From Acidobacteriota bacterium (GTDB lineage Bacteria; Acidobacteriota; Thermoanaerobaculia; Multivoradales; J023), in assembly GCA_029263395.1 (NCBI GenBank), contig JAJCXO010000226.1:1-52214 (forward strand): a stretch of 52,214 bases of DNA, read 5' to 3'. The notes under the pieces were generated by a model. The model did no database searches. It saw only the letters and a program-made list of their open reading frames with translations, and was not told the DNA's origin. Below, piece after piece: positions 1 to 52,214 of this stretch (within the stretch, counting starts at the first letter, position 1; each line of letters starts with the position of its first letter). The position numbers were made by a program, and so were the translations under genes.

Positions 1-264
1 TCCCCACGAGTAGCCGGCCAGCTTGCCCAGCCAGCCGGCCAGCAGACCCAAGAGTAGTCCGGCAACGATCGAGTGCGACGCACCGCGGTGCCCAAACGGG
101 GCGTCGTAGGGGATGCCGAAGGAGAAGCCGATGACGTCGGCATCGTGTATCGCCGACAGCACGCTGAACGCGATCATCGCAGGGATCGGCGAGGGGCGTC
201 GTTCCAGTTGGGAGTGCAATCTACCCGCTGCGACGCCCATCGCGATGTGTCCAAGTCCAGGCAC
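1..264 (-). CDS. YdjM-like membrane-bound metal-dependent hydrolase, N-terminal part (runs off left edge)
   Basis: The minus strand reads open for 88 codons from a GTG at 264 to the window edge, starting VPGLGHIAMGVAAGR. It contains the motifs HDADVIGF and FGHRGASHS, which match the LexA-regulated YdjM/DUF457 family of small multi-pass inner-membrane proteins (D-x-D followed by HRGxTHS). The first membrane segment after that motif is visible as IVAGLLLGLLAGWLG. An AGG-rich stretch precedes the GTG. The C-terminal part lies outside the window. The family is called metal-dependent hydrolase from its His/Asp motifs; the substrate is not known. The family call is good from the motifs, but the exact start is less certain because a GTG must be assumed. 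Confidence 0.75.
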   Translation of the reverse strand, partial: MPGLGHIAMGVAAGRLHSQLERRPSPIPAMIAFSVLSAIHDADVIGFSFGIPYDAPFGHRGASHSIVAGLLLGLLAGWLGKLAGYSWG

Positions 265-335
265 CGCCTGAGCCTACCGGATCTGTGGCGGTGCGTGCCA
301 AAGGTTGAAGCGTGCCGATGGCACAGTTCGATCTA

Positions 336-425
336 CTGTTCCAACGGCCACTGTTCCAACGGCCACTGTTCCGACGGCAACTGTTCCAACGGCCACTGTT
401 CTGACGGCCACTGTTCCAACGGCCA
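336..425. repeat. 15-bp tandem repeat, six units
   Basis: Six head-to-tail copies of CTGTTCCAACGGCCA with one or two substitutions each (units at 336, 351, 366, 381, 396, 411). The period is a multiple of three, so every frame stays open and gives low-complexity TVPTA or NGHCS peptides. None looks like a real protein. The array sits in the gap between the YdjM-like gene start and the UspA gene end. Confidence 0.9.
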
Positions 426-527
426 CCGGCGGGACCGCGAGGTCGACGCGAAGCGTAGCCAGCCGGAATTACTGGCGACTCGCCGGGTCGACTGGATCCA
501 CGGAAGTATCGAGAGACTCGAATAAGT

Positions 528-642
528 ATGCTGATGCTGACGCTCTTCCTTTGGAAACAATTCACTCGCCGACCCTCGACGATCCTTGGCGAGATCTGGC
601 GGCTGAATTGTTTCCATAGGGAAACCGCGTCAGCATCAGCAT
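528..642. repeat. Long imperfect palindrome (nested inverted repeats)
   Basis: Three nested pairs share one centre. ATGCTGATGCTGACGC (528-543) pairs perfectly with 627-642. TGGAAACAATTCA (552-564) pairs perfectly with 604-616. CTCGCC (565-570) pairs with GGCGAG (588-593). The spacers between the outer and middle arms differ (8 and 10 bases). The element could be a small non-autonomous mobile element, a structured RNA or a recombination site. No U-tract follows either side, so a simple intrinsic terminator is unlikely. Confidence 0.85.
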
Positions 643-768
643 GGATTTCTTCGGTTTCACTGGATTACAAGGACGAATCATACCGAGCGTGTGTCGATCT
701 CTAACTCTGATTCGGCCTTCATGACGCACGACTAAACGATCGAAGCCCAGAGGTCAGATCGAGGCGTC

Positions 769-967
769 GCCAAGACACCTGTTGTGCAACCAGGATCCTG
801 TTTTGGCCAGCCAAGACACCTGTTGCGTGTCACCTATCCCGCACAAAGCCAGCCAAGACACCTGTTGTGCGTTGCGGATCCCCATCAAAGCCAGCCAAGG
901 CACCTGTTGCACAACACCAATCCTGTCTCGGCGGGCCACAGGCAGGTGTCTGGTTGTGCAACAGGTG
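769..967. repeat. 42-bp-period intergenic array with an inverted end copy
   Basis: The core GCCAAGACACCTGTTG occurs at 769, 810, 852 and 894, with spacings of 41, 42 and 42 bp. The intervening bases are related but diverged. Each unit holds small palindromes such as TTGGCCAGCCAA (803-814). The last unit's CACCTGTTGCACAAC (901-915) is repeated inverted as GTTGTGCAACAGGTG (953-967), forming a 15-bp stem. The array lies in the 265-1108 gap; apart from this array, the 15-bp repeat and the palindrome I see nothing coding there. Confidence 0.85.
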
Positions 968-1108
968 TTCTTTGGTGCTGAAAAGGGTTGTCGGGTCGAC
1001 AGGAAGGCCCGTTCAGAGTCTGGAATCCCGACGGCCGGGTTCGTTGTGATGCATGACCACGAGGAACCCGACCCGGCCGCTACCTACCGAGACTCGCCAG
1101 ATCCTTCT

Positions 1109-2035
1109 CTAGCGTTCGACCGGGCTGACAAACTCGTTGGGTTTGACGGCCAGGATGGCGCAGCGTACCTGGGGGATGACTTCCTCCGCCGTGCTGCCGA
1201 TAAAAAAGCCTTTCAGGCCAGTCCGCACAACTGTTCCCATCACCAGCAGGTCCGCTCGACCACGTTCGACGGCAATGGGGATTTCGTCGGAGGGTCGACC
1301 CTTGACGATCTGCAGCTTCTGTTCGATTCCGGTGAGATCTAAGCTTGACAGAAGCTCCGTAACTTGGCGTTCGTGGGCTAAGCGAGTTTCGTCGACGAGT
1401 TGATGCATTTCCGGGGGTGGAATGTAGCCCCGTCCGTGCAGCAGCAGGCTCTCGTCAAACGCCTCCCAAGCATGCAGGATGGTCAACTCTGCTTTGTCGG
1501 TGCGTGCGATTTCAATGGCCCACTTCAAAATTTGGACGTCGAGGTCGGGGCCACGTTTGGGGCTCAGATCTCTCGGATCCACCGCTGCGAAGACGCGTTG
1601 GTAGGGGGAGTGCTCCCGCGGTCGGGTCAGCCAGACTGGACAAGGACATTTGCGTAATAGGTGCAGGTCGGTGCTGCCGAGTCTCGAGCGCCTGGAAACC
1701 GACCCCTCGGCAACCTTGACGAGGTAGTCGGCGCCGCTGTCGAGCGCTTCGCGGATGATTTCGATGGAACGGACGCCGATGCGGACCTTGCCCGACGCCT
1801 TGATGCCTTGTTTCTCGAGCTCCTCTGCAATCTCCTGCGCTCGCTGCTGATGCTTTTCTTGGAAAACTGCACCCAGATCGTAGTCCGTGATGTAGGTGAA
1901 ATTCGGAGCTTCCCCGGGCGCCACCAGTACCGTGACGGTGAGGTCACTCGAGACGGCGAGGGTCTCGAGTCGAGCAATCGCTTCCTGGTTACCAACGTCT
2001 GGCTCATCCACCAAAATGGCCCTTCGAGTCTCCAT
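1109..2035 (-). CDS. Tandem-domain universal stress protein (UspA family)
   Basis: A 308-residue protein with two UspA folds (about 1-145 and 150-300), the UspE-like arrangement. The second domain carries the ATP-binding pattern G-x2-G-x9-G-S near its end (LVMGTVVRTGLKGFFIGS), so it probably binds ATP. The first lacks a clean version and may be structural. The ATG at 2035 has AGGAGA seven bases upstream. It lies 50 bp downstream of the Kef-type antiporter on the same strand, and Usp proteins commonly accompany cation antiporters, so a regulatory role on that transporter or in stress survival is a reasonable inference. No substrate or partner is shown directly. Confidence 0.9.
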   Translation of the reverse strand: METRRAILVDEPDVGNQEAIARLETLAVSSDLTVTVLVAPGEAPNFTYITDYDLGAVFQEKHQQRAQEIAEELEKQGIKASGKVRIGVRSIEIIREALDSGADYLVKVAEGSVSRRSRLGSTDLHLLRKCPCPVWLTRPREHSPYQRVFAAVDPRDLSPKRGPDLDVQILKWAIEIARTDKAELTILHAWEAFDESLLLHGRGYIPPPEMHQLVDETRLAHERQVTELLSSLDLTGIEQKLQIVKGRPSDEIPIAVERGRADLLVMGTVVRTGLKGFFIGSTAEEVIPQVRCAILAVKPNEFVSPVER

Positions 2036-2085
2036 GGGGATCTCCTCTGCGGTTGAGAGTTGAGTTGCCTCGAGGGTTGAGGCGA

Positions 2086-4104
2086 CTAATGGGCCGGCTG
2101 CAACAGACCAGCAGCGGTTTCGGCCGGGCTGTCAGTGTCGGGTTGTTCGAGTTGAAGCAGGGCCTTCTCGAGCGCCGCGTGATCGCCGGCAAGCACCAAC
2201 GTGTCTTCTGCTTGTAGAACGAGCTCGGGCTTGGGGTGGGAGAGCACCTCGGTCTGACGGAGGACTGCCAGGATCGTCGCTCCGGTCACTCGTCTCAGGT
2301 CGAGGTCCCGGATACTACGCCCACAGGCCCAATGGTCCGGGGCGAGAAAGAACAATTCGGTGGTGCCGGCTGCGACGACGTTCAACAGGGTCTTCGACAA
2401 ACCGGTCCGAGGCCGCGAAGACAGCAGGGCGGCATAATGATCCTCGTGGAGGTAGCTCGCCGCGGTTCGAATCAACTGGCGCGGCAGATGCAGCTTGCTG
2501 AAAACCCGGCGTGAGAGTTCGATACAGGTTTCGAGGTCTTGGGTGACCACTTCGTCGGCACCGAGTCGGACAAGCTCTGGGAGGGCCTCGAGGTTCTTGG
2601 TGCGGACGATGATGTGGAGCCCTGGGTTGAGCGAACGCGCCAGGCTGATGGCTTGGCGCAAGGCCGACCGATCGGCGATGGCAAACACCGCCACCCCGGC
2701 TCGGTCGATTCCAGCCTTGAGCTGGATCTCGGGACTGACGATGTCCCCGAAGAGGATGGCCTCACCTTTGGCTTTGGCTTCCTCCACCACCGCGGCGTCG
2801 AGGTCGACAATACGGTGGCGAATGTCGCCTTCACGCAGGATACGAGACAGCAGACGTCCGCCGAGACCCCAGCCACAGATCACGACATGGCCTCGCGGCG
2901 CCTGCTCGGCAGTCTCGTCTGTCGTCGAAGTGGTCGGCTTCCGACTGGGGATCCACGATACCAGGCGAGAGGATCCTGCGATCAACAGCGGTGTCACCAG
3001 CATGCTGAGGACGCTGGCCGCGATGAGCAGAGCGTAGAGCTCCTGCGGTAGGACGCCTTCGCTTTTACCGGCCTGCAGCAAAACGAACGAGAACTCCCCG
3101 ATCTGGCACAGACCGAGGGCGGTGAGCGTCGCGGTGCGTGAAGGGAAGCGCAGCGCCCGGGCGACCAGCCAGACGACGCCCCCCTTGGCGATCAAAATTG
3201 CCGCTGTTGCGGCCAAAATCGAGCCCAGATTATCCACGAAGACGCTGAGCGACAGCAGCATCCCGATGGAAGTGAAGAAGATGCTGGAGAAAACGTCTCG
3301 CAATGGCGTGACTTGAGCCTGCATCTGATGGCGCAGATCGGAGTTCGCCAAGGCGACGCCGCCGAGAAACGCCCCAAGCGCCATCGAGAGACCGAGGTGG
3401 TGGGTGATCAGGGCGCTACCGAGGCATACGAAGAGGGCCGCCAACAGCAGCACTTCGCGAATGCCGGTACGAGCCAGAAAGCCGAGCAAAGCGGGGACGA
3501 GGAAACGACCGGCCAAGAAGAGACCGACCATCACCGCCAGTCCTTCGCCGAGGCCGCCGAGAGCCCCAGCAGTCGAATGGTTGTGCCCACCTGCAAGGAT
3601 CGGCACGATCAACAGCATCGGTACAATGAGGACGTCTTGGAACAGAAGGATACCCAACGCCAGACGACCATGGGGCGCCTCGATCTCCCGACTGTCGGTG
3701 TAGCTCTTGAGCACAATGGCGGTGCTGCTCAACGTCAGTACAAAGCCGCAGAAGATGGCCAGCGGCCAGCCGGCACCGAAGATCAAGGCGGCGGAGATGC
3801 CGATCACAATCGTCAGCGTTGCCTGGAGACCTCCGCCGAAGGCGAACAACCGGCCCAGTCGACGCACCTCCTCCGACGACAGGTCGAGACCGAAGGTGAA
3901 CAGCATCAGCGCCACCGCCAGCTCGGCGAAGGCCTCGACATGACGGGTATCGGGGACCAGCTCGAGACCGTACGGGCCGATCAGGATGCCTGCCAGCAAA
4001 AAACCTACGACGGCGGGTAGGCGCAGTCGATGGCTGAGCGCGATGACCACCAGCGCCGCCCCAAAGACGAGCACAATTTCGAACAAGATCGGAGAATCTG
4101 GCAT
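2086..4104 (-). CDS. Kef-type monovalent cation:proton antiporter (CPA2) with RCK domains
   Basis: A 672-residue inner-membrane protein. Residues 1 to about 385 form the CPA2 Na+/H+ exchanger domain with about 12 membrane segments. A TrkA-N/RCK Rossmann domain follows, marked by GHVVICGWGLGGRLLSRIL (GxGxxG nucleotide-binding loop), and then a TrkA-C domain at about 575-650 (LVLAGDHAALEKALLQLEQ). This is the KefB/KefC/YbaL architecture: potassium or sodium efflux in exchange for protons, gated by NAD(H) or another nucleotide. The ATG at 4104 has AAAGG upstream. The UspA gene follows 50 bp downstream, probably in one transcript. Ion specificity cannot be read from the sequence. Confidence 0.9.
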   Translation of the reverse strand: MPDSPILFEIVLVFGAALVVIALSHRLRLPAVVGFLLAGILIGPYGLELVPDTRHVEAFAELAVALMLFTFGLDLSSEEVRRLGRLFAFGGGLQATLTIVIGISAALIFGAGWPLAIFCGFVLTLSSTAIVLKSYTDSREIEAPHGRLALGILLFQDVLIVPMLLIVPILAGGHNHSTAGALGGLGEGLAVMVGLFLAGRFLVPALLGFLARTGIREVLLLAALFVCLGSALITHHLGLSMALGAFLGGVALANSDLRHQMQAQVTPLRDVFSSIFFTSIGMLLSLSVFVDNLGSILAATAAILIAKGGVVWLVARALRFPSRTATLTALGLCQIGEFSFVLLQAGKSEGVLPQELYALLIAASVLSMLVTPLLIAGSSRLVSWIPSRKPTTSTTDETAEQAPRGHVVICGWGLGGRLLSRILREGDIRHRIVDLDAAVVEEAKAKGEAILFGDIVSPEIQLKAGIDRAGVAVFAIADRSALRQAISLARSLNPGLHIIVRTKNLEALPELVRLGADEVVTQDLETCIELSRRVFSKLHLPRQLIRTAASYLHEDHYAALLSSRPRTGLSKTLLNVVAAGTTELFFLAPDHWACGRSIRDLDLRRVTGATILAVLRQTEVLSHPKPELVLQAEDTLVLAGDHAALEKALLQLEQPDTDSPAETAAGLLQPAH

Positions 4105-4280
4105 CTCGTTGGCCTTTCTTGGTCTCCGAACTCCCTCTTGGGTCCAAAACCAATCTATGGGTTCACTCTACCGTGCGTTGAAATACCTCATCAATAGCGA
4201 GTATACGAATCCAAAGTTCGGATAAACCGAATATTGTTGGCTTGTTTGATTAGATTGCATCCCGAAAACCGTTTTTCGCC

Positions 4281-4470
4281 TTCAGGGAGCCCCTGTGGAG
4301 CGAGCACGCGGCGAGTATGTATGAGCAAGAGAACAGATCCTCGCTCTCCAAACTATTGTAACCAATAGGGTTGGCGGACACTAAGGCGCCGAGGCGAGTT
4401 ACGCAGCTGCGCGCGCAGTCCACAGGGGGGCGACCGGACAACCGGCGTTCTTGGACGGGATCTAGTTAAG
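4281..4470. repeat. Dispersed structured element, copy A
   Basis: This block of about 190 bp recurs almost unchanged at 21531-21719 and in diverged form at 4491-4650. Its ends pair: CCCTGTGGA (4291-4299) with TCCACAGGG (4419-4427). Strongly shared internal blocks include GCGAGTATGTATGAGCAAG, CTCTCCAAACTATTGTAACC and GAGTTACGCAGCTGCGCGC. A small stem with CCGG arms follows at 4434-4444. It sits downstream of two minus-strand genes' ends and starts and contains no convincing protein. Confidence 0.85.
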
Positions 4471-4490
4471 AATCACTTATCTTGCCGTTC

Positions 4491-4650
4491 TTGCCTCAGG
4501 GAGGGAGGTCTTGTAGAGCGAGCAAGCAGCGAGCATGGTTGAGCTTCGCACCTGTCTGCATCTCGTATCCGATGGCACCAAGTTACTTAGGCTTACTGTA
4601 AGAGATCCGGCGAGTTCTGGAGCTGCAGCGCAGACCACAAGATCGACTGA
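4491..4650. repeat. Dispersed structured element, copy C (diverged)
   Basis: In tandem with copy A, it shares GAGCGAGCA, GCAGCGAGCATG, GGCGAGTT and GCAGCTGC/GCAGCGCAG-type blocks in the same order and spacing, with much other divergence. Its ends still pair in part: TCTTGT (4509-4514) with ACAAGA (4637-4642). Compared with copy A, two C-G pairs have become T-A pairs, while two inner pairs are lost. Together with copy A it fills the 4105-4737 gap. Confidence 0.65.
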
Positions 4651-4684
4651 GCTCTCGATGCGTTCTTAAATCATTAAGAATCAT

Positions 4685-4710
4685 CGTGCCCGGTCAGTAG
4701 ACCGGGCACG
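4685..4710. terminator. Perfect 11-bp hairpin, probable terminator
   Basis: CGTGCCCGGTC (4685-4695) and GACCGGGCACG (4700-4710) form a perfect stem with loop AGTA, 28 bp past the stop of the minus-strand protease gene. The minus-strand side continues ATGATTCTTAATG, a weak U-rich tail; the plus-strand side continues ACGCTTTT. It most likely ends the protease transcript. Confidence 0.7.
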
Positions 4711-4737
4711 ACGCTTTTACGACAAGTAGTCCGTTGG

Positions 4738-6852
4738 CTACTGCGGACAGATGGTCACGTTGTCGAGACCTGCTTCGATCAGGTCACCGGCGCTGGAGCC
4801 GTCCGAGGTGCGAATCCGCAACTGGACGGTTTGACCATTGGCAGCCGTGGTGGTGGCTTCGGTCCAGACTGCATTGGTGGTGACGTCGCCGAAGCTCGCC
4901 AGCGACTGCCAGGAGCCGCCGTTGAACGAGGCTTCCAAGAAGAAGAAGTCACCGGCAGCGTCGTCACCAGCATCCCGCTGACCATGGAAGTACCAGGCCG
5001 AGACGTCGGAGGCGGCGGTGACGTTGTAGACCGGCGAGGTGGCGATACATTCACCCCCGTCAACATCCACCGTGCCGGCACCGCCGGTGTTGGGCTGGGT
5101 GAAGAGTGCGGAGTTGCCGTCTTGGGCCCCGCCGAGTTGGGTCGTGACGCCACCGTTGACCACTTGGTCCGGGGTGCCGGTGGTGAAGGTTCCGGTGGCG
5201 CAGGAGCCGCTGGTTGCCCAGCCACCGAGACCGCTCTCGAAGCTCTCGTCCACATCGCAGCCACCGCCGCCACCGTCCTCGCGCACCACCACACAAGCGA
5301 AGCGACTTTGATTGTTGAGAGTGCCGGAGTCCTTGTCGTTGGTGAACACCAAGAACATGCTGCCGGTGTAGCTCTGACCCACCGGCACGGTGTAGGACTG
5401 GAAGTCGCCGCCGCCGGTGTATTTGGGTGTCAGGTCAATTTTGCCGGTGCCGGTCCAATTCTGGGTGCCCCAGAATTGGAAGTGCCGTGGGTTGTCGTTC
5501 AAGGTGTCGTTGTTGTCGAAACCGATGGCGTGGATCTCACCTTGTGAGCCCGAGGCGAAGTCGAAGTCGATCACGGTATTTGCCGTGATATTGAAGCTTT
5601 GCGTCGAACGCACCCAGGTGTTGCCGGTCAGCAACAGAATGTCCCCGTCGTCCTCGACCGTCGTGTTGTTGGACGAGTTCTGGTTGGAGTACGAGGTCAA
5701 GGCGAGAGTCTCGAAGTCGATCGCGCCGGCTGGGCAGTCGACGGTGGGGCCGCCGCCGTCGCCGATGTCGAGTGCCGACCACAAATTGGCATTGAAGAAG
5801 CTGGTGCCGCTGTTGTTGCCGCTCGCGCAGCCGCCGTGGGTGTGGATGCCCACCGCTTCGCCGGTGGTTTCGTCGACCACTGGGCTGCCCGAGTTACCGC
5901 CGGTGGTGTCGGTGGCGTACCGCATCGTCGAGCCCGAGGAGCCGGTGTTGGGGCCGACGTGGGTCTGGTTGGTTTGATTGGTCGAGCCACTGTCGACTCC
6001 GAAACCAGTGATACGAATGTTGGCGGGGCCCAAGTCTTGTCGCACATCGAAGGAACCCTGGGCTTGGATCGGCTGGAGGCCAGTTTGGCTGTTGCTCGCT
6101 ACGGTGAAAATGCCCCAGTCGTTGCTGACACCACCGTTGATGAACTGAAAGCTGCCTTGGTTGATCGCATACTGATCTTCCGGCCCAGGAAACTGCACCG
6201 TACCGTTGGAAGTCGACTGGGGTGGATTGAACGACAAGGTGGTGTTGCCGGAACCAGCCAAGCAGTGGCCGGCAGTCAGCAGTTTGCCGTTCTCCGCGAT
6301 CCAACCGGTGCAGCCGATAGGATCGATGCGCGCCACCCGCCCTTCAGTCGAGGCGATGCGATCGTCGACACCGCAGATACTTTTAGTGCCGGGGGGTGCC
6401 CAATCACCGACGACGATCTCTGAGATCTCGAGTGTGACATTTTGGTCTCCGGGACCGACGACTAGGCGAACTTCTACCGCGTCACCGTTGAAGTAGGCCG
6501 AGTGGTTGTTCCACTGCTGCAGAGTGGTGGCGTCGAGCCGTTGGGTGGCACCGTCGAGCAACGAGGTGATCTCGACGAAGCTCTTGCGTCCAAGATCGGC
6601 GGCGTCGAATTCGAGCTGCAACCAGGGGGCGCCAGGCACCGAGACGATGTCCTGCACCGCTACATCGTAGTCTTGGAGGCCGCTGCCCGCTGCGTCGCTG
6701 GTTCCATGATGGAAGCCAGATGCCCAAGCGTAAGCCTCTCGGTGGTGGGGAAGGGGGGCTGTCTGTGCTTCAGCACCAGTTGGAAGCAGCCCCAAGGCCA
6801 ACATTGCGATTGCTCCGGACACCATAAGTCGATTCAGAATCTCGAGGCGCAT
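4738..6852 (-). CDS. Secreted trypsin-like serine protease with C-terminal accessory domains
   Basis: A 704-residue exported protein. A signal peptide covers residues 1-30 (cleavage near GAEAQ-TA), followed by a presumed propeptide to about 158. The S1-type protease domain spans about 160-370. Its triad is readable: His196 in LLTAGHC, Asp245 in SNDWGIF, Ser321 in TGGNSGSPV. Residues 375-530 form an uncharacterised beta-rich region. The last 170 residues start FESGLGGWATSG and resemble the MAM-like jelly-roll modules found behind bacterial extracellular enzymes. GGAGAAA precedes the ATG. It is probably an extracellular protein degrader. It stands alone on its strand, with a hairpin terminator downstream. 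Confidence 0.88.
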   Translation of the reverse strand: MRLEILNRLMVSGAIAMLALGLLPTGAEAQTAPLPHHREAYAWASGFHHGTSDAAGSGLQDYDVAVQDIVSVPGAPWLQLEFDAADLGRKSFVEITSLLDGATQRLDATTLQQWNNHSAYFNGDAVEVRLVVGPGDQNVTLEISEIVVGDWAPPGTKSICGVDDRIASTEGRVARIDPIGCTGWIAENGKLLTAGHCLAGSGNTTLSFNPPQSTSNGTVQFPGPEDQYAINQGSFQFINGGVSNDWGIFTVASNSQTGLQPIQAQGSFDVRQDLGPANIRITGFGVDSGSTNQTNQTHVGPNTGSSGSTMRYATDTTGGNSGSPVVDETTGEAVGIHTHGGCASGNNSGTSFFNANLWSALDIGDGGGPTVDCPAGAIDFETLALTSYSNQNSSNNTTVEDDGDILLLTGNTWVRSTQSFNITANTVIDFDFASGSQGEIHAIGFDNNDTLNDNPRHFQFWGTQNWTGTGKIDLTPKYTGGGDFQSYTVPVGQSYTGSMFLVFTNDKDSGTLNNQSRFACVVVREDGGGGGCDVDESFESGLGGWATSGSCATGTFTTGTPDQVVNGGVTTQLGGAQDGNSALFTQPNTGGAGTVDVDGGECIATSPVYNVTAASDVSAWYFHGQRDAGDDAAGDFFFLEASFNGGSWQSLASFGDVTTNAVWTEATTTAANGQTVQLRIRTSDGSSAGDLIEAGLDNVTICPQ

Positions 6853-7508
6853 GTCTGTTTCTCCTGCCTGATCCGAGGTTCAGCAGTGCGCGGTCACCCT
6901 CCGTCACCGGGTCGGACCGTTTGTCGACGAAGGCCCACTTGTCGACGAAGGCCCACTTGTCGACGTAGGCCCATTTGTCGACGAAAAGCCCAGGCGGCCG
7001 ATCCTGTGGCTACAGGAGTGGGCTGTCACCATGGGAGGCTTTTTCGCCATAAGACAGTCTTCGGGCACGGTGAGTTGCGAGCACCAAGGGTTCCCAAAGC
7101 GTCGCCACGCCGCGCGATATTGGGCACGCAGGCTTGGCCTTTAGAAGGCTGTCTGGTGCCTGATCGCTCGGTGCGTCAGGAGGCTGTCGCGTTCTGCCAA
7201 CGCTTCGGCTGTAAAGGTAAGACACAAGAAAAATAGCATACAATCTGGTCTATATCAATGAGCCTTTGTTGGGCGCACGGTGGTGACTACCGTGGAATGC
7301 TGTTGTTGGTAAAGGTGTGTCAGGATGCTCCCACGAATATAGAGTCCCCAAAGTAGGAACCCTCCTGATTGATGTCGTCACGGTCGAATCAAGAGTTGCA
7401 GGCCACCGCGGTGTCGGTGGTGTCGATCTCTGTTGTCGATCTCCTTTAGAGTGTGGTTCGAGGTTGGAAAGATGAGCCTGAAACCGTCTCGTGGAAAGGA
7501 AAGCGCCA
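6853..7508. other. Intergenic region with an 18-bp array, no gene seen
   Basis: This 656-bp gap separates the divergent protease and reductase operon. The only structure I recognise is the 18-bp array at 6921-6988. AT-rich sequence at 7220-7270 is a plausible place for the reductase promoter, but no clean -10/-35 pair or FNR-type palindrome was identified. Confidence 0.6.
6921..6988. repeat. 18-bp tandem repeat
   Basis: Units of TTGTCGACGAAGGCCCAC begin at 6921, 6939, 6957 and 6975, the last one partial. Each has an internal GTCGAC palindrome. The array is just upstream of the protease start, so it lies in that gene's leader or promoter region. Confidence 0.9.
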
Positions 7509-8204
7509 ATGTCGGATTCTGAACCGGTCCCGTGGGAGAACGTCGGTCGAGAACCGCAGAAAGCCCGCAGCCGGGCTGGCATGGTGGTCGATCTCGAACG
7601 CTGCATCGGCTGTCATGCGTGCAGCGTGGCGTGCAAGACCGAACACAGTGTGCCCCTCGGCGGCTTTCGTACCCGGGTGCGGTATCTCGAGCGTCCGGAT
7701 CGGCCAACGCTGGCATTCCTTCCCCTACTGTGTATGCAATGCCAGGACGCTCCGTGCCTGGACGCTTGTCCGACCGAGGCGTTGCGCCGCGGTGCTGATG
7801 GTCGGGTCGAGATCGATCAGGACCGTTGTTGCGGCAACAAAGCTTGTGTTGCGGCTTGTCCCTACCAGGCGATTTTCATCAATAGCGAGACCGGTCTCGC
7901 CGACAAATGTGATTTCTGTACGCACCGCACCGAGGTTGGGCTCGATCCAGCCTGTGTTGCCGCCTGCCCTTGTGATGCGCTGCGATTCGGTGATCTAGAT
8001 GATGCGCAGGATCCGGTGAGTCAATATGCCGAGCAACGGGGAGCACGACCGTTCAAGGAAGACGCCGGCACGCGACCCAGTGTGCTTTATGTAGGGCATG
8101 AGGACTGGATGGAGCCGGCAGCGAAGAGCGGTATCCAGATCTCGCGCGAAGATCGCGACATCGTTTACGAACAGCCGGTTGGTGAAACGGAACCGTCCCG
8201 ATGA
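7509..8204 (+). CDS. Four-cluster ferredoxin subunit of a molybdopterin oxidoreductase (PsrB/TtrB type)
   Basis: A 231-residue electron-transfer subunit. Four cysteine groups are visible: CIGCHACSVACKTEH, CMQCQDAPCLDACP, CCGNKACVAACP and CDFCTHRTEVGLDPACVAACP, enough for four [4Fe-4S] clusters as in PsrB, TtrB, PhsB and ArrB. The ATG at 7509 is chosen over a GTG at 7491 because GGAAAGGAAAG lies just in front of it. The gene overlaps the NrfD-like gene by 4 bp, so the two are translationally coupled. It would carry electrons between the NrfD-type quinol module and the catalytic subunit encoded two genes downstream. It has no Tat signal and presumably travels with the catalytic subunit. Confidence 0.92.
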   Translation: MSDSEPVPWENVGREPQKARSRAGMVVDLERCIGCHACSVACKTEHSVPLGGFRTRVRYLERPDRPTLAFLPLLCMQCQDAPCLDACPTEALRRGADGRVEIDQDRCCGNKACVAACPYQAIFINSETGLADKCDFCTHRTEVGLDPACVAACPCDALRFGDLDDAQDPVSQYAEQRGARPFKEDAGTRPSVLYVGHEDWMEPAAKSGIQISREDRDIVYEQPVGETEPSR

Positions 8205-9091
8205 GTGGGGGGCATGCCGATCTCATCTTGACTCCGTTCGGCTGGCCGGTGGTGATCTACATGACGCTCGCCGGTATCTCTGCGGGTGCTGCCCTGACCA
8301 GTTGCTGGCTGCTTTGGAAGGCGGAGGAGGGCTGGCATCGTCTGGCCAGGCATGGTCTGTTGTTGTCGGCAGCAGGGATCTTCTTCGGTAGCCTCTTCCT
8401 CATCGCCGACCTCGAGGCTCCCAGCCGGTTCTGGATGATTCTGGTCTACTTCAACCCAGCCTCATGGATCTCGTGGGGGGTGCGGATCATCACCTTGTTT
8501 GGCATGTTGAGCCTGTTCACGTGGCTACTGCTGCATCGCGGTGGAGCGACAAACGGAGAGCTGCCTACAAGTCTGAAGTTGACCACCGGGTTGATCGCTT
8601 TCCTCGGTCTAGCGATTGGCTTGTATCCCGCGTGGGTGCTCATGCAGTCGGTGGCCAGACCCTTGTGGGGCAGCCCTTTGATCGCACCGCTGTTTCTGGC
8701 TTCCGCAGTACATACCGGGCTGGCAGCGCTTGTACTGATCCAGGTAATGGGTGGCTCAGAGCGTCGCGAGGCTCCAGGAGGCCGTCGACTCGAAGGGGTG
8801 CTCGTCGTTGTACAGGCTTTGTTGCTGGGGTTGTATGTTCTGTTTCTGACCAGCGGCGGTTACGACGCGGCAGCAGCCCGCCTATTACACGGTGAATTGG
8901 CACCCTGGTTGTGGGTTGGGGTGATTCTGCTCGGCTGGTTGATTCCGTTGGCGACCACCCTCGGTTCGGCTGCTGGCTCCGGTCGCCTGTTGTTGCGCGC
9001 TGTGTGTGTGTTGGTTGGCGGCTTGGCGCTGCGGACTTGGATTATTTTTGGTGGTCAAGGCGCAGATGCCCTGATCAGCACCTTACGGTAG
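8201..9091 (+). CDS. NrfD/PsrC-type membrane quinol subunit
   Basis: A 296-residue polytopic protein with about eight hydrophobic helices (for example around 15-40, 48-68, 88-110 and 125-150). Helix order and acidic/His loop residues suit the NrfD/PsrC family, which oxidises menaquinol and passes electrons to a peripheral FeS subunit without heme. Its start overlaps the previous stop by 4 bp, and the catalytic gene begins 15 bp after its end. The operon order B-C-A is typical of complex iron-sulfur molybdoenzymes. Confidence 0.9.
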   Translation: MSGGHADLILTPFGWPVVIYMTLAGISAGAALTSCWLLWKAEEGWHRLARHGLLLSAAGIFFGSLFLIADLEAPSRFWMILVYFNPASWISWGVRIITLFGMLSLFTWLLLHRGGATNGELPTSLKLTTGLIAFLGLAIGLYPAWVLMQSVARPLWGSPLIAPLFLASAVHTGLAALVLIQVMGGSERREAPGGRRLEGVLVVVQALLLGLYVLFLTSGGYDAAAARLLHGELAPWLWVGVILLGWLIPLATTLGSAAGSGRLLLRAVCVLVGGLALRTWIIFGGQGADALISTLR

Positions 9092-9106
9092 GACGGAAAG
9101 CAGATC

Positions 9107-11812
9107 ATGGCGGATCTCGATCGACGTGATTTTTTGAAGCTTGCAAGTGGCACCGCGGTCGGCTTGGCGACGGGAGCTTTGTCGGTTCCGATCTTCAAGC
9201 GCGTGACCGATGGCGCACCAACCAGTGCTGCGACCACTGCCTCGGGCGCTGCAACTGGCAAGATCGACTACACCCGCGCCAAGGCGGTGCCGACGATCTG
9301 TTTCGGCTGCACAACCCACTGTGGGGTGATCGGCTGGGTGCAGGATGACCGAGTTCGAAAGATCGAGGGTAATCCCTTGGATCCCAACTCGCGGGGCAAG
9401 ATCTGCGCCAAAGCCAACGGCATGATCCATTATACCTACTACCCCGAGCGGCTGCTATTTCCGCTCGAGCGGGTGGGCCCACGGGGCTCCGGTCAATGGA
9501 AACGCATCTCCTGGGACGAGGCCCTGGACAAGGTTGCCGGCCGGTTGCGTAAGATCCGTGACGATGGGCATCCGGAACGCTTCATCTTCCACTATGGCCG
9601 CGACAAGACGAAGGGGTTCACCAGCCGGTTCACCAATGCGTTCGGCACCCCGAATCGTCTGAATCGACGGTCGATCTGTAGCTCGAACCGTCGGGCTCCG
9701 CTGATGAGCTTTTACGGCCGGGACTTCGAATGGGAGACGCAGGACTTCGCTGAGACTCAGTTCATCCTCAACTTTGGCGCCAATCCGATGGAGGCGTATC
9801 AGGGTGGGTTGTTCATGATGCAGCGCATCCAAGACGCGCGGGTTGATCATGGCGCCCAGATGGTGACGTTCGAGGTCAGGCCGTCTGCCACCGCCTCGGT
9901 TTCGGACGAGTACTTCGCCATCATGCCAGGCACCGATGGTGCCGTCGCGATGGCGATGTGTCATGTGATCCTGGCGGAGAACCTACACGACGAGGTGTTC
10001 TGGACGCGCTGGGCCAATTTCCCTCTCGACGATTTACGGCAGCACCTGGAGCCTTTCACACCGGAATTTGCCGAGCAGGAAAGCGGGATACCGGCGGCGG
10101 ATATTCGGCGACTCGCGATCGCTTTTGCCCAGGCCGCGCCCCGTTGTTGCACCTTATCGAATCGCGGCTCAGCCAAACACTACAACGGCATGCAGGCCGA
10201 TCGTGGCATCCGCATGCTCGATGTGCTGGTCGGCAACGTTGGTAAACCGGGGGGCTACTGTCTCAGCACGCTGCGGATGTGGAGTGGGCATTACGGCCAG
10301 GACGGCTTACCCAAGATCTCGCAACCCAAGCCGTCACCGCCCAAGCCGAAACCTTACCTGCCGGGCACACCCCAATTCGCCGAGCTGCCGGCCGAGGTAC
10401 AGGACCGAGTGCAGGGTTTTCCCGAAGTTTGGCAGAAGAAGTACTTTGGCGAGCTGGCGACCCCAAGTGAATACCCGCTGTCGTTTCACTGGTACACGAT
10501 GCGTGTTGGCCAGCTGGTGCAAGAGTACATCCGCCAAGGGCGAGCCAAGGTTGAGGTCTACATGTCTTATGTTTACGGCGCCGCTTATGGTTATCCAGAA
10601 GCCAACTTGGTGCGTGAGGTGTTACGGGACGAAAAGCTCATTCCTTTCCATGTGGCAATTGAGATCGGTTACAGCGAGCAAGCAGCCTTGGCCGACATGA
10701 TTCTGCCCGAGGCCACCAGCCTCGAACGCTGGGATGCCCACTCGCAAAACGCCTACGGATTGATTCCCTACACCGGGATCCGGCAACCGCTGGTGGATCC
10801 GCCCGGGGAGGCACGGCCGGTGCAGATCATCCTGCGTGACCTGGCGCGGCGGATCGGCGGCGGCATGGAGCAGTACTTCGATTTTGAGGACGTCGAGGAC
10901 TTCTACCGCGAGTGGTACCAGAATGTGCCCTTGTCTTGGGAAGAGTTCAAGCGTCGCGGTATCTGGCACGACCCGACTCGAAGCCTGGACTATGAGCTTT
11001 ACGAGCGGCCAGTTCCCGAAGACAAGTTGGCCGGCAGCGTCGTCGACCCCAAGACCCAGATCATCCACCAGAGCAAGGATGGCAAAAAGACTGCGGTCGG
11101 TATCATGATGGATGGCAAGGCAGTCCAAGGTTTTCCGACACCGTCCCGTCGGATTCAGGTGTACGACGAGATTTTTCCCGAGGCCGCCAAAGCGGTGGAT
11201 CTACCGCTGACGGATGGCAACGCCAGCCCACTGCCGATCTACTTCAGGATCCCCTCGCACGAAAATCTAGACGACGACGAGTACATCCTCACGACCTTCA
11301 AGTGGAATGTCCACACCCAGGGCCGTTCGGGGCACCTCAAGTATCAGGCCGAGATTGTCCACACCAATCCTTTGTTCATGCATCCGGAGACCGGTCGCGA
11401 GCTCGGTTTTGATGAAGGGGACGAGGTTGAGGTGACGACGTTTCGTCCAAAGGGGTACACCTTCCGGGCTGGGGAGGAGGAGCCGGTCGGCTCGTTCCGC
11501 AATCAAGTGCGTTTCCTTCGTGGTATGCACAAACGGTGCGTCGCGTCGTCTCACCATGTTGGACATTGGGAACATGGAGCGATCGGCAAAGCGGCGGACA
11601 ATCGTCAGCAAGCTGAGCAGTTTCCAGGCTTCGATACTCAGCATGCCGCGCTCCAGGATCCTGATATTCAGCAGAACAAGATCTGGTGGTCGAAAGACCG
11701 CGGTGGAGTTGGCGGTGGCGTCCACATCAATGATGCGTTGCCGATCAACCCTTGCCCGCTGGTGGGTGGCCAGAACTGGTATGACAACGTCTGCAAACTC
11801 CGTAAGGTCTGA
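9107..11812 (+). CDS. Tat-exported molybdopterin oxidoreductase catalytic subunit (Psr/Phs/Ttr/Arr group)
   Basis: A 901-residue catalytic subunit. The N-terminus DRRDFLKLASG is a twin-arginine signal. Cys65, Cys68, Cys72 and Cys100 (CFGCTTHC ... GKICAK) form the N-terminal [4Fe-4S] site. In GTPNRLNRRSICSSNRR, Cys191 sits where the molybdenum-binding cysteine of the polysulfide, thiosulfate, tetrathionate and arsenate reductases lies. The molybdopterin dinucleotide-binding fold occupies the C-terminal third. AAAGCAG precedes the ATG. Together with the FeS and NrfD subunits it should be a periplasmic, quinol-linked respiratory reductase, or an oxidase running in reverse. The substrate (sulfur oxyanion, polysulfide or arsenate) cannot be fixed from sequence alone. 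Confidence 0.92.
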   Translation: MADLDRRDFLKLASGTAVGLATGALSVPIFKRVTDGAPTSAATTASGAATGKIDYTRAKAVPTICFGCTTHCGVIGWVQDDRVRKIEGNPLDPNSRGKICAKANGMIHYTYYPERLLFPLERVGPRGSGQWKRISWDEALDKVAGRLRKIRDDGHPERFIFHYGRDKTKGFTSRFTNAFGTPNRLNRRSICSSNRRAPLMSFYGRDFEWETQDFAETQFILNFGANPMEAYQGGLFMMQRIQDARVDHGAQMVTFEVRPSATASVSDEYFAIMPGTDGAVAMAMCHVILAENLHDEVFWTRWANFPLDDLRQHLEPFTPEFAEQESGIPAADIRRLAIAFAQAAPRCCTLSNRGSAKHYNGMQADRGIRMLDVLVGNVGKPGGYCLSTLRMWSGHYGQDGLPKISQPKPSPPKPKPYLPGTPQFAELPAEVQDRVQGFPEVWQKKYFGELATPSEYPLSFHWYTMRVGQLVQEYIRQGRAKVEVYMSYVYGAAYGYPEANLVREVLRDEKLIPFHVAIEIGYSEQAALADMILPEATSLERWDAHSQNAYGLIPYTGIRQPLVDPPGEARPVQIILRDLARRIGGGMEQYFDFEDVEDFYREWYQNVPLSWEEFKRRGIWHDPTRSLDYELYERPVPEDKLAGSVVDPKTQIIHQSKDGKKTAVGIMMDGKAVQGFPTPSRRIQVYDEIFPEAAKAVDLPLTDGNASPLPIYFRIPSHENLDDDEYILTTFKWNVHTQGRSGHLKYQAEIVHTNPLFMHPETGRELGFDEGDEVEVTTFRPKGYTFRAGEEEPVGSFRNQVRFLRGMHKRCVASSHHVGHWEHGAIGKAADNRQQAEQFPGFDTQHAALQDPDIQQNKIWWSKDRGGVGGGVHINDALPINPCPLVGGQNWYDNVCKLRKV

Positions 11813-12362
11813 CGCCGCTGCCGACACCGGGGCCCAGGTCTCGTTGGCCAGGTTTGTCGCTCATTTTCTGTTGCACGAGATCGACGAGCCAGGGCTCGAG
11901 GTCTTGTGTCAGCCAGGGATGCTCGACGTCTTGGAGAAGCTCGAACCTGGCTGCCATGACTATCTGAGCAGACCCTGGCGGGCTGATGACTTCGAGAAGG
12001 CGGCGGTGGACTACTGCTCTCTTTTTATTCTGCCCAAAGGCGCCCCGCCCTTCGTCAGTGCGTGGTTGGGTGGCACGCCCCATGAACATGGTCCTCGGTT
12101 GCTTGCCGAGATTGGTCAGGTCTCGGCGAAGCTGGGGATCGAAGTGGGGTACGCCAACCTACCGGTGGATCATTTCGGCATCGTGTTGACGCTAGTAGCC
12201 GAGGCTTGGGAGCAAGATGCACGCGAGGCAGTGACCGCTTTGGAAGACGGGCTTCTGCGATCTGCAATCGAGTCGTTTAGCCCGGTGGCACGGCAGCGGA
12301 CTCAAAACGTACTTTACCGAGCGTTGGCTTCGTTGCTACTCCAGCTGTTCAATCGCTCGTAG
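11781..12362 (+). CDS. TorD/DmsD-like redox enzyme maturation chaperone
   Basis: A 193-residue soluble protein, probably all-helical. It has an acidic N-terminal half and a segment DYCSLFILPKGAPPF resembling the TorD-family loop that binds the partner's Tat signal. The ATG at 11781 overlaps the end of the catalytic gene by 32 bp in another frame. A TTG at 11844 is a less likely start. Such chaperones hold the apo-catalytic subunit until cofactor insertion, so the partner here should be the Tat-tagged subunit just upstream. The family call rests on size, context and weak motif similarity. Confidence 0.75.
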   Translation: MTTSANSVRSDAAADTGAQVSLARFVAHFLLHEIDEPGLEVLCQPGMLDVLEKLEPGCHDYLSRPWRADDFEKAAVDYCSLFILPKGAPPFVSAWLGGTPHEHGPRLLAEIGQVSAKLGIEVGYANLPVDHFGIVLTLVAEAWEQDAREAVTALEDGLLRSAIESFSPVARQRTQNVLYRALASLLLQLFNRS

Positions 12363-12405
12363 AGACAAACCGCTGACTTGGTGGATGCTTCAAAACATCC
12401 AAGCG

Positions 12406-13743
12406 TCAATAGACCCAGGCATCGAACAAAGTCTGGAGGCTTCGGCCTGCGCTCGCCTCCATTGCGACTTGCAGGTCGGCAGCCCGCACGCTCCGCCCTG
12501 CATTGTTCCGGGTATAACGACGCAAGCCATCCCAGAATGCCTGTTCCCCAAGCTCGCCTCGTAGGGTATCGAAAAATAGTGCGCCTTTGCTGTAATGGAT
12601 GGCGCGCTTGCTCTTCAAGCTGGGGTAGTTACCGGGCCAACTGAGGGGTTTGTCGAAATCGGCCTCCTTGGCGCTCTGCCAGCGCTGCTGAGCCAAGACC
12701 ATTTCGCGTTGATAGGCGTCCTCGCCCCAGCGATGCTGTTTCCAGGCAGCGGTCATGAACACGGTGAGGCCTTCGTTCAGCCAGAAGTCGCTCCAAGTGG
12801 CACAAGTGATCAAGTTACCCCACCATTGATGTGCCATCTCATGCGCGATCACCCAATCTTCCTTGGGGTCGTCCAAGATCGGATCCAACATGCGGGTGCC
12901 GATGAGCGAGAAACTACTGGCTTCCTGGGCGACGCCACCGGGTACCAGCACCTGGGTATACGTTGGGTGGGGTAGCGGTAGGCCGGCCTTGTCTTCGAAG
13001 AAGCTCAATACGCGGGCACTTTCTTTGAATTTTGCCCGTAACGCTGTGTCCGCTTGATCGATACCCAGGAAGCGCAACCGAGGGGCTTTTTCGGAGTCGA
13101 CGACCTCGTTGAAGTGTCCTGCTGTGAACCCAAGCGTGTAGAGCGGATAAGGTTGCGTTTGTTGCCACTCGTGTCTGCCTGGGGTCCCTTCCGTGGCAAG
13201 CTGGCCACTGGCGACTGAACGGTAGCCTGCGGGCAGCTCCAAGCGGATGGCGATCGTGGCACGGCTGAGATCGGGGCCAGCACAGGGCATCCAATGGCAG
13301 GTGAAGAACGCGGTGTAGACATAGTCTTCGCCAAACACCAGGCCGGCTGCCGCCTCCGCATGGTAGTCCAGCTCAAGCATCAGCGACGAGGCCTTGGTCT
13401 GTGCGTTCGTCAGTGGGATGCGCCAACCGCCCCGAGCCTGTTCCAGCGGGCGAGGTTCTCCGTCCAGGCTGGCGCGGTGGATGTGTAATTTGGGTGATCT
13501 CAGGACCAGAACGTCACCAGAGCCAGGCTCGGCTTGGAGTCGGATTCGAGCCCGACCGTGCAGCACACCAGCTTTGAAGTCGGGCCGCAGTTCGAGCTCG
13601 TAGTGTTGGCCGGTCAAGGGCTGTGCGTTCGCAGACAGCACGACTAGGGTGCAGAAGGTCAACTGCGCGAACCGTCGAAAGGCATAGAGTCCGATCCTGC
13701 TGATGTGACGCATAGGGTTCCTGTTCTTGAATGAGACGTTCAT
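12406..13743 (-). CDS. M1-family zinc aminopeptidase, exported
   Basis: A 445-residue metallopeptidase. Residues 301-305 (HEMAH) and Glu324 in LNEGLTVF form the HExxH-x18-E zinc site, and WWGN follows as in M1 peptidases. The exopeptidase GxMEN motif is altered to GVAQE (270-274). A hydrophobic stretch at about 27-40 ending SANAQP is a signal peptide. The protein stops soon after the catalytic domain, so it lacks the long C-terminal helical domain of aminopeptidase N. Its ATG overlaps the upstream stop as ATGA, indicating translational coupling; an internal ATG at 13710 with AGGAA upstream is an alternative. It belongs to a GntR-led operon. Confidence 0.88.
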   Translation of the reverse strand: MNVSFKNRNPMRHISRIGLYAFRRFAQLTFCTLVVLSANAQPLTGQHYELELRPDFKAGVLHGRARIRLQAEPGSGDVLVLRSPKLHIHRASLDGEPRPLEQARGGWRIPLTNAQTKASSLMLELDYHAEAAAGLVFGEDYVYTAFFTCHWMPCAGPDLSRATIAIRLELPAGYRSVASGQLATEGTPGRHEWQQTQPYPLYTLGFTAGHFNEVVDSEKAPRLRFLGIDQADTALRAKFKESARVLSFFEDKAGLPLPHPTYTQVLVPGGVAQEASSFSLIGTRMLDPILDDPKEDWVIAHEMAHQWWGNLITCATWSDFWLNEGLTVFMTAAWKQHRWGEDAYQREMVLAQQRWQSAKEADFDKPLSWPGNYPSLKSKRAIHYSKGALFFDTLRGELGEQAFWDGLRRYTRNNAGRSVRAADLQVAMEASAGRSLQTLFDAWVY

Positions 13744-13985
13744 AAAGCTAATTCAATATCCGGGGGCGGCTTGGACTCTCTGAAGGCGATCCAGGCACCC
13801 GATGCGACCAGGGTGACCAGCGTGATGATCAACGGCCCCGCTAGGTAGATCTGATAGCTCCAGAGCGCCTCGAACTGAAACAAACTCTTCGCCATGGGAT
13901 TCCACTCCAGATAGGAGAAGGCAAGCGATGTGGCGTCCAGGGCTAGCTCAGGCACGGAGTTTTTTCTCCGTGGATAGAAGCGCAC
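13740..13985 (-). CDS. Small single-span membrane protein, unknown function
   Basis: Up to 81 residues, with one clear membrane segment (about 48-68, LAGPLIITLVTLVASGAWIAF). If translation starts at the first ATG it overlaps the GntR gene by 38 bp. The internal ATG at 13895, preceded by GGAG, would give a 51-residue protein starting MAKSLFQFEAL. Its stop overlaps the M1 peptidase start (ATGA). In YtrA-type GntR operons this place is usually taken by ABC transporter genes, so this could be a remnant or a specialised small subunit. I do not recognise a family. Confidence 0.6.
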   Translation of the reverse strand: MRFYPRRKNSVPELALDATSLAFSYLEWNPMAKSLFQFEALWSYQIYLAGPLIITLVTLVASGAWIAFRESKPPPDIELAL

Positions 13986-14352
13986 GTTTTTTCAGTACGC
14001 TGATCAGTTGATGGAGAGACAAGCCGTGAGTCTCGGCGACGCTCAGCAAACGATCGACCGCGTCCGACAGGTCATCAGGCTGCGCAGCTTGGTTCTGGTC
14101 CTTAGCCGAAATCTCGGCGACAAACACACCCTTACCGGCTTGGGTGGTGACCCAACCGGCCAACTCCATCTCACGGTAGGCACGAGCCACCGTATTCGGG
14201 TTGATGCGCAGATCGATAGCCATTTCACGTACCGACATCAACCGCGTGCCAGCAGGGAGTGAACCGTCGGCTATCCGTTCAGCGAGCTTGTCCGCCAGCT
14301 GACGATAGAGCGGCGCCCGTGCGGCTGGGTCGAGATGCAGCAGGTGAGTCAC
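13948..14352 (-). CDS. YtrA-type GntR transcriptional repressor
   Basis: A short GntR regulator: an N-terminal winged helix (APLYRQLADKL ... GTRLMSVREMA ... NPNTVARAYREMELAGWV) plus a helical tail of about 60 residues, with no large ligand domain. This is the YtrA subfamily plan. I place the start at the GTG at 14352. A good promoter (TTGACT, 16 bp, TATTAA) ends just upstream and would put +1 at about 14353, so the message may be leaderless. An upstream TTG at 14382 lies inside that promoter. It should autorepress through the two palindromes upstream and control the downstream membrane protein and peptidase. Confidence 0.88.
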   Translation of the reverse strand: MTHLLHLDPAARAPLYRQLADKLAERIADGSLPAGTRLMSVREMAIDLRINPNTVARAYREMELAGWVTTQAGKGVFVAEISAKDQNQAAQPDDLSDAVDRLLSVAETHGLSLHQLISVLKKRALLSTEKKLRA

Positions 14353-14387
14353 ATCTGTATTAATACAGTGTTGTAAGTCCAAGTCAA
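14353..14387 (-). promoter_or_regulatory. Promoter of the GntR operon
   Basis: On the minus strand, -35 TTGACT (14387-14382) and -10 TATTAA (14365-14360) are separated by 16 bp. The -10 lies within the proximal operator and the -35 directly abuts the distal operator. Transcription would begin near 14353, at or next to the proposed GTG start. Confidence 0.7.
14355..14368. promoter_or_regulatory. GntR operator 1 (perfect palindrome)
   Basis: CTGTATTAATACAG is a perfect 14-bp palindrome covering the -10 element. An identical copy lies 33 bp away, three helical turns and hence on the same DNA face. Confidence 0.8.
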
Positions 14388-14401
14388 CTGTATTAATACA
14401 G
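14388..14401. promoter_or_regulatory. GntR operator 2 (perfect palindrome)
   Basis: A second identical CTGTATTAATACAG, immediately upstream of the -35 element. The two-site layout suggests cooperative autorepression by the adjacent GntR protein; this is inference. Confidence 0.8.
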
Positions 14402-14423
14402 ATCTAGATTATCTCTGGCGTCT

Positions 14424-17400
14424 TCAGAAGAGTTGAATGATGCCGGAGTCCAAGGCTTCGAGGAATTTGACGAGATCCGCTCGTTCGGCGGTACTGAGAC
14501 CGAGAGGGCGGATCTCTGGATCGCCAGAGACGCCGCCGGTCTCATAGAGATCGATCACTCCAGAGAGAGTGCTTTCAGCGCCGTTGTGAAAGTAATCCAC
14601 CGTGTGTTGGACGTTGCGCAGGGTTGGCGTCTTGAACGCGCCCTGGTGTTCTTGACGAAGTGTCAGGGCCCCTGCGCCAGTGTCCGTGGACGTTACGACG
14701 CTGCGATGTAGAGTGTTGTCGGCCAGATTGGGCCCGTGGTGGCAAGCGGCACAGCGCGCTTTGGTGAAGAACAGTTTGCGTCCTCGCAGGATGGCAGAGG
14801 CGTCAGGGCCGGTGAGTGGAATCCCGTCCTCGTATTTGTCGATGACCGAATCGCCCGCAACGATGGCGCGCTGGAACGCGGCCAGCGCTAGTTCGAGGTC
14901 GCTGAGGTCTGGTACTGAGGTGCCATAAGCTGTCTGAAAGTTGTTGGGCGTGCCGGTTTGTGCGGCGGTGGCGTAGTTGGCCTGGATGTAGGCTTCGACG
15001 GCACTCTGAGTGTTGTTCATTTCATCTGGGGACAAGATGGGCAAGCTGGCTTGCGCCTCGAGTGACTGCGCCCGTGCATCCCACAGCTGAGTGTCGCCAA
15101 ATGCACGATTGAAGACTGGCGGCGTCTGGCGAGACAACAAGGTCCCGGCGCTGCCGGTCGAAAAGCCAGCGTTGCTGCTCTCGGCGAAGAAAGCGCTCGA
15201 CTGATGGCATGAAGCGCAGGCCATGTTCAATGAACTGTGTGATAGCCCGGGATCGTTGAAAAGGTCGCGGCCGAGGCCGACGCGTTCGGTGGTCAGGTCG
15301 AATTGTGAGCCATTCGGAATCTTCAGGAAGGCTTGATTCGTGCTGTCGAGCCCGGCCGGCAGGCCTGGCAATGTTGGATTGTCTCGGAAGAGGGACGGCG
15401 CCGGAGTCACGTAGGCGAAGGCGGCTACTTCGTTAGCAGTCCAGGTTGTGCCCCAGATCTCCAGGTCGTCGACCGAAATGTCGGCCGGCGTTGTGGTGAT
15501 CTGAGTGCCGATTTCGAGCGTCGACACTGAGCTGCCGACCACGCCGAAGCGCACGGCGGTACTTTCGAGCACACCGTCGAAGTAGAGTCGCAGGTGGGTG
15601 CTGTCGCGGGTGAAGGCCACGTGATGCCAATCCGGTCCGGCGACCAGAGTGTGGAGGCTGGTGGTGAAGAGGTTCAGGCCGGTGGTGGTGATCACCGTGG
15701 CTCGAACCCGGCCGTCACTTTCGAGAGTGAGCTCGAAGGAGCCATTCTTGCGCACCAGATAGCGGCTACCCCCGCCGTTGGCGTCGACGCGGACAAACAG
15801 CCCAACACTGAGCCCGCGATCAAAGCCGCCGACTGGGCTCAAGGCTGGGCCGTTGGCGACATCGATCCCCCCGGCGCCAACGATGCTGATCGACTCACCG
15901 GATTTTGGGCCGTTGAAACCGTCATGACTATTGGGAAAAAAAGCGCCGCCGACCAAGGTTCCGGTCTGGCCACGGCCCGAGAAGTCGTCGGTTTTCCCCG
16001 AGTCGACGTTGAAGCCCCCAGGTACCTCGTCAGGGCCCGGTAGTTCGCGTAGCGCTTTGTTCATGCCCAGCCGCAGCAGACGGTCGGGGCGTTCGGCGAA
16101 CAAAGGGATCTCGACGTAATTGTTCACTTCATGACCGTAGAGTGCCAGCTTGCGATCACTGCCTTGCAGGTAGGGGATGGGCCGTTTGCCGACATCGATT
16201 GGTCCCCACATGCCGGGGGTTGGGCCCCAGCCGACGAAGGTTTCGCGGTCGTCGGTGTTGTGCGATCCAGACAGGAAATCTGTCGGGTTGACCGGGCCGT
16301 CGACGTGCTGGAGATAGAAGCCGGTCGAGGCACCGATGATTCCGGTCCGGATGTGGGCTTGAGCGTTCCAAATGACGTCGGTGGCGTCGAGGGTTAGCCA
16401 GCAATAATTGCCGTTTATTTTGACCAACGGCGTACCCGAGCCGTCGAGCAAGGGCTGGCGGGCGATCGGGTAGATCTCGTGGAATGTGCGTCCGTTGTAG
16501 GGCGCGAGCGTCATTCCGATGGTGTTGGCGTGGAGTGCGGTCAGATGATCGGGGATGCTCCAGCCGTGAGGATCGGTGGGGTCGTCACGGTAGGCGTACA
16601 CCAAGACGTTCTGAGTGAAGAACGGCATGGTGTTGCTGCAGCCGGGCGGCGAGCCGGGCATCAGGCAGAAGAATTGATCGAAGGCCGAGTTATCCCCTGG
16701 CTGGTTGCAACTTGGGGTAGCACACGGCCCGTGCCCTTGCGGCGGTCCTCGCAAGGTACCGGTGCCACATGGGGAGCGCGACACGATGCCATGGACAGGG
16801 TGCCAATAAGTGAAGCAGCGGCCTCCGGGTTCGCCCAAATCATCCGGTGCCACCTGAGCCGGATTACCCTGCCACACCAGCAGGCGACCGTCTCCACTGA
16901 GGGTCGGCTCGAGCCCGGTGAGCGGGAAGTGGTTACCGGTGGCACTGGCAAACGACACACTCGAGGCGACGCCGCCATCTACCCATTCGTAGCGCACGAT
17001 CCTTTGGGTGGCGGCGAGCGGGTCAACCGTCAGCCGCAGCCGGCGTTGCAGGAAGGTCTGAGTGTTTCGTCTGAAGTCCAGCGGCAAACCTGATGCGATG
17101 GTCACATCCGACAAGGTAGGTGCTGGTGGCGCCGGTTTGCCGGTCCGGATATTGGCGAGCGGCACTTCCCACTTGAACGCCGCTCTCGCGTCGGATTGGA
17201 GTTTGCCGTTGATCAGTAGTTGAAAGTCGTAACCCTGGCAGCTGCCGGCTAGATCTGGAGCACCGGAGGTGCAGTCGGCTAGGTAGGGGTTGGTCAACGT
17301 CGACGGCAACTCGGGGTCGTCGATGACGGTTAGGAAGTTGGTTTCCTGGTGCCGCGGGCATTCGATACTCGGGCAGGTGCTCGGATCGATAATTCTGATC

Positions 17401-17822
17401 GGCGTGTCGACCCCGGCGCCGAGAAGGGGCAAACCAGTCAGCGCGTCGACCGTCACCTGATCGTGCCGTACGTGGGCTGCAAACAGTCCGCGGTTCTGCA
17501 AGTAATTGTTCTGGGTGTGGGCAAACTCTTTCGCCGCCGAGACGAAGAGGATTTTGCCATCCGGGCTCATCGCTGCCCCACTGTAGACCGGTGGCATGTT
17601 CCGTGCCGGATTCGAGACCACCGGCACACCGGAGCCGTTGAGATCGCCGAGAGCGGCACTCGGCGCTGCGTAGCGGGTCACCGGCGGTGCCGGCGGATAG
17701 AGTGAAAGCTGGTGTGTAGGGACCTGGCCGGTAGTGGGGGCAGGGCTCGCGATGACCAGGGTCATGAACCCTATCGCTGCTAGCCCGAAAACCTTCGATC
17801 TTCGATCTCGGTGCGTCTGCAT
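14424..17822 (-). CDS. Exported fusion: large N-terminal domain, LamG domain, di-heme cytochrome c peroxidase/MauG domain
   Basis: A 1132-residue secreted protein. A signal peptide ends near residue 33 (PAPTTGQVP). Residues 40 to about 650 form an uncharacterised region with several paired cysteines. A LamG/concanavalin-like jelly roll follows (about 670-810, with WHHVAFTRDSTHLRLYFDG). The last 265 residues are a CCP/MauG domain with two heme c sites, CASCH (869-873) and CAACH (1024-1028), and TPTLRNV and YFHNG motifs. AAGGAGGT stands six bases from the ATG. The heme domain should reduce peroxide or oxidise a protein or organic substrate in the periplasm or outside, while the LamG part may bind polysaccharide. 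The substrate is unknown. Confidence 0.88.
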   Translation of the reverse strand: MQTHRDRRSKVFGLAAIGFMTLVIASPAPTTGQVPTHQLSLYPPAPPVTRYAAPSAALGDLNGSGVPVVSNPARNMPPVYSGAAMSPDGKILFVSAAKEFAHTQNNYLQNRGLFAAHVRHDQVTVDALTGLPLLGAGVDTPIRIIDPSTCPSIECPRHQETNFLTVIDDPELPSTLTNPYLADCTSGAPDLAGSCQGYDFQLLINGKLQSDARAAFKWEVPLANIRTGKPAPPAPTLSDVTIASGLPLDFRRNTQTFLQRRLRLTVDPLAATQRIVRYEWVDGGVASSVSFASATGNHFPLTGLEPTLSGDGRLLVWQGNPAQVAPDDLGEPGGRCFTYWHPVHGIVSRSPCGTGTLRGPPQGHGPCATPSCNQPGDNSAFDQFFCLMPGSPPGCSNTMPFFTQNVLVYAYRDDPTDPHGWSIPDHLTALHANTIGMTLAPYNGRTFHEIYPIARQPLLDGSGTPLVKINGNYCWLTLDATDVIWNAQAHIRTGIIGASTGFYLQHVDGPVNPTDFLSGSHNTDDRETFVGWGPTPGMWGPIDVGKRPIPYLQGSDRKLALYGHEVNNYVEIPLFAERPDRLLRLGMNKALRELPGPDEVPGGFNVDSGKTDDFSGRGQTGTLVGGAFFPNSHDGFNGPKSGESISIVGAGGIDVANGPALSPVGGFDRGLSVGLFVRVDANGGGSRYLVRKNGSFELTLESDGRVRATVITTTGLNLFTTSLHTLVAGPDWHHVAFTRDSTHLRLYFDGVLESTAVRFGVVGSSVSTLEIGTQITTTPADISVDDLEIWGTTWTANEVAAFAYVTPAPSLFRDNPTLPGLPAGLDSTNQAFLKIPNGSQFDLTTERVGLGRDLFNDPGLSHSSLNMACASCHQSSAFFAESSNAGFSTGSAGTLLSRQTPPVFNRAFGDTQLWDARAQSLEAQASLPILSPDEMNNTQSAVEAYIQANYATAAQTGTPNNFQTAYGTSVPDLSDLELALAAFQRAIVAGDSVIDKYEDGIPLTGPDASAILRGRKLFFTKARCAACHHGPNLADNTLHRSVVTSTDTGAGALTLRQEHQGAFKTPTLRNVQHTVDYFHNGAESTLSGVIDLYETGGVSGDPEIRPLGLSTAERADLVKFLEALDSGIIQLF

Positions 17823-18217
17823 GGGTGACCTCCTTGTCCGCCGCCGTAGGCGTCGTCGGTCACGGTTTCGGGATCTTGTACCCCGACCTCAACCTCAGCG
17901 CAGACGACACAGAACAGCAGATAACAAGGACGATCGTCGGCGCTCAGAGCGCCTCACCGGCAGGTTTGCTTGCCCTGCATTGTTCACCTTGGCAGCCTTG
18001 GCGTCAAGTCAAATGGTCCAGCGGCCACGTTGTTGGGAGGGCCGGGCTCAATTCGATTGAGGACTGTATTTAAGGAAAGAGGTGTTTATGGAAAGACGGT
18101 GTTTGAGGGAATCTGCCTTGCGTTTGCGCCTACGCAGCTGAGATGTTGATACCTGTTGGGACGACATCTCTTTATCGACGATCGACAAGGAAAACAGAGG
18201 AGGTCACTATCCACAGC
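17823..18217. other. Divergent promoter region, no gene seen
   Basis: This 395-bp gap lies between the divergent peroxidase-fusion and TPR/BNR genes. It must hold both promoters. The AT-richer stretch at 18050-18110 is a candidate. No repeat array or RNA gene was recognised. Confidence 0.5.
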
Positions 18218-20269
18218 ATGAACTCAGCACCTCTCATCAACCGATTGCAGCCTCCAATTGCCGTGGTGGTCTTTCTCCTCATTGGAGCCTGTGGCTGTCA
18301 CCAACCGATCCCAACCAACCCAGGTTTGGCTTTGACGGACTCGTCTTCGACGAACCTGCCGACCGAGGATGCGCCGTCACGGGACCTAGCTCCACCGGTG
18401 CGTAACCCTCGCCAGGCGGCAATGGCTCGAGCGACGGCTGGCCTGATTTTCACCGAAAACCTGGTGACGGTGAATCGGGCTCAGATCACCCCATTCGACG
18501 ATGCAGCTGCGGCCAGGGACGCTGTGGACCATGGTTACAGCCTGCTCGAGCGGGGATATCGGATCGAGGCGATTGCAGCGTTCACTCAGGCGGTGATTGC
18601 GGCGCCGGGAACGTCAGCAGCGTACGTTGGCCTGGCGCGCGCGCTGGCTATCAAAGGACGCTCTCTCGATGCGAGGGCAGCGGTGAGGACCGCGTTGACA
18701 CTCGAACCGAACGATCACGAGGCTCGGTTTTTTCTGGGGTTGCTCGACGAGCGGCTCGGTGATCGAACCGCGGCCATGGAGACCTATGAGCAAGTGCTGG
18801 AACAAGCGCCACTACATGGCCCAGCACATGTGCGCCTGGCGGTGCTCGAACACCTCGTCGGCAGCTCTCGCGCTGCCCGCCAGCACCTCGCAGCGGCGCA
18901 GGCTGCAGGGGCACCGGTGCCGGCTCGGTTGGCAGGCCTGCTCGCAGGCGCCGAACTGGGTAGTGTCGAGCTGCCAGCCGTCGATATCCAGCCTGCCGGC
19001 CGGGGCACTGTCCCCACGGTGGGCCCACAAGTCCGTATCGACGCCGGTGGTGGCGTTGCGCAGGCCAACGAGATCAGTGCTGCGGCATCGGTTGCAGCTC
19101 CGGGTGAGGTGGTCACGGCTTGGAACGACTTTCGTACCGAGGTTGGCCTCGGTGTCGGCGTTACGGTCGACGGCGGCACGACGTGGACCGATTTGATTGT
19201 TCGACCGCCGGTCGCCAATCAAAGCGTGCTGGAGGGAGATCCGATGACGGCAGCTGACCCTCGCACCGGCATACTGTGGGTGGGTGGCTTGTCCTTCCTC
19301 GAAAACGGCGGCATTTTTGTGGCGCGCAAGCAGCCTGGGACTGCCACCTTCGAACCCTCGGTCATGGTCTATGACGGCGGTGGTGTCGACAAACCTTGGA
19401 TGGCAGCGGGTCGGCCACCCGCGACACCCAACGCAACGCACCTGTACGTGACTTACAACTTTGGCCTGCAAACCTCGACCGATCTTGGCGACAGTTGGGG
19501 GCCCTTGGTAGTGCTCGAACCAGGCATCGGTTACCTGCCACGCGTCGGGCCACTCGGTGAGCTTTATGTGGCCAACACGGACTACCAAGCCGTCCGCTTG
19601 CAAACTAGCCTCGACGGCGGGATGACGATCGGCCCGCCGATCGTCGCCGCTACCCGCATGGAACCCTACGATCCGTTCGAGACCGTCCAGATCCCGGGCA
19701 CCTTCAGAGCGCCGTCATTCAACTATTTGGCCGTCGACCCAACGTCCGGACGTCTGACCTTTGTGTGGTTCGACACCACGGCCGTCAGCGGGAACGAGAC
19801 GGACGTTGATCTCTACTTCTCCCACTCCGACGATGGCGTCACCTGGACCTTGCCTGCCGTGTTGGCTTTGCCTGGCGATCAATTCCTGCCTTGGCTCGAA
19901 ATCGATGCCGTCGGTAGGATGCATCTGGTATTCCTCGACACCCGCAACACTGCTCAGTCCGACAGTGACACTGTCGCTTGGCTCGACGCCTACTATGCGT
20001 ATAGTGAAAACGGTGGCGCTAGCTGGAGTGAAATCCGGCTCACCTCGGTGCCGTGGAGCAGTGCACTGGCCGGCCCCTTCGACCAAGGCTTCGGCGAGCA
20101 ATTCATCGGCGACTACTTGGCACTGGCGGTAGCTGGTAACCAGGTCTTACCGGTGTATCTCTCGACCGAAAATGGCGACGCTGATCTATTTACCCGCGTC
20201 ATCACCTTTTCGTCACCGGTGATTTTCGCGGACAACTTCGAGTCTGGTGACACGTCAGCCTGGGATTGA
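18218..20269 (+). CDS. TPR lipoprotein with sialidase-like BNR propeller and FESGDTSAW tail
   Basis: A 683-residue protein when started at the ATG at 18218, which has GAGGAGGT 13 bases upstream. The lipobox LIGAC-GC puts a lipidated cysteine near residue 25. Residues about 80-230 contain three to four TPR helices (for example AYVGLARALAIKGRSLDARAAVRTAL). The rest is a BNR/sialidase-type beta-propeller with Asp-box-like turns (TVDGGTTWT, SDDGVTWT, SENGGASWS). The extreme C-terminus is DNFESGDTSAWD. It is surface or periplasmic. The propeller likely binds or cleaves a glycan, but no catalytic sialidase residues could be assigned. Confidence 0.82.
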   Translation: MNSAPLINRLQPPIAVVVFLLIGACGCHQPIPTNPGLALTDSSSTNLPTEDAPSRDLAPPVRNPRQAAMARATAGLIFTENLVTVNRAQITPFDDAAAARDAVDHGYSLLERGYRIEAIAAFTQAVIAAPGTSAAYVGLARALAIKGRSLDARAAVRTALTLEPNDHEARFFLGLLDERLGDRTAAMETYEQVLEQAPLHGPAHVRLAVLEHLVGSSRAARQHLAAAQAAGAPVPARLAGLLAGAELGSVELPAVDIQPAGRGTVPTVGPQVRIDAGGGVAQANEISAAASVAAPGEVVTAWNDFRTEVGLGVGVTVDGGTTWTDLIVRPPVANQSVLEGDPMTAADPRTGILWVGGLSFLENGGIFVARKQPGTATFEPSVMVYDGGGVDKPWMAAGRPPATPNATHLYVTYNFGLQTSTDLGDSWGPLVVLEPGIGYLPRVGPLGELYVANTDYQAVRLQTSLDGGMTIGPPIVAATRMEPYDPFETVQIPGTFRAPSFNYLAVDPTSGRLTFVWFDTTAVSGNETDVDLYFSHSDDGVTWTLPAVLALPGDQFLPWLEIDAVGRMHLVFLDTRNTAQSDSDTVAWLDAYYAYSENGGASWSEIRLTSVPWSSALAGPFDQGFGEQFIGDYLALAVAGNQVLPVYLSTENGDADLFTRVITFSSPVIFADNFESGDTSAWD

Positions 20270-20285
20270 CTGGGCTGGGTGGTAC

Positions 20286-20582
20286 TCAGATCTGGACTAG
20301 CTCGGCTTGGTAGATCTTGAGTTCGGGGGGAGCGGTAAGACATTCGGTGATCGATGCAACGAAGTCGCGGCTGGCGGGCAAATCAAAGTGTGCCTTCAGT
20401 GCATCGCGGTCAGACCAGCGTTCAACAAAAACGAGACGTAGAGGATTCTCGGTGTCACGGTGCACGCCGTGCTCCAGGCAGCCTGGCTCAGCACGGGAGC
20501 GGTGGACATGGGCGAGGCTGAGAGCTAGTAGATCATCAAGGCGATCCGGTTTGGCGAGAATGCAGCCGGTGACTAGAAGCAT
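20286..20582 (-). CDS. ABM-family (YgiN-like) antibiotic biosynthesis monooxygenase domain protein
   Basis: A 98-residue ferredoxin-like fold protein. The pattern SRAEPGCLEHGVHRD ... LVFVERWSDRDALKAHF matches the ABM/YgiN family of small cofactor-free or quinol-linked monooxygenases. The length is typical for the family. AAAGGAG lies five bases before the ATG. It is convergent with the preceding TPR/BNR gene and stands alone. The real substrate is unknown; family members range from quinol oxidation to heme degradation. Confidence 0.85.
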   Translation of the reverse strand: MLLVTGCILAKPDRLDDLLALSLAHVHRSRAEPGCLEHGVHRDTENPLRLVFVERWSDRDALKAHFDLPASRDFVASITECLTAPPELKIYQAELVQI

Positions 20583-20727
20583 AGAGCTCCTTTCTGATGG
20601 ATAAATGGTGACCAGTTTTTAAGAGGCCAGCTGGCGAGCGTCGGTGACTCACGACCGTTTACGGTGTGTGGGTGGATCATGCGAACAACGCTGCGAAGAA
20701 GGCTACCGCGGCGCTCACTAGACCCAA

Positions 20728-20769
20728 GGTGTCGCATGCCAGCATAATGGTGTCGCATGCCAGCATAAT
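20728..20769. repeat. 21-bp direct repeat, two units
   Basis: GGTGTCGCATGCCAGCATAAT occurs twice head to tail (20728-20748, 20749-20769), totalling 42 bp. It lies in the 238-bp divergent gap between the ABM gene and the next plus-strand gene. Confidence 0.9.
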
Positions 20770-20820
20770 GTCTGTGAGATAACTCAGCTTCTCCAGAGAA
20801 ACCTGTCGACCGTCAAGGTC

Positions 20821-21483
20821 TTGAATACAATCTCGATGCAGATCATATCGCCCGATTCCGAAGCCCGCTCGCTCTTCGACCAATTCCTTGCTGAAGTGGA
20901 TCTCGGCTGCTCAACCAGTCGGCCGGCTCGCGACGTTACCTCGCTGAGCAAAGTTTTGGCCTCCGATCGCGCTGTCCAGATGGGTTTCCTCAGCCTTGCC
21001 CTCGAGTGGAAACCCGGTCTTGACCAAGGACCGACGTGGCGTCAGATCGCAAACCAGGACACCCATCGTCTCGAGCTACTCGGCGAGGTGATCGGCGAGA
21101 TGTTGCGCACCGTCGACGATGTACCTCTGGCTCTGCTCATCCGCCATCTGGCTGAAGTTGAGCCCGTCCTCGACCCGGTTGTGGAAGGGGCGAAGCAGGC
21201 GAAGATGGCGGCACAGTTTGGGCTGCCACAGATCGAGGTTCCTGGGGTCGACCCGGATCGGAAGGCTGCGATCGATCGAGCGAATCGGGTGGATGCCGCG
21301 ATCGACCAACAGGCTTTGTTCGTCGACAGCGTGCTCGCGGCGGTCGCGGCCTCAGCAAATCGCTCCGACCCGGAGTTGCGTTCCGCCCTGGTAGCGCTGC
21401 GTGAACGCTTCGCAGCCTTGGAGGTTCTCGGGGAGCCTGACCACGACGTCTGGATAGCTTCGCTCGATACTCTATTGGCGTGA
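20821..21483 (+). CDS. Hypothetical soluble alpha-helical protein
   Basis: Up to 220 residues from a TTG at 20821 (AAGG five bases upstream), or 215 from an ATG at 20836. It is rich in Leu, Ala, Glu and Arg, predicted almost entirely helical, with no signal peptide or membrane span. I recognise no family or catalytic motif. Good codon-position composition and a preserved frame over 660 bp support it as a real gene. It is followed directly by dispersed-element copy B. Confidence 0.65.
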   Translation: MNTISMQIISPDSEARSLFDQFLAEVDLGCSTSRPARDVTSLSKVLASDRAVQMGFLSLALEWKPGLDQGPTWRQIANQDTHRLELLGEVIGEMLRTVDDVPLALLIRHLAEVEPVLDPVVEGAKQAKMAAQFGLPQIEVPGVDPDRKAAIDRANRVDAAIDQQALFVDSVLAAVAASANRSDPELRSALVALRERFAALEVLGEPDHDVWIASLDTLLA

Positions 21484-21530
21484 TGTCATTCTATTGGCCT
21501 AATGTTGGTTCTCTGCACATTCCTCGCCTC

Positions 21531-21719
21531 CCTGAGAGCCCTCTGTGGAGCGAGCACACAGCGAGTATGTATGAGCAAGAAAACAGCTCTTAGCTCTCCA
21601 AACTATTGTAACCAAGAGGGTTGGCGGAAATTAAGGTGCCGAGGCGAGTTACGCAGCTGCGCGCGCAGTCCACAGGGGGCGACCGGGCAGCCGGTGTTTC
21701 TAGACGGGATCTAACTAGG
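21531..21719. repeat. Dispersed structured element, copy B
   Basis: Nearly identical to 4281-4470 in the same orientation. Paired ends are CTCTGTGGA (21541-21549) and TCCACAGGG (21669-21677), with one T-G wobble relative to copy A. The internal blocks GCGAGTATGTATGAGCAAG, CTCTCCAAACTATTGTAACC and GCCGAGGCGAGTTACGCAGC are conserved. It lies between a hypothetical gene and the stop of the SPFH gene, eight bases from the latter. Confidence 0.88.
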
Positions 21720-21726
21720 TGTCGTG

Positions 21727-22977
21727 CTACCGGCTACCACTCGCCGTAATACTGAGATCGAGGCCCAGTTGCTTGGCAACCAACAGCTGCATGGCTTGAG
21801 AAAAGTCGACGGTACCAGCATCGGTGTTGCCGTTGCTGTCGCCACCCATGATCAGCTGAGGTACGGGACGACTGGAGTATGCCTCGGCCCATGAGCGGTT
21901 GATCTGGACCAACGCGGCGAGTTTTTTGTCGAGCGCGCCGTCCGCTCGCATCTCGAGCTCTCGACGTTTGGCCTCACCTTCACCACGAGCGATGTTGGCT
22001 TTTTTCTCGAGCTCGGCGGCCTCTGCGTCCAGGCGAGCGCTTTCACGCTTCGCCTCGGCAGCCACAATGATCTTGGTCTTTTCAACCTCAGCGGCGGCCC
22101 GTGTTTCGGCAACCTGTGCAATCGCTTCGGCCCCGGCTTTCGCCGCACGTGCTTCGGCTTCTTTTGCCGTCGCCTGCTGGGTAATGATGTTCATGCGTGC
22201 CGAGCGTTGAGTCTCGATTTGGTTGAGCACCGCGTCGGGATATTGGATCCCGTCAATCACGAAGTTCGTGATGCCGATACCAAACTCTTTGAAGGCAGAC
22301 GGATCACGCTCATAGCCGCCGACACACGTTAGCCCCTCATTGACGCAGGCGCGCTTGATCAGTGTAAATACCTCTTTGCTCTCTCCGGTGATCGGGTCGG
22401 GACGCATCTCGCTGCGTTTGTCGACCTTGATGACTCCATAGTGGAGCTGGTCTTCGGCCAAGGCGCCAAACTCGCCCCGGCGCTCGGCATAAGATTCACC
22501 GGCTGACATGTGGGGGCCGGTCGAGAACAGGGCCTTGCGCACTGCCGGTAAAACAAGTTTTTGCATCACACCGGCTCGGCTGTGAAACTTGCGGTGGATG
22601 CTGATCAACGTTTGACAGTCGCTGGGCAAGATGACCCTGAGCGATCCGGACACCTGTGCCTTGGCCCCGTCATTGAAGCGAGCTGGTAGGGATTGGTTAC
22701 GGCTTTCTCCGGTCTCGTCATCGGCAGTAAAGTAGAAGGTTTCCGCTTCGGCGTAGGTATGGATGTCGCCGAAGAATTGGCCATACATTCCAGGTTCCAA
22801 GCGACAGGTCAAGTTGCCGCTGATGGCAGCCTGCTTGATTTGCATATAACCTGCGATGTTGTTTTCGAAGATTTGACCCGCAAATGTAAACCCGAGCAGT
22901 GCGAGTATCAGAACGACAACAAGTTTGATGATTCCACCTAGACTGAGGCGTTTTCGGTCCGAATCGAATTGACTCAA
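21727..22977 (-). CDS. SPFH/band-7 domain membrane protein
   Basis: A 416-residue protein with an N-terminal membrane anchor (about 14-36), a band-7/SPFH domain (about 40-265), and a long Ala/Glu/Lys coiled coil (about 265-355) like flotillin/HflK relatives. The C-terminus is a short low-complexity tail (MGGDSNGNTDAG). Such proteins form large membrane rings or lipid-domain scaffolds. It begins three bases after the stop of a small coiled-coil membrane protein, so the two are an operon and probably interact. The plus side of its stop adjoins dispersed element copy B. Confidence 0.88.
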   Translation of the reverse strand: MSQFDSDRKRLSLGGIIKLVVVLILALLGFTFAGQIFENNIAGYMQIKQAAISGNLTCRLEPGMYGQFFGDIHTYAEAETFYFTADDETGESRNQSLPARFNDGAKAQVSGSLRVILPSDCQTLISIHRKFHSRAGVMQKLVLPAVRKALFSTGPHMSAGESYAERRGEFGALAEDQLHYGVIKVDKRSEMRPDPITGESKEVFTLIKRACVNEGLTCVGGYERDPSAFKEFGIGITNFVIDGIQYPDAVLNQIETQRSARMNIITQQATAKEAEARAAKAGAEAIAQVAETRAAAEVEKTKIIVAAEAKRESARLDAEAAELEKKANIARGEGEAKRRELEMRADGALDKKLAALVQINRSWAEAYSSRPVPQLIMGGDSNGNTDAGTVDFSQAMQLLVAKQLGLDLSITASGSR

Positions 22978-22980
22978 TTT

Positions 22981-23439
22981 TTACTCCTCTTCGACTGTCT
23001 TATGTTCTTGGCTTTTGTTGTTCCTATTTGCTGTTGGAACGTTTCCTGCTTCCCGGTACGCTTTGTCAAGGTCACCCAGGCCATGTCGATCCAAGAACTG
23101 TTGCCCTTTCTTGTCGTCCACGGCACGGAGGCGAGCACGAGCTTGGGCGAGCTTCTCCTCGGCCACAGCAACCTCTTCGGTCACCTCGGCAGCAGTTTTG
23201 ACAAGCTCTGTCCGCCGCAGCACCTCAGCAGTAGTACTGCGTCTCTTGTCGATCAATTGGCGTATCGCGCCTGCGCCATCTCGGTCTTTTCGTAGGCGGC
23301 GAGCTTCCGCGGCTCTGGGATCGAGAACGTCTAAAATGTCCAATAGAGTTGCCATCAGGCCCTGCCTGAAAACGAGACGGCAGCCGAGTTCGGCAAATAG
23401 CGCTGCAATGGCCGCTACGATCACTAGCTTCAGTACCAT
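22981..23439 (-). CDS. Membrane-anchored coiled-coil partner of the SPFH protein
   Basis: A 152-residue protein with one N-terminal membrane span (about 3-20, LKLVIVAAIAALFAELGC) and a charged heptad-rich region (about 60-130, TAAEVTEEVAVAEEKLAQARARL). It is encoded directly before the SPFH gene with a 3-bp gap. I do not recognise a named family. The pairing suggests an NfeD-like role as an accessory to the band-7 scaffold, but no NfeD OB-fold is visible. Confidence 0.75.
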   Translation of the reverse strand: MVLKLVIVAAIAALFAELGCRLVFRQGLMATLLDILDVLDPRAAEARRLRKDRDGAGAIRQLIDKRRSTTAEVLRRTELVKTAAEVTEEVAVAEEKLAQARARLRAVDDKKGQQFLDRHGLGDLDKAYREAGNVPTANRNNKSQEHKTVEEE

Positions 23440-23619
23440 GGTGTAGTCCGCCTTGTGATGGTTTCACTCATTGTTGTCGATACGCACCGTTACCGGTCTG
23501 CATTCGACGGGTTAAGAACCATTCCGCACGCTCAAACCCAAAGTTGGTACGTTGGCTCGACACACAGCGTACGTTCGGTAATAAACGCGTAACCCGGACC
23601 GGTGGCTGATCATTGTCTT

Positions 23620-23675
23620 GGTGATCAGGCAGAGTCTGGTGATCAGGCAGAGTCTTGGTGATCAGGCAGAGTCTT
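23620..23675. repeat. 18/19-bp tandem repeat
   Basis: GGTGATCAGGCAGAGTCT(T) begins at 23620, 23638 and 23657. TGATCA is an internal palindrome in each unit. It lies in the 23440-23852 gap between the SPFH operon and the TonB receptor stop; no gene is seen in that gap. Confidence 0.9.
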
Positions 23676-23701
23676 GCCAGGCCCGTGTTATGAAATACGC
23701 T

Positions 23702-23751
23702 GGCATCAGCCGGCATCAGCCGGCATCAGCAGGCATCAGCAGGCATCAGCC
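23702..23751. repeat. 10-bp tandem repeat, five units
   Basis: Five copies of GGCATCAGCC/GGCATCAGCA run from 23702 to 23751, next to the 18/19-bp array. Ten bp is one helical turn, so such a run may bend DNA. Confidence 0.9.
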
Positions 23752-23852
23752 GGCGCAGCCGAGAGCACGGGAATTACCCCGTGCTGGCTGCGCTTGGCGG
23801 TCCGGATGTTGCTTGGCGATGAAGGGCCAACTCTGAGTCTTGGTATCGGTCC

Positions 23853-26054
23853 TCAATGTCGCCAGCGGACGTTGAGGCGAGCGGAGCGACTTGCCATCGG
23901 ATGGAAGTGCACATCTTCGACTCCTGCCGCCGGTTCGCCGGCCAGCCGGGAGGCGTAGAAGTACTCGATATCCGAATCTTCCGAATCGAGCAGATTGAAG
24001 AGGTCGAGAGCGAGCTCGAGACCATTGCCGAAGCGGTAGCCGAGTTGGGTGTTGACCACTGACGATGAGTTCCAATCGACGGAGCCGTCTTCGATCAAAG
24101 GCACGTCGCCGAAGTATCGCCAGCGCAGAGCACCGAAGAATGGCCCGAGTTCCTCGAACGAAACACCAGCGGCGATGGTGGTGCCGATGGCGCCGGGGAT
24201 GTGGTCGCCTTCGGGAGCATTATCGGTGAAGGTGGCGTCGGTCCAAGTGACGTCGAAGTCCAAGGCGAGGTTGCGGTTGAGACGATAGAAGTTGGTCCAC
24301 TCCACGCCTACCCGTCGGCTTGGGCGGCTGGCCTCGGTGGCACCTCCGTCGCCAACAAAAACCAGCTCCGAGTCGAGCTCGAGAGCGAAAACCGTGAAAG
24401 TCGTGCGCAGACCCGGGAGTAGGGTAGTTCTCAGACCGAAGTCGGCCCCCTGGGCTTCCACCAGCGGATCGACCGGCACGACGGTGCTGCCGGACACCGG
24501 ATCGACGGCAATCACCGCGCCGCGGGCGTCGTTGGAGTGATAACCCCAACCGAGATTCAGGTAAAGCTCAGTCGACCGCCACGGTCCTAAAATCAGACTC
24601 AGCTTCGGGCTTAGCAGCTGGTCACTCTCGGAGCCCGAGTTGGCAGCGAGATCACTGTCGACTTCGGCTGCGAAGGTGTCACCTCTCAGCCCAAATCGAG
24701 TTTTGACCTTGTCGTTCCAGCGGACCGAGGCATCCGCCCAGGCGCCAACTCGCAACTGCCGGATCGTGTCTTGACGAACCGTCGCGGTCCGGGTCAGCTC
24801 CCGGGTGCGAAAGAGACCGTTATCGATGTCGTCGTAACGCCCATCGATGCCGGCACTCACCTCCACCGGACGGCCGCCCCAGGCCGTGATCCAGGTGCGC
24901 CGCAGATCGAGGCCACCGGCCCAACGTCGATCCGTCTGTTCGAATTGGTCGCCGTCTGCGGGATCATCCAAGAAGTAGGTGAAGTTCGACACCAGACCGA
25001 AGCGGTTGAACAGCAAATAGCCGGTGCCACGGGTCATCGATCGGTCTTTGCCACGATGCCACTCGGCCGAGGCGCTGAACCGATCGGTATCGCCTCTGGG
25101 CCCGGGATCGAGAAGGTCGAAGCGGCCGATCTGGCCCGATTCCACCGCCCGGCGCGGCACTTGGTCGGTCGACAGCCAATCGGCTGAATAACCCATCACG
25201 GTGAAACCGTAACCACGTTGCGCGTCGCCGGAAGTGTACCGAGCCAGCCCTTTGAATCCTTCATAACGTTGCTTGCGGGTCCACGGACCGTTCTCTTGGA
25301 ATCCCTCGGCCGCTGCTACCAAGCGTCCTCGGCCGAGTTCTACCTGATCGGCCCACAGCACCCGTCCATAGTCGTAGGAGCCGCCAGTGAGGGTCAGCAG
25401 CCCCTCGGGCAACTCGTCGACCAGGGCCATCTCGACAGTTCCAGCGGCTGAGAAGTCTCCGGCGTCTGCGTAATAGGGTCCTTTGCGATACCGCACCCGA
25501 TCGACCATCTCCGGGATCAAGAAGGCGAGGTCGGCATACCCCTGGCCATGACCGTGGCTCGGCATGTTGACGGGTACTCCAGCGACCCAGATGCTGAAGT
25601 CGGTGCCGTGGTCGAGATTGAAGCCGCGGACGAAGTATTGATTGGCTTTGCCACCGCCGGAATGCTGCGTGGCCACTACGCCGGGAGTGGTTTCGAGCAA
25701 CTCCCCTGGTCGCAGGATCGGCCGTCGGGCCAAGTCCAAGCGACCGGTTGTACCTTCGCTGGAAGAGGTGGCGATCCCTACCAACTCGTCGGCACGGCCT
25801 TGGACTTCCACCTGATCGGTGAATCGAGGCCTGTCGTCCGACTCGGGCAGGGTGTCCGACTCAGGCAGAGTGTCTGACTCGGGGTCGTCGTTGTCTGTCT
25901 CGAGGGCCTGATCTTCGTCTTCGGAAGTCGCGGTGCCGGGGGGCTTTGCCGCCTCTCGAGCAGGGGGTGATGTAGGCGGAGCGGGTGCAGTGACGTCATC
26001 GTCTGACGCAGTGAGAGCCAGCGCCAGGAGTATCGCGGCAGGTGCAGGGAGCAT
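23853..26054 (-). CDS. TonB-dependent outer-membrane receptor
   Basis: A 733-residue receptor starting at the ATG at 26054, chosen because AGAGGAAGG lies seven bases upstream and a short signal peptide follows. After an acidic low-complexity stretch with a six-residue repeat (ESDTLP twice), the plug domain begins near residue 95 (LRPGELLETTPGVVATQHSG). The beta-barrel fills the rest and ends in an aromatic/hydrophobic C-terminus (ARLNVRWRH). The motif VEDVHFHP near the end recurs in receptors of this clade. The histidine-rich protein encoded upstream suggests a metal or metal chelate as ligand, but this is inference. Confidence 0.9.
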   Translation of the reverse strand: MLPAPAAILLALALTASDDDVTAPAPPTSPPAREAAKPPGTATSEDEDQALETDNDDPESDTLPESDTLPESDDRPRFTDQVEVQGRADELVGIATSSSEGTTGRLDLARRPILRPGELLETTPGVVATQHSGGGKANQYFVRGFNLDHGTDFSIWVAGVPVNMPSHGHGQGYADLAFLIPEMVDRVRYRKGPYYADAGDFSAAGTVEMALVDELPEGLLTLTGGSYDYGRVLWADQVELGRGRLVAAAEGFQENGPWTRKQRYEGFKGLARYTSGDAQRGYGFTVMGYSADWLSTDQVPRRAVESGQIGRFDLLDPGPRGDTDRFSASAEWHRGKDRSMTRGTGYLLFNRFGLVSNFTYFLDDPADGDQFEQTDRRWAGGLDLRRTWITAWGGRPVEVSAGIDGRYDDIDNGLFRTRELTRTATVRQDTIRQLRVGAWADASVRWNDKVKTRFGLRGDTFAAEVDSDLAANSGSESDQLLSPKLSLILGPWRSTELYLNLGWGYHSNDARGAVIAVDPVSGSTVVPVDPLVEAQGADFGLRTTLLPGLRTTFTVFALELDSELVFVGDGGATEASRPSRRVGVEWTNFYRLNRNLALDFDVTWTDATFTDNAPEGDHIPGAIGTTIAAGVSFEELGPFFGALRWRYFGDVPLIEDGSVDWNSSSVVNTQLGYRFGNGLELALDLFNLLDSEDSDIEYFYASRLAGEPAAGVEDVHFHPMASRSARLNVRWRH

Positions 26055-26104
26055 GGGTTGCCTTCCTCTACGGCTCGCTGTGGCGGGCCGGAAAATGTCT
26101 GATG

Positions 26105-26138
26105 AAAAGCCCGAGGCTCGACCCGAAGGCCAAGCCTC
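26105..26138 (-). terminator. Intrinsic terminator or attenuator before the TonB receptor gene
   Basis: On the minus strand GAGGCT-T-GGCC-TTCG-GGTC-G-AGCCTC forms a stem closed by a TTCG tetraloop (26113-26138), followed by GGGCTTTT. It lies about 50 bp past the nearest alternative stop of the His-rich gene and 50 bp before the receptor ATG. It either ends the His-rich transcript or attenuates read-through into the receptor gene. Confidence 0.75.
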
Positions 26139-26188
26139 AACCAGCGCTCTAGAACCTTTCGGTCCAGAGCGGTTCAGTAAGCGACCGC

Positions 26189-26828
26189 CTAGTGTTCCGG
26201 GGTCGGAACATCGTGGTGGTCGTACTTGTGGAGGTCCGCCGCGCACGGCGTTGGGTGGCCCCCGGGCCCGGGGGGGGGGGGTGGGCAGGCTGTCGGGAAG
26301 GTCGCGGGGTGTTGTTGTTGGGGCTGGGGATCTTAGTAGGGGGGCGACCAGAAGCAGGGCAGTCCGCGGAGTGTCGAGCGTCAAGCCGCCGACGACGATT
26401 GGGTCAGCTGACGGGTCCGGCGTCGGTGCTGGCTCGGTGGGTGGGTGCCGGTCGTCTGTCTTGGTTTGCCGGGCTTCCGCTAGGTTCCGGTCGTGGTGAG
26501 CGCCAGGTGAGTGCCGATGGTGTTGATGAGCGGGGCCATGTCGGTGGCCTGGTGCAGGCTCTTGGACTGGCGTCTCGGCGACATCTGTACCCTCGTGCTG
26601 ATGAGGTCCGATGAAAAAATGATGATGGTGCCGCTCGCTGCTAGCTCTGCGGACCGTGTCAGCATGGGGAGCCTGGCCGTCGCTTTGGGCAGCACCATGG
26701 GGAGGTATGCCATCGCGATGGATATGGTGCCCCGGTCGCAGAAGCTCGCTACCCAAGCCGAGGAGCATCGTCACGGTCAATAGACCGGCAATTGAGGAAG
26801 CTCGGAGGCGATCAGCGAGGTGGATCAT
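26189..26828 (-). CDS. Histidine-rich exported protein, 3' end uncertain because of a G12 tract
   Basis: It starts at the ATG at 26828 with a membrane or signal segment (IAGLLTVTMLLGLGSELL), then is very rich in His, Pro, Thr and Asp (HHHHFFIGPHQHEG; GHRHGPAHQHHRH), as in metal-binding periplasmic proteins. The frame as given runs without stop through 26281-26270, a run of 12 G (C on the coding strand), and on into the TonB receptor. The intervening stretch lacks coding character and holds a terminator. One base fewer in the tract would end the gene at 26189. The end coordinate given assumes this. It probably binds metal; the function is not known. Confidence 0.55.
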
Positions 26829-26977
26829 CGGCGTTGAGTCTGCGTTGGGGGCTCTATCAGAGGTTCTCAGGGAGGTTGCGCGAGTTGTTTTGGAGCCTAT
26901 CCCTTATCTTCGTTCTTTACCTTCGCGGATGGTTCCCAACAGGATGTGTAAGCATAGCGTCGGTCGACTATCGGAAG

Positions 26978-27166
26978 CTAACGCGCAAACGTACTGAGTA
27001 GCAGCAGCGTATTGGCAACCACGATGATCGGGCCGCCGATCCGAAAGAGCTGCAGCAGTTTTTCCTTCGTCTCCACCGTCTGCGCACGGCTACTGAGAGC
27101 CAGCCAGCCGTAGCCAATGCCGCAGACCCAAAGGCCAATCAGGATGCCAATGGCATAAGAAATCAT
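26978..27166 (-). CDS. Small two-span membrane protein, unknown
   Basis: A 62-residue protein with two hydrophobic segments (about 5-25 and 43-60) separated by a basic loop. AAAGG precedes the ATG at 27166. It sits upstream of the His-rich gene on the same strand with a 149-bp gap. No family is recognised. It is supported mainly by composition and the ribosome-binding site. Confidence 0.5.
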   Translation of the reverse strand: MISYAIGILIGLWVCGIGYGWLALSSRAQTVETKEKLLQLFRIGGPIIVVANTLLLLSTFAR

Positions 27167-27453
27167 GGGCTGCCTTTCTATGACTCAGGGCGTTCCGCAG
27201 TCAACTCGTCGGGAGCGATCAATTGCGGGCGATGTTTTCGACCATACTTCCGTGAGTGTAACGGTTCGCTGCCGAGGTTCCGTCTGGCATGGTCCTGCCC
27301 CGTCGAGTGAACGTGTTCGCTGGATCAGTGCATGAGTTTACCGCGAACCGACGCGGAAGCCTGGCCAGCAGATCTCGATTAGCTTTGGCGTTCTAGCGTC
27401 GAGCCAGCCTCGACGCGTTGAATTTTCTCGAAGAGCTTGTTTGGCTAGCGCTG

Positions 27454-28248
27454 CTAGCGCCGAAAGAGCATCCAGCAACCGGCGCCGGCCAGTATCAGAA
27501 ATAGAAGAGCGAGGCCGGAGGGGCTCAGCGACGGGATGGGGTCGATACAACTCAACTCGCCGTTGGACGTACTGCGACAGCCGCCAGGGATGCCGTCGAG
27601 GGTGAGGGCTGCGAGGCAGACGTCGCCGGTGTCGCCGGTCGCGGAATCACCAACACAGACCAACCAGTCGCCGTTACCGCGTTCATCGTTGAAGTCGGCG
27701 AGGTTAACCCCGGGACCGGTGTCTGGGAAGGGGAAGTAGTCGCAAATCGCGTCGTCCTGACAGGCGAATTCGGTTCCGCCGATAGTCGTGCCCATGGCCT
27801 CAGCGCTGTCGGTCGCGTCGTCGTCGAAGGTGAACGGCGAGGTCTCGATGAGATCGGAGCTGTCACCGCAGCAACCGGTGCCGTCGTCGGCAGGCTCGGC
27901 GAAGTCTGCACGGCTCTGCAAGGTGACGACCGTCCCCTGGGGGCTGACAACTTTGATCGTCAGATCGCCAATCCAAGTGTGATTCAGGCTGAGGTCGACG
28001 TTGACGTCGGTAACGAGCAGATCGACGCCCGGGACCGTCAAGCAGGCCATCGACGCCAGCGATCCGTCGTAAGCGTCGTCGGGGATGGCGGTACAGGTGC
28101 CGTCAGGAGTGTAGGTACCCGTGGGTTCACCCGAAGCGAGTTTCGCCGGGTCGGTCGGTAGCGCCGCCAAGGGCGCAACGAGGATGGTTCCGAATAGAAG
28201 TGCGAGACTTGACTGACGTGCGGAGATCGTACGTGCGGAGATCGACAT
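27454..28248 (-). CDS. Exported P-domain (Homo-B) protein with IPTL-type C-terminal anchor
   Basis: A 264-residue protein started at the ATG at 28248 because a perfect AAGGAGG lies nine bases upstream. A signal peptide ends near APLAA. Residues about 60-230 resemble the proprotein convertase P domain (HTWIGDLTIKVVSPQG ... NGDWLVCVGDSATGDTG). The C-terminus is DPIPSLSPSGLALL, a hydrophobic helix, then an RR cluster, as in IPTL/PEP-CTERM sorting signals cleaved by exosortase-like enzymes. Cysteines are frequent, including a CC pair. It is probably displayed on the surface or in the extracellular matrix; the P domain is usually a fold-stabilising or binding module. Confidence 0.8.
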   Translation of the reverse strand: MSISARTISARQSSLALLFGTILVAPLAALPTDPAKLASGEPTGTYTPDGTCTAIPDDAYDGSLASMACLTVPGVDLLVTDVNVDLSLNHTWIGDLTIKVVSPQGTVVTLQSRADFAEPADDGTGCCGDSSDLIETSPFTFDDDATDSAEAMGTTIGGTEFACQDDAICDYFPFPDTGPGVNLADFNDERGNGDWLVCVGDSATGDTGDVCLAALTLDGIPGGCRSTSNGELSCIDPIPSLSPSGLALLFLILAGAGCWMLFRR

Positions 28249-28323
28249 GTGATTTGCCCTCCTTGACGGTCGGTTTTCGAAACCTGCCAGGCCCGTGCGT
28301 TCAAGGCCTAGTGCGAGCACTGT

Positions 28324-28359
28324 AGTTGATCAAACATTGTAAGTTGATCAAACATTGTA
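28324..28359. repeat. 18-bp exact direct repeat
   Basis: AGTTGATCAAACATTGTA occurs twice head to tail (28324-28341, 28342-28359), each with a TTGATCAA palindrome. It lies about 80 bp upstream of the P-domain gene start. On the minus strand each unit contains TACAAT, a good -10 sequence, so the duplication may affect that promoter. Confidence 0.85.
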
Positions 28360-28529
28360 GCAATCTTAGACCGATCCTCTGACAGACCCCTGAATCTTCG
28401 CTTTAGGGCCGGATCAATCGAGGTTTCTCGTCGACGGTGCCATTCGCAGGTTACGTTGATATAGGAGAATGGCTATGCAATAGTTGCAGCGTGACTTGGA
28501 GAAGTATCGATGTTGCAGGTTGTTGGCCA

Positions 28530-30107
28530 ATGGTTGTAGGCCGTCGGTTAGCCGCAGCGAGCCTCATTGCGGCGATGCTCAGTGCCCTGCCGCTCGAGGC
28601 TGGCTCGGTGCCTCTGCCGAACTGTCCACCCGCGGCAACACCGGTTGAACTGGTAACCCCTACAGTGTTGGGGAATGGCACACCAGGGAGTGTCACCACC
28701 GCGGCGATCCAGGCGGCCCTCGACGTCGGCGGGCATATCACCTTTGATGTCGGACCGGGCCCGGTCACTGTAGAGCTCGACGCCGAGCTGGTGGTCAGTC
28801 GTGAGACGGTGCTCGATGGTGCGGGGGTGGTCACGCTCTCCGGTGGGCAGAGCCATCGCGTGTTATTGATCACAAATCCGAGCAACCTCATCTACACCGT
28901 GACGCTCCAGAATCTGGGGATCACCCAGGGGGCGACGCCGTCAGGTAGCGGCGCCGGCGTCTACAAGCCTTCGGGTGGCCCATGGCAGGCGGTGAGCCTG
29001 GTCGCGATCAACTCCAGCTTTACGGACAACGTCGCGATCGCCGTCGAGCAGGACGCTGGGGGCGGTGGTATCTACGCCATTGGCATGGACTCCGTGATCC
29101 TTCAGGATGTGACGTTCGACGGCAACCGCGGCGCCAATGGTGGCGCCCTCTACTCCCTCGGTAGTCGGGTGGTGACCGTGGTCGATAGTGTGTTCATCGA
29201 CAATCAGGCGACCGGCGACGACGGCAATCCAGGCAACGGTGGCAATGGCGGTGCAATCGGGGTGGACGGCGCGGAGCGGCAAGTGAGCCTGTGCGGTGTT
29301 GACCTGGTCGACAATCGGGCCAACGCGTTTGGCGCCGGCTTCTTCAGCGTCATGTATGACACCGCGAGCTCCACGACCTTCAATGCGTGTTTGTTCGACC
29401 ATAACGTCAACCCCACGGCAACCGAGTTTGCCGGCGGCGCCTATCTCCAAGGCGGTCCGTTTGCGATCTACAACACCACCTTCGCCTTCAACGAAGCAGA
29501 GGCGATTGGTGCGCTGTTCCTGGGACCCGGAGCCGTCGGGGAGATTGTGAACTCCACTTTCCACGGCAACATGGCCCGCACCGGTTTGGCTGGCGGTCTG
29601 TTCGTCTCTACCGACGAGCCGGTGGCGATCACTCACACCACCATCGAGGGCAACCTGGCTTTGGGGCCGGTGGCTTTTGCCGCCGGCATTCAGGTGAATG
29701 CGGTGAATGCCGTCACCCTGACCAACAGTCTGCTGGTCAACAATATCGGTGGCAACGAATTCAACCCCTGGAACATTCGCAACGAGGTCGGCGACGGCGG
29801 CGGTAATCTGCAATGGCCTCCCGAACGCCCCAACGGTCAGGCTGAACAGCCAGCCACCGCCACCGTCGTGTGGGCCGATCCGTTGCTAGGGGCGCTCGCA
29901 GCTCATGGTGGGCCCACGCCGACCATGCCCCTGGGCAGCGCCAGCCCGGCGCTGGAGGCGGGTGTCGTCCTGGGTACACCGTCCGCCGATCAGCGTGGTG
30001 TCAACCGGACGCCGGTGCCGGATGCCGGGGCTTATGAGGGCACCAGCGGCGAGGTGTTCAGTGACGGCTTCGAGTCGGGGGATACCTCCGCTTGGAGTAG
30101 TCGCTAG
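28530..30107 (+). CDS. Exported right-handed beta-helix protein with FESGDTSAW tail
   Basis: A 525-residue secreted protein. I start it at the ATG at 28530 (AGGT about 12 bases upstream), which begins a normal signal peptide (MVVGRRLAAASLIAAMLSALPLEAGS). The body has repeated polymorphic/pectin-lyase beta-helix turns (GGGIYAIGMDSVILQDVTFDGN, GGAYLQGG, NSTFHGNMA, GGLFVS) and ends in a choice-of-anchor-like region (GGPTPTMPLGSASPALEAG ... DQRGVNR). The final residues are DGFESGDTSAWSSR. It is probably an adhesin, a surface layer component or a polysaccharide-binding protein. Enzyme residues cannot be assigned. Confidence 0.85.
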   Translation: MVVGRRLAAASLIAAMLSALPLEAGSVPLPNCPPAATPVELVTPTVLGNGTPGSVTTAAIQAALDVGGHITFDVGPGPVTVELDAELVVSRETVLDGAGVVTLSGGQSHRVLLITNPSNLIYTVTLQNLGITQGATPSGSGAGVYKPSGGPWQAVSLVAINSSFTDNVAIAVEQDAGGGGIYAIGMDSVILQDVTFDGNRGANGGALYSLGSRVVTVVDSVFIDNQATGDDGNPGNGGNGGAIGVDGAERQVSLCGVDLVDNRANAFGAGFFSVMYDTASSTTFNACLFDHNVNPTATEFAGGAYLQGGPFAIYNTTFAFNEAEAIGALFLGPGAVGEIVNSTFHGNMARTGLAGGLFVSTDEPVAITHTTIEGNLALGPVAFAAGIQVNAVNAVTLTNSLLVNNIGGNEFNPWNIRNEVGDGGGNLQWPPERPNGQAEQPATATVVWADPLLGALAAHGGPTPTMPLGSASPALEAGVVLGTPSADQRGVNRTPVPDAGAYEGTSGEVFSDGFESGDTSAWSSR

Positions 30108-30239
30108 AAGGCCCGCCCGTCAACACATCCGATTCGGTGTCAGAAATACGTACGGCCTGAAACTTGTTCGACGTACGGCATCAGGCTAAACTGTCACCGG
30201 TACAGATCAGAACTCTGAGACTCCGATCCGGAGGCCGTC

Positions 30240-30458
30240 ATGACCGCATCTGAGCTACGTCGGAACATCTACCAACTTCTCGATCAGGTTCTCGAAACTG
30301 GTGTGCCCTTGGAGGTTGAGCGCAAAGGGAGAAAGCTGAGCATCGTACCCGAGCCGCCGCGCACCAAGCTCGACAATCTGAAACGACGGGAAGGTTATCT
30401 GCTTGGTGATCCAGAGGATATCGTCCACCTGGATTGGTCCAAGGAGTGGCGCCCCTGA
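30240..30458 (+). CDS. Phd/YefM-type antitoxin
   Basis: A 72-residue protein. TASELRRNIYQLLDQVLETGVPLEVERKGRKLSIVP matches the Phd/YefM DNA-binding fold, and the C-terminal part (DIVHLDWSKEW) would bind the toxin. The stop overlaps the toxin reading frame. It represses its own promoter in known relatives. Confidence 0.8.
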   Translation: MTASELRRNIYQLLDQVLETGVPLEVERKGRKLSIVPEPPRTKLDNLKRREGYLLGDPEDIVHLDWSKEWRP

Positions 30459-30841
30459 TCTACCTCGATACCCATGTTGTTGCCTGGCTCTTCCTCGGTG
30501 ACCTCCAACGCATTCCAAAGGCAGCACAGAAAGCGATCAACAACAACGAACTGCTGATCTCACCGATGGTTCTCGTCGAGTTGCAGTACCTCTTTGAGGT
30601 TGGCCGGACCGCAGAGACCTCAGAAAGGGTTTTCGAGAGTCTAGACGTCGAACTCGGCCTCAAGGTCTGCGATCTACCCTTTCCTCAGGTAGCACGCCGC
30701 GCCTTCGATGTGAGCTGGACTCGCGACCCGTTTGACCGTCTTATCGTGAGCCAGGCAAGCTTGCGCGAGGCAAAGCTGGTGACCAAAGATCGGGAAATTC
30801 ATCGCTACTATTCGGCCGCAGTGTGGTCCGATCCGGCGTAA
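30434..30841 (+). CDS. PIN-domain (VapC-like) RNase toxin
   Basis: A PIN protein of about 130 residues. The acidic sites are visible: Asp in IYLDTH, Glu in VLVELQYLF, and Asp in TRDPFDRLIV. It likely cleaves tRNA or rRNA when freed from the adjacent antitoxin. The start is uncertain: TTG at 30434, GTG at 30446, or a coupled start overlapping the antitoxin stop at 30456, which has AAGGAG eight bases before it. Confidence 0.85.
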   Translation: MVQGVAPLIYLDTHVVAWLFLGDLQRIPKAAQKAINNNELLISPMVLVELQYLFEVGRTAETSERVFESLDVELGLKVCDLPFPQVARRAFDVSWTRDPFDRLIVSQASLREAKLVTKDREIHRYYSAAVWSDPA

Positions 30842-30990
30842 GTTGACCTACGTGCAGGTGCTTAGAGATTCGTAACGCAGAGTTGGCGGAAAGGACGTTC
30901 TCACCGAGGTCTGACTTGCCACAGCCTTTTAGCTCAACTGATTACTGCTGTCTCTCGCCGCGATGGACGGAGTCATTTAGAGGAACAAGA

Positions 30991-31680
30991 ATGCCGACAG
31001 CAACATCCAACGGCGATTTTGCGCTTCCCAAGCTGATTGCAGCGCTCATTCTAGCCAGTGCGATCTGCGTCCCGTCGATTTTCGGGGAGCAAACCGAGTC
31101 AGAACCACCGCCGCACGGTCTTCCGGCAGACGGTGTTCAACTCACCTTTTTCGAGGTTTCTTCTTACAGCGTCTGGCCTGAAGGTACCTCACCCACGGAA
31201 GAGCTCAATGCTGGCTTGCCCCATCTAAAACAGGCAGCTGCGGCCGCGCCCTTAGTCGTGCTGTCTGCGGAGGACATCGCCTCTTACAGTCTGTGCCCAC
31301 TCCATCTCGAGTTTGTCCTCAGTGAAAACGGAACCAAGCGGCTGCTCGAAGCGATCGAGGGGGCAGATCCCGAGTTCTCCCGAAGCTCCTTTGGGTTCCC
31401 CTCGCTTCTTGGCAAGGGTTTCTTACTGAGCTTCGCCGGCCGCGGGGTCCTGGGCGGGGAGGGCTCTTTCAGGGGAACCCCTCGCATTTACCGGTCTCCG
31501 GTCGTGATGGCTAGGTTCGATCCACCTGCTATTGCTCTACAGATGCAGCCTTGGGGCAACTATGTTGATCTCGATAGCTTTGACTTGGACAAGGCATGGA
31601 AGTTGGACCGGGCCGGAATCCGCCAATACCTTGACGGCGCAGAGTTGCCGATGAACTCGTGCGGGGAAGTCTGGATTTGA
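30991..31680 (+). CDS. Hypothetical exported protein
   Basis: A 229-residue protein from the ATG at 30991, which has GAGGA six bases upstream. The signal peptide is LPKLIAALILASAICVPSIF, probably cleaved after FGEQ. The mature part is mixed alpha/beta, with no motif I recognise and one pair of cysteines (LCP, NSCGE). It follows the PIN pair with a 149-bp gap, so it is probably independent. Confidence 0.6.
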   Translation: MPTATSNGDFALPKLIAALILASAICVPSIFGEQTESEPPPHGLPADGVQLTFFEVSSYSVWPEGTSPTEELNAGLPHLKQAAAAAPLVVLSAEDIASYSLCPLHLEFVLSENGTKRLLEAIEGADPEFSRSSFGFPSLLGKGFLLSFAGRGVLGGEGSFRGTPRIYRSPVVMARFDPPAIALQMQPWGNYVDLDSFDLDKAWKLDRAGIRQYLDGAELPMNSCGEVWI

Positions 31681-31816
31681 GGCTCGACGCTGTTAGTTGA
31701 GTCGCGACCATCCGGCCGAGCCGTGAGCCTGAAGAGGCCAGCATCATTAGAGCGCTCGTCTTCCTCTGGAGAGGTGGTGTGACTGAGCTGTGGGGCTGAG
31801 AACGCGTCCTCGAGCG

Positions 31817-31998
31817 TCGATTGTGGTCTCCTGACGCTGCAGAGAGTGCAATCGACGCTCGATCGTGGCGTCCTGACGTTGCCGAGAGCGCGATCGACGC
31901 TAGATCGCGGTGTCCAGACGTTGTCGGGAGTGCAATTGACGCTCGATCGTGGTTTCCTGACGTCTGGGAACCCCTGATCGACGCTCATCGAGCGCTTG
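31817..31998. repeat. 42-bp-period intergenic array
   Basis: Four units of exactly 42 bp begin at 31817, 31859, 31901 and 31943, with a partial fifth at 31985. The core is TCGATCGTGG...CCTGACG...GATCGACGC. Unit junctions form a palindrome, for example GCGATC (31890-31895) with GATCGC (31903-31908). It lies in the 31681-32096 gap; no gene is seen there. Confidence 0.9.
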
Positions 31999-32096
31999 AC
32001 GCTTGCAGTGGAGGAGGTGTACCCGTCATCAGGGGAGCGCCGCGGCGGCACAGGTCGCACAAGCGGGGCCTGGTTCGATCACCTATTCTCCTTTCA

Positions 32097-32297
32097 TCAC
32101 GTAGCCGCATTGAGCAGCTCGTCAAGATCCACGTCCGGAATCGCCGGTCGCAAGGCATCCAATCTCTGTGGCGTTTGACCCAGCACAACTTCGAGTAGGC
32201 CGTGCCCAAACTCTGTGTTGAATTGCTCCATCATTGTGCGGGTGAGTTGTAGATCGGCTCTGGCTTCGGCCAGGCCATATTTTCCCATTTCAGTCAT
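32097..32297 (-). CDS. Small acidic hypothetical protein
   Basis: A 66-residue protein from the ATG at 32297, preceded by GAGAGG at nine bases. It is helical, starts MTEMGKYGLAEARADLQL, with an acidic C-terminus (DVDLDELLNAAT), and has no membrane segment. No family is recognised. It could be the surviving end of a longer gene. Confidence 0.45.
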   Translation of the reverse strand: MTEMGKYGLAEARADLQLTRTMMEQFNTEFGHGLLEVVLGQTPQRLDALRPAIPDVDLDELLNAAT

Positions 32298-32559
32298 AGT
32301 GTAGTGACCTCTCTGAAAGTCCGGCCACGCGCGCCGAGTTGGTCGGCGGGAGTGAAGTGGGACGCGCTCCCAGTCCATACCCTCGACTCGCGCCAGAACC
32401 TACCGGCGAGGAAACACCGACAGTTCCTGAGAAGGCCCTCTGAGTTCGGCCTCAGAGTCCTACATCTACATCACAGGCGGCATCACAACACCCCGGGATT
32501 TCGGATCCGTTTTGTCGTGACAATTCTCCTTTCCGATTAAATCTGACTATCCTCTTGAT

Positions 32560-33030
32560 GATCTCCCTGGCGCAACCGCGATCGGGGCCTGGCTTTCTCC
32601 GTGAGGGCGAAACACTTCCCATGTGTTGTTGCCGTTCACAAACGAAGACTCTGGAATCAACGTCGCAAACCGTGTCTCTCCTCGTTTCGTTTGATAGGTC
32701 GTGAGCGTGGCTCGAATCACGCCGTTCAATACGATAGCCAAGTCGATGGGTACTACCGGCGACGAGCGAGTAGCCATCAAAGAGCCAATCGAGCTCCAAG
32801 CCCAGGGCTTCAACAATTGTCGGCAAGACATCAATGCTCTCCACCGCCCGGTCATCGATAAAGCCTTCTCTCTGACCCGGAAACTTTATGAACAAGGGCA
32901 CATGGTGGTTTCAGCTTCCGCCATTGATCGTAAAAAGCCGGAAGGCTCATAGGATTGACCGTGATCGGCTGTGATGATCAGTAGGTATCGCTTCCGAACT
33001 TGCGGCGAAGGCTCCAGGTGGTGGGACGTG
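32560..33030 (-). pseudogene. Remnant of a membrane-type sulfatase (alkaline phosphatase superfamily)
   Basis: One frame reads LLIITADHGQSYEPSG, the sulfatase TADHG metal-site motif. About 25 codons later the similarity moves to another frame with HVPLFIKFPGQ and DDRAVESIDVLPTIVEALGL. A third frame further on may carry the tail. There is no start, no N-terminal catalytic half and at least one frameshift. This is a decayed C-terminal fragment. Confidence 0.6.
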
Positions 33031-33087
33031 ATTCACGTTGCATGACGAACTGAAGAGGTTTGCGGGGGCGGTTAGTCTTCAAAGCGC

Positions 33088-35841
33088 TCAATGCGCTTCC
33101 GTCCAATTGGCACCTACCCCAACGTCGACGACCAGCGGTACCCGTAACGGATAGACCCCCTCCATCTCTTCGCGGACGATTCGACTCAGTGCCTCGACTT
33201 CTAGCTTGGGTGCTTCGAACAGCAGCTCGTCATGAATCTGTAACAACAGTCGAGCTTCCAATCCTTCGTTCTCCACACGATAGGCGACAGCCAGCATGGC
33301 CAGTTTGCAAAGATCCGCGGCCGAGCCTTGAATGGTCGTATTGGCGGCAATCCGTTCGCCGTATTGCCTTTCCGTCGTGCTGTTGCTCGACAGCTCAGGG
33401 ATGTATCGCCGACGACCCAAGAGGGTGGTCGCAAAGCCGGTGTTGTGGGCTTCGGCGATGACCTCGTCGAGCCAGGTGCGGACGCCTCGGTAGGCCTCAA
33501 AGTAGCTGTCGATGTAGGCCTGGGCAGTTTTGCGAGGCACACCTAGGGTGAAGCCGAGAGCGGGAGCGCCTTGACCGTAGATGGTGGAGAAGTTGACCAG
33601 CTTGCCGACATCACGTTGCTCGCGGGTGACATCGTCCGGTGCGATATCGAACAGTTGACCGGCGGTGCGACGATGGACATCGAGTCCTTGGATGAAGGCG
33701 TCGACCAGGAGCGGATCGCCGGTGGCATGGGCCAACAGGCGGAGTTCGATCTGGCTCCAGTCAGCGGAGACCATGTGATGGCCGGAGCGGGGCACGAAGC
33801 AGCGGCGGATACGTCGACCTTCGGGGGAGCGGGCAGGGGTTCGCTGTAGGTCAGGCTCGGTGGTGATCAGGCGGCCGGTGGCGCTGTGGGTCTGCTGGAA
33901 GGTGGCGTGGATGCGGCCGGTGTGGCGGTTGACGGCGAGTTGCAACACGTCGGTGTAGGTGTTGATCAGCTTGGCGAGTTTGCGGTGTTCGAGGATGTGG
34001 GTGGCGATCTCGTGTGTGGATGCCAGGCGGGTGAGTACTTCGACATCGGTGGAGTAGCCGCTTTTGGTGCGTTTGATTACCGGCAGGCCGAGGTCTTCGA
34101 ACAGCACCTTACCGAGTTGTTGCAGGGAGCCAACGTTGAAGCGGGTGCCGGCGAGCTGGAAGATTGTTTCCTCGATGTTCTGAAGCTGCTGGCGGAGGTC
34201 GTTCCCCATGACCCGCAGGTCGCTCGGGTCGACGGCGATGCCGTCCAGCTCCATGGCAGCGAGCAAGCTGGCGAGCGGAAGGTCGATTTGTTCCAGGTAA
34301 CCGACTAGCCCCAGCTCGTCGAGACGGCGGCGCAGGACCGGCCAGGCGCGGGCGACGGCGTCGGCGCGTTGACAGGCCCACGGGGTGAGACGTTGCGCGG
34401 CAACCCGAGTGAACAGGGTTTGGCGTTTTCCGGCTCCCAGAATCGATTTGGCCGCCGGCAGAGTCTGCTGAAGAACCTCGCGAGTGATCTGGTCAAGTCC
34501 ATGGGGGATGATTTTGGTCGGATCGACGAGGAAGGACTCGAGCTGGGTGTCTCCAACCACGCCTTGGACTTCGATGCCGACCCGCAGCAAGCAGGTGCGA
34601 AGATTCTTGGAACCATGGGTGACTTTCGGCCGACTGGGGTCTTCCAGCCAGGGACGTAAGCGTGCGACCCCGGCGGCGCCCAGGCCGTTGAGTCCAGCGA
34701 GCGGAATCCAGCGCGCTCGCCCTGGCTCGCCGCAGACACCGACGCCGGCGAGGGGGCCGCGGACTGGCAGGAAGGAGTCGATCAACGGGTCGATTGCGGT
34801 GGGCGTGGCCGTCCCCAGGGTAGCCAGAAAGGCGTCGAGTTCTTGTAACGTGAGGCAGGCGGCGTAGTCCGTCAGGCCGTCGGTGTCCTCGGTGTCCTCG
34901 GTGTCCTCAGTGTCCTCGGTGTCTTCGGTGTCCTTACTTTCCCGGCTTGTGGGTGCGTTAGGCTGCGAGCTCTTGGCGTCAGAACCGACGACATCGCCCG
35001 TGAGCAGGGAGTAGAACTCGAGCTCTCTGAAAAGGGGATTCAGGCTCTCCGGCGGCGGCAGTTCGAGTTGTAGATCGTCCAGTCCGACATCAAGGGGGAC
35101 GTGGAGATTGATGGTAGCGAGGTCGCGGGACAGCATAGCCTGCTGGCGATGTTGCTCGAGTTGTTTACGAGCGCGACCCGGCACTTCATCGAGATGATCG
35201 AGGATGCCATCGAGCGAGCCATACCTAGCGAGCAGCTGAGCGGCCCCTTTCTGACCGATACCCGGCACACCGGGGATGTTGTCGCTCTTGTCACCCATCA
35301 TCGCCAAGAGGTCGATGAAGTGCTCCGGCTTGACGCTCCATTTCTGGTACACCAGCTCCGGGTTGTAGACCACGTCACGCAGGGTGTCGACCATTTTCAC
35401 CTGATCCGACACCAATTGGGCGAAGTCCTTGTCGCCGGAGACGATGAAAACCTCTATGCCGTTGGCCATCGCCTGGTGAGTCAACGTACCGATGACGTCG
35501 TCCGCTTCGTAGCCGGGGATCCGCAGCATCGGGAAGTGATGTGCCTCGACGACGCGATCGATCCACGGCAATTGCTGGCGCAGTCGATCGTCCATCGGTG
35601 GTCGATGGGATTTGTAGTCTGGGTACTGCTGGTTCCGGAACGTCGGCCCAGGGGCGTCGAAGATCACCGCGCCGTACTTCGGTCGGCGGCCGGAGAGCAC
35701 CTTGCGGAACATCGTCGCAAAGCCGTAGATGGCGTTGGTCGGCTGGCCGGACGCAGTGGCCAGGTTGGTCGGGATAGCGTGGTACGCCCGGTTGATGAGG
35801 GCTGTACCGTCAACGAGGATCAGGCGATCGGGAGTGGCCAT
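33088..35841 (-). CDS. polA: DNA polymerase I
   Basis: A 917-residue enzyme with the full three-part plan: 5' nuclease (about 1-290, GDKDFAQLV, MGDKSDNIPGVPGIG), a degenerate 3'-5' exonuclease region (about 325-505), and the family A polymerase (motif A VSADWSQIELRLLAH, motif C IHDELLFE). In the exonuclease segment one aspartate is kept (AIDPLIDSF, Asp351), but the partner glutamate is Leu353 and the next metal-binding aspartate is Cys417 in KNLRTCL, so proofreading is probably lost. A tandem acidic repeat DTEDTEDTED at 304-321 joins the first two domains. The gene stands alone; the ATG is at 35841. Confidence 0.97.
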   Translation of the reverse strand: MATPDRLILVDGTALINRAYHAIPTNLATASGQPTNAIYGFATMFRKVLSGRRPKYGAVIFDAPGPTFRNQQYPDYKSHRPPMDDRLRQQLPWIDRVVEAHHFPMLRIPGYEADDVIGTLTHQAMANGIEVFIVSGDKDFAQLVSDQVKMVDTLRDVVYNPELVYQKWSVKPEHFIDLLAMMGDKSDNIPGVPGIGQKGAAQLLARYGSLDGILDHLDEVPGRARKQLEQHRQQAMLSRDLATINLHVPLDVGLDDLQLELPPPESLNPLFRELEFYSLLTGDVVGSDAKSSQPNAPTSRESKDTEDTEDTEDTEDTEDTDGLTDYAACLTLQELDAFLATLGTATPTAIDPLIDSFLPVRGPLAGVGVCGEPGRARWIPLAGLNGLGAAGVARLRPWLEDPSRPKVTHGSKNLRTCLLRVGIEVQGVVGDTQLESFLVDPTKIIPHGLDQITREVLQQTLPAAKSILGAGKRQTLFTRVAAQRLTPWACQRADAVARAWPVLRRRLDELGLVGYLEQIDLPLASLLAAMELDGIAVDPSDLRVMGNDLRQQLQNIEETIFQLAGTRFNVGSLQQLGKVLFEDLGLPVIKRTKSGYSTDVEVLTRLASTHEIATHILEHRKLAKLINTYTDVLQLAVNRHTGRIHATFQQTHSATGRLITTEPDLQRTPARSPEGRRIRRCFVPRSGHHMVSADWSQIELRLLAHATGDPLLVDAFIQGLDVHRRTAGQLFDIAPDDVTREQRDVGKLVNFSTIYGQGAPALGFTLGVPRKTAQAYIDSYFEAYRGVRTWLDEVIAEAHNTGFATTLLGRRRYIPELSSNSTTERQYGERIAANTTIQGSAADLCKLAMLAVAYRVENEGLEARLLLQIHDELLFEAPKLEVEALSRIVREEMEGVYPLRVPLVVDVGVGANWTEAH
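34870..34935. repeat. 9-bp coding repeat inside polA
   Basis: GTGTCCTCG/GTGTCCTCA units repeat about six times, encoding the acidic (TED)n linker between the 5' nuclease and exonuclease-like domains. The length could vary between strains. Confidence 0.85.
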
Positions 35842-35882
35842 GGTGCCGAGTCAGGATACCACTCCCGTCGCTGAGGACCGCC

Positions 35883-36566
35883 TCAGTCGGCAGTTGATGG
35901 GATCGCTTCGACCAGGCGATTCAGACGCTCGAACAGCGGTTCGTTGGCGATCTCGGGCATCACATGTTCGCCTTTGGGAACAATCTCGAGGGTGGTCGAG
36001 ATGCCTTGCTTTTGCATCAACTCGTGCCAGCGTTCGGAGCCCTGGCGCCAATAACGGTCCTTCTCGCCGACGATAAATTGCACGTGGATCCCTGCAAGCT
36101 TGCCGAGGTCGTCTTCGGAATCTCGTCCAGGCATGCCAGCAATACCGGTCACGCTCAGGACGTCCTTCGGGTAGGTCATCGCGACCTCAAAAACCCCGGC
36201 GCTGTTGGCGCTCCAACCGGCTAGGTGAAAGCCGTCGTGGCGGATTCTGTAACGGGAACGCAGCCAGTCGAGCACCGGCTTGGAGTTGGCCACCCGTTGA
36301 TCACCCCAAAGGCCTTCGCTGACGACAACGATCCAACCCGGCTGTGACGGACGATCTTGCCAGTAGTAGTCTCCCGGGCTGACCAGGACGGAGTAAGGCT
36401 GGGCGGCGTCAAAGTCTGGGGGGAGGTGGACTTCGGTTTCGATTCTGGCGCCCCTCGGGCCATCGATCTTGAAGGTCTCGGCGTCGAGAGACTGGGGCTG
36501 GGCGAGGAGGAGGGTGGCGGCGCTGAAGCTTGCCGAGAGGAGGGTGGTTCGTATAAATCGTCTCAT
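35883..36566 (-). CDS. Exported alpha/beta-hydrolase (esterase-like)
   Basis: A 227-residue protein from the ATG at 36566, where a signal peptide begins (MRRFIRTTLLSASFSAATLLL). The serine nucleophile is likely in LAGWSANSAGVFEVA (G-W-S-A-N) and the histidine in GEHVMP; an aspartate candidate is in GEKDRYW. The plan fits the PHB-depolymerase/phospholipase-like esterases. The substrate is unknown. No good ribosome-binding site is seen before this ATG, and the frame is open for 27 more codons upstream. Confidence 0.75.
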   Translation of the reverse strand: MRRFIRTTLLSASFSAATLLLAQPQSLDAETFKIDGPRGARIETEVHLPPDFDAAQPYSVLVSPGDYYWQDRPSQPGWIVVVSEGLWGDQRVANSKPVLDWLRSRYRIRHDGFHLAGWSANSAGVFEVAMTYPKDVLSVTGIAGMPGRDSEDDLGKLAGIHVQFIVGEKDRYWRQGSERWHELMQKQGISTTLEIVPKGEHVMPEIANEPLFERLNRLVEAIPSTAD

Positions 36567-36889
36567 GATGATTTGATACGAGCCGACGGTCGCAACGTTG
36601 CGTTTGACGAGAATCGCCCCTCTCTCGGTAGCGAGCAAGGAAAGCATGGTGCCATCTCGACTCAGGTTAGCCGACGCACAGGGTCTACCTGATCGCCCGC
36701 AAGGCCCGGCTCGCCAGTGATGCGCTCACAACCCGTAAACTCTTTCGTATCTCGTGCTGGGCAGGATCAGCGCTCCCCTACGAGTACTTAGTCAGGATGG
36801 TTACATTTTGACCGTTCGGGGTCCAAGTACCGCGAGCATTGGTTTTTTTGACCGAATTTGGCGTATCAATTTTCCCCATGACCGTTCTG

Positions 36890-37020
36890 GACCGTCAAAA
36901 ACGATGTTGCCCAAACGCCATTGAGCTTTTTGACCGCTAGGAATGGCTTGGGCTAAATGCCATTGAACTTTTTGACCGCTAGGAATGGCTTGGGCCAAAT
37001 GCCATTGAGCTTCTTGACCG
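36890..37020. repeat. 42-bp-period intergenic array
   Basis: GACCG marks occur at 36890, 36932, 36974 and 37016, exactly 42 bp apart. The two best units (CCATTGAGCTTTTTGACCG... at 36918 and 36960) are about 95% identical. Each unit contains an AATGGC/GCCATT stem (36942-36947 with 36959-36964). Weaker GACCG copies extend back to 36810. Together with the hairpin at 37202 it is all I see in the 36567-37295 gap. Confidence 0.9.
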
Positions 37021-37201
37021 CTGATAACACGCTTGGGGAAAAATAAGAATGCCCTCAGCCGGTCGCAGAGGGTTTGGGCAAACGATCAGACTGTCCTTGG
37101 CCGTCCATGACACACCATGCAAACGATCAGAGCCTGCTCAGTGCTCAATCGGGCACCAGAAAAAAGATTGATACCTGCCCTGGCGCCTTTGGCTTTCTCT
37201 T

Positions 37202-37228
37202 AGGTCCTCCCTTGGGAAGGGAGGACCT
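37202..37228. terminator. Perfect 12-bp hairpin without U-tract
   Basis: AGGTCCTCCCTT and AAGGGAGGACCT pair perfectly around a GGG loop, about 70 bp past the stop of the minus-strand PIN toxin gene. There is no T-run on either strand, so it may be a Rho-assisted terminator, an mRNA-protecting stem or a protein site. Confidence 0.55.
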
Positions 37229-37295
37229 GAGAGATCTCCGAACTGAGCCGAGGGGCGCCAACGTGCGGTTTTGTCAAATCAGGAGAGTCGTCGAC

Positions 37296-37715
37296 TCAAT
37301 CTACCCAATTGGTCACGTCGAGATTGGGCACTCTTCCGAAATCTCGGTGATTTCGGGTCACAACGACTGCGCGGTGAGCCATGGCGATACTCGAAATCAA
37401 GAGGTCTGCCCGTCCGACTTTCCGCAGTCTGGTGATAGCTCGCAGACGATCGAACTCGGCTGCTGCTGCGGCATTAAACGGAAGGATTCTCAGCTGAGAG
37501 AGAAGGCGTTCCGTTCTGAACAGCCAATCCTGAGCCCTCAAAAGATCAGCTCCATCGGTAGCTTTCAGCAGATACTCATGGCGACCTCGAAGCAACTCGA
37601 TCTTGGTAATGATGGTTGTTACGACGAGTGGGTCAGCAACATGGCGCAACCGCTCAGCAACTTTCGGATGACCCGCGTGGTGCCGGGTCAACGTATCAGT
37701 ATCGAGGATATGCAC
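37296..37715 (-). CDS. PIN-domain (VapC-like) RNase toxin
   Basis: A 139-residue PIN protein. HILDTDTLTR carries the first aspartate, TKIELLRGR the glutamate, and VGRADLLIS and VTRNHRDFGRV the later acidic residues. It starts with GTG directly abutting the antitoxin stop (TGA-GTG), so the two are coupled. It probably cleaves a specific structured RNA. Confidence 0.88.
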   Translation of the reverse strand: MHILDTDTLTRHHAGHPKVAERLRHVADPLVVTTIITKIELLRGRHEYLLKATDGADLLRAQDWLFRTERLLSQLRILPFNAAAAAEFDRLRAITRLRKVGRADLLISSIAMAHRAVVVTRNHRDFGRVPNLDVTNWVD

Positions 37716-38012
37716 TCAGTCTTTGCTCGGTTCGACTTCGAGTCGCCCCCGAGCTTCATAGATCTGCGCGAGGAACTCTTCAACAGACTCATCGCTTGCT
37801 AGGGCTCCAGCCTGGCTCAGTAGGACGGAGCGTTGATCCGGCGTCTGGAGCCAGTCTTCTAGGGCGGAAAGCAGGAAACGCCAGGCGCCTTCAATCTGGC
37901 GCCCAGGAATTTCGCCCAGCGTCGCACGTTCGAGGACAGCTTCCTTCGGCAGACGAAGGAACGTAGCTGCATCCTCGAGAGTAAGAACCTGTTGTAATGC
38001 GGCTGGGCTCAT
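37716..38012 (-). CDS. Helix-turn-helix antitoxin partner of the PIN toxin
   Basis: A 98-residue protein with an excisionase/MerR-like helix-turn-helix (LTLEDAATFLRLPKEAVLERATLGEIPGRQIEGAWRF). It is followed by an acidic helical tail that would neutralise the toxin encoded immediately downstream. A GAGGAGA-type site precedes the start. Confidence 0.8.
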   Translation of the reverse strand: MSPAALQQVLTLEDAATFLRLPKEAVLERATLGEIPGRQIEGAWRFLLSALEDWLQTPDQRSVLLSQAGALASDESVEEFLAQIYEARGRLEVEPSKD

Positions 38013-38090
38013 ATCTCGTCTCCTCTCCGGTAGCTCATCTCCTATCCTGAAAATAGCCTATCACGACCACCCTCTACTCCCTTGCATGTG

Positions 38091-39704
38091 CTACAGCGGG
38101 ACGACACCACCATATTGGACACCGGTCAGGTAGGCGATGTCGCGCTTCCAGGTGGTGAGGTCGTGGAGGCGGAATTGATTGAGGTGGGTGTGGCCGCAGG
38201 CCCGCGCCAAGACGCCCATCAGTTCGACGGAGGACTCGAAGAACCGCTGTAGGCGCTTGGCGGCAATAGCTACCGGCAGGCGGTCCCGCAGGTGCTGCTT
38301 CTGGGTGGCGATGCCCACCGGGCAGTTGTTGGTGTGGCAGGCACGCATGCCGAGACAACCAATGGCCTGAATGGCGGAGTTGGAGACCGCGATACCGTCG
38401 GCACCGAGAGCCATCGCCTTGGCAAAGTCGGCTGGGGTGCGGAGGCCACCGGTAATGATCAAGGTAACGTCTTTGCAGCCACGCAGGTCGAGATAACGCC
38501 GGGCGCGGGCGAGAGCGGGCAGGGTGGGCGTCGAGATGTTGTCTTTGAAGATATTGGGAGCGGCTCCGGTACCACCACCGCGACCGTCGAGGATCACATA
38601 GTCGACACCGATACGCAGGGCGGCGTCGAGATCTTCTTCGACATGTTGGGCGGAGAGCTTGAAGCCGATCGGAATGCCGCCGGTAGCCTCACGTACCTCG
38701 TTGGCGAAGTTGCGGAAGTCGTCTTCATAGTGCCAGTCCGGGAAGCGAGGCGGCGAGACTGCGGGTTGGCCTTCTTCCAGGCCGCGGACTTGGGCAATTT
38801 TGCCTTTGACTTTGTGCCCCGGCAGATGTCCACCGGTGCCGGTTTTGGCGCCCTGGCCACCCTTGAAGTGGAAGGCTTGGCATTTCTGGACCTTGTCCAT
38901 CGAGAAACCAAAACGGGCCGAGGCGAGCTCGTAAAAGTAGCGGCTGTTGGACGCTTGCTCTTCGGGCAACATGCCACCTTCGCCGGAGCAAATGCCGGTG
39001 CCAGCCATCTCGGCGCCTTTGGCCAAGGCCACTTTGGATTCCTCGGACAGGGCACCGTAGCTCATGTCGGAGACGAAGAGGGGGATCTCGAGGTGGAGTG
39101 GCTTCTTGGCTCGCGGGCCGATGATCAGCTCGGTGCCAACCTCGGCATCATCGAGCTGTGGCAACGTCGCAAGCTGCGCGGTGAGGAATTGAATGTCGTC
39201 CCAAGTTGGTAACCCGCGACGGTCGACCCCCATTGCCGAGACCGCGCCGTGGTGGCCAACTTTGGATAGGCCATTGTTGGCCAGCTCTTGGATCAGCGCG
39301 TTGTGCGGCTCTTCGGGGGTGCCGTGATGGTCTTGGTACAAGCCCTGAAAGGCGTCGCGGTCGTACGCTTGCGGGTGCTCTCGTTCCCAAGCCGCGATCT
39401 CGTCGGCGTCGACCCACACGTCGCCATCCTCGATCCAGGCATTGAACTTCTGCAGCACTTCCTTGTTGTCGTAGGCGCTAATACCGGTTGTGAGGCGGTA
39501 GTCCCACTGATGGACGCCGCAGACCAGATCTTCTCCGATGACTTCGCCGTCGGAGAGCAACGCGCCACGATGCAGGCAGCGTCCAAACATTACGGAGACG
39601 TCGTCGTCGAAACGGACGACCACCAAATCGACGTTTGCGACCAGCGCATAGGCTGGCTGGCGATCTTCCAATGTGTTCCAGTTGGCGACTTTGACTTTCT
39701 GCAT
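38091..39704 (-). CDS. Rieske domain fused to a glutamate synthase (GltB) FMN domain
   Basis: A 537-residue protein. Residues 1-110 form a Rieske [2Fe-2S] domain with CLH (43-45) and CGVH (62-65) ligands. Residues 150-520 form the glutamate-synthase central/FMN TIM barrel (PLFVSDMSYGALSEESK, GICSGEGGMLPEE, GGQGAKTGTGGHLPG, LDGRGGGTGAAP, ACHTNNCPVGIATQ). The amidotransferase and GXGXG domains of true glutamate synthase are absent, so it is an FMN oxidoreductase of the archaeal-GltB-like group with its own Rieske electron donor. The cysteines of the 3Fe-4S-type site appear retained (CLGMRACHTNNC). The reaction is unknown; ammonia-dependent glutamate synthesis is only one option. Confidence 0.88.
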   Translation of the reverse strand: MQKVKVANWNTLEDRQPAYALVANVDLVVVRFDDDVSVMFGRCLHRGALLSDGEVIGEDLVCGVHQWDYRLTTGISAYDNKEVLQKFNAWIEDGDVWVDADEIAAWEREHPQAYDRDAFQGLYQDHHGTPEEPHNALIQELANNGLSKVGHHGAVSAMGVDRRGLPTWDDIQFLTAQLATLPQLDDAEVGTELIIGPRAKKPLHLEIPLFVSDMSYGALSEESKVALAKGAEMAGTGICSGEGGMLPEEQASNSRYFYELASARFGFSMDKVQKCQAFHFKGGQGAKTGTGGHLPGHKVKGKIAQVRGLEEGQPAVSPPRFPDWHYEDDFRNFANEVREATGGIPIGFKLSAQHVEEDLDAALRIGVDYVILDGRGGGTGAAPNIFKDNISTPTLPALARARRYLDLRGCKDVTLIITGGLRTPADFAKAMALGADGIAVSNSAIQAIGCLGMRACHTNNCPVGIATQKQHLRDRLPVAIAAKRLQRFFESSVELMGVLARACGHTHLNQFRLHDLTTWKRDIAYLTGVQYGGVVPL

Positions 39705-40159
39705 CGTGTCCTCCGTAAGTGGGCTGGGGGCACCAGGTGGCCGGTCGGCCAGGTGGCCGATTCAGTGTGCGGTTGGCATTACGCTGGTGCTGTCGTCAAG
39801 ACTTTGGTGGTTCAGTCGAGACTTTGGACCTGTAGGCGAGGAAGTTACCGATCATTTGGAGCTATCGTGGGGCAAGACTTGGGTTGAATTATACTCCCCT
39901 CATTAGACGAACCCACGACAGACTTGGCGATCCAGGTTGATCGCTCAGGACTCTCGAGGTTTTCAGACGTGGTGTGTGCGGTTCGGTAACCGGGGACGAG
40001 GACTGCGCAAACCAAGATGAAGACAGATCACTCGGCGATGTCGGCCGCCATACCGTACAGCTGGCCCACGGGGCACCGTGGCGCTCTTCATCGAATCGAG
40101 CTCGACCGCACTCAGGGGGCATAGATCGTGTTGAATCAGACCGAATTGGAGAGAAACCC
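39705..40159. other. Divergent intergenic region, no gene seen
   Basis: This 455-bp gap separates the Rieske/GltB gene from the Rieske/ferric-reductase operon. It must contain both promoters. Open frames across it lack start signals and family features. No array like those elsewhere is present. Confidence 0.5.
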
Positions 40160-40420
40160 ATGCTGACGGTAGCAACCTGGTTGGTCAATATCTTGGCTGT
40201 GTATGCTGGCGTCGGTTTGTTGTTTGCCATTCCTTTTGTCGCGAAAGGCGCCGGCAAAATCGACCCGTCGGCGGCCTCGGGAACGTTGGGCTTTCGACTG
40301 CTGATCATTCCAGGCACGGTTGCGTTTTGGCCAATTTTGGCGCGACGCTGGTTGGCCGCCGAGGGACCGCCCGAGGAGTGTAATCCGCATCGCATGGCGG
40401 CGCGGGGAGAGAAGCGATGA
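40160..40420 (+). CDS. Small membrane protein, first gene of the Rieske/heme-b operon
   Basis: An 86-residue protein from the ATG at 40160 (GGAGAG upstream). It has two membrane segments: about 4-24, and about 44-62 (GFRLLIIPGTVAFWPILARRW). No cofactor motif. It overlaps the next gene by 4 bp. It is probably a structural subunit of the membrane electron-transfer complex encoded by the operon; no family is recognised. Confidence 0.7.
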   Translation: MLTVATWLVNILAVYAGVGLLFAIPFVAKGAGKIDPSAASGTLGFRLLIIPGTVAFWPILARRWLAAEGPPEECNPHRMAARGEKR

Positions 40421-40971
40421 TCGCCCCGTTGCGTCGTCGTCATCGTTGGTTGACCACGGTCTTGGCCGTTGTCGTGTTGGCGCTATATGTGGCCGCCCTG
40501 GCTGGGCGTCCGGCCCCACCAATTGTCGAGACGCTGCCGGCTGAGCTGATGACCAGCGGTACAGGTGAGGTGGTGGATGAGCTCGGTGAGCTCTTCACGC
40601 ACCCGATCACCACCCGGATCCGATCAGAGGGAGCGCAATGGCAGGTCGAGTTGGAGCCGCGTGAACCGTTGGCGCGACCCGAGGTTCTGGTTTATTGGGC
40701 ACCTGATGACGAAGCAACGTCCTCTGGGTTGCCGTCCGACGCGTTTCTGTTGGGTGCCTTGGCGGGGACACGAGAGCGGGCTCTGACGTTGCCTGGACCC
40801 GTTCTCGGTCGACCCGGTCGTCTGCTGTTGTACAGCCTTGGTCATCAGGAGATTGTCGATTCGGCGTCCATGCCGGCGATTGGTTCAGTTGAGATCGAGC
40901 CGTCGGTTGAGAGCCTGGAGCCGGTCGAGGGTGCCGCCGACGAGTCGGCGGCAGATGAGGTGGCGTTATGA
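40417..40971 (+). CDS. Membrane-anchored protein, second gene of the Rieske/heme-b operon
   Basis: A 184-residue protein with one N-terminal membrane span (about 12-30) and an extracytoplasmic mixed alpha/beta domain, ending in an acidic tail (EPSVESLEPVEGAADES). No cysteines or histidine clusters that would hold a cofactor. It overlaps both neighbours by 4 bp, so all are translated together. Unknown family. Confidence 0.75.
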   Translation: MIAPLRRRHRWLTTVLAVVVLALYVAALAGRPAPPIVETLPAELMTSGTGEVVDELGELFTHPITTRIRSEGAQWQVELEPREPLARPEVLVYWAPDDEATSSGLPSDAFLLGALAGTRERALTLPGPVLGRPGRLLLYSLGHQEIVDSASMPAIGSVEIEPSVESLEPVEGAADESAADEVAL

Positions 40972-42020
40972 GCGTGTCCTACCAAGCTGTTCAGTGGAAT
41001 CGACAGAAGCGGATCTACGATGGGCTGATCCTCGGCGGTCTGGTGTTGTACCTCGGGCTGTTCATCGGTGTCGGTTTTGCGCGGCATCCAACCGCGACCA
41101 TCGAGGCGTTGCTGATCCGGGGATTTGGTACCGCAGCCTTGTTGCTGCTGCACATCATCCTGTCGATTGGTCCGCTGTGTCGGATCGACTCGCGGTTCTT
41201 GCCATTGTTGTACAACCGGCGGCATCTCGGGGTGACGATGTTTGTGCTCGCCCTGGCGCATGGCGTTTTTTCTCTGATTACGTTCCATTTCCTGGGCAAC
41301 CTCAATCCATTGGTCAGCGTGTTGGTCTCCAATGGACGTTTCGACAGCCTCAGTCAGTTTCCGTTTCAGCCCCTCGGGGTGGCGGCGCTTGGGGTGCTGT
41401 TCTTGATGGCGGCCACAAGTCACGATTTTTGGCTCGCCAATCTGTCGGCACCGGTGTGGAAGGCGCTGCATATGCTGGTGTATGTTGCCTACGCTTTGGT
41501 TGTGCTGCATGTGGCGCTGGGGGTGTTACAGGCCGAGACCAGTCCGTTGTTGGCAGGACTGCTCGGACTGGGAGCCTTGTGGGTGTTTGGGTTGCACATC
41601 ATGGCTGGGCGTCGTGAAGCGACGATCGACGGGCAGCAGGTCTCCGTGCGAGCAGACGGTTTTGTGGATGTTTGTGCGGTCGACGATATCCGTGAGAAGC
41701 GTGGCAAGATTGTGATGCTGTCCGGGGAGCGGGTGGCGGTGTTTCGCTACGACGGCAAGATTTCGGCGATGTCCAACGCTTGCCAGCATCAGAACGGGCC
41801 GTTGGGGGAAGGCAAGATTGTCGACGGTTTTGTGGTGTGCCCGTGGCACGGCTTTCAATACAAGCCGGATTGTGGTGCGTCGCCAGCGCCGTTCACCGAG
41901 AAGGTACCGACGTTTCGGGTTGCTGTGGAGGGAGGGCGTGTTTTGGTTGATCCGCGCCCGAATCCCCCGGGGACTCCGGTTGTGCCGGCTGTAATCAATG
42001 GAGGTTTGAGCCATGGCTGA
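40968..42020 (+). CDS. Ferric-reductase-like heme-b membrane domain fused to a Rieske domain
   Basis: A 350-residue protein. Residues 15-215 hold six to seven membrane helices of the ferric reductase/MsrQ type, with candidate heme b histidines H62, H98, H168 and H181. Residues about 225-335 form a Rieske domain with CQH (272-274) and CPWH (291-294). The combination suggests quinol- or heme-linked electron passage to the [2Fe-2S] centre on one side of the membrane. It overlaps the previous gene by 4 bp and the next by 8 bp. It is neither a bc1/b6f Rieske protein nor a dioxygenase component. Confidence 0.88.
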   Translation: MSVSYQAVQWNRQKRIYDGLILGGLVLYLGLFIGVGFARHPTATIEALLIRGFGTAALLLLHIILSIGPLCRIDSRFLPLLYNRRHLGVTMFVLALAHGVFSLITFHFLGNLNPLVSVLVSNGRFDSLSQFPFQPLGVAALGVLFLMAATSHDFWLANLSAPVWKALHMLVYVAYALVVLHVALGVLQAETSPLLAGLLGLGALWVFGLHIMAGRREATIDGQQVSVRADGFVDVCAVDDIREKRGKIVMLSGERVAVFRYDGKISAMSNACQHQNGPLGEGKIVDGFVVCPWHGFQYKPDCGASPAPFTEKVPTFRVAVEGGRVLVDPRPNPPGTPVVPAVINGGLSHG

Positions 42021-42798
42021 TCTTGACGAGTCCCGCGACGAGTTCTACACCGGCTATTTGCCGACCGCTCCCTCCGGCATCGCTCGTCGAGTTCGTTCGG
42101 CGGTGATCGCACTTCTGGTAATGACGATAGGTGTGGCTTTGGTGCTTGTCTTCGGCCAGCGAGGCTTCTCGGCCGCAGTCTACGAATTCCTGGTTTTCCG
42201 GGACTTCGAAGGGGTAGTGTCGGAAAGCCCATATCCGACGCTGGCTTTGCAACGCCCTGGAGTTGCCACCGACGATGTCTCGCGTGTTTACCTGGTTGGG
42301 GAGGGCAAGTTCGGCGCCGGTTCCGACGTCGAAGGTCTCGATGGACAGCGGGTCAAGTTACAAGGTGCGTTGCTGTATCGGGACGACCAGACGATGGTCG
42401 AGATCAAGTCGGGCACCGTGGCGGCCGTTGGCGCCAAGCCTGGCGAAAAGGCCAATAGCGGTTTCGCGGCCGACGGTGATCTCGGGGTCAAGACTTTTGT
42501 CGGTGAGATCGTCGATAGCAAGTGTTTTCTCGGTATCATGAAGCCCGGAAACTCCAAGCCTCATCGAGCGTGCGCAACTCGTTGCATCGCCGGAGGGGTG
42601 CCGCCAATTTTCCTACTCAGCGATGATAGCGGCCCAGCTGTCTATTTGATGCTGGTGGGAGCTGATGGCGAGAGTGTCAATGATGCAGTGTTGGACATGA
42701 TTGCGGAACCTCTCGAGATCACTGGACGTATCTATCAGGTCGATGACCTTTTTGTCCTCGAAGCGGATCCATCAACCTATCGTCGTGTGTCGAGTTAG
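42013..42798 (+). CDS. Membrane-anchored protein with a Cys/His cluster, last gene of the Rieske/heme-b operon
   Basis: A 261-residue protein. It has one membrane span (about 30-48), then an extracytoplasmic region. Residues 165-197 contain VDSKCFLG, SKPHRACATRC and IAGGVPP: Cys171, His184, Cys187 and Cys191, spaced as a probable metal, FeS or heme site (C-x12-H-x2-C-x3-C). A beta-rich OB-like part flanks it. No family is recognised. Tight linkage to the Rieske/heme-b subunit suggests it receives or delivers electrons. Confidence 0.78.
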   Translation: MADLDESRDEFYTGYLPTAPSGIARRVRSAVIALLVMTIGVALVLVFGQRGFSAAVYEFLVFRDFEGVVSESPYPTLALQRPGVATDDVSRVYLVGEGKFGAGSDVEGLDGQRVKLQGALLYRDDQTMVEIKSGTVAAVGAKPGEKANSGFAADGDLGVKTFVGEIVDSKCFLGIMKPGNSKPHRACATRCIAGGVPPIFLLSDDSGPAVYLMLVGADGESVNDAVLDMIAEPLEITGRIYQVDDLFVLEADPSTYRRVSS

Positions 42799-42963
42799 TA
42801 GCCCAGCGAGTTAGAACCTGCCGAACATTTCCGCGAAGGGCCAGGAATTGCCCGAAGAAATGGTCAAGCCGGGCACTAGGGACTGATCAGCGGGAACCTG
42901 TCGTAGTGAGGCTCTCAGGAATGACCGGTGGGAAGTGACGGTTTGAACTCAGGAGGTCGCTCG

Positions 42964-43770
42964 ATGTCAGAGCCGATGACCAGCGAACCTGTCGTTTATC
43001 CGCCGAGCCCCGAGCTTCTGCCATCCGGAGAAATCCATGAAGGGCGGTATGAGGTGCGATTCGCCCGCAATGCCGCAGAGCTCGACGAGCTGCTGCGGCT
43101 GCGTTTCGAGATCTTCAACATCGAGCTGGGTGAGGGCCTCGAATCCAGCGTCGAGACCGGGCGTGATGAGGACGAATTCGACGCCGTTTGTCATCATTTG
43201 ATCGTCCTCGAGCGTGCCACCCAGCGAATCATCGGCACGTATCGCCTGCAGACGAGTGCAATGGCTGAGCGCCACATCGGCTTCTATTCCGATGCCGAGT
43301 TTGCGCTCGACAAATTTCCACGCAAAGTCCTGGCAGATTCTGTGGAGCTCGGACGAGCTTGCATCGCGCTCGACCATCGCAACACCCAAGTGCTCTTCCT
43401 GCTGTGGAAGGGTCTGGCGCGGTATATGGCGTCCACCAGCCAGCGTTACCTATTCGGATGCTGTTCGCTGACGAGTCAGGATCCCGAGGAGGGATGGGCA
43501 GTGATGCGGCTGCTAGAGGAACGAGGGCAGCTCCATTCTGAAGTCTCAACTGTGCCACGTTCGGAATTCGAGTGTACGCGCTTGGCTGGAGCGGCACCCT
43601 GGCCGCGAAGCGCCGTCAAGATCCCCAAGTTATTTCGCATCTACTTGCGTCATGGTGCCTTGGTTTGTGGTCCGCCTGCGATCGATCGCCGATTCAAGAC
43701 GATCGACTTCCTGGTGATCTTCGACGTTGCCACTATGGATGTTCGTCGGTTCCGGACGTTTTTCGGTTGA
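42964..43770 (+). CDS. OlsB-like GNAT N-acyltransferase (hemolysin family)
   Basis: A 268-residue protein from the ATG at 42964 (AGGAGG upstream). The core YEVRFARNAAELDELLRLRFEIF ... DEFDAVCHHLIVLE ... IIGTYRL ... VELGRACIA is the Acetyltransf_5 fold of OlsB, which makes lyso-ornithine lipid from an amino acid and acyl-ACP, and of related acyltransferases. Its stop overlaps the start of the large fusion gene (TTGA), so the two are translationally coupled. It probably makes an N-acyl amino acid or a related lipid; the amino-acid partner is unknown. Confidence 0.85.
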   Translation: MSEPMTSEPVVYPPSPELLPSGEIHEGRYEVRFARNAAELDELLRLRFEIFNIELGEGLESSVETGRDEDEFDAVCHHLIVLERATQRIIGTYRLQTSAMAERHIGFYSDAEFALDKFPRKVLADSVELGRACIALDHRNTQVLFLLWKGLARYMASTSQRYLFGCCSLTSQDPEEGWAVMRLLEERGQLHSEVSTVPRSEFECTRLAGAAPWPRSAVKIPKLFRIYLRHGALVCGPPAIDRRFKTIDFLVIFDVATMDVRRFRTFFG

Positions 43771-46343
43771 ACCGTCGGTGGCGACGCCGGCTGGCGTTGT
43801 ACCTGTTGGTGTTGCTGGCCTCGCATGTCTACCGCTGGGTTGGGGCGAGAGAAGCTGATTATTCCGTTGATACGGCGAGGGTCGGTCTTGCGATCGACAC
43901 CGCAGCAGTAGGTGCCTCTGAGCAGTCGGTGCGATTCGCTTACCGTGAATGGGGAGGCGGTGCCGATCGACCCGTCGTGTTGTTGATTCACGGTAGCCCA
44001 GGGGAAGCGGACAACTTTGATCGGCTGGGGCAGGTGCTGGCGGAGGACTACCGCGTCATCGCGCCGGACTTGCCAGGTTTTGGTGACTCGACGCGACGGG
44101 TGCCGGACTATTCGATCCTTGCCCATGCACGTTACTGCTTGGACCTCCTGCGTCAACTCGAGATTGATCGGGCGCATGTGGTGGGGTTCAGCATGGGTGG
44201 TGGCGTCATGCTGCACATGGCTGATTTAGAGCCTCACCGGGTGCAGTCGGCGGTTCTATTGTCGGCGATCGGAGTGCAGGAGCTCGAGCTCCTCGGTCAG
44301 TACCACCTCAATCATGCAGTCCACGGATTGCAGCTCGGCGGTCTCTGGCTGTTGCTGGAAGCCACGCCTCATTTTGGTCTCTTGGATGGTTCGCTGCTCG
44401 ACTTGCCGTACGCTCGGAACTTTTACGATAGCGACCAGCGTCCGTTGCGGGGCCTATTGGAGCGTTTCGATCTGCCTTTGTTGATTGTGCACGGCAGGGG
44501 TGACGTGCTGGTGCCCTACGCTGCGGCGATCGAACATCATCGCCTCGTGCCTCAGAGCAAGTTGGTGACGATCGATGCTAGTCACTTCATGGTCTTCGCA
44601 AGTCCGCAGCAGCTGGTTGGCCCCCTTATCGAGTTCTTCGGACAGGTAGAGGCTGGCGACGCCTTGCGTCGCTCGGGCGCCACTGCTGAGCGGATCGCGG
44701 CAGCTGAAGATCCAGAGGGTTTCAAACCCGCCCAGACCAGTGGGTTGGCGCTGGTGATTGCGTTGGTGTTGATCGCGCTCGCGACGTTGGTGAGCGAGGA
44801 CCTCACCTGTATCGCCGCCGGTTTGTTGGTAGCTCAGGGGAGTCTCGGTTTTGTCGAAGCGGCGGCGGCGTGTTTTGTCGGTATCTTTCTTGGTGACCTG
44901 ATGCTTTATGGCCTCGGACGCCTCGGTCGTCCATGGCTCGGCAAGGTACCTCTGAAGTGGTTCGTGTCGCCGACGGACGTTGCCCGCAGTACCCGTTGGT
45001 TCGAACGGCGTGGCTCGCTGGTGATTTTTCTCAGTCGTTTCTTGCCAGGGACTCGGTTGCCGACCTATGTGTCGGCTGGCTTGTTGCGCACCAATTTCTG
45101 GTGGTTTGCCCTCAATTTATTGATTCCGGTTGCCGTGTGGACGCCCCTCTTGGTGGCTTTGGCCGAGGTTGTGGGTACTCGTTTCTTCGAGTCGTTCGAG
45201 GCTTTCCAGCGGTATGCCTTACCTGGTTTTGTCGCCTTGATGCTGTCGGTGTGGACGCTGGTTTCCCTCGGACGCTCGTTGGTGACCCACCGCGGTCGGC
45301 GACTGTTGGTGGGATGGTGGAAGCGGAAGCGGCATTGGGAATTCTGGCCACGGTGGGCGTTTTACCCACCGGTTGTGCTCTATGTGTTGTGGCTTGGTCT
45401 CCGTTACCGGAGCTTGACAGTGTTCACGGCAGCGAACCCCGGGCTACCCGCCGCCGGTGGTTTCCACGGCGAGTCGAAAGCGGAGATTCTCGACTGCCTG
45501 GACCCGCGTTGGGTCGCACGATTCAGGCGGATTCCAACGTCGGCCGACCTGGCGTCGAAGTGTGCCGCGGTGTTCGACTTCATGCGCGGTTTAGGGCTCC
45601 ACTATCCGATCGTTTTGAAACCAGATCAGGGTCTGCGGGGTATCGGTGTTGCGGTGGTCCAGAATGCTGCCGAGGTCGAGACCTACTTGCGCGAGACGGA
45701 CAGCGGTGGCGAGCTGCTAGTGCAAGAGTACATCGGTGGTCCCGAGCTCGGCATCTTTTATCTCCGCAAGCCTGGTGAGACAACAGGGCGCATCTTTTCG
45801 ATCACCGAGAAGGTGCGACCCAAGGTGGTTGGCGATGGCCACACGACGCTCGAAAATCTCATCTTGGCTGATCCGCGGGCGGTGTCTCTAGCGCCGGTCT
45901 ATTTTCGGATTCTTGCGGCTGAGTTGGATCGGGTGCCGGCATCCGGAGAGAAGGTTCAGCTGGTGGAGGTTGGCTCCCACAGCGGCGGGGTTGTGTGCCT
46001 CGATGGTGCGGCCTACGAGACTGAGGCCTTGGCTGACGCGATCGAGCGCCTGAGCCGGAGCTACGACGGTTTCTACTTTGGACGGTTCGATCTGCGAGCG
46101 CCAACCCACGACAATTTCCGCGCCGGTCGCGGCTTCAGGGTCCTGGAGCTCAACGGTGTCACGTCCGAAGCAACCCACATCTACGATCGTCAGTACGGCT
46201 TGTGGCAGGCTTATGGCGTGCTGTTCAAACAGTGGCGCTTGGCATTCGAGATCGGGGCCCTCAACCGTGCCCGTGGAGTCCGCTCGGCGTCGATCGTCGA
46301 ACTGCTGCGACTATTGCGCGAGGGGCGTGACCAAGCGACCTGA
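43767..46343 (+). CDS. Three-domain fusion: alpha/beta-hydrolase, VTT/DedA membrane domain, ATP-grasp ligase
   Basis: 858 residues from a TTG that overlaps the OlsB-like stop. An N-terminal membrane anchor (8-25) leads into an alpha/beta-hydrolase (about 50-295) with HGSPG, Ser142 in GFSMGG, Asp246 in GRGDVL and His273. Residues about 325-510 are a VTT/DedA lipid-scramblase-type domain with LSRFLPGTRLP, a DedA hallmark. Residues about 555-840 are an ATP-grasp domain (NPGLPAAGGFHGESK, IVLKPDQGLRGIGV, LVQEYIGGPELG, FDLRAP ... LELNG) related to D-Ala-D-Ala ligase-like enzymes. Together with the acyltransferase this suggests synthesis and membrane movement of an amino-acid-linked lipid. The overall reaction is inference. 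Confidence 0.9.
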   Translation: MNRRWRRRLALYLLVLLASHVYRWVGAREADYSVDTARVGLAIDTAAVGASEQSVRFAYREWGGGADRPVVLLIHGSPGEADNFDRLGQVLAEDYRVIAPDLPGFGDSTRRVPDYSILAHARYCLDLLRQLEIDRAHVVGFSMGGGVMLHMADLEPHRVQSAVLLSAIGVQELELLGQYHLNHAVHGLQLGGLWLLLEATPHFGLLDGSLLDLPYARNFYDSDQRPLRGLLERFDLPLLIVHGRGDVLVPYAAAIEHHRLVPQSKLVTIDASHFMVFASPQQLVGPLIEFFGQVEAGDALRRSGATAERIAAAEDPEGFKPAQTSGLALVIALVLIALATLVSEDLTCIAAGLLVAQGSLGFVEAAAACFVGIFLGDLMLYGLGRLGRPWLGKVPLKWFVSPTDVARSTRWFERRGSLVIFLSRFLPGTRLPTYVSAGLLRTNFWWFALNLLIPVAVWTPLLVALAEVVGTRFFESFEAFQRYALPGFVALMLSVWTLVSLGRSLVTHRGRRLLVGWWKRKRHWEFWPRWAFYPPVVLYVLWLGLRYRSLTVFTAANPGLPAAGGFHGESKAEILDCLDPRWVARFRRIPTSADLASKCAAVFDFMRGLGLHYPIVLKPDQGLRGIGVAVVQNAAEVETYLRETDSGGELLVQEYIGGPELGIFYLRKPGETTGRIFSITEKVRPKVVGDGHTTLENLILADPRAVSLAPVYFRILAAELDRVPASGEKVQLVEVGSHSGGVVCLDGAAYETEALADAIERLSRSYDGFYFGRFDLRAPTHDNFRAGRGFRVLELNGVTSEATHIYDRQYGLWQAYGVLFKQWRLAFEIGALNRARGVRSASIVELLRLLREGRDQAT

Positions 46344-46491
46344 GCCTGTGGCGGCGCAACCTTTTGGCCGAGGGGGGTAGACGGTGCGGTGATCGTCCCG
46401 TGTTATCATCGAGCGTTACCGCACGTCCGGTTTCTCCACCCGACGATCACTCCTTCGGCGCCCGCCGATTTCCGACCCCCCTTGAGCCGCT

Positions 46492-48081
46492 ATGTCCCAA
46501 TTGCAAGAGCACGTGTCTCGACGGCGAACGTTCGCCATCATTTCCCATCCCGACGCCGGTAAGACGACACTGACCGAAAAGTTGTTGTTGTTCGGTGGCG
46601 CGATCCAGCTTGCAGGTGAGGTAAAGGCCCGTGGTGAGCGGCGTCGAGCGCGTTCGGATTGGATGAAGGTGGAGCAAGAGCGGGGCATCTCGGTGAGTGC
46701 GTCGGTGATGACCTTCGACTACGCCGGCTGCACGTTCAATTTGCTCGACACCCCGGGTCACGAAGACTTCAGCGAGGATACGTACCGTACGTTGACTGCC
46801 GTCGACTCGGCGGTGATGGTGCTCGACGCTGCCAAGGGTATCGAGGGGCAGACTCGCAAGCTGTTCGAAGTTTGCCGAATGCGCGACGTGCCGATTATCA
46901 CCTTCGTCAACAAGCTCGATCGTGAGGGGCGTGACCCCTTTGATCTGTTGGATGAGATCGAGCAGACGCTGCAGCTCGATGTGACGCCAGCGAGTTGGCC
47001 GATCGGTATGGGCCAGGCCTTCCAGGGCTGCTACGACCTGTTCAATGACCGCCTGGTGCTACTCGAGAAGGGTAATCGCAACCGCGTGTCGGAAGGGGTG
47101 GTCTGTGAAGGGCTGGAAGATCCCCGCCTCGACGAACATCTAGCGCCTGAGCGGCTGTCTGAGTTGCGTGAGCAAGTAGAGATGGCGCGAGGGCTGTGTC
47201 CGGAGTTCGATGCCACCGCTTATCTCGAGGGTAATATGACGCCGGTGCTCTTCGGCAGTGCCATCAACAACTTTGGTGTGCAAGGGCTACTCGAGGCTAT
47301 CGCCGAGCTGGCGCCATCACCGCGACCGCGACCGGCGGAAAGCCGTATGGTTGATCCGTTGGAAGAGGCGGTGAGCGGTTTCGTGTTCAAGATCCAAGCC
47401 AATATGGATCCCCGACATCGTGATCGCCTAGCGTTTATCCGACTGTGCTCTGGCCGCTTCGAACGCGGTATGAAGATGCTCCATCCACGAACCTCCAAGA
47501 CCCTCAATCTGCATAATCCGGTGTTGTTCATGGCACGCCAGCGGGAGCGAGCCGAGGAAGCGTGGGCGGGGGATATCATCGGTATCCCCAACCATGGCAG
47601 TCTACGAATTGGCGATGCGTTGACTCAGGGTGAAAAGCTTCGTTTCACCGGCATCCCGAGTTTTGCTCCAGAGTTGTTGCGCCAGGTCCGTCCAGACGAT
47701 CCGATGCGTGCCAAGCACCTCGGCCGAGCTTTGGTGCAGCTCGCCGAAGAGGGGGTTGGACAAGTCCTCAAAACCGAGATCGGCTCCAATTGGATTGTAG
47801 GTGTTGCCGGCGCTTTGCAATTCGAGATCCTCGCCGACCGTATTCGGACCGAGTACAACGTCCCGGTGCGGTTTCAGTCCACCAGTTTCCATACCGCACG
47901 CTGGGTCGAGTCTGACGACCCTCTGCTGCTCAAGAAGTTGACTGGCTCGTTGTCGACTTACATGGCGGAAGATCATGGTGGTGCTCCGGTATTCCTGGCG
48001 AGAAGTGCCTGGCACTTGACTTGTACCGAGGAAGATTGGCCGGACGTTCGTTTCCTCAAAACCCGCGAGCAGGTCCACTAA
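46492..48081 (+). CDS. prfC: Peptide chain release factor 3
   Basis: A 529-residue translational GTPase. G1 is SHPDAGKTTLTEKLL, G3 DTPGHEDFSEDT and G4 NKLDREGRD, followed by the RF3-specific domains II and III (YNVPVRFQSTSF, ARW). The length matches E. coli PrfC. RF3 removes RF1 and RF2 from the ribosome after peptide release. The FAN1-like gene follows after 39 bp on the same strand. Confidence 0.97.
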   Translation: MSQLQEHVSRRRTFAIISHPDAGKTTLTEKLLLFGGAIQLAGEVKARGERRRARSDWMKVEQERGISVSASVMTFDYAGCTFNLLDTPGHEDFSEDTYRTLTAVDSAVMVLDAAKGIEGQTRKLFEVCRMRDVPIITFVNKLDREGRDPFDLLDEIEQTLQLDVTPASWPIGMGQAFQGCYDLFNDRLVLLEKGNRNRVSEGVVCEGLEDPRLDEHLAPERLSELREQVEMARGLCPEFDATAYLEGNMTPVLFGSAINNFGVQGLLEAIAELAPSPRPRPAESRMVDPLEEAVSGFVFKIQANMDPRHRDRLAFIRLCSGRFERGMKMLHPRTSKTLNLHNPVLFMARQRERAEEAWAGDIIGIPNHGSLRIGDALTQGEKLRFTGIPSFAPELLRQVRPDDPMRAKHLGRALVQLAEEGVGQVLKTEIGSNWIVGVAGALQFEILADRIRTEYNVPVRFQSTSFHTARWVESDDPLLLKKLTGSLSTYMAEDHGGAPVFLARSAWHLTCTEEDWPDVRFLKTREQVH

Positions 48082-48120
48082 TAGACTGCTGAGAAGCGGT
48101 TCAGAGGAGTCCCGGCGAAC

Positions 48121-49791
48121 GTGCCCGAGTCGTCAGCAACTCCCCAGCGACCCTTGCCGGTCGGCTACTACCTGGATAACTTCGAGACGGTCCTGGGGAC
48201 CGTCCGCGAACGGTATGAAGATTTACTCGCGCCAGCCGAGCGCGAGTTCTTGGTGGCGTTCGAAGCCCTGTCGATAGACGCCAGAAGACTCTATGTGCGA
48301 CTGTTGTCGCGCAAAGGGCCCATCTTTCGTCGTGATCGTCTGCAATATCAGGAGATTGCGGAGAATCTTGCCTGCGATGAGCTGGAGGCCGCTGCCCTCG
48401 CCGATCGTGCTGCGGACGTAGAGCTCAGATCTATTCTCCCGCTCCTGTTGCGCGCTGAGTTGGGTGCGATGGTTGCCGAGTTGAATCCAGATGGCGTGTC
48501 GTCTCAGATGCGCAAAGCGGACCTCATCGGCTTTCTGCTCGAGTCGGTTGATCCGGAGCATTTACGCCGTGCGGTCGAAGATCGCGTCGATCTGCTGCGC
48601 TTGCGGTGTTTGGAGCCGGTTCTGGTGTTTCGTCTGCTGTTCTTCGGCAATTTGTCCCAAGATTGGACAGAGTTTGTGCTTCGCGACATCGGTTTGGTGC
48701 GTTACGAGAACTACGAGCTGCGTCGCGACTTGCGGCGCTTCCCAACTCGTCAGGCCGTAGATGACTATTTGTTGTTGAAACAGAGCCGGGGGCTGGTTTA
48801 CGAGTATCTGTCGGCTGAGGAGCTAGAGCCAGCTGTCGAGTTGGCAGACTGGGTTTTGGAGCGTTTGGATCAATGGCATGGAGTTGCCCGTCGATCGGCG
48901 GATCGCATCTTCGGCGAGGTCGGCCGGGCGCTCGAGCGCCAGGGTGAGTTTCATACCGCTTTGAGGTTCTACGAGTCGGCGGTCGAGGTACCGGCGCGTG
49001 AGCGTCGAACGCGAGTGTTGGCGAAGTTGGGTCGGATCGCCGAGGCGATTGAGCTGTGCGAGGTCATCGGTGGTGATCCGCGGGACGAGAGTGAGATCGT
49101 CTTCGCTCGACGGTTCAGCCATCGTTTGCGCCGCATGCGTGGTGAGCCGGTGCGTCCGGCGCGTCGACGGCAGCGGCCAGAGTCTCGGCGGCGTCTTGCC
49201 AAGCGAGACGGCACCGTGGTTGAGCAGTTGGCCTTGGAGAGCCTGGCGTGCGAGGGGAAGCAGGGTTTTTTTGCCGAGAACTGGTTGTGGAAAAGCCTCT
49301 TCGGCTTGGCGTTCTGGGACACAATCTTCGCGTCGGTGGCAGGTGCATTCCAACATCCATTTCAGTTCGGGCCGCTCGACCTCTCCTCGCCATCGTTCAG
49401 GACGGTGCGGTCCCAAGCAGTGGCTGAACGGTTGGAGTCTCTGCGGGGTGATCCGTGCCCCGGCCCCGATCTGATGAGAACTTACGAAGCCAAGCGCGGT
49501 GTCGCCAATCGATTGGTCAGCTGGCAGGACGAGTTGCGGCCGCATCTCGAGTTGTCGTTGGCTCGGATGGCGGGGCACCATCTGGCCTGGGTCTTTGACC
49601 GATTGAGCCGTGATCTCCGACGTTACCGACGTGGCTTCCCAGATCTTTTCCTCGCACGCGATGGCGAACCGAGTTTTGAGTTCATCGAGGTCAAAGCGCC
49701 GGGGGATCAGCTGCGCCCAGAGCAGATTGCCTGGATTGACTACTTGAACGAGGGCGGGATCCCAGCCTCGATTCTTCACATCGATTGGTAG
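48121..49791 (+). CDS. FAN1-like VRR-NUC structure-specific nuclease
   Basis: A 556-residue protein from a GTG at 48121. The C-terminal VRR-NUC site is clear: RGFPDLFLARDGEPSFEFIEVKAPGDQLRPEQ (P-D ... E-V-K ... Q), the PD-(D/E)xK type of FAN1. Upstream lie a SAP-like/helical DNA-binding segment and TPR-like helices, as in bacterial FAN1 homologs that process interstrand cross-links and flaps. It follows prfC closely and is probably co-transcribed, though functionally unrelated. Confidence 0.9.
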   Translation: MPESSATPQRPLPVGYYLDNFETVLGTVRERYEDLLAPAEREFLVAFEALSIDARRLYVRLLSRKGPIFRRDRLQYQEIAENLACDELEAAALADRAADVELRSILPLLLRAELGAMVAELNPDGVSSQMRKADLIGFLLESVDPEHLRRAVEDRVDLLRLRCLEPVLVFRLLFFGNLSQDWTEFVLRDIGLVRYENYELRRDLRRFPTRQAVDDYLLLKQSRGLVYEYLSAEELEPAVELADWVLERLDQWHGVARRSADRIFGEVGRALERQGEFHTALRFYESAVEVPARERRTRVLAKLGRIAEAIELCEVIGGDPRDESEIVFARRFSHRLRRMRGEPVRPARRRQRPESRRRLAKRDGTVVEQLALESLACEGKQGFFAENWLWKSLFGLAFWDTIFASVAGAFQHPFQFGPLDLSSPSFRTVRSQAVAERLESLRGDPCPGPDLMRTYEAKRGVANRLVSWQDELRPHLELSLARMAGHHLAWVFDRLSRDLRRYRRGFPDLFLARDGEPSFEFIEVKAPGDQLRPEQIAWIDYLNEGGIPASILHIDW

Positions 49792-49815
49792 ATAATCGGC
49801 TAGGTCAGCTCTCGG

Positions 49816-50253
49816 TCAGACCTGCTCGGCATCCGCTGGAGAGGCTTGCAAGCTTTTGTATTTCTTGAGGGTGACTTTGCCGGCTGGCAGTCCCCGCGGT
49901 TTGCTGACTTCACAACATTGAGTCAGATGAACCGCAACTCTTCCGCCTCGTTTGGCCTTCGAGTGGCGCGCTGCCAAGGCCGCAGCAAAACGGGCTGTGT
50001 CCCGGGGAAGACGGTCGAGATGATCGGGGTTGAGAACCAAGACGTGCGAACCGGGGTGCCCAGCAACGTGGAGCCAGAAGTCTCTTGGTTTACCGACTTT
50101 GAACGTCAGAATGTCGTTGTCAGCGGCAGTTCGACCGACCAGCACCGTCATGCCATCAGGCGAAGCGAATCGCCGAGCTACTGCCTGGCCGCGCCAGATC
50201 CCGACCTCGAGCTCAGCGGGATCAGGAGGCCCCGGTTGTTGACCCCGGCTCAC
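49816..50253 (-). CDS. Stand-alone NFACT-R (RqcH RNA-binding) domain protein
   Basis: A 145-residue protein. VLVGRTAADNDILTF, DFWLHVAGHPGSHVLV and GRVAVHLTQCCEVSKPRGLPAGKVTLKKYKSL match the C-terminal NFACT-R/DUF814 domain that contacts tRNA and peptidyl-tRNA in RqcH/Tae2. The NFACT-N, HhH and coiled-coil domains are missing, and no such gene is adjacent. It is a family-known solo form whose role is not settled; a tRNA-linked quality-control task is likely. Confidence 0.88.
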   Translation of the reverse strand: MSRGQQPGPPDPAELEVGIWRGQAVARRFASPDGMTVLVGRTAADNDILTFKVGKPRDFWLHVAGHPGSHVLVLNPDHLDRLPRDTARFAAALAARHSKAKRGGRVAVHLTQCCEVSKPRGLPAGKVTLKKYKSLQASPADAEQV

Positions 50254-50285
50254 CGTTGACTCCGGCTCACAATTGATCGGCCTCT

Positions 50286-51224
50286 TCAGGCGCTACGGTG
50301 CCGTTGCTCGAACCAAGCGGCAGTGCGTCGAAATCCCTTGGAGAGCTGCATTGGGGGTTCGACCGCGAGCTTCTTGAGCAATTGCGTTGGATCGATCGAC
50401 GAGCGACTTTGCTCGCCTGGTTTGGCGGGCCCGAACTCGGGTGGAAGGTCTACATCGAGGGCTTTCTGGAGTTCGTCGTAGAGTGCGACAACCGACGTCT
50501 CGATCCCGGTGCCTACGTTGTAGATCCGAAACCCTTCCTGCCCGACGGCTGCTAAATTGGCTCGCACGACATCGGATACGTGGACATAGTCACGGGTCTG
50601 AAGCCCATCTCCGTTGATCGTCGGGGCGGTGCCAGCGAGTAGTCGATTCAAGAAGATCGCGACCACACCTGCTTCGCCATGGGGGTTCTGGCGTTCGCCG
50701 TAGACGTTGGCGTAACGCAGGCAGCAGGCATCGAGGCCATAGTTGGTGTGGTAATAGAACAAGTAGCGTTCGACCGCGAGCTTGCTGACGCCATAGGGTG
50801 AGACCGGTTGTTGCGGGTGCTGCTCGTCGGCTGGGTAGCGGTCTTGCTCGCCATAAATCGCTCCGCCGGTGGACGCGAAGAGTACTTGACGGACGCCACC
50901 ACGTCGTGCGGCCTCGAACAGATTGAGGCTACCGACGACATTGACGTCGGCGTCGAACATTGGATCGGCGACCGAGCGCCGCACGTCCATCTGGGCCGCA
51001 TGATGAACCAACACGTCGATTCTAGCACTTTCGATGAGCTTCGCAGCTTCGCTGCTACGGATGTCGAGTTGATGGAACTCGGCATCGGTAGGCAGGTTCT
51101 CCTGGCGCCCCCCCGACATATCGTCGATCACGAGCACGCGATGGCCCTCGGCGAGGAAGGCGTCTGCCAAATGGGAGCCAATGAAACCGGCGCCGCCGGT
51201 GATGCACACAGTCTTGATCGTCAC
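50286..51224 (-). CDS. NAD-dependent sugar-nucleotide epimerase (GalE-like)
   Basis: A 312-residue SDR enzyme. GGAGFIGSHL is the NAD-binding glycine loop, STGGAIYGE and SPYGVSKLAVE hold the Ser and YxxxK catalytic residues, and RYANVYGERQNP is typical of UDP-glucose/UDP-GlcNAc 4-epimerases. It makes precursors for surface polysaccharide. Its leader contains an 18-bp repeat array on the minus strand. Confidence 0.9.
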   Translation of the reverse strand: MTIKTVCITGGAGFIGSHLADAFLAEGHRVLVIDDMSGGRQENLPTDAEFHQLDIRSSEAAKLIESARIDVLVHHAAQMDVRRSVADPMFDADVNVVGSLNLFEAARRGGVRQVLFASTGGAIYGEQDRYPADEQHPQQPVSPYGVSKLAVERYLFYYHTNYGLDACCLRYANVYGERQNPHGEAGVVAIFLNRLLAGTAPTINGDGLQTRDYVHVSDVVRANLAAVGQEGFRIYNVGTGIETSVVALYDELQKALDVDLPPEFGPAKPGEQSRSSIDPTQLLKKLAVEPPMQLSKGFRRTAAWFEQRHRSA

Positions 51225-51229
51225 AGTAG

Positions 51230-51362
51230 TACCTCGTCAGGCGGTAATACCTCGTCAGGCGGTAATACCTCATCAGGCGGTGATACCTCGTCAGACGGTT
51301 CGCGGCTCGTCAGAAGGTCGGCACCTCGTCAGACGGTTCGCATCTCGTCAGAAGGTTGGCAC
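51230..51362. repeat. 18-bp tandem repeat in the epimerase leader
   Basis: TACCTCGTCAGGCGGTAA starts at 51230, 51248, 51266 and 51284, with further diverged CTCGTCAG-containing copies to about 51360. It begins six bases upstream of the epimerase ATG, so it would be in the mRNA leader or promoter and might tune expression through copy number. Confidence 0.9.
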
Positions 51363-51429
51363 GGTACCACATCGCGTCGGCCCGCCGATAGCGGGCCGTA
51401 CAAAGTGGCTCTTGCCCTTCACAGCGAGG

Positions 51430-52214
51430 TCAGTGGACCTTGGCGGCGAGCAAGCGGTGTGCTTCGTCGAGCGTCAAGCTGTCGTCGATCGTCAGGCTGT
51501 ACGCGTCGCTCCACGTTCCGTCTTTCTGGCTCTCTACCCAGTGGATGGCTGCTCCGCCTTCTGCGCTTTCCCACGCAACTAACTGGCGATCGCCACGCCG
51601 TGAGGTGTAGAGCGTGGTGATACCCTCGCCGATTGCCGGTGCCGGGAGATCAGAGCGGACCATCAGGTCAATTGTCTGTGCCGCGTCGGGCTGGTCGAGT
51701 CCGCCGAGCAAACCAGCGATGTTGATCTCGACGATTTCGGTATCTGGATTAGCGGGATCAACTTTGGTCGACGTGAAGACTTCATTCGAAACGTCGATAG
51801 CAAGATTGCGGGCGTCGTTGCCAAGGCTTTCGAAACCGGACCATCCATAGGAGCCTGCAGACTCCGTTATCCAATCAGCGACCCGATCGGCAACGTACTC
51901 GCTATAGGCTTCGTGCATATTGAAATGGAGGCCAATGATGATGATCGCTGCCCGCATCTCGTCAGAGAGTGCGATTGGATTATCGGGATCGTATAGATCT
52001 GCGAGGGCCCATAATTGGTCGCGGATCTGCTCACCAAGAAGCCCCAGTTCCAGAGGGAGCGGGCTGATCTCGACGGTGCCGAGCCGCTGGCTCTCGAGAT
52101 TGGCAAACGTCACCAGCACTGATCGTGGGTCGCTGGCGACTTGTAGGTCGAGAGTCTCTCCAAGCGTCGGCGAAAGATCGACGGTAGTGGTGGGAGGCTC
52201 GGTGCTATCGCCAG
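51430..52214 (-). CDS. Hypothetical protein, N-terminus beyond the right edge
   Basis: The reading frame stays open from the stop at 51430 to the window edge (261 codons), including in-frame DSTEPPTTTVDLSPTLGETLDLQ before the first internal GTG. It therefore continues outside the window. The visible part is a beta-rich, acidic domain followed by a helical segment (AYSEYVADRVADWI). The Ser/Thr/Pro-rich edge looks like the linker after a lipobox or signal peptide. No family is recognised. Confidence 0.7.
   Translation of the reverse strand, partial: GDSTEPPTTTVDLSPTLGETLDLQVASDPRSVLVTFANLESQRLGTVEISPLPLELGLLGEQIRDQLWALADLYDPDNPIALSDEMRAAIIIIGLHFNMHEAYSEYVADRVADWITESAGSYGWSGFESLGNDARNLAIDVSNEVFTSTKVDPANPDTEIVEINIAGLLGGLDQPDAAQTIDLMVRSDLPAPAIGEGITTLYTSRRGDRQLVAWESAEGGAAIHWVESQKDGTWSDAYSLTIDDSLTLDEAHRLLAAKVH

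Follow-up and report, generated by a model that had tools for sequence, protein, structure and literature searches.

Does the short dispersed repeat at this Acidobacteriota locus spread as DNA, act as RNA, or both? A preliminary description of the window (the whole stretch of 52,214 nucleotides that was analysed) had listed two nearly identical copies of an element of about 190 bp, A (4281-4470) and B (21531-21719), and a diverged third copy, C (4491-4650). Its ends were said to pair, with changes on both sides of the helix, and the element was proposed to be a new ncRNA or a MITE-like RNA. We compared the copies with one another and with related sequences in the host genome (G000, 10.7 Mb), in a sister species (G001) and in other genomes of the phylum, using two covariance models: R1, made from 33 sequences with helices P1 and P2 entered by hand, and R2, made from 64 sequences.

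Copies in the window and their spread

Copies A and B are indeed close relatives, aligning at 90% over 178 nt and, in a second comparison, at 92% over 140 nt. Copy C is diverged, as had been noted, and represents a second subfamily; a BLAST comparison with A matched the 5' block alone (79% over 43 nt), while the covariance model finds C at E 2.2e-22. The arms quoted in the preliminary description are present in A and C (Table 1), the two changes from C-G to T-A between these copies are real in the sequence, and the T-G wobble of copy B is there as well. The length of about 190 bp has to be revised, being too short for copy A, which, with terminal inverted repeats at its two ends, spans roughly 4254 to 4461. 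All three copies lie on the + strand, and a cmsearch with R2, whose training set included A, B and C themselves, detected no fourth copy anywhere in the window even though E values up to 10 were accepted. The one P1 mismatch of copy C sets TGTAG opposite CCACA (A-C), where the other C-type copies listed have TGTGG.

Table 1. Features of the three copies in the window (positions are those of the whole stretch).
Feature	Position	Strand	Basis
Copy A, whole element, ATTGCATCC... to ...GGACGGGAT	4254..4461	+	sequence and end families
Copy A, left terminal inverted repeat	4254..4266	+	end-family comparison
Copy A, conserved core	4280..4444	+	cmsearch R2, 146 bits, E 1.9e-31
Copy A, helix P1 5' arm, CCCCTGTGGA	4290..4299	+	sequence, covariation
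Copy A, conserved block 1 (GCGAGCA..GGCGAG..TGTATGAGC)	4300..4326	+	mean diversity 0.037 (70 copies) vs 0.227 in the middle
Copy A, helix P2 5' arm, CGCGGC	4307..4312	+	sequence, covariation
Copy A, conserved block 2 (GGCGAGTTACGCA)	4393..4405	+	mean diversity 0.054
Copy A, helix P2 3' arm, GCTGCG	4406..4411	+	sequence, covariation
Copy A, helix P1 3' arm, TCCACAGGGG	4419..4428	+	sequence, covariation
Copy A, right terminal inverted repeat	4450..4461	+	end-family comparison, end-motif search
CTAG-type octamer right of copy A, CTAGTTAA	4462..4469	+	octamer comparison
Left direct repeat flanking copy C, TTAAGAATCA	4466..4475	.	sequence
Copy C (second subfamily), conserved core	4498..4657	+	cmsearch R2, 106.3 bits, E 2.2e-22
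Copy C, P1 5' arm, GGTCTTGTAG	4507..4516	+	sequence
Copy C, P2 5' arm, GCAGC	4526..4530	+	sequence, C-type copies
Copy C, P2 3' arm, GCTGC	4622..4626	+	sequence, C-type copies
Copy C, P1 3' arm, CCACAAGATC, one A-C mismatch to the 5' arm	4635..4644	+	sequence
Right direct repeat flanking copy C, TTAAGAATCA	4674..4683	.	sequence
Copy B (subfamily A), conserved core	21529..21693	+	cmsearch R2, 127.9 bits, E 2.6e-27
Copy B, P1 5' arm, CCTCTGTGGA	21540..21549	+	sequence
Copy B, P1 3' arm, TCCACAGGGG, T-G wobble to the 5' arm	21669..21678	+	sequence
Octamer right of copy B, CTAACTAG; left end of B not recognised	21711..21718	+	sequence

The preliminary description had made its reading depend on further copies in the genome, and the covariance model search found at least 150 in the host. 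All 150 scored candidates (of 2840 listed) matched R1, with E values from 5.6e-38 to 1.6e-11, and R2 again matched 150 of 150 scored (of 3433 candidates), its list holding 8 places, picked by eye, that are absent from that of R1. Since every scored candidate matched and the R2 list added these places, 150 is a lower bound. BLAST with copy A gave at least 47 matches in the same genome, 41 of them long (40 of 184 candidates scored), and the 41 long copies were aligned. The sister species carries at least 103 copies, 103 of 104 scored candidates matching.

Of 28 genomes that we selected from the order, 8 were positive when searched with R1. Besides the host and its sister species, nine other genomes of the phylum harbor related cores, and of these only G333 lies outside the class. 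Among 150 candidates scored per genome, R2 matched 150 in G000, 61 in G002, 42 in G006, 18 in G020, 13 in G005, 9 in G012, 4 in G025 and 3 in G333. Samples of the phylum, run under stricter filters with only 7-9 candidates scored per genome, were positive in 3 of 297 genomes with R1 and in 5 of 396 with R2, G000 being counted in both. Two of the copies in G333 (L100 and L222; E 2.7e-4 and 4.5e-4) have in common the inner core and a P2 with GGCGCC; the CGAGCA/GCGCAG loop is missing in them and an outer helix of 11 pairs can be drawn by eye. With so weak a match, the membership of G333 appears to be the weakest tie of the family. Among phages and plasmids BLAST gave no match, none of 10 viral-contig stretches found with a short pattern held the core, and a longer pattern yielded no stretch.

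Fold, covariation and constraint of the core

The core is about 165 nt long. Helix P1 closes it and is followed by an internal loop, CGAGCA opposite GCGCAG (mostly conserved), and then by helix P2, inside which conserved TGTYTGAGC and GCGAGTT flank a middle that is specific to each subfamily. The arms of P1 read CCCTGTGG/CCACAGGG in subfamily A, GGTCTTGTGG/CCACAAGRCC in subfamily C, GTCACGCCGG/CCGGCGTGAC in G004 and GGCCCTGGGG/CCCCAGGGCC in G025. The stems vary and the loops CGAGCA, GCGCAG, TGTYTGAGC and GCGAGTT stay mostly constant; G005, G006 and G025 include copies with CGAGGA. A further helix, P3 (CGARACT with AGTTTCG), was seen in the G004 subfamily only, and RNAalifold on a mixed set was uninformative for the middle. 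Copies were clustered by average linkage; single linkage at 72% merged most of them.

The covariation on which the preliminary description had rested its case rises above shuffled and slid controls and also above an alignment-free swap of arms, in statistics that ignore kinship. When 64 diverse copies were aligned to R1, 18 of 19 pairs had changed on both sides. The cells changed on both sides numbered 253, whereas 500 shuffles averaged 72.3 (sd 6.8) and sliding the partner never gave more than 39; 89.9% of 1109 cells were paired, compared with 29-45% when slid, and the covariation score was 0.517 vs 0.115. Because an alignment made with R1 leans towards its own structure, checks with MAFFT only and without any alignment were added. 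A structure-blind MAFFT alignment of 33 sequences showed changes on both sides in 9 of 19 pairs, with 49 such cells vs 15.9. In the duplex test, for which 190 of 200 unique N-free copies were used (10 were left out for length), the arms of P1 paired with their own partner at -27.8 kcal/mol, compared with -18.6 when swapped between genomes (642 swaps) and -19.1 with shuffled letters; within G000 the values were -27.5 for own arms and -22.0 kcal/mol for swapped ones.

The kinds of pair that replace one another bear on the strand. Over the 64 sequences and 18 pairs (pair 22-238, rarely paired, was left out), G-U cells outnumbered A-C cells by 33 to 13, and inside three subfamilies by 117 to 45 (P1, P2 and one P3), a ratio that partly reflects positions where the commonest pair is G-U itself. 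In P1 of subfamily A the two were near even (22 vs 18). The overall excess points to the + strand acting as RNA. Folding of single copies gave mixed results, A being 2.1 sd better than its shuffles (6 of 200 equally good) and C worse than all 200 of its own; these energies alone are unconvincing, and the case rests on comparison. Rfam release 15 gave no match over threshold in the window; between 4200 and 4720, at E up to 10, it gave three low-scoring matches (E 2.6-6.4), and at six loci of distant relatives a single match (E 0.44), which lies outside the core.

The conserved blocks vary much less than the middle, with a mean diversity of 0.04-0.08 vs 0.23-0.26 (70 A copies and 65 C copies). 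Between reciprocal nearest copies of type A (12 pairs), 9 differences fell in the blocks (41 sites) and 61 in the middle (66 sites); for type C (6 pairs) the numbers were 3 in 44 sites and 27 in 63 sites. Singletons per site, a count that is biased down in variable columns, amounted to 0.59 in the blocks vs 0.52 in the middle for A and to 0.64 vs 0.56 for C; taken alone, these rates would say that single copies decay freely. The low differences between nearest copies, together with singletons that are not depleted, suggest that the blocks are maintained either copy by copy or within spreading lineages. No open frame is kept in all copies, the best being found in 24 of 70 A copies and, for one antisense frame, in 54 of 65 C copies.

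Ends, target sites and genomic placing

The copies of G000, G001 and G002 end in imperfect terminal inverted repeats with the pattern AT(T/C)(G/C)C(A/G)TCCA(A)GAA, which adjoin octamers of the consensus CTAGCTAG. Among the 183 copies with full flanks that were scored, the end motif was present at an identity of at least 0.7 on the left of 64 and the right of 83 of the 118 copies in G000 (shuffled flanks 1%), on the left of 16 and the right of 15 of 19 in G001, and on the left of 6 and the right of 4 of 6 in G002, compared with 0-3% for shuffled flanks across genomes. It was rare elsewhere (2 left and 1 right of 4 in G006; 3 left and 1 right of 19 in G004), and at 0.7 identity none of the 17 copies in G005, G012, G020, G025 and G333 carried it. 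With ends rare or absent outside two genera, the MITE part of our reading may fail for the family as a whole. A search of G000 for the end motif with up to 1 mismatch gave 241 matches vs 82 for a reversed control.

With motif variants chosen from the same data, a left and a right end were both located in 68 of 147 copies. The two octamers were identical in 18 of these 68, compared with 4.3% when right ends were swapped, and their mean identity was 5.60 of 8 vs 4.90 swapped, the maximum in 2000 shuffles being 5.25. The remaining 50 have no identical octamers; copy A of the window is among them and is without a duplication, its left octamer (4246-4253) matching the right one at only 4 of 8 positions. 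At one locus, behind the called stop codon of an upstream gene, a filled and an empty site could be compared: the flanks, alignable at 77.5% (1578 nt) and 78.5% (1181 nt), enclose 242 bp in G000 but 30 bp in G001, where the element is absent.

Inverted repeats, duplication, small size, high copy number and a lack of coding capacity, the features of a MITE, are thus all found in the host genus. The same ends were also seen around other contents: a different filler without the core at L096, bounded by the perfect octamer pair CTCACTAG, and related fillers, again without the core, at L212, L215 and L218. No autonomous partner was found by end-motif searches or at 15 orphan ends (stretches of 3.6-6 kb, examined by a scan for paired ends, 12 of them also read by eye), and the sole DDE_Tnp_1 gene of the genome (PF01609, the only transposase family searched) is without such ends.

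By our own codon-score gene calls, 48 of 51 copies are intergenic, and the other 3 overlap a gene. Both neighbours were called for 43 of the intergenic copies: convergent genes surround 21 of them, co-oriented genes 17 and divergent genes 5. In the co-oriented pairs the copies show no clear bias of orientation (7 S>S, 10 A>A). A called stop codon falls inside the octamer at 14 of the 43 boundaries on the right and at 5 of the 38 on the left, where about 3% would be expected; 17 of these 19 stops are TAG, which makes up 74 of 198 called stops overall. This overlap describes placing and is not proof of choice, because an insertion that truncates a gene would look identical. The window holds 59 CTAG, compared with 79 expected from trinucleotides. 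Copies also cluster: 10 pairs lie within 300 bp of each other in the R1 list of G000, counted by eye, vs about 0.6 expected at random, six of them inverted and four direct, with one direct pair overlapping by 17 nt. G004 and G025 have tandem arrays, the former with four copies at L199 and the latter with three copies plus a partial one at L200. In the window, a promoter scan at copies A and C gave nothing sigma-70-like, and a gene reads towards copy C, antisense to it, with a terminator-like hairpin in between, before C.

Proposed mechanism, alternatives and meaning

We suggest that these copies probably form a family of MITE-like elements with a conserved, strand-specific, RNA-like core. At the level of sequence, this reading has the support of copy number, covariation, loop conservation, ends, duplications, stop-codon placing and one empty site. 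Against it weigh the negative promoter scan at copies A and C, the antisense gene and hairpin before C, the poor fold of C, the undepleted singletons, the near parity of G-U and A-C in P1 of subfamily A, the many copies with unrecognised ends or unlike octamers, the lack of such ends at the DDE_Tnp_1 gene and their rarity outside the two genera. Of the earlier proposal of a new ncRNA or MITE-like RNA, the MITE-like element with an RNA-like core is what survives; that the copies are ncRNA genes is unproven, and mobility in the host genus is of DNA type. The unit would be a small non-autonomous mobile element, about 208 bp long for copy A. In the host genus and the next genus a trans-acting factor, presumably a transposase, would link the ends, with their inverted repeats, to palindromic sites rich in CTAG, leaving an 8-bp duplication; the core would act as RNA, and lineages that lose it would stop spreading. 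As CTAG contains TAG on both strands, an insertion can hit a stop codon and restore the stop, and as each insertion would double its own target, clusters of copies would follow.

Several alternatives, not all mutually exclusive, have to be set beside this model. The most substantial, which we regard as possible and which is compatible with the mobility part, is a MITE that works as DNA throughout, P1 and P2 being a cruciform or a protein-binding symmetry of the REP/BIME or ERIC-like kind. Terminal inverted repeats with 8-bp duplications, the intergenic position of 48 of 51 copies by our own gene calls and the negative promoter scan at copies A and C all suit it, and since the same ends bound fillers without a core, the ends alone may suffice to move. 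It accounts poorly for TGTYTGAGC and GCGAGTT, which have no visible inverted partner, and for CGAGCA opposite GCGCAG; the asymmetry of these conserved loops suggests that the element has a strand. Against it also stand the 33 G-U vs 13 A-C cells and the core's persistence in those genomes of the order that gave no ends. An RNA of the host, regulatory or acting at 3' ends and multiplied for a host function such as stabilising or ending transcripts at convergent genes, would agree with the 21 of 43 intergenic copies between convergent genes (5 between divergent ones) and with the per-site difference between nearest copies, which is still four to six times lower in the blocks than in the middle. 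We consider it unlikely, given co-oriented pairs without clear orientation bias, a copy number that varies widely among species and the absence of the element from the sister species at the one orthologous site compared.

Retroposition, in which a reverse transcriptase would have copied an RNA of the retron or SINE kind back into DNA, seems quite improbable, the inverted repeats being of DNA type and joined by an 8-bp duplication. In its favour are complementary ends that would close an RNA with AGC just inside, a putative likeness to retrons; the direct repeats that flank copies, of 10 bp around C, whose terminal repeats went unrecognised; and the presence in the genome of a retron-like reverse transcriptase that has, as judged by eye, a trypsin-like part. 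Lampson and Rice in 1997 and Lampson in 2002 (both cited in PMC6868368) reportedly described, to go by their titles, dispersed chromosomal repeats of Nannocystis exedens that resemble a structured-RNA product. Retroposition is said to have been proposed for these msDNA-like repeats. The present elements differ from them in having DNA-type ends and in showing no link to a reverse transcriptase at L031, L032 and L033. The host genome has three RVT_1 genes, and a retron msr-msd origin was rejected: the RVT_1 loci L031 and L033 hold no R1 core, a motif scan found none in L032, and the ends are those of DNA elements. Most improbable of all are relics of the guide or scaffold RNAs of IscB, TnpB or IS200/IS605-type elements. 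Such an origin might look like many copies of a structured RNA with no adjoining gene; against it stand the target duplications found here and Rfam, with nothing over threshold in the window, no such family among its low-scoring matches between 4200 and 4720, and a single match, outside the core, at six loci of distant relatives. IS200/IS605 elements make no target duplication.

REP sequences are linked to transposases of the Y1 (RAYT) type, which leave no duplication. Like our elements, REPs and BIMEs reach high copy numbers, are intergenic and are frequently paired in opposite orientations, but they are palindromes of 20-40 bp, whereas we find cores of 165 nt and 8-bp duplications (PMC3733652, PMC2817692). 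The bacterial MITEs QMITE2 of Coxiella (with target duplications of 7-9 bp), Correia/NEMIS of Neisseria and RUP have short duplications and transcripts that are predicted to fold (PMC10969869, PMC2229807). They share with the present family a size of 100-250 bp, inverted-repeat ends, short duplications, little or no coding sequence, an often intergenic position and, in some, more than 100 copies. As far as these accounts go, the present family differs in an inner domain, a fold that lies inside the ends and combines conserved loops and unpaired motifs with compensatory change across genera and families; its target is CTAGCTAG and not TA-rich, and the element is GC-rich. The CIR repeats of Caulobacter and Brucella are likewise intergenic with a proposed RNA fold shared between genera, but are described there as two arms and a GANTC linker without terminal inverted repeats, in contrast to the one closed P1-P2 domain and 8-bp duplications seen here (PMC2229807). 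ERIC and YPAL of enterobacteria, compared by description only, are dispersed palindromic mobile repeats, ERIC in some cases at the 3' ends of genes and YPAL duplicating its target, although over 3 to 26 bp (PMC10969869, PMC2229807). A search of the open-access literature, a part of the whole, found no published family of the present kind.

A bolder version of the MITE-like reading, which we put forward as doubtful, is that the core is itself a mobile RNA, whether ribozyme, protein-binding scaffold or template, which spreading requires and which predates the present DNA ends. It would have passed through at least two classes of Acidobacteriota, its ends, subfamily middles and mode of amplification changing on the way, from a dispersed MITE in one genus to tandem arrays in others. 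More generally, an internal fold with conserved unpaired motifs and compensatory change over genera and families raises the question of whether small mobile elements of bacteria may rely on an RNA. Insertion at CTAG and stop codons would explain simply how the genome tolerates at least 150 copies, and the many covarying copies are a ready data set with which the fold may be solved.

Core arrays and a second repeat module

Core copies of the MITE-like element lie in tandem, spaced 166-192 nt apart, in loci L199 and L200, which come from two other genera. A second repeat module, GTAACGCCGGTTGGCGCTTCATCGCCAAG ... CTTGTTCCTTGG, has the same ends as the element; in L096 it is bounded by a perfect 8-bp duplication, and fragments of it adjoin copies of the A subfamily at three loci (L002, L029 and L083).

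Coordinates of repeats and associated features
Feature	Sequence	Position (nt)	Strand	Remark
Core tandem array	L199	4719-5398
Core tandem array	L200	4310-4855
Second module	L096	1487-1700
Second module	L212	from 2999 onward
Second module	L215	3055	-
Second module	L218	3010	-
Reverse transcriptase	L031 (G000:C207)	1351-3057		568 aa
Direct repeats flanking copy C	window	4466-4475 and 4674-4683		TTAAGAATCA; perfect, 10 bp
Terminator-like hairpin	window	4713-4682	-	behind gene 4738-6852
Short tandem repeat	window	320-439
Short tandem repeat	window	769-931
Short tandem repeat	window	23689-23754
Short tandem repeat	window	31810-31977
Short tandem repeat	window	34871-34942
Short tandem repeat	window	36885-37022
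Short tandem repeat	window	51226-51360

Transposase content and other features

The host genome (10.7 Mb) yielded one DDE_Tnp_1 gene, against at least 150 copies of the element. The L031 reverse transcriptase of this genome carries retron-like motifs, and its C-terminal part looks trypsin-like by eye. Short tandem repeats occupy seven places in the window, their periods ranging from 9 to 42 nt.

Insertion of copy C

A terminator-like hairpin carries copy C, of the second subfamily, within its T-rich tail; direct repeats flank the copy, but it has no recognisable terminal inverted repeats. This arrangement may reflect either another route of insertion or trimming of the ends.
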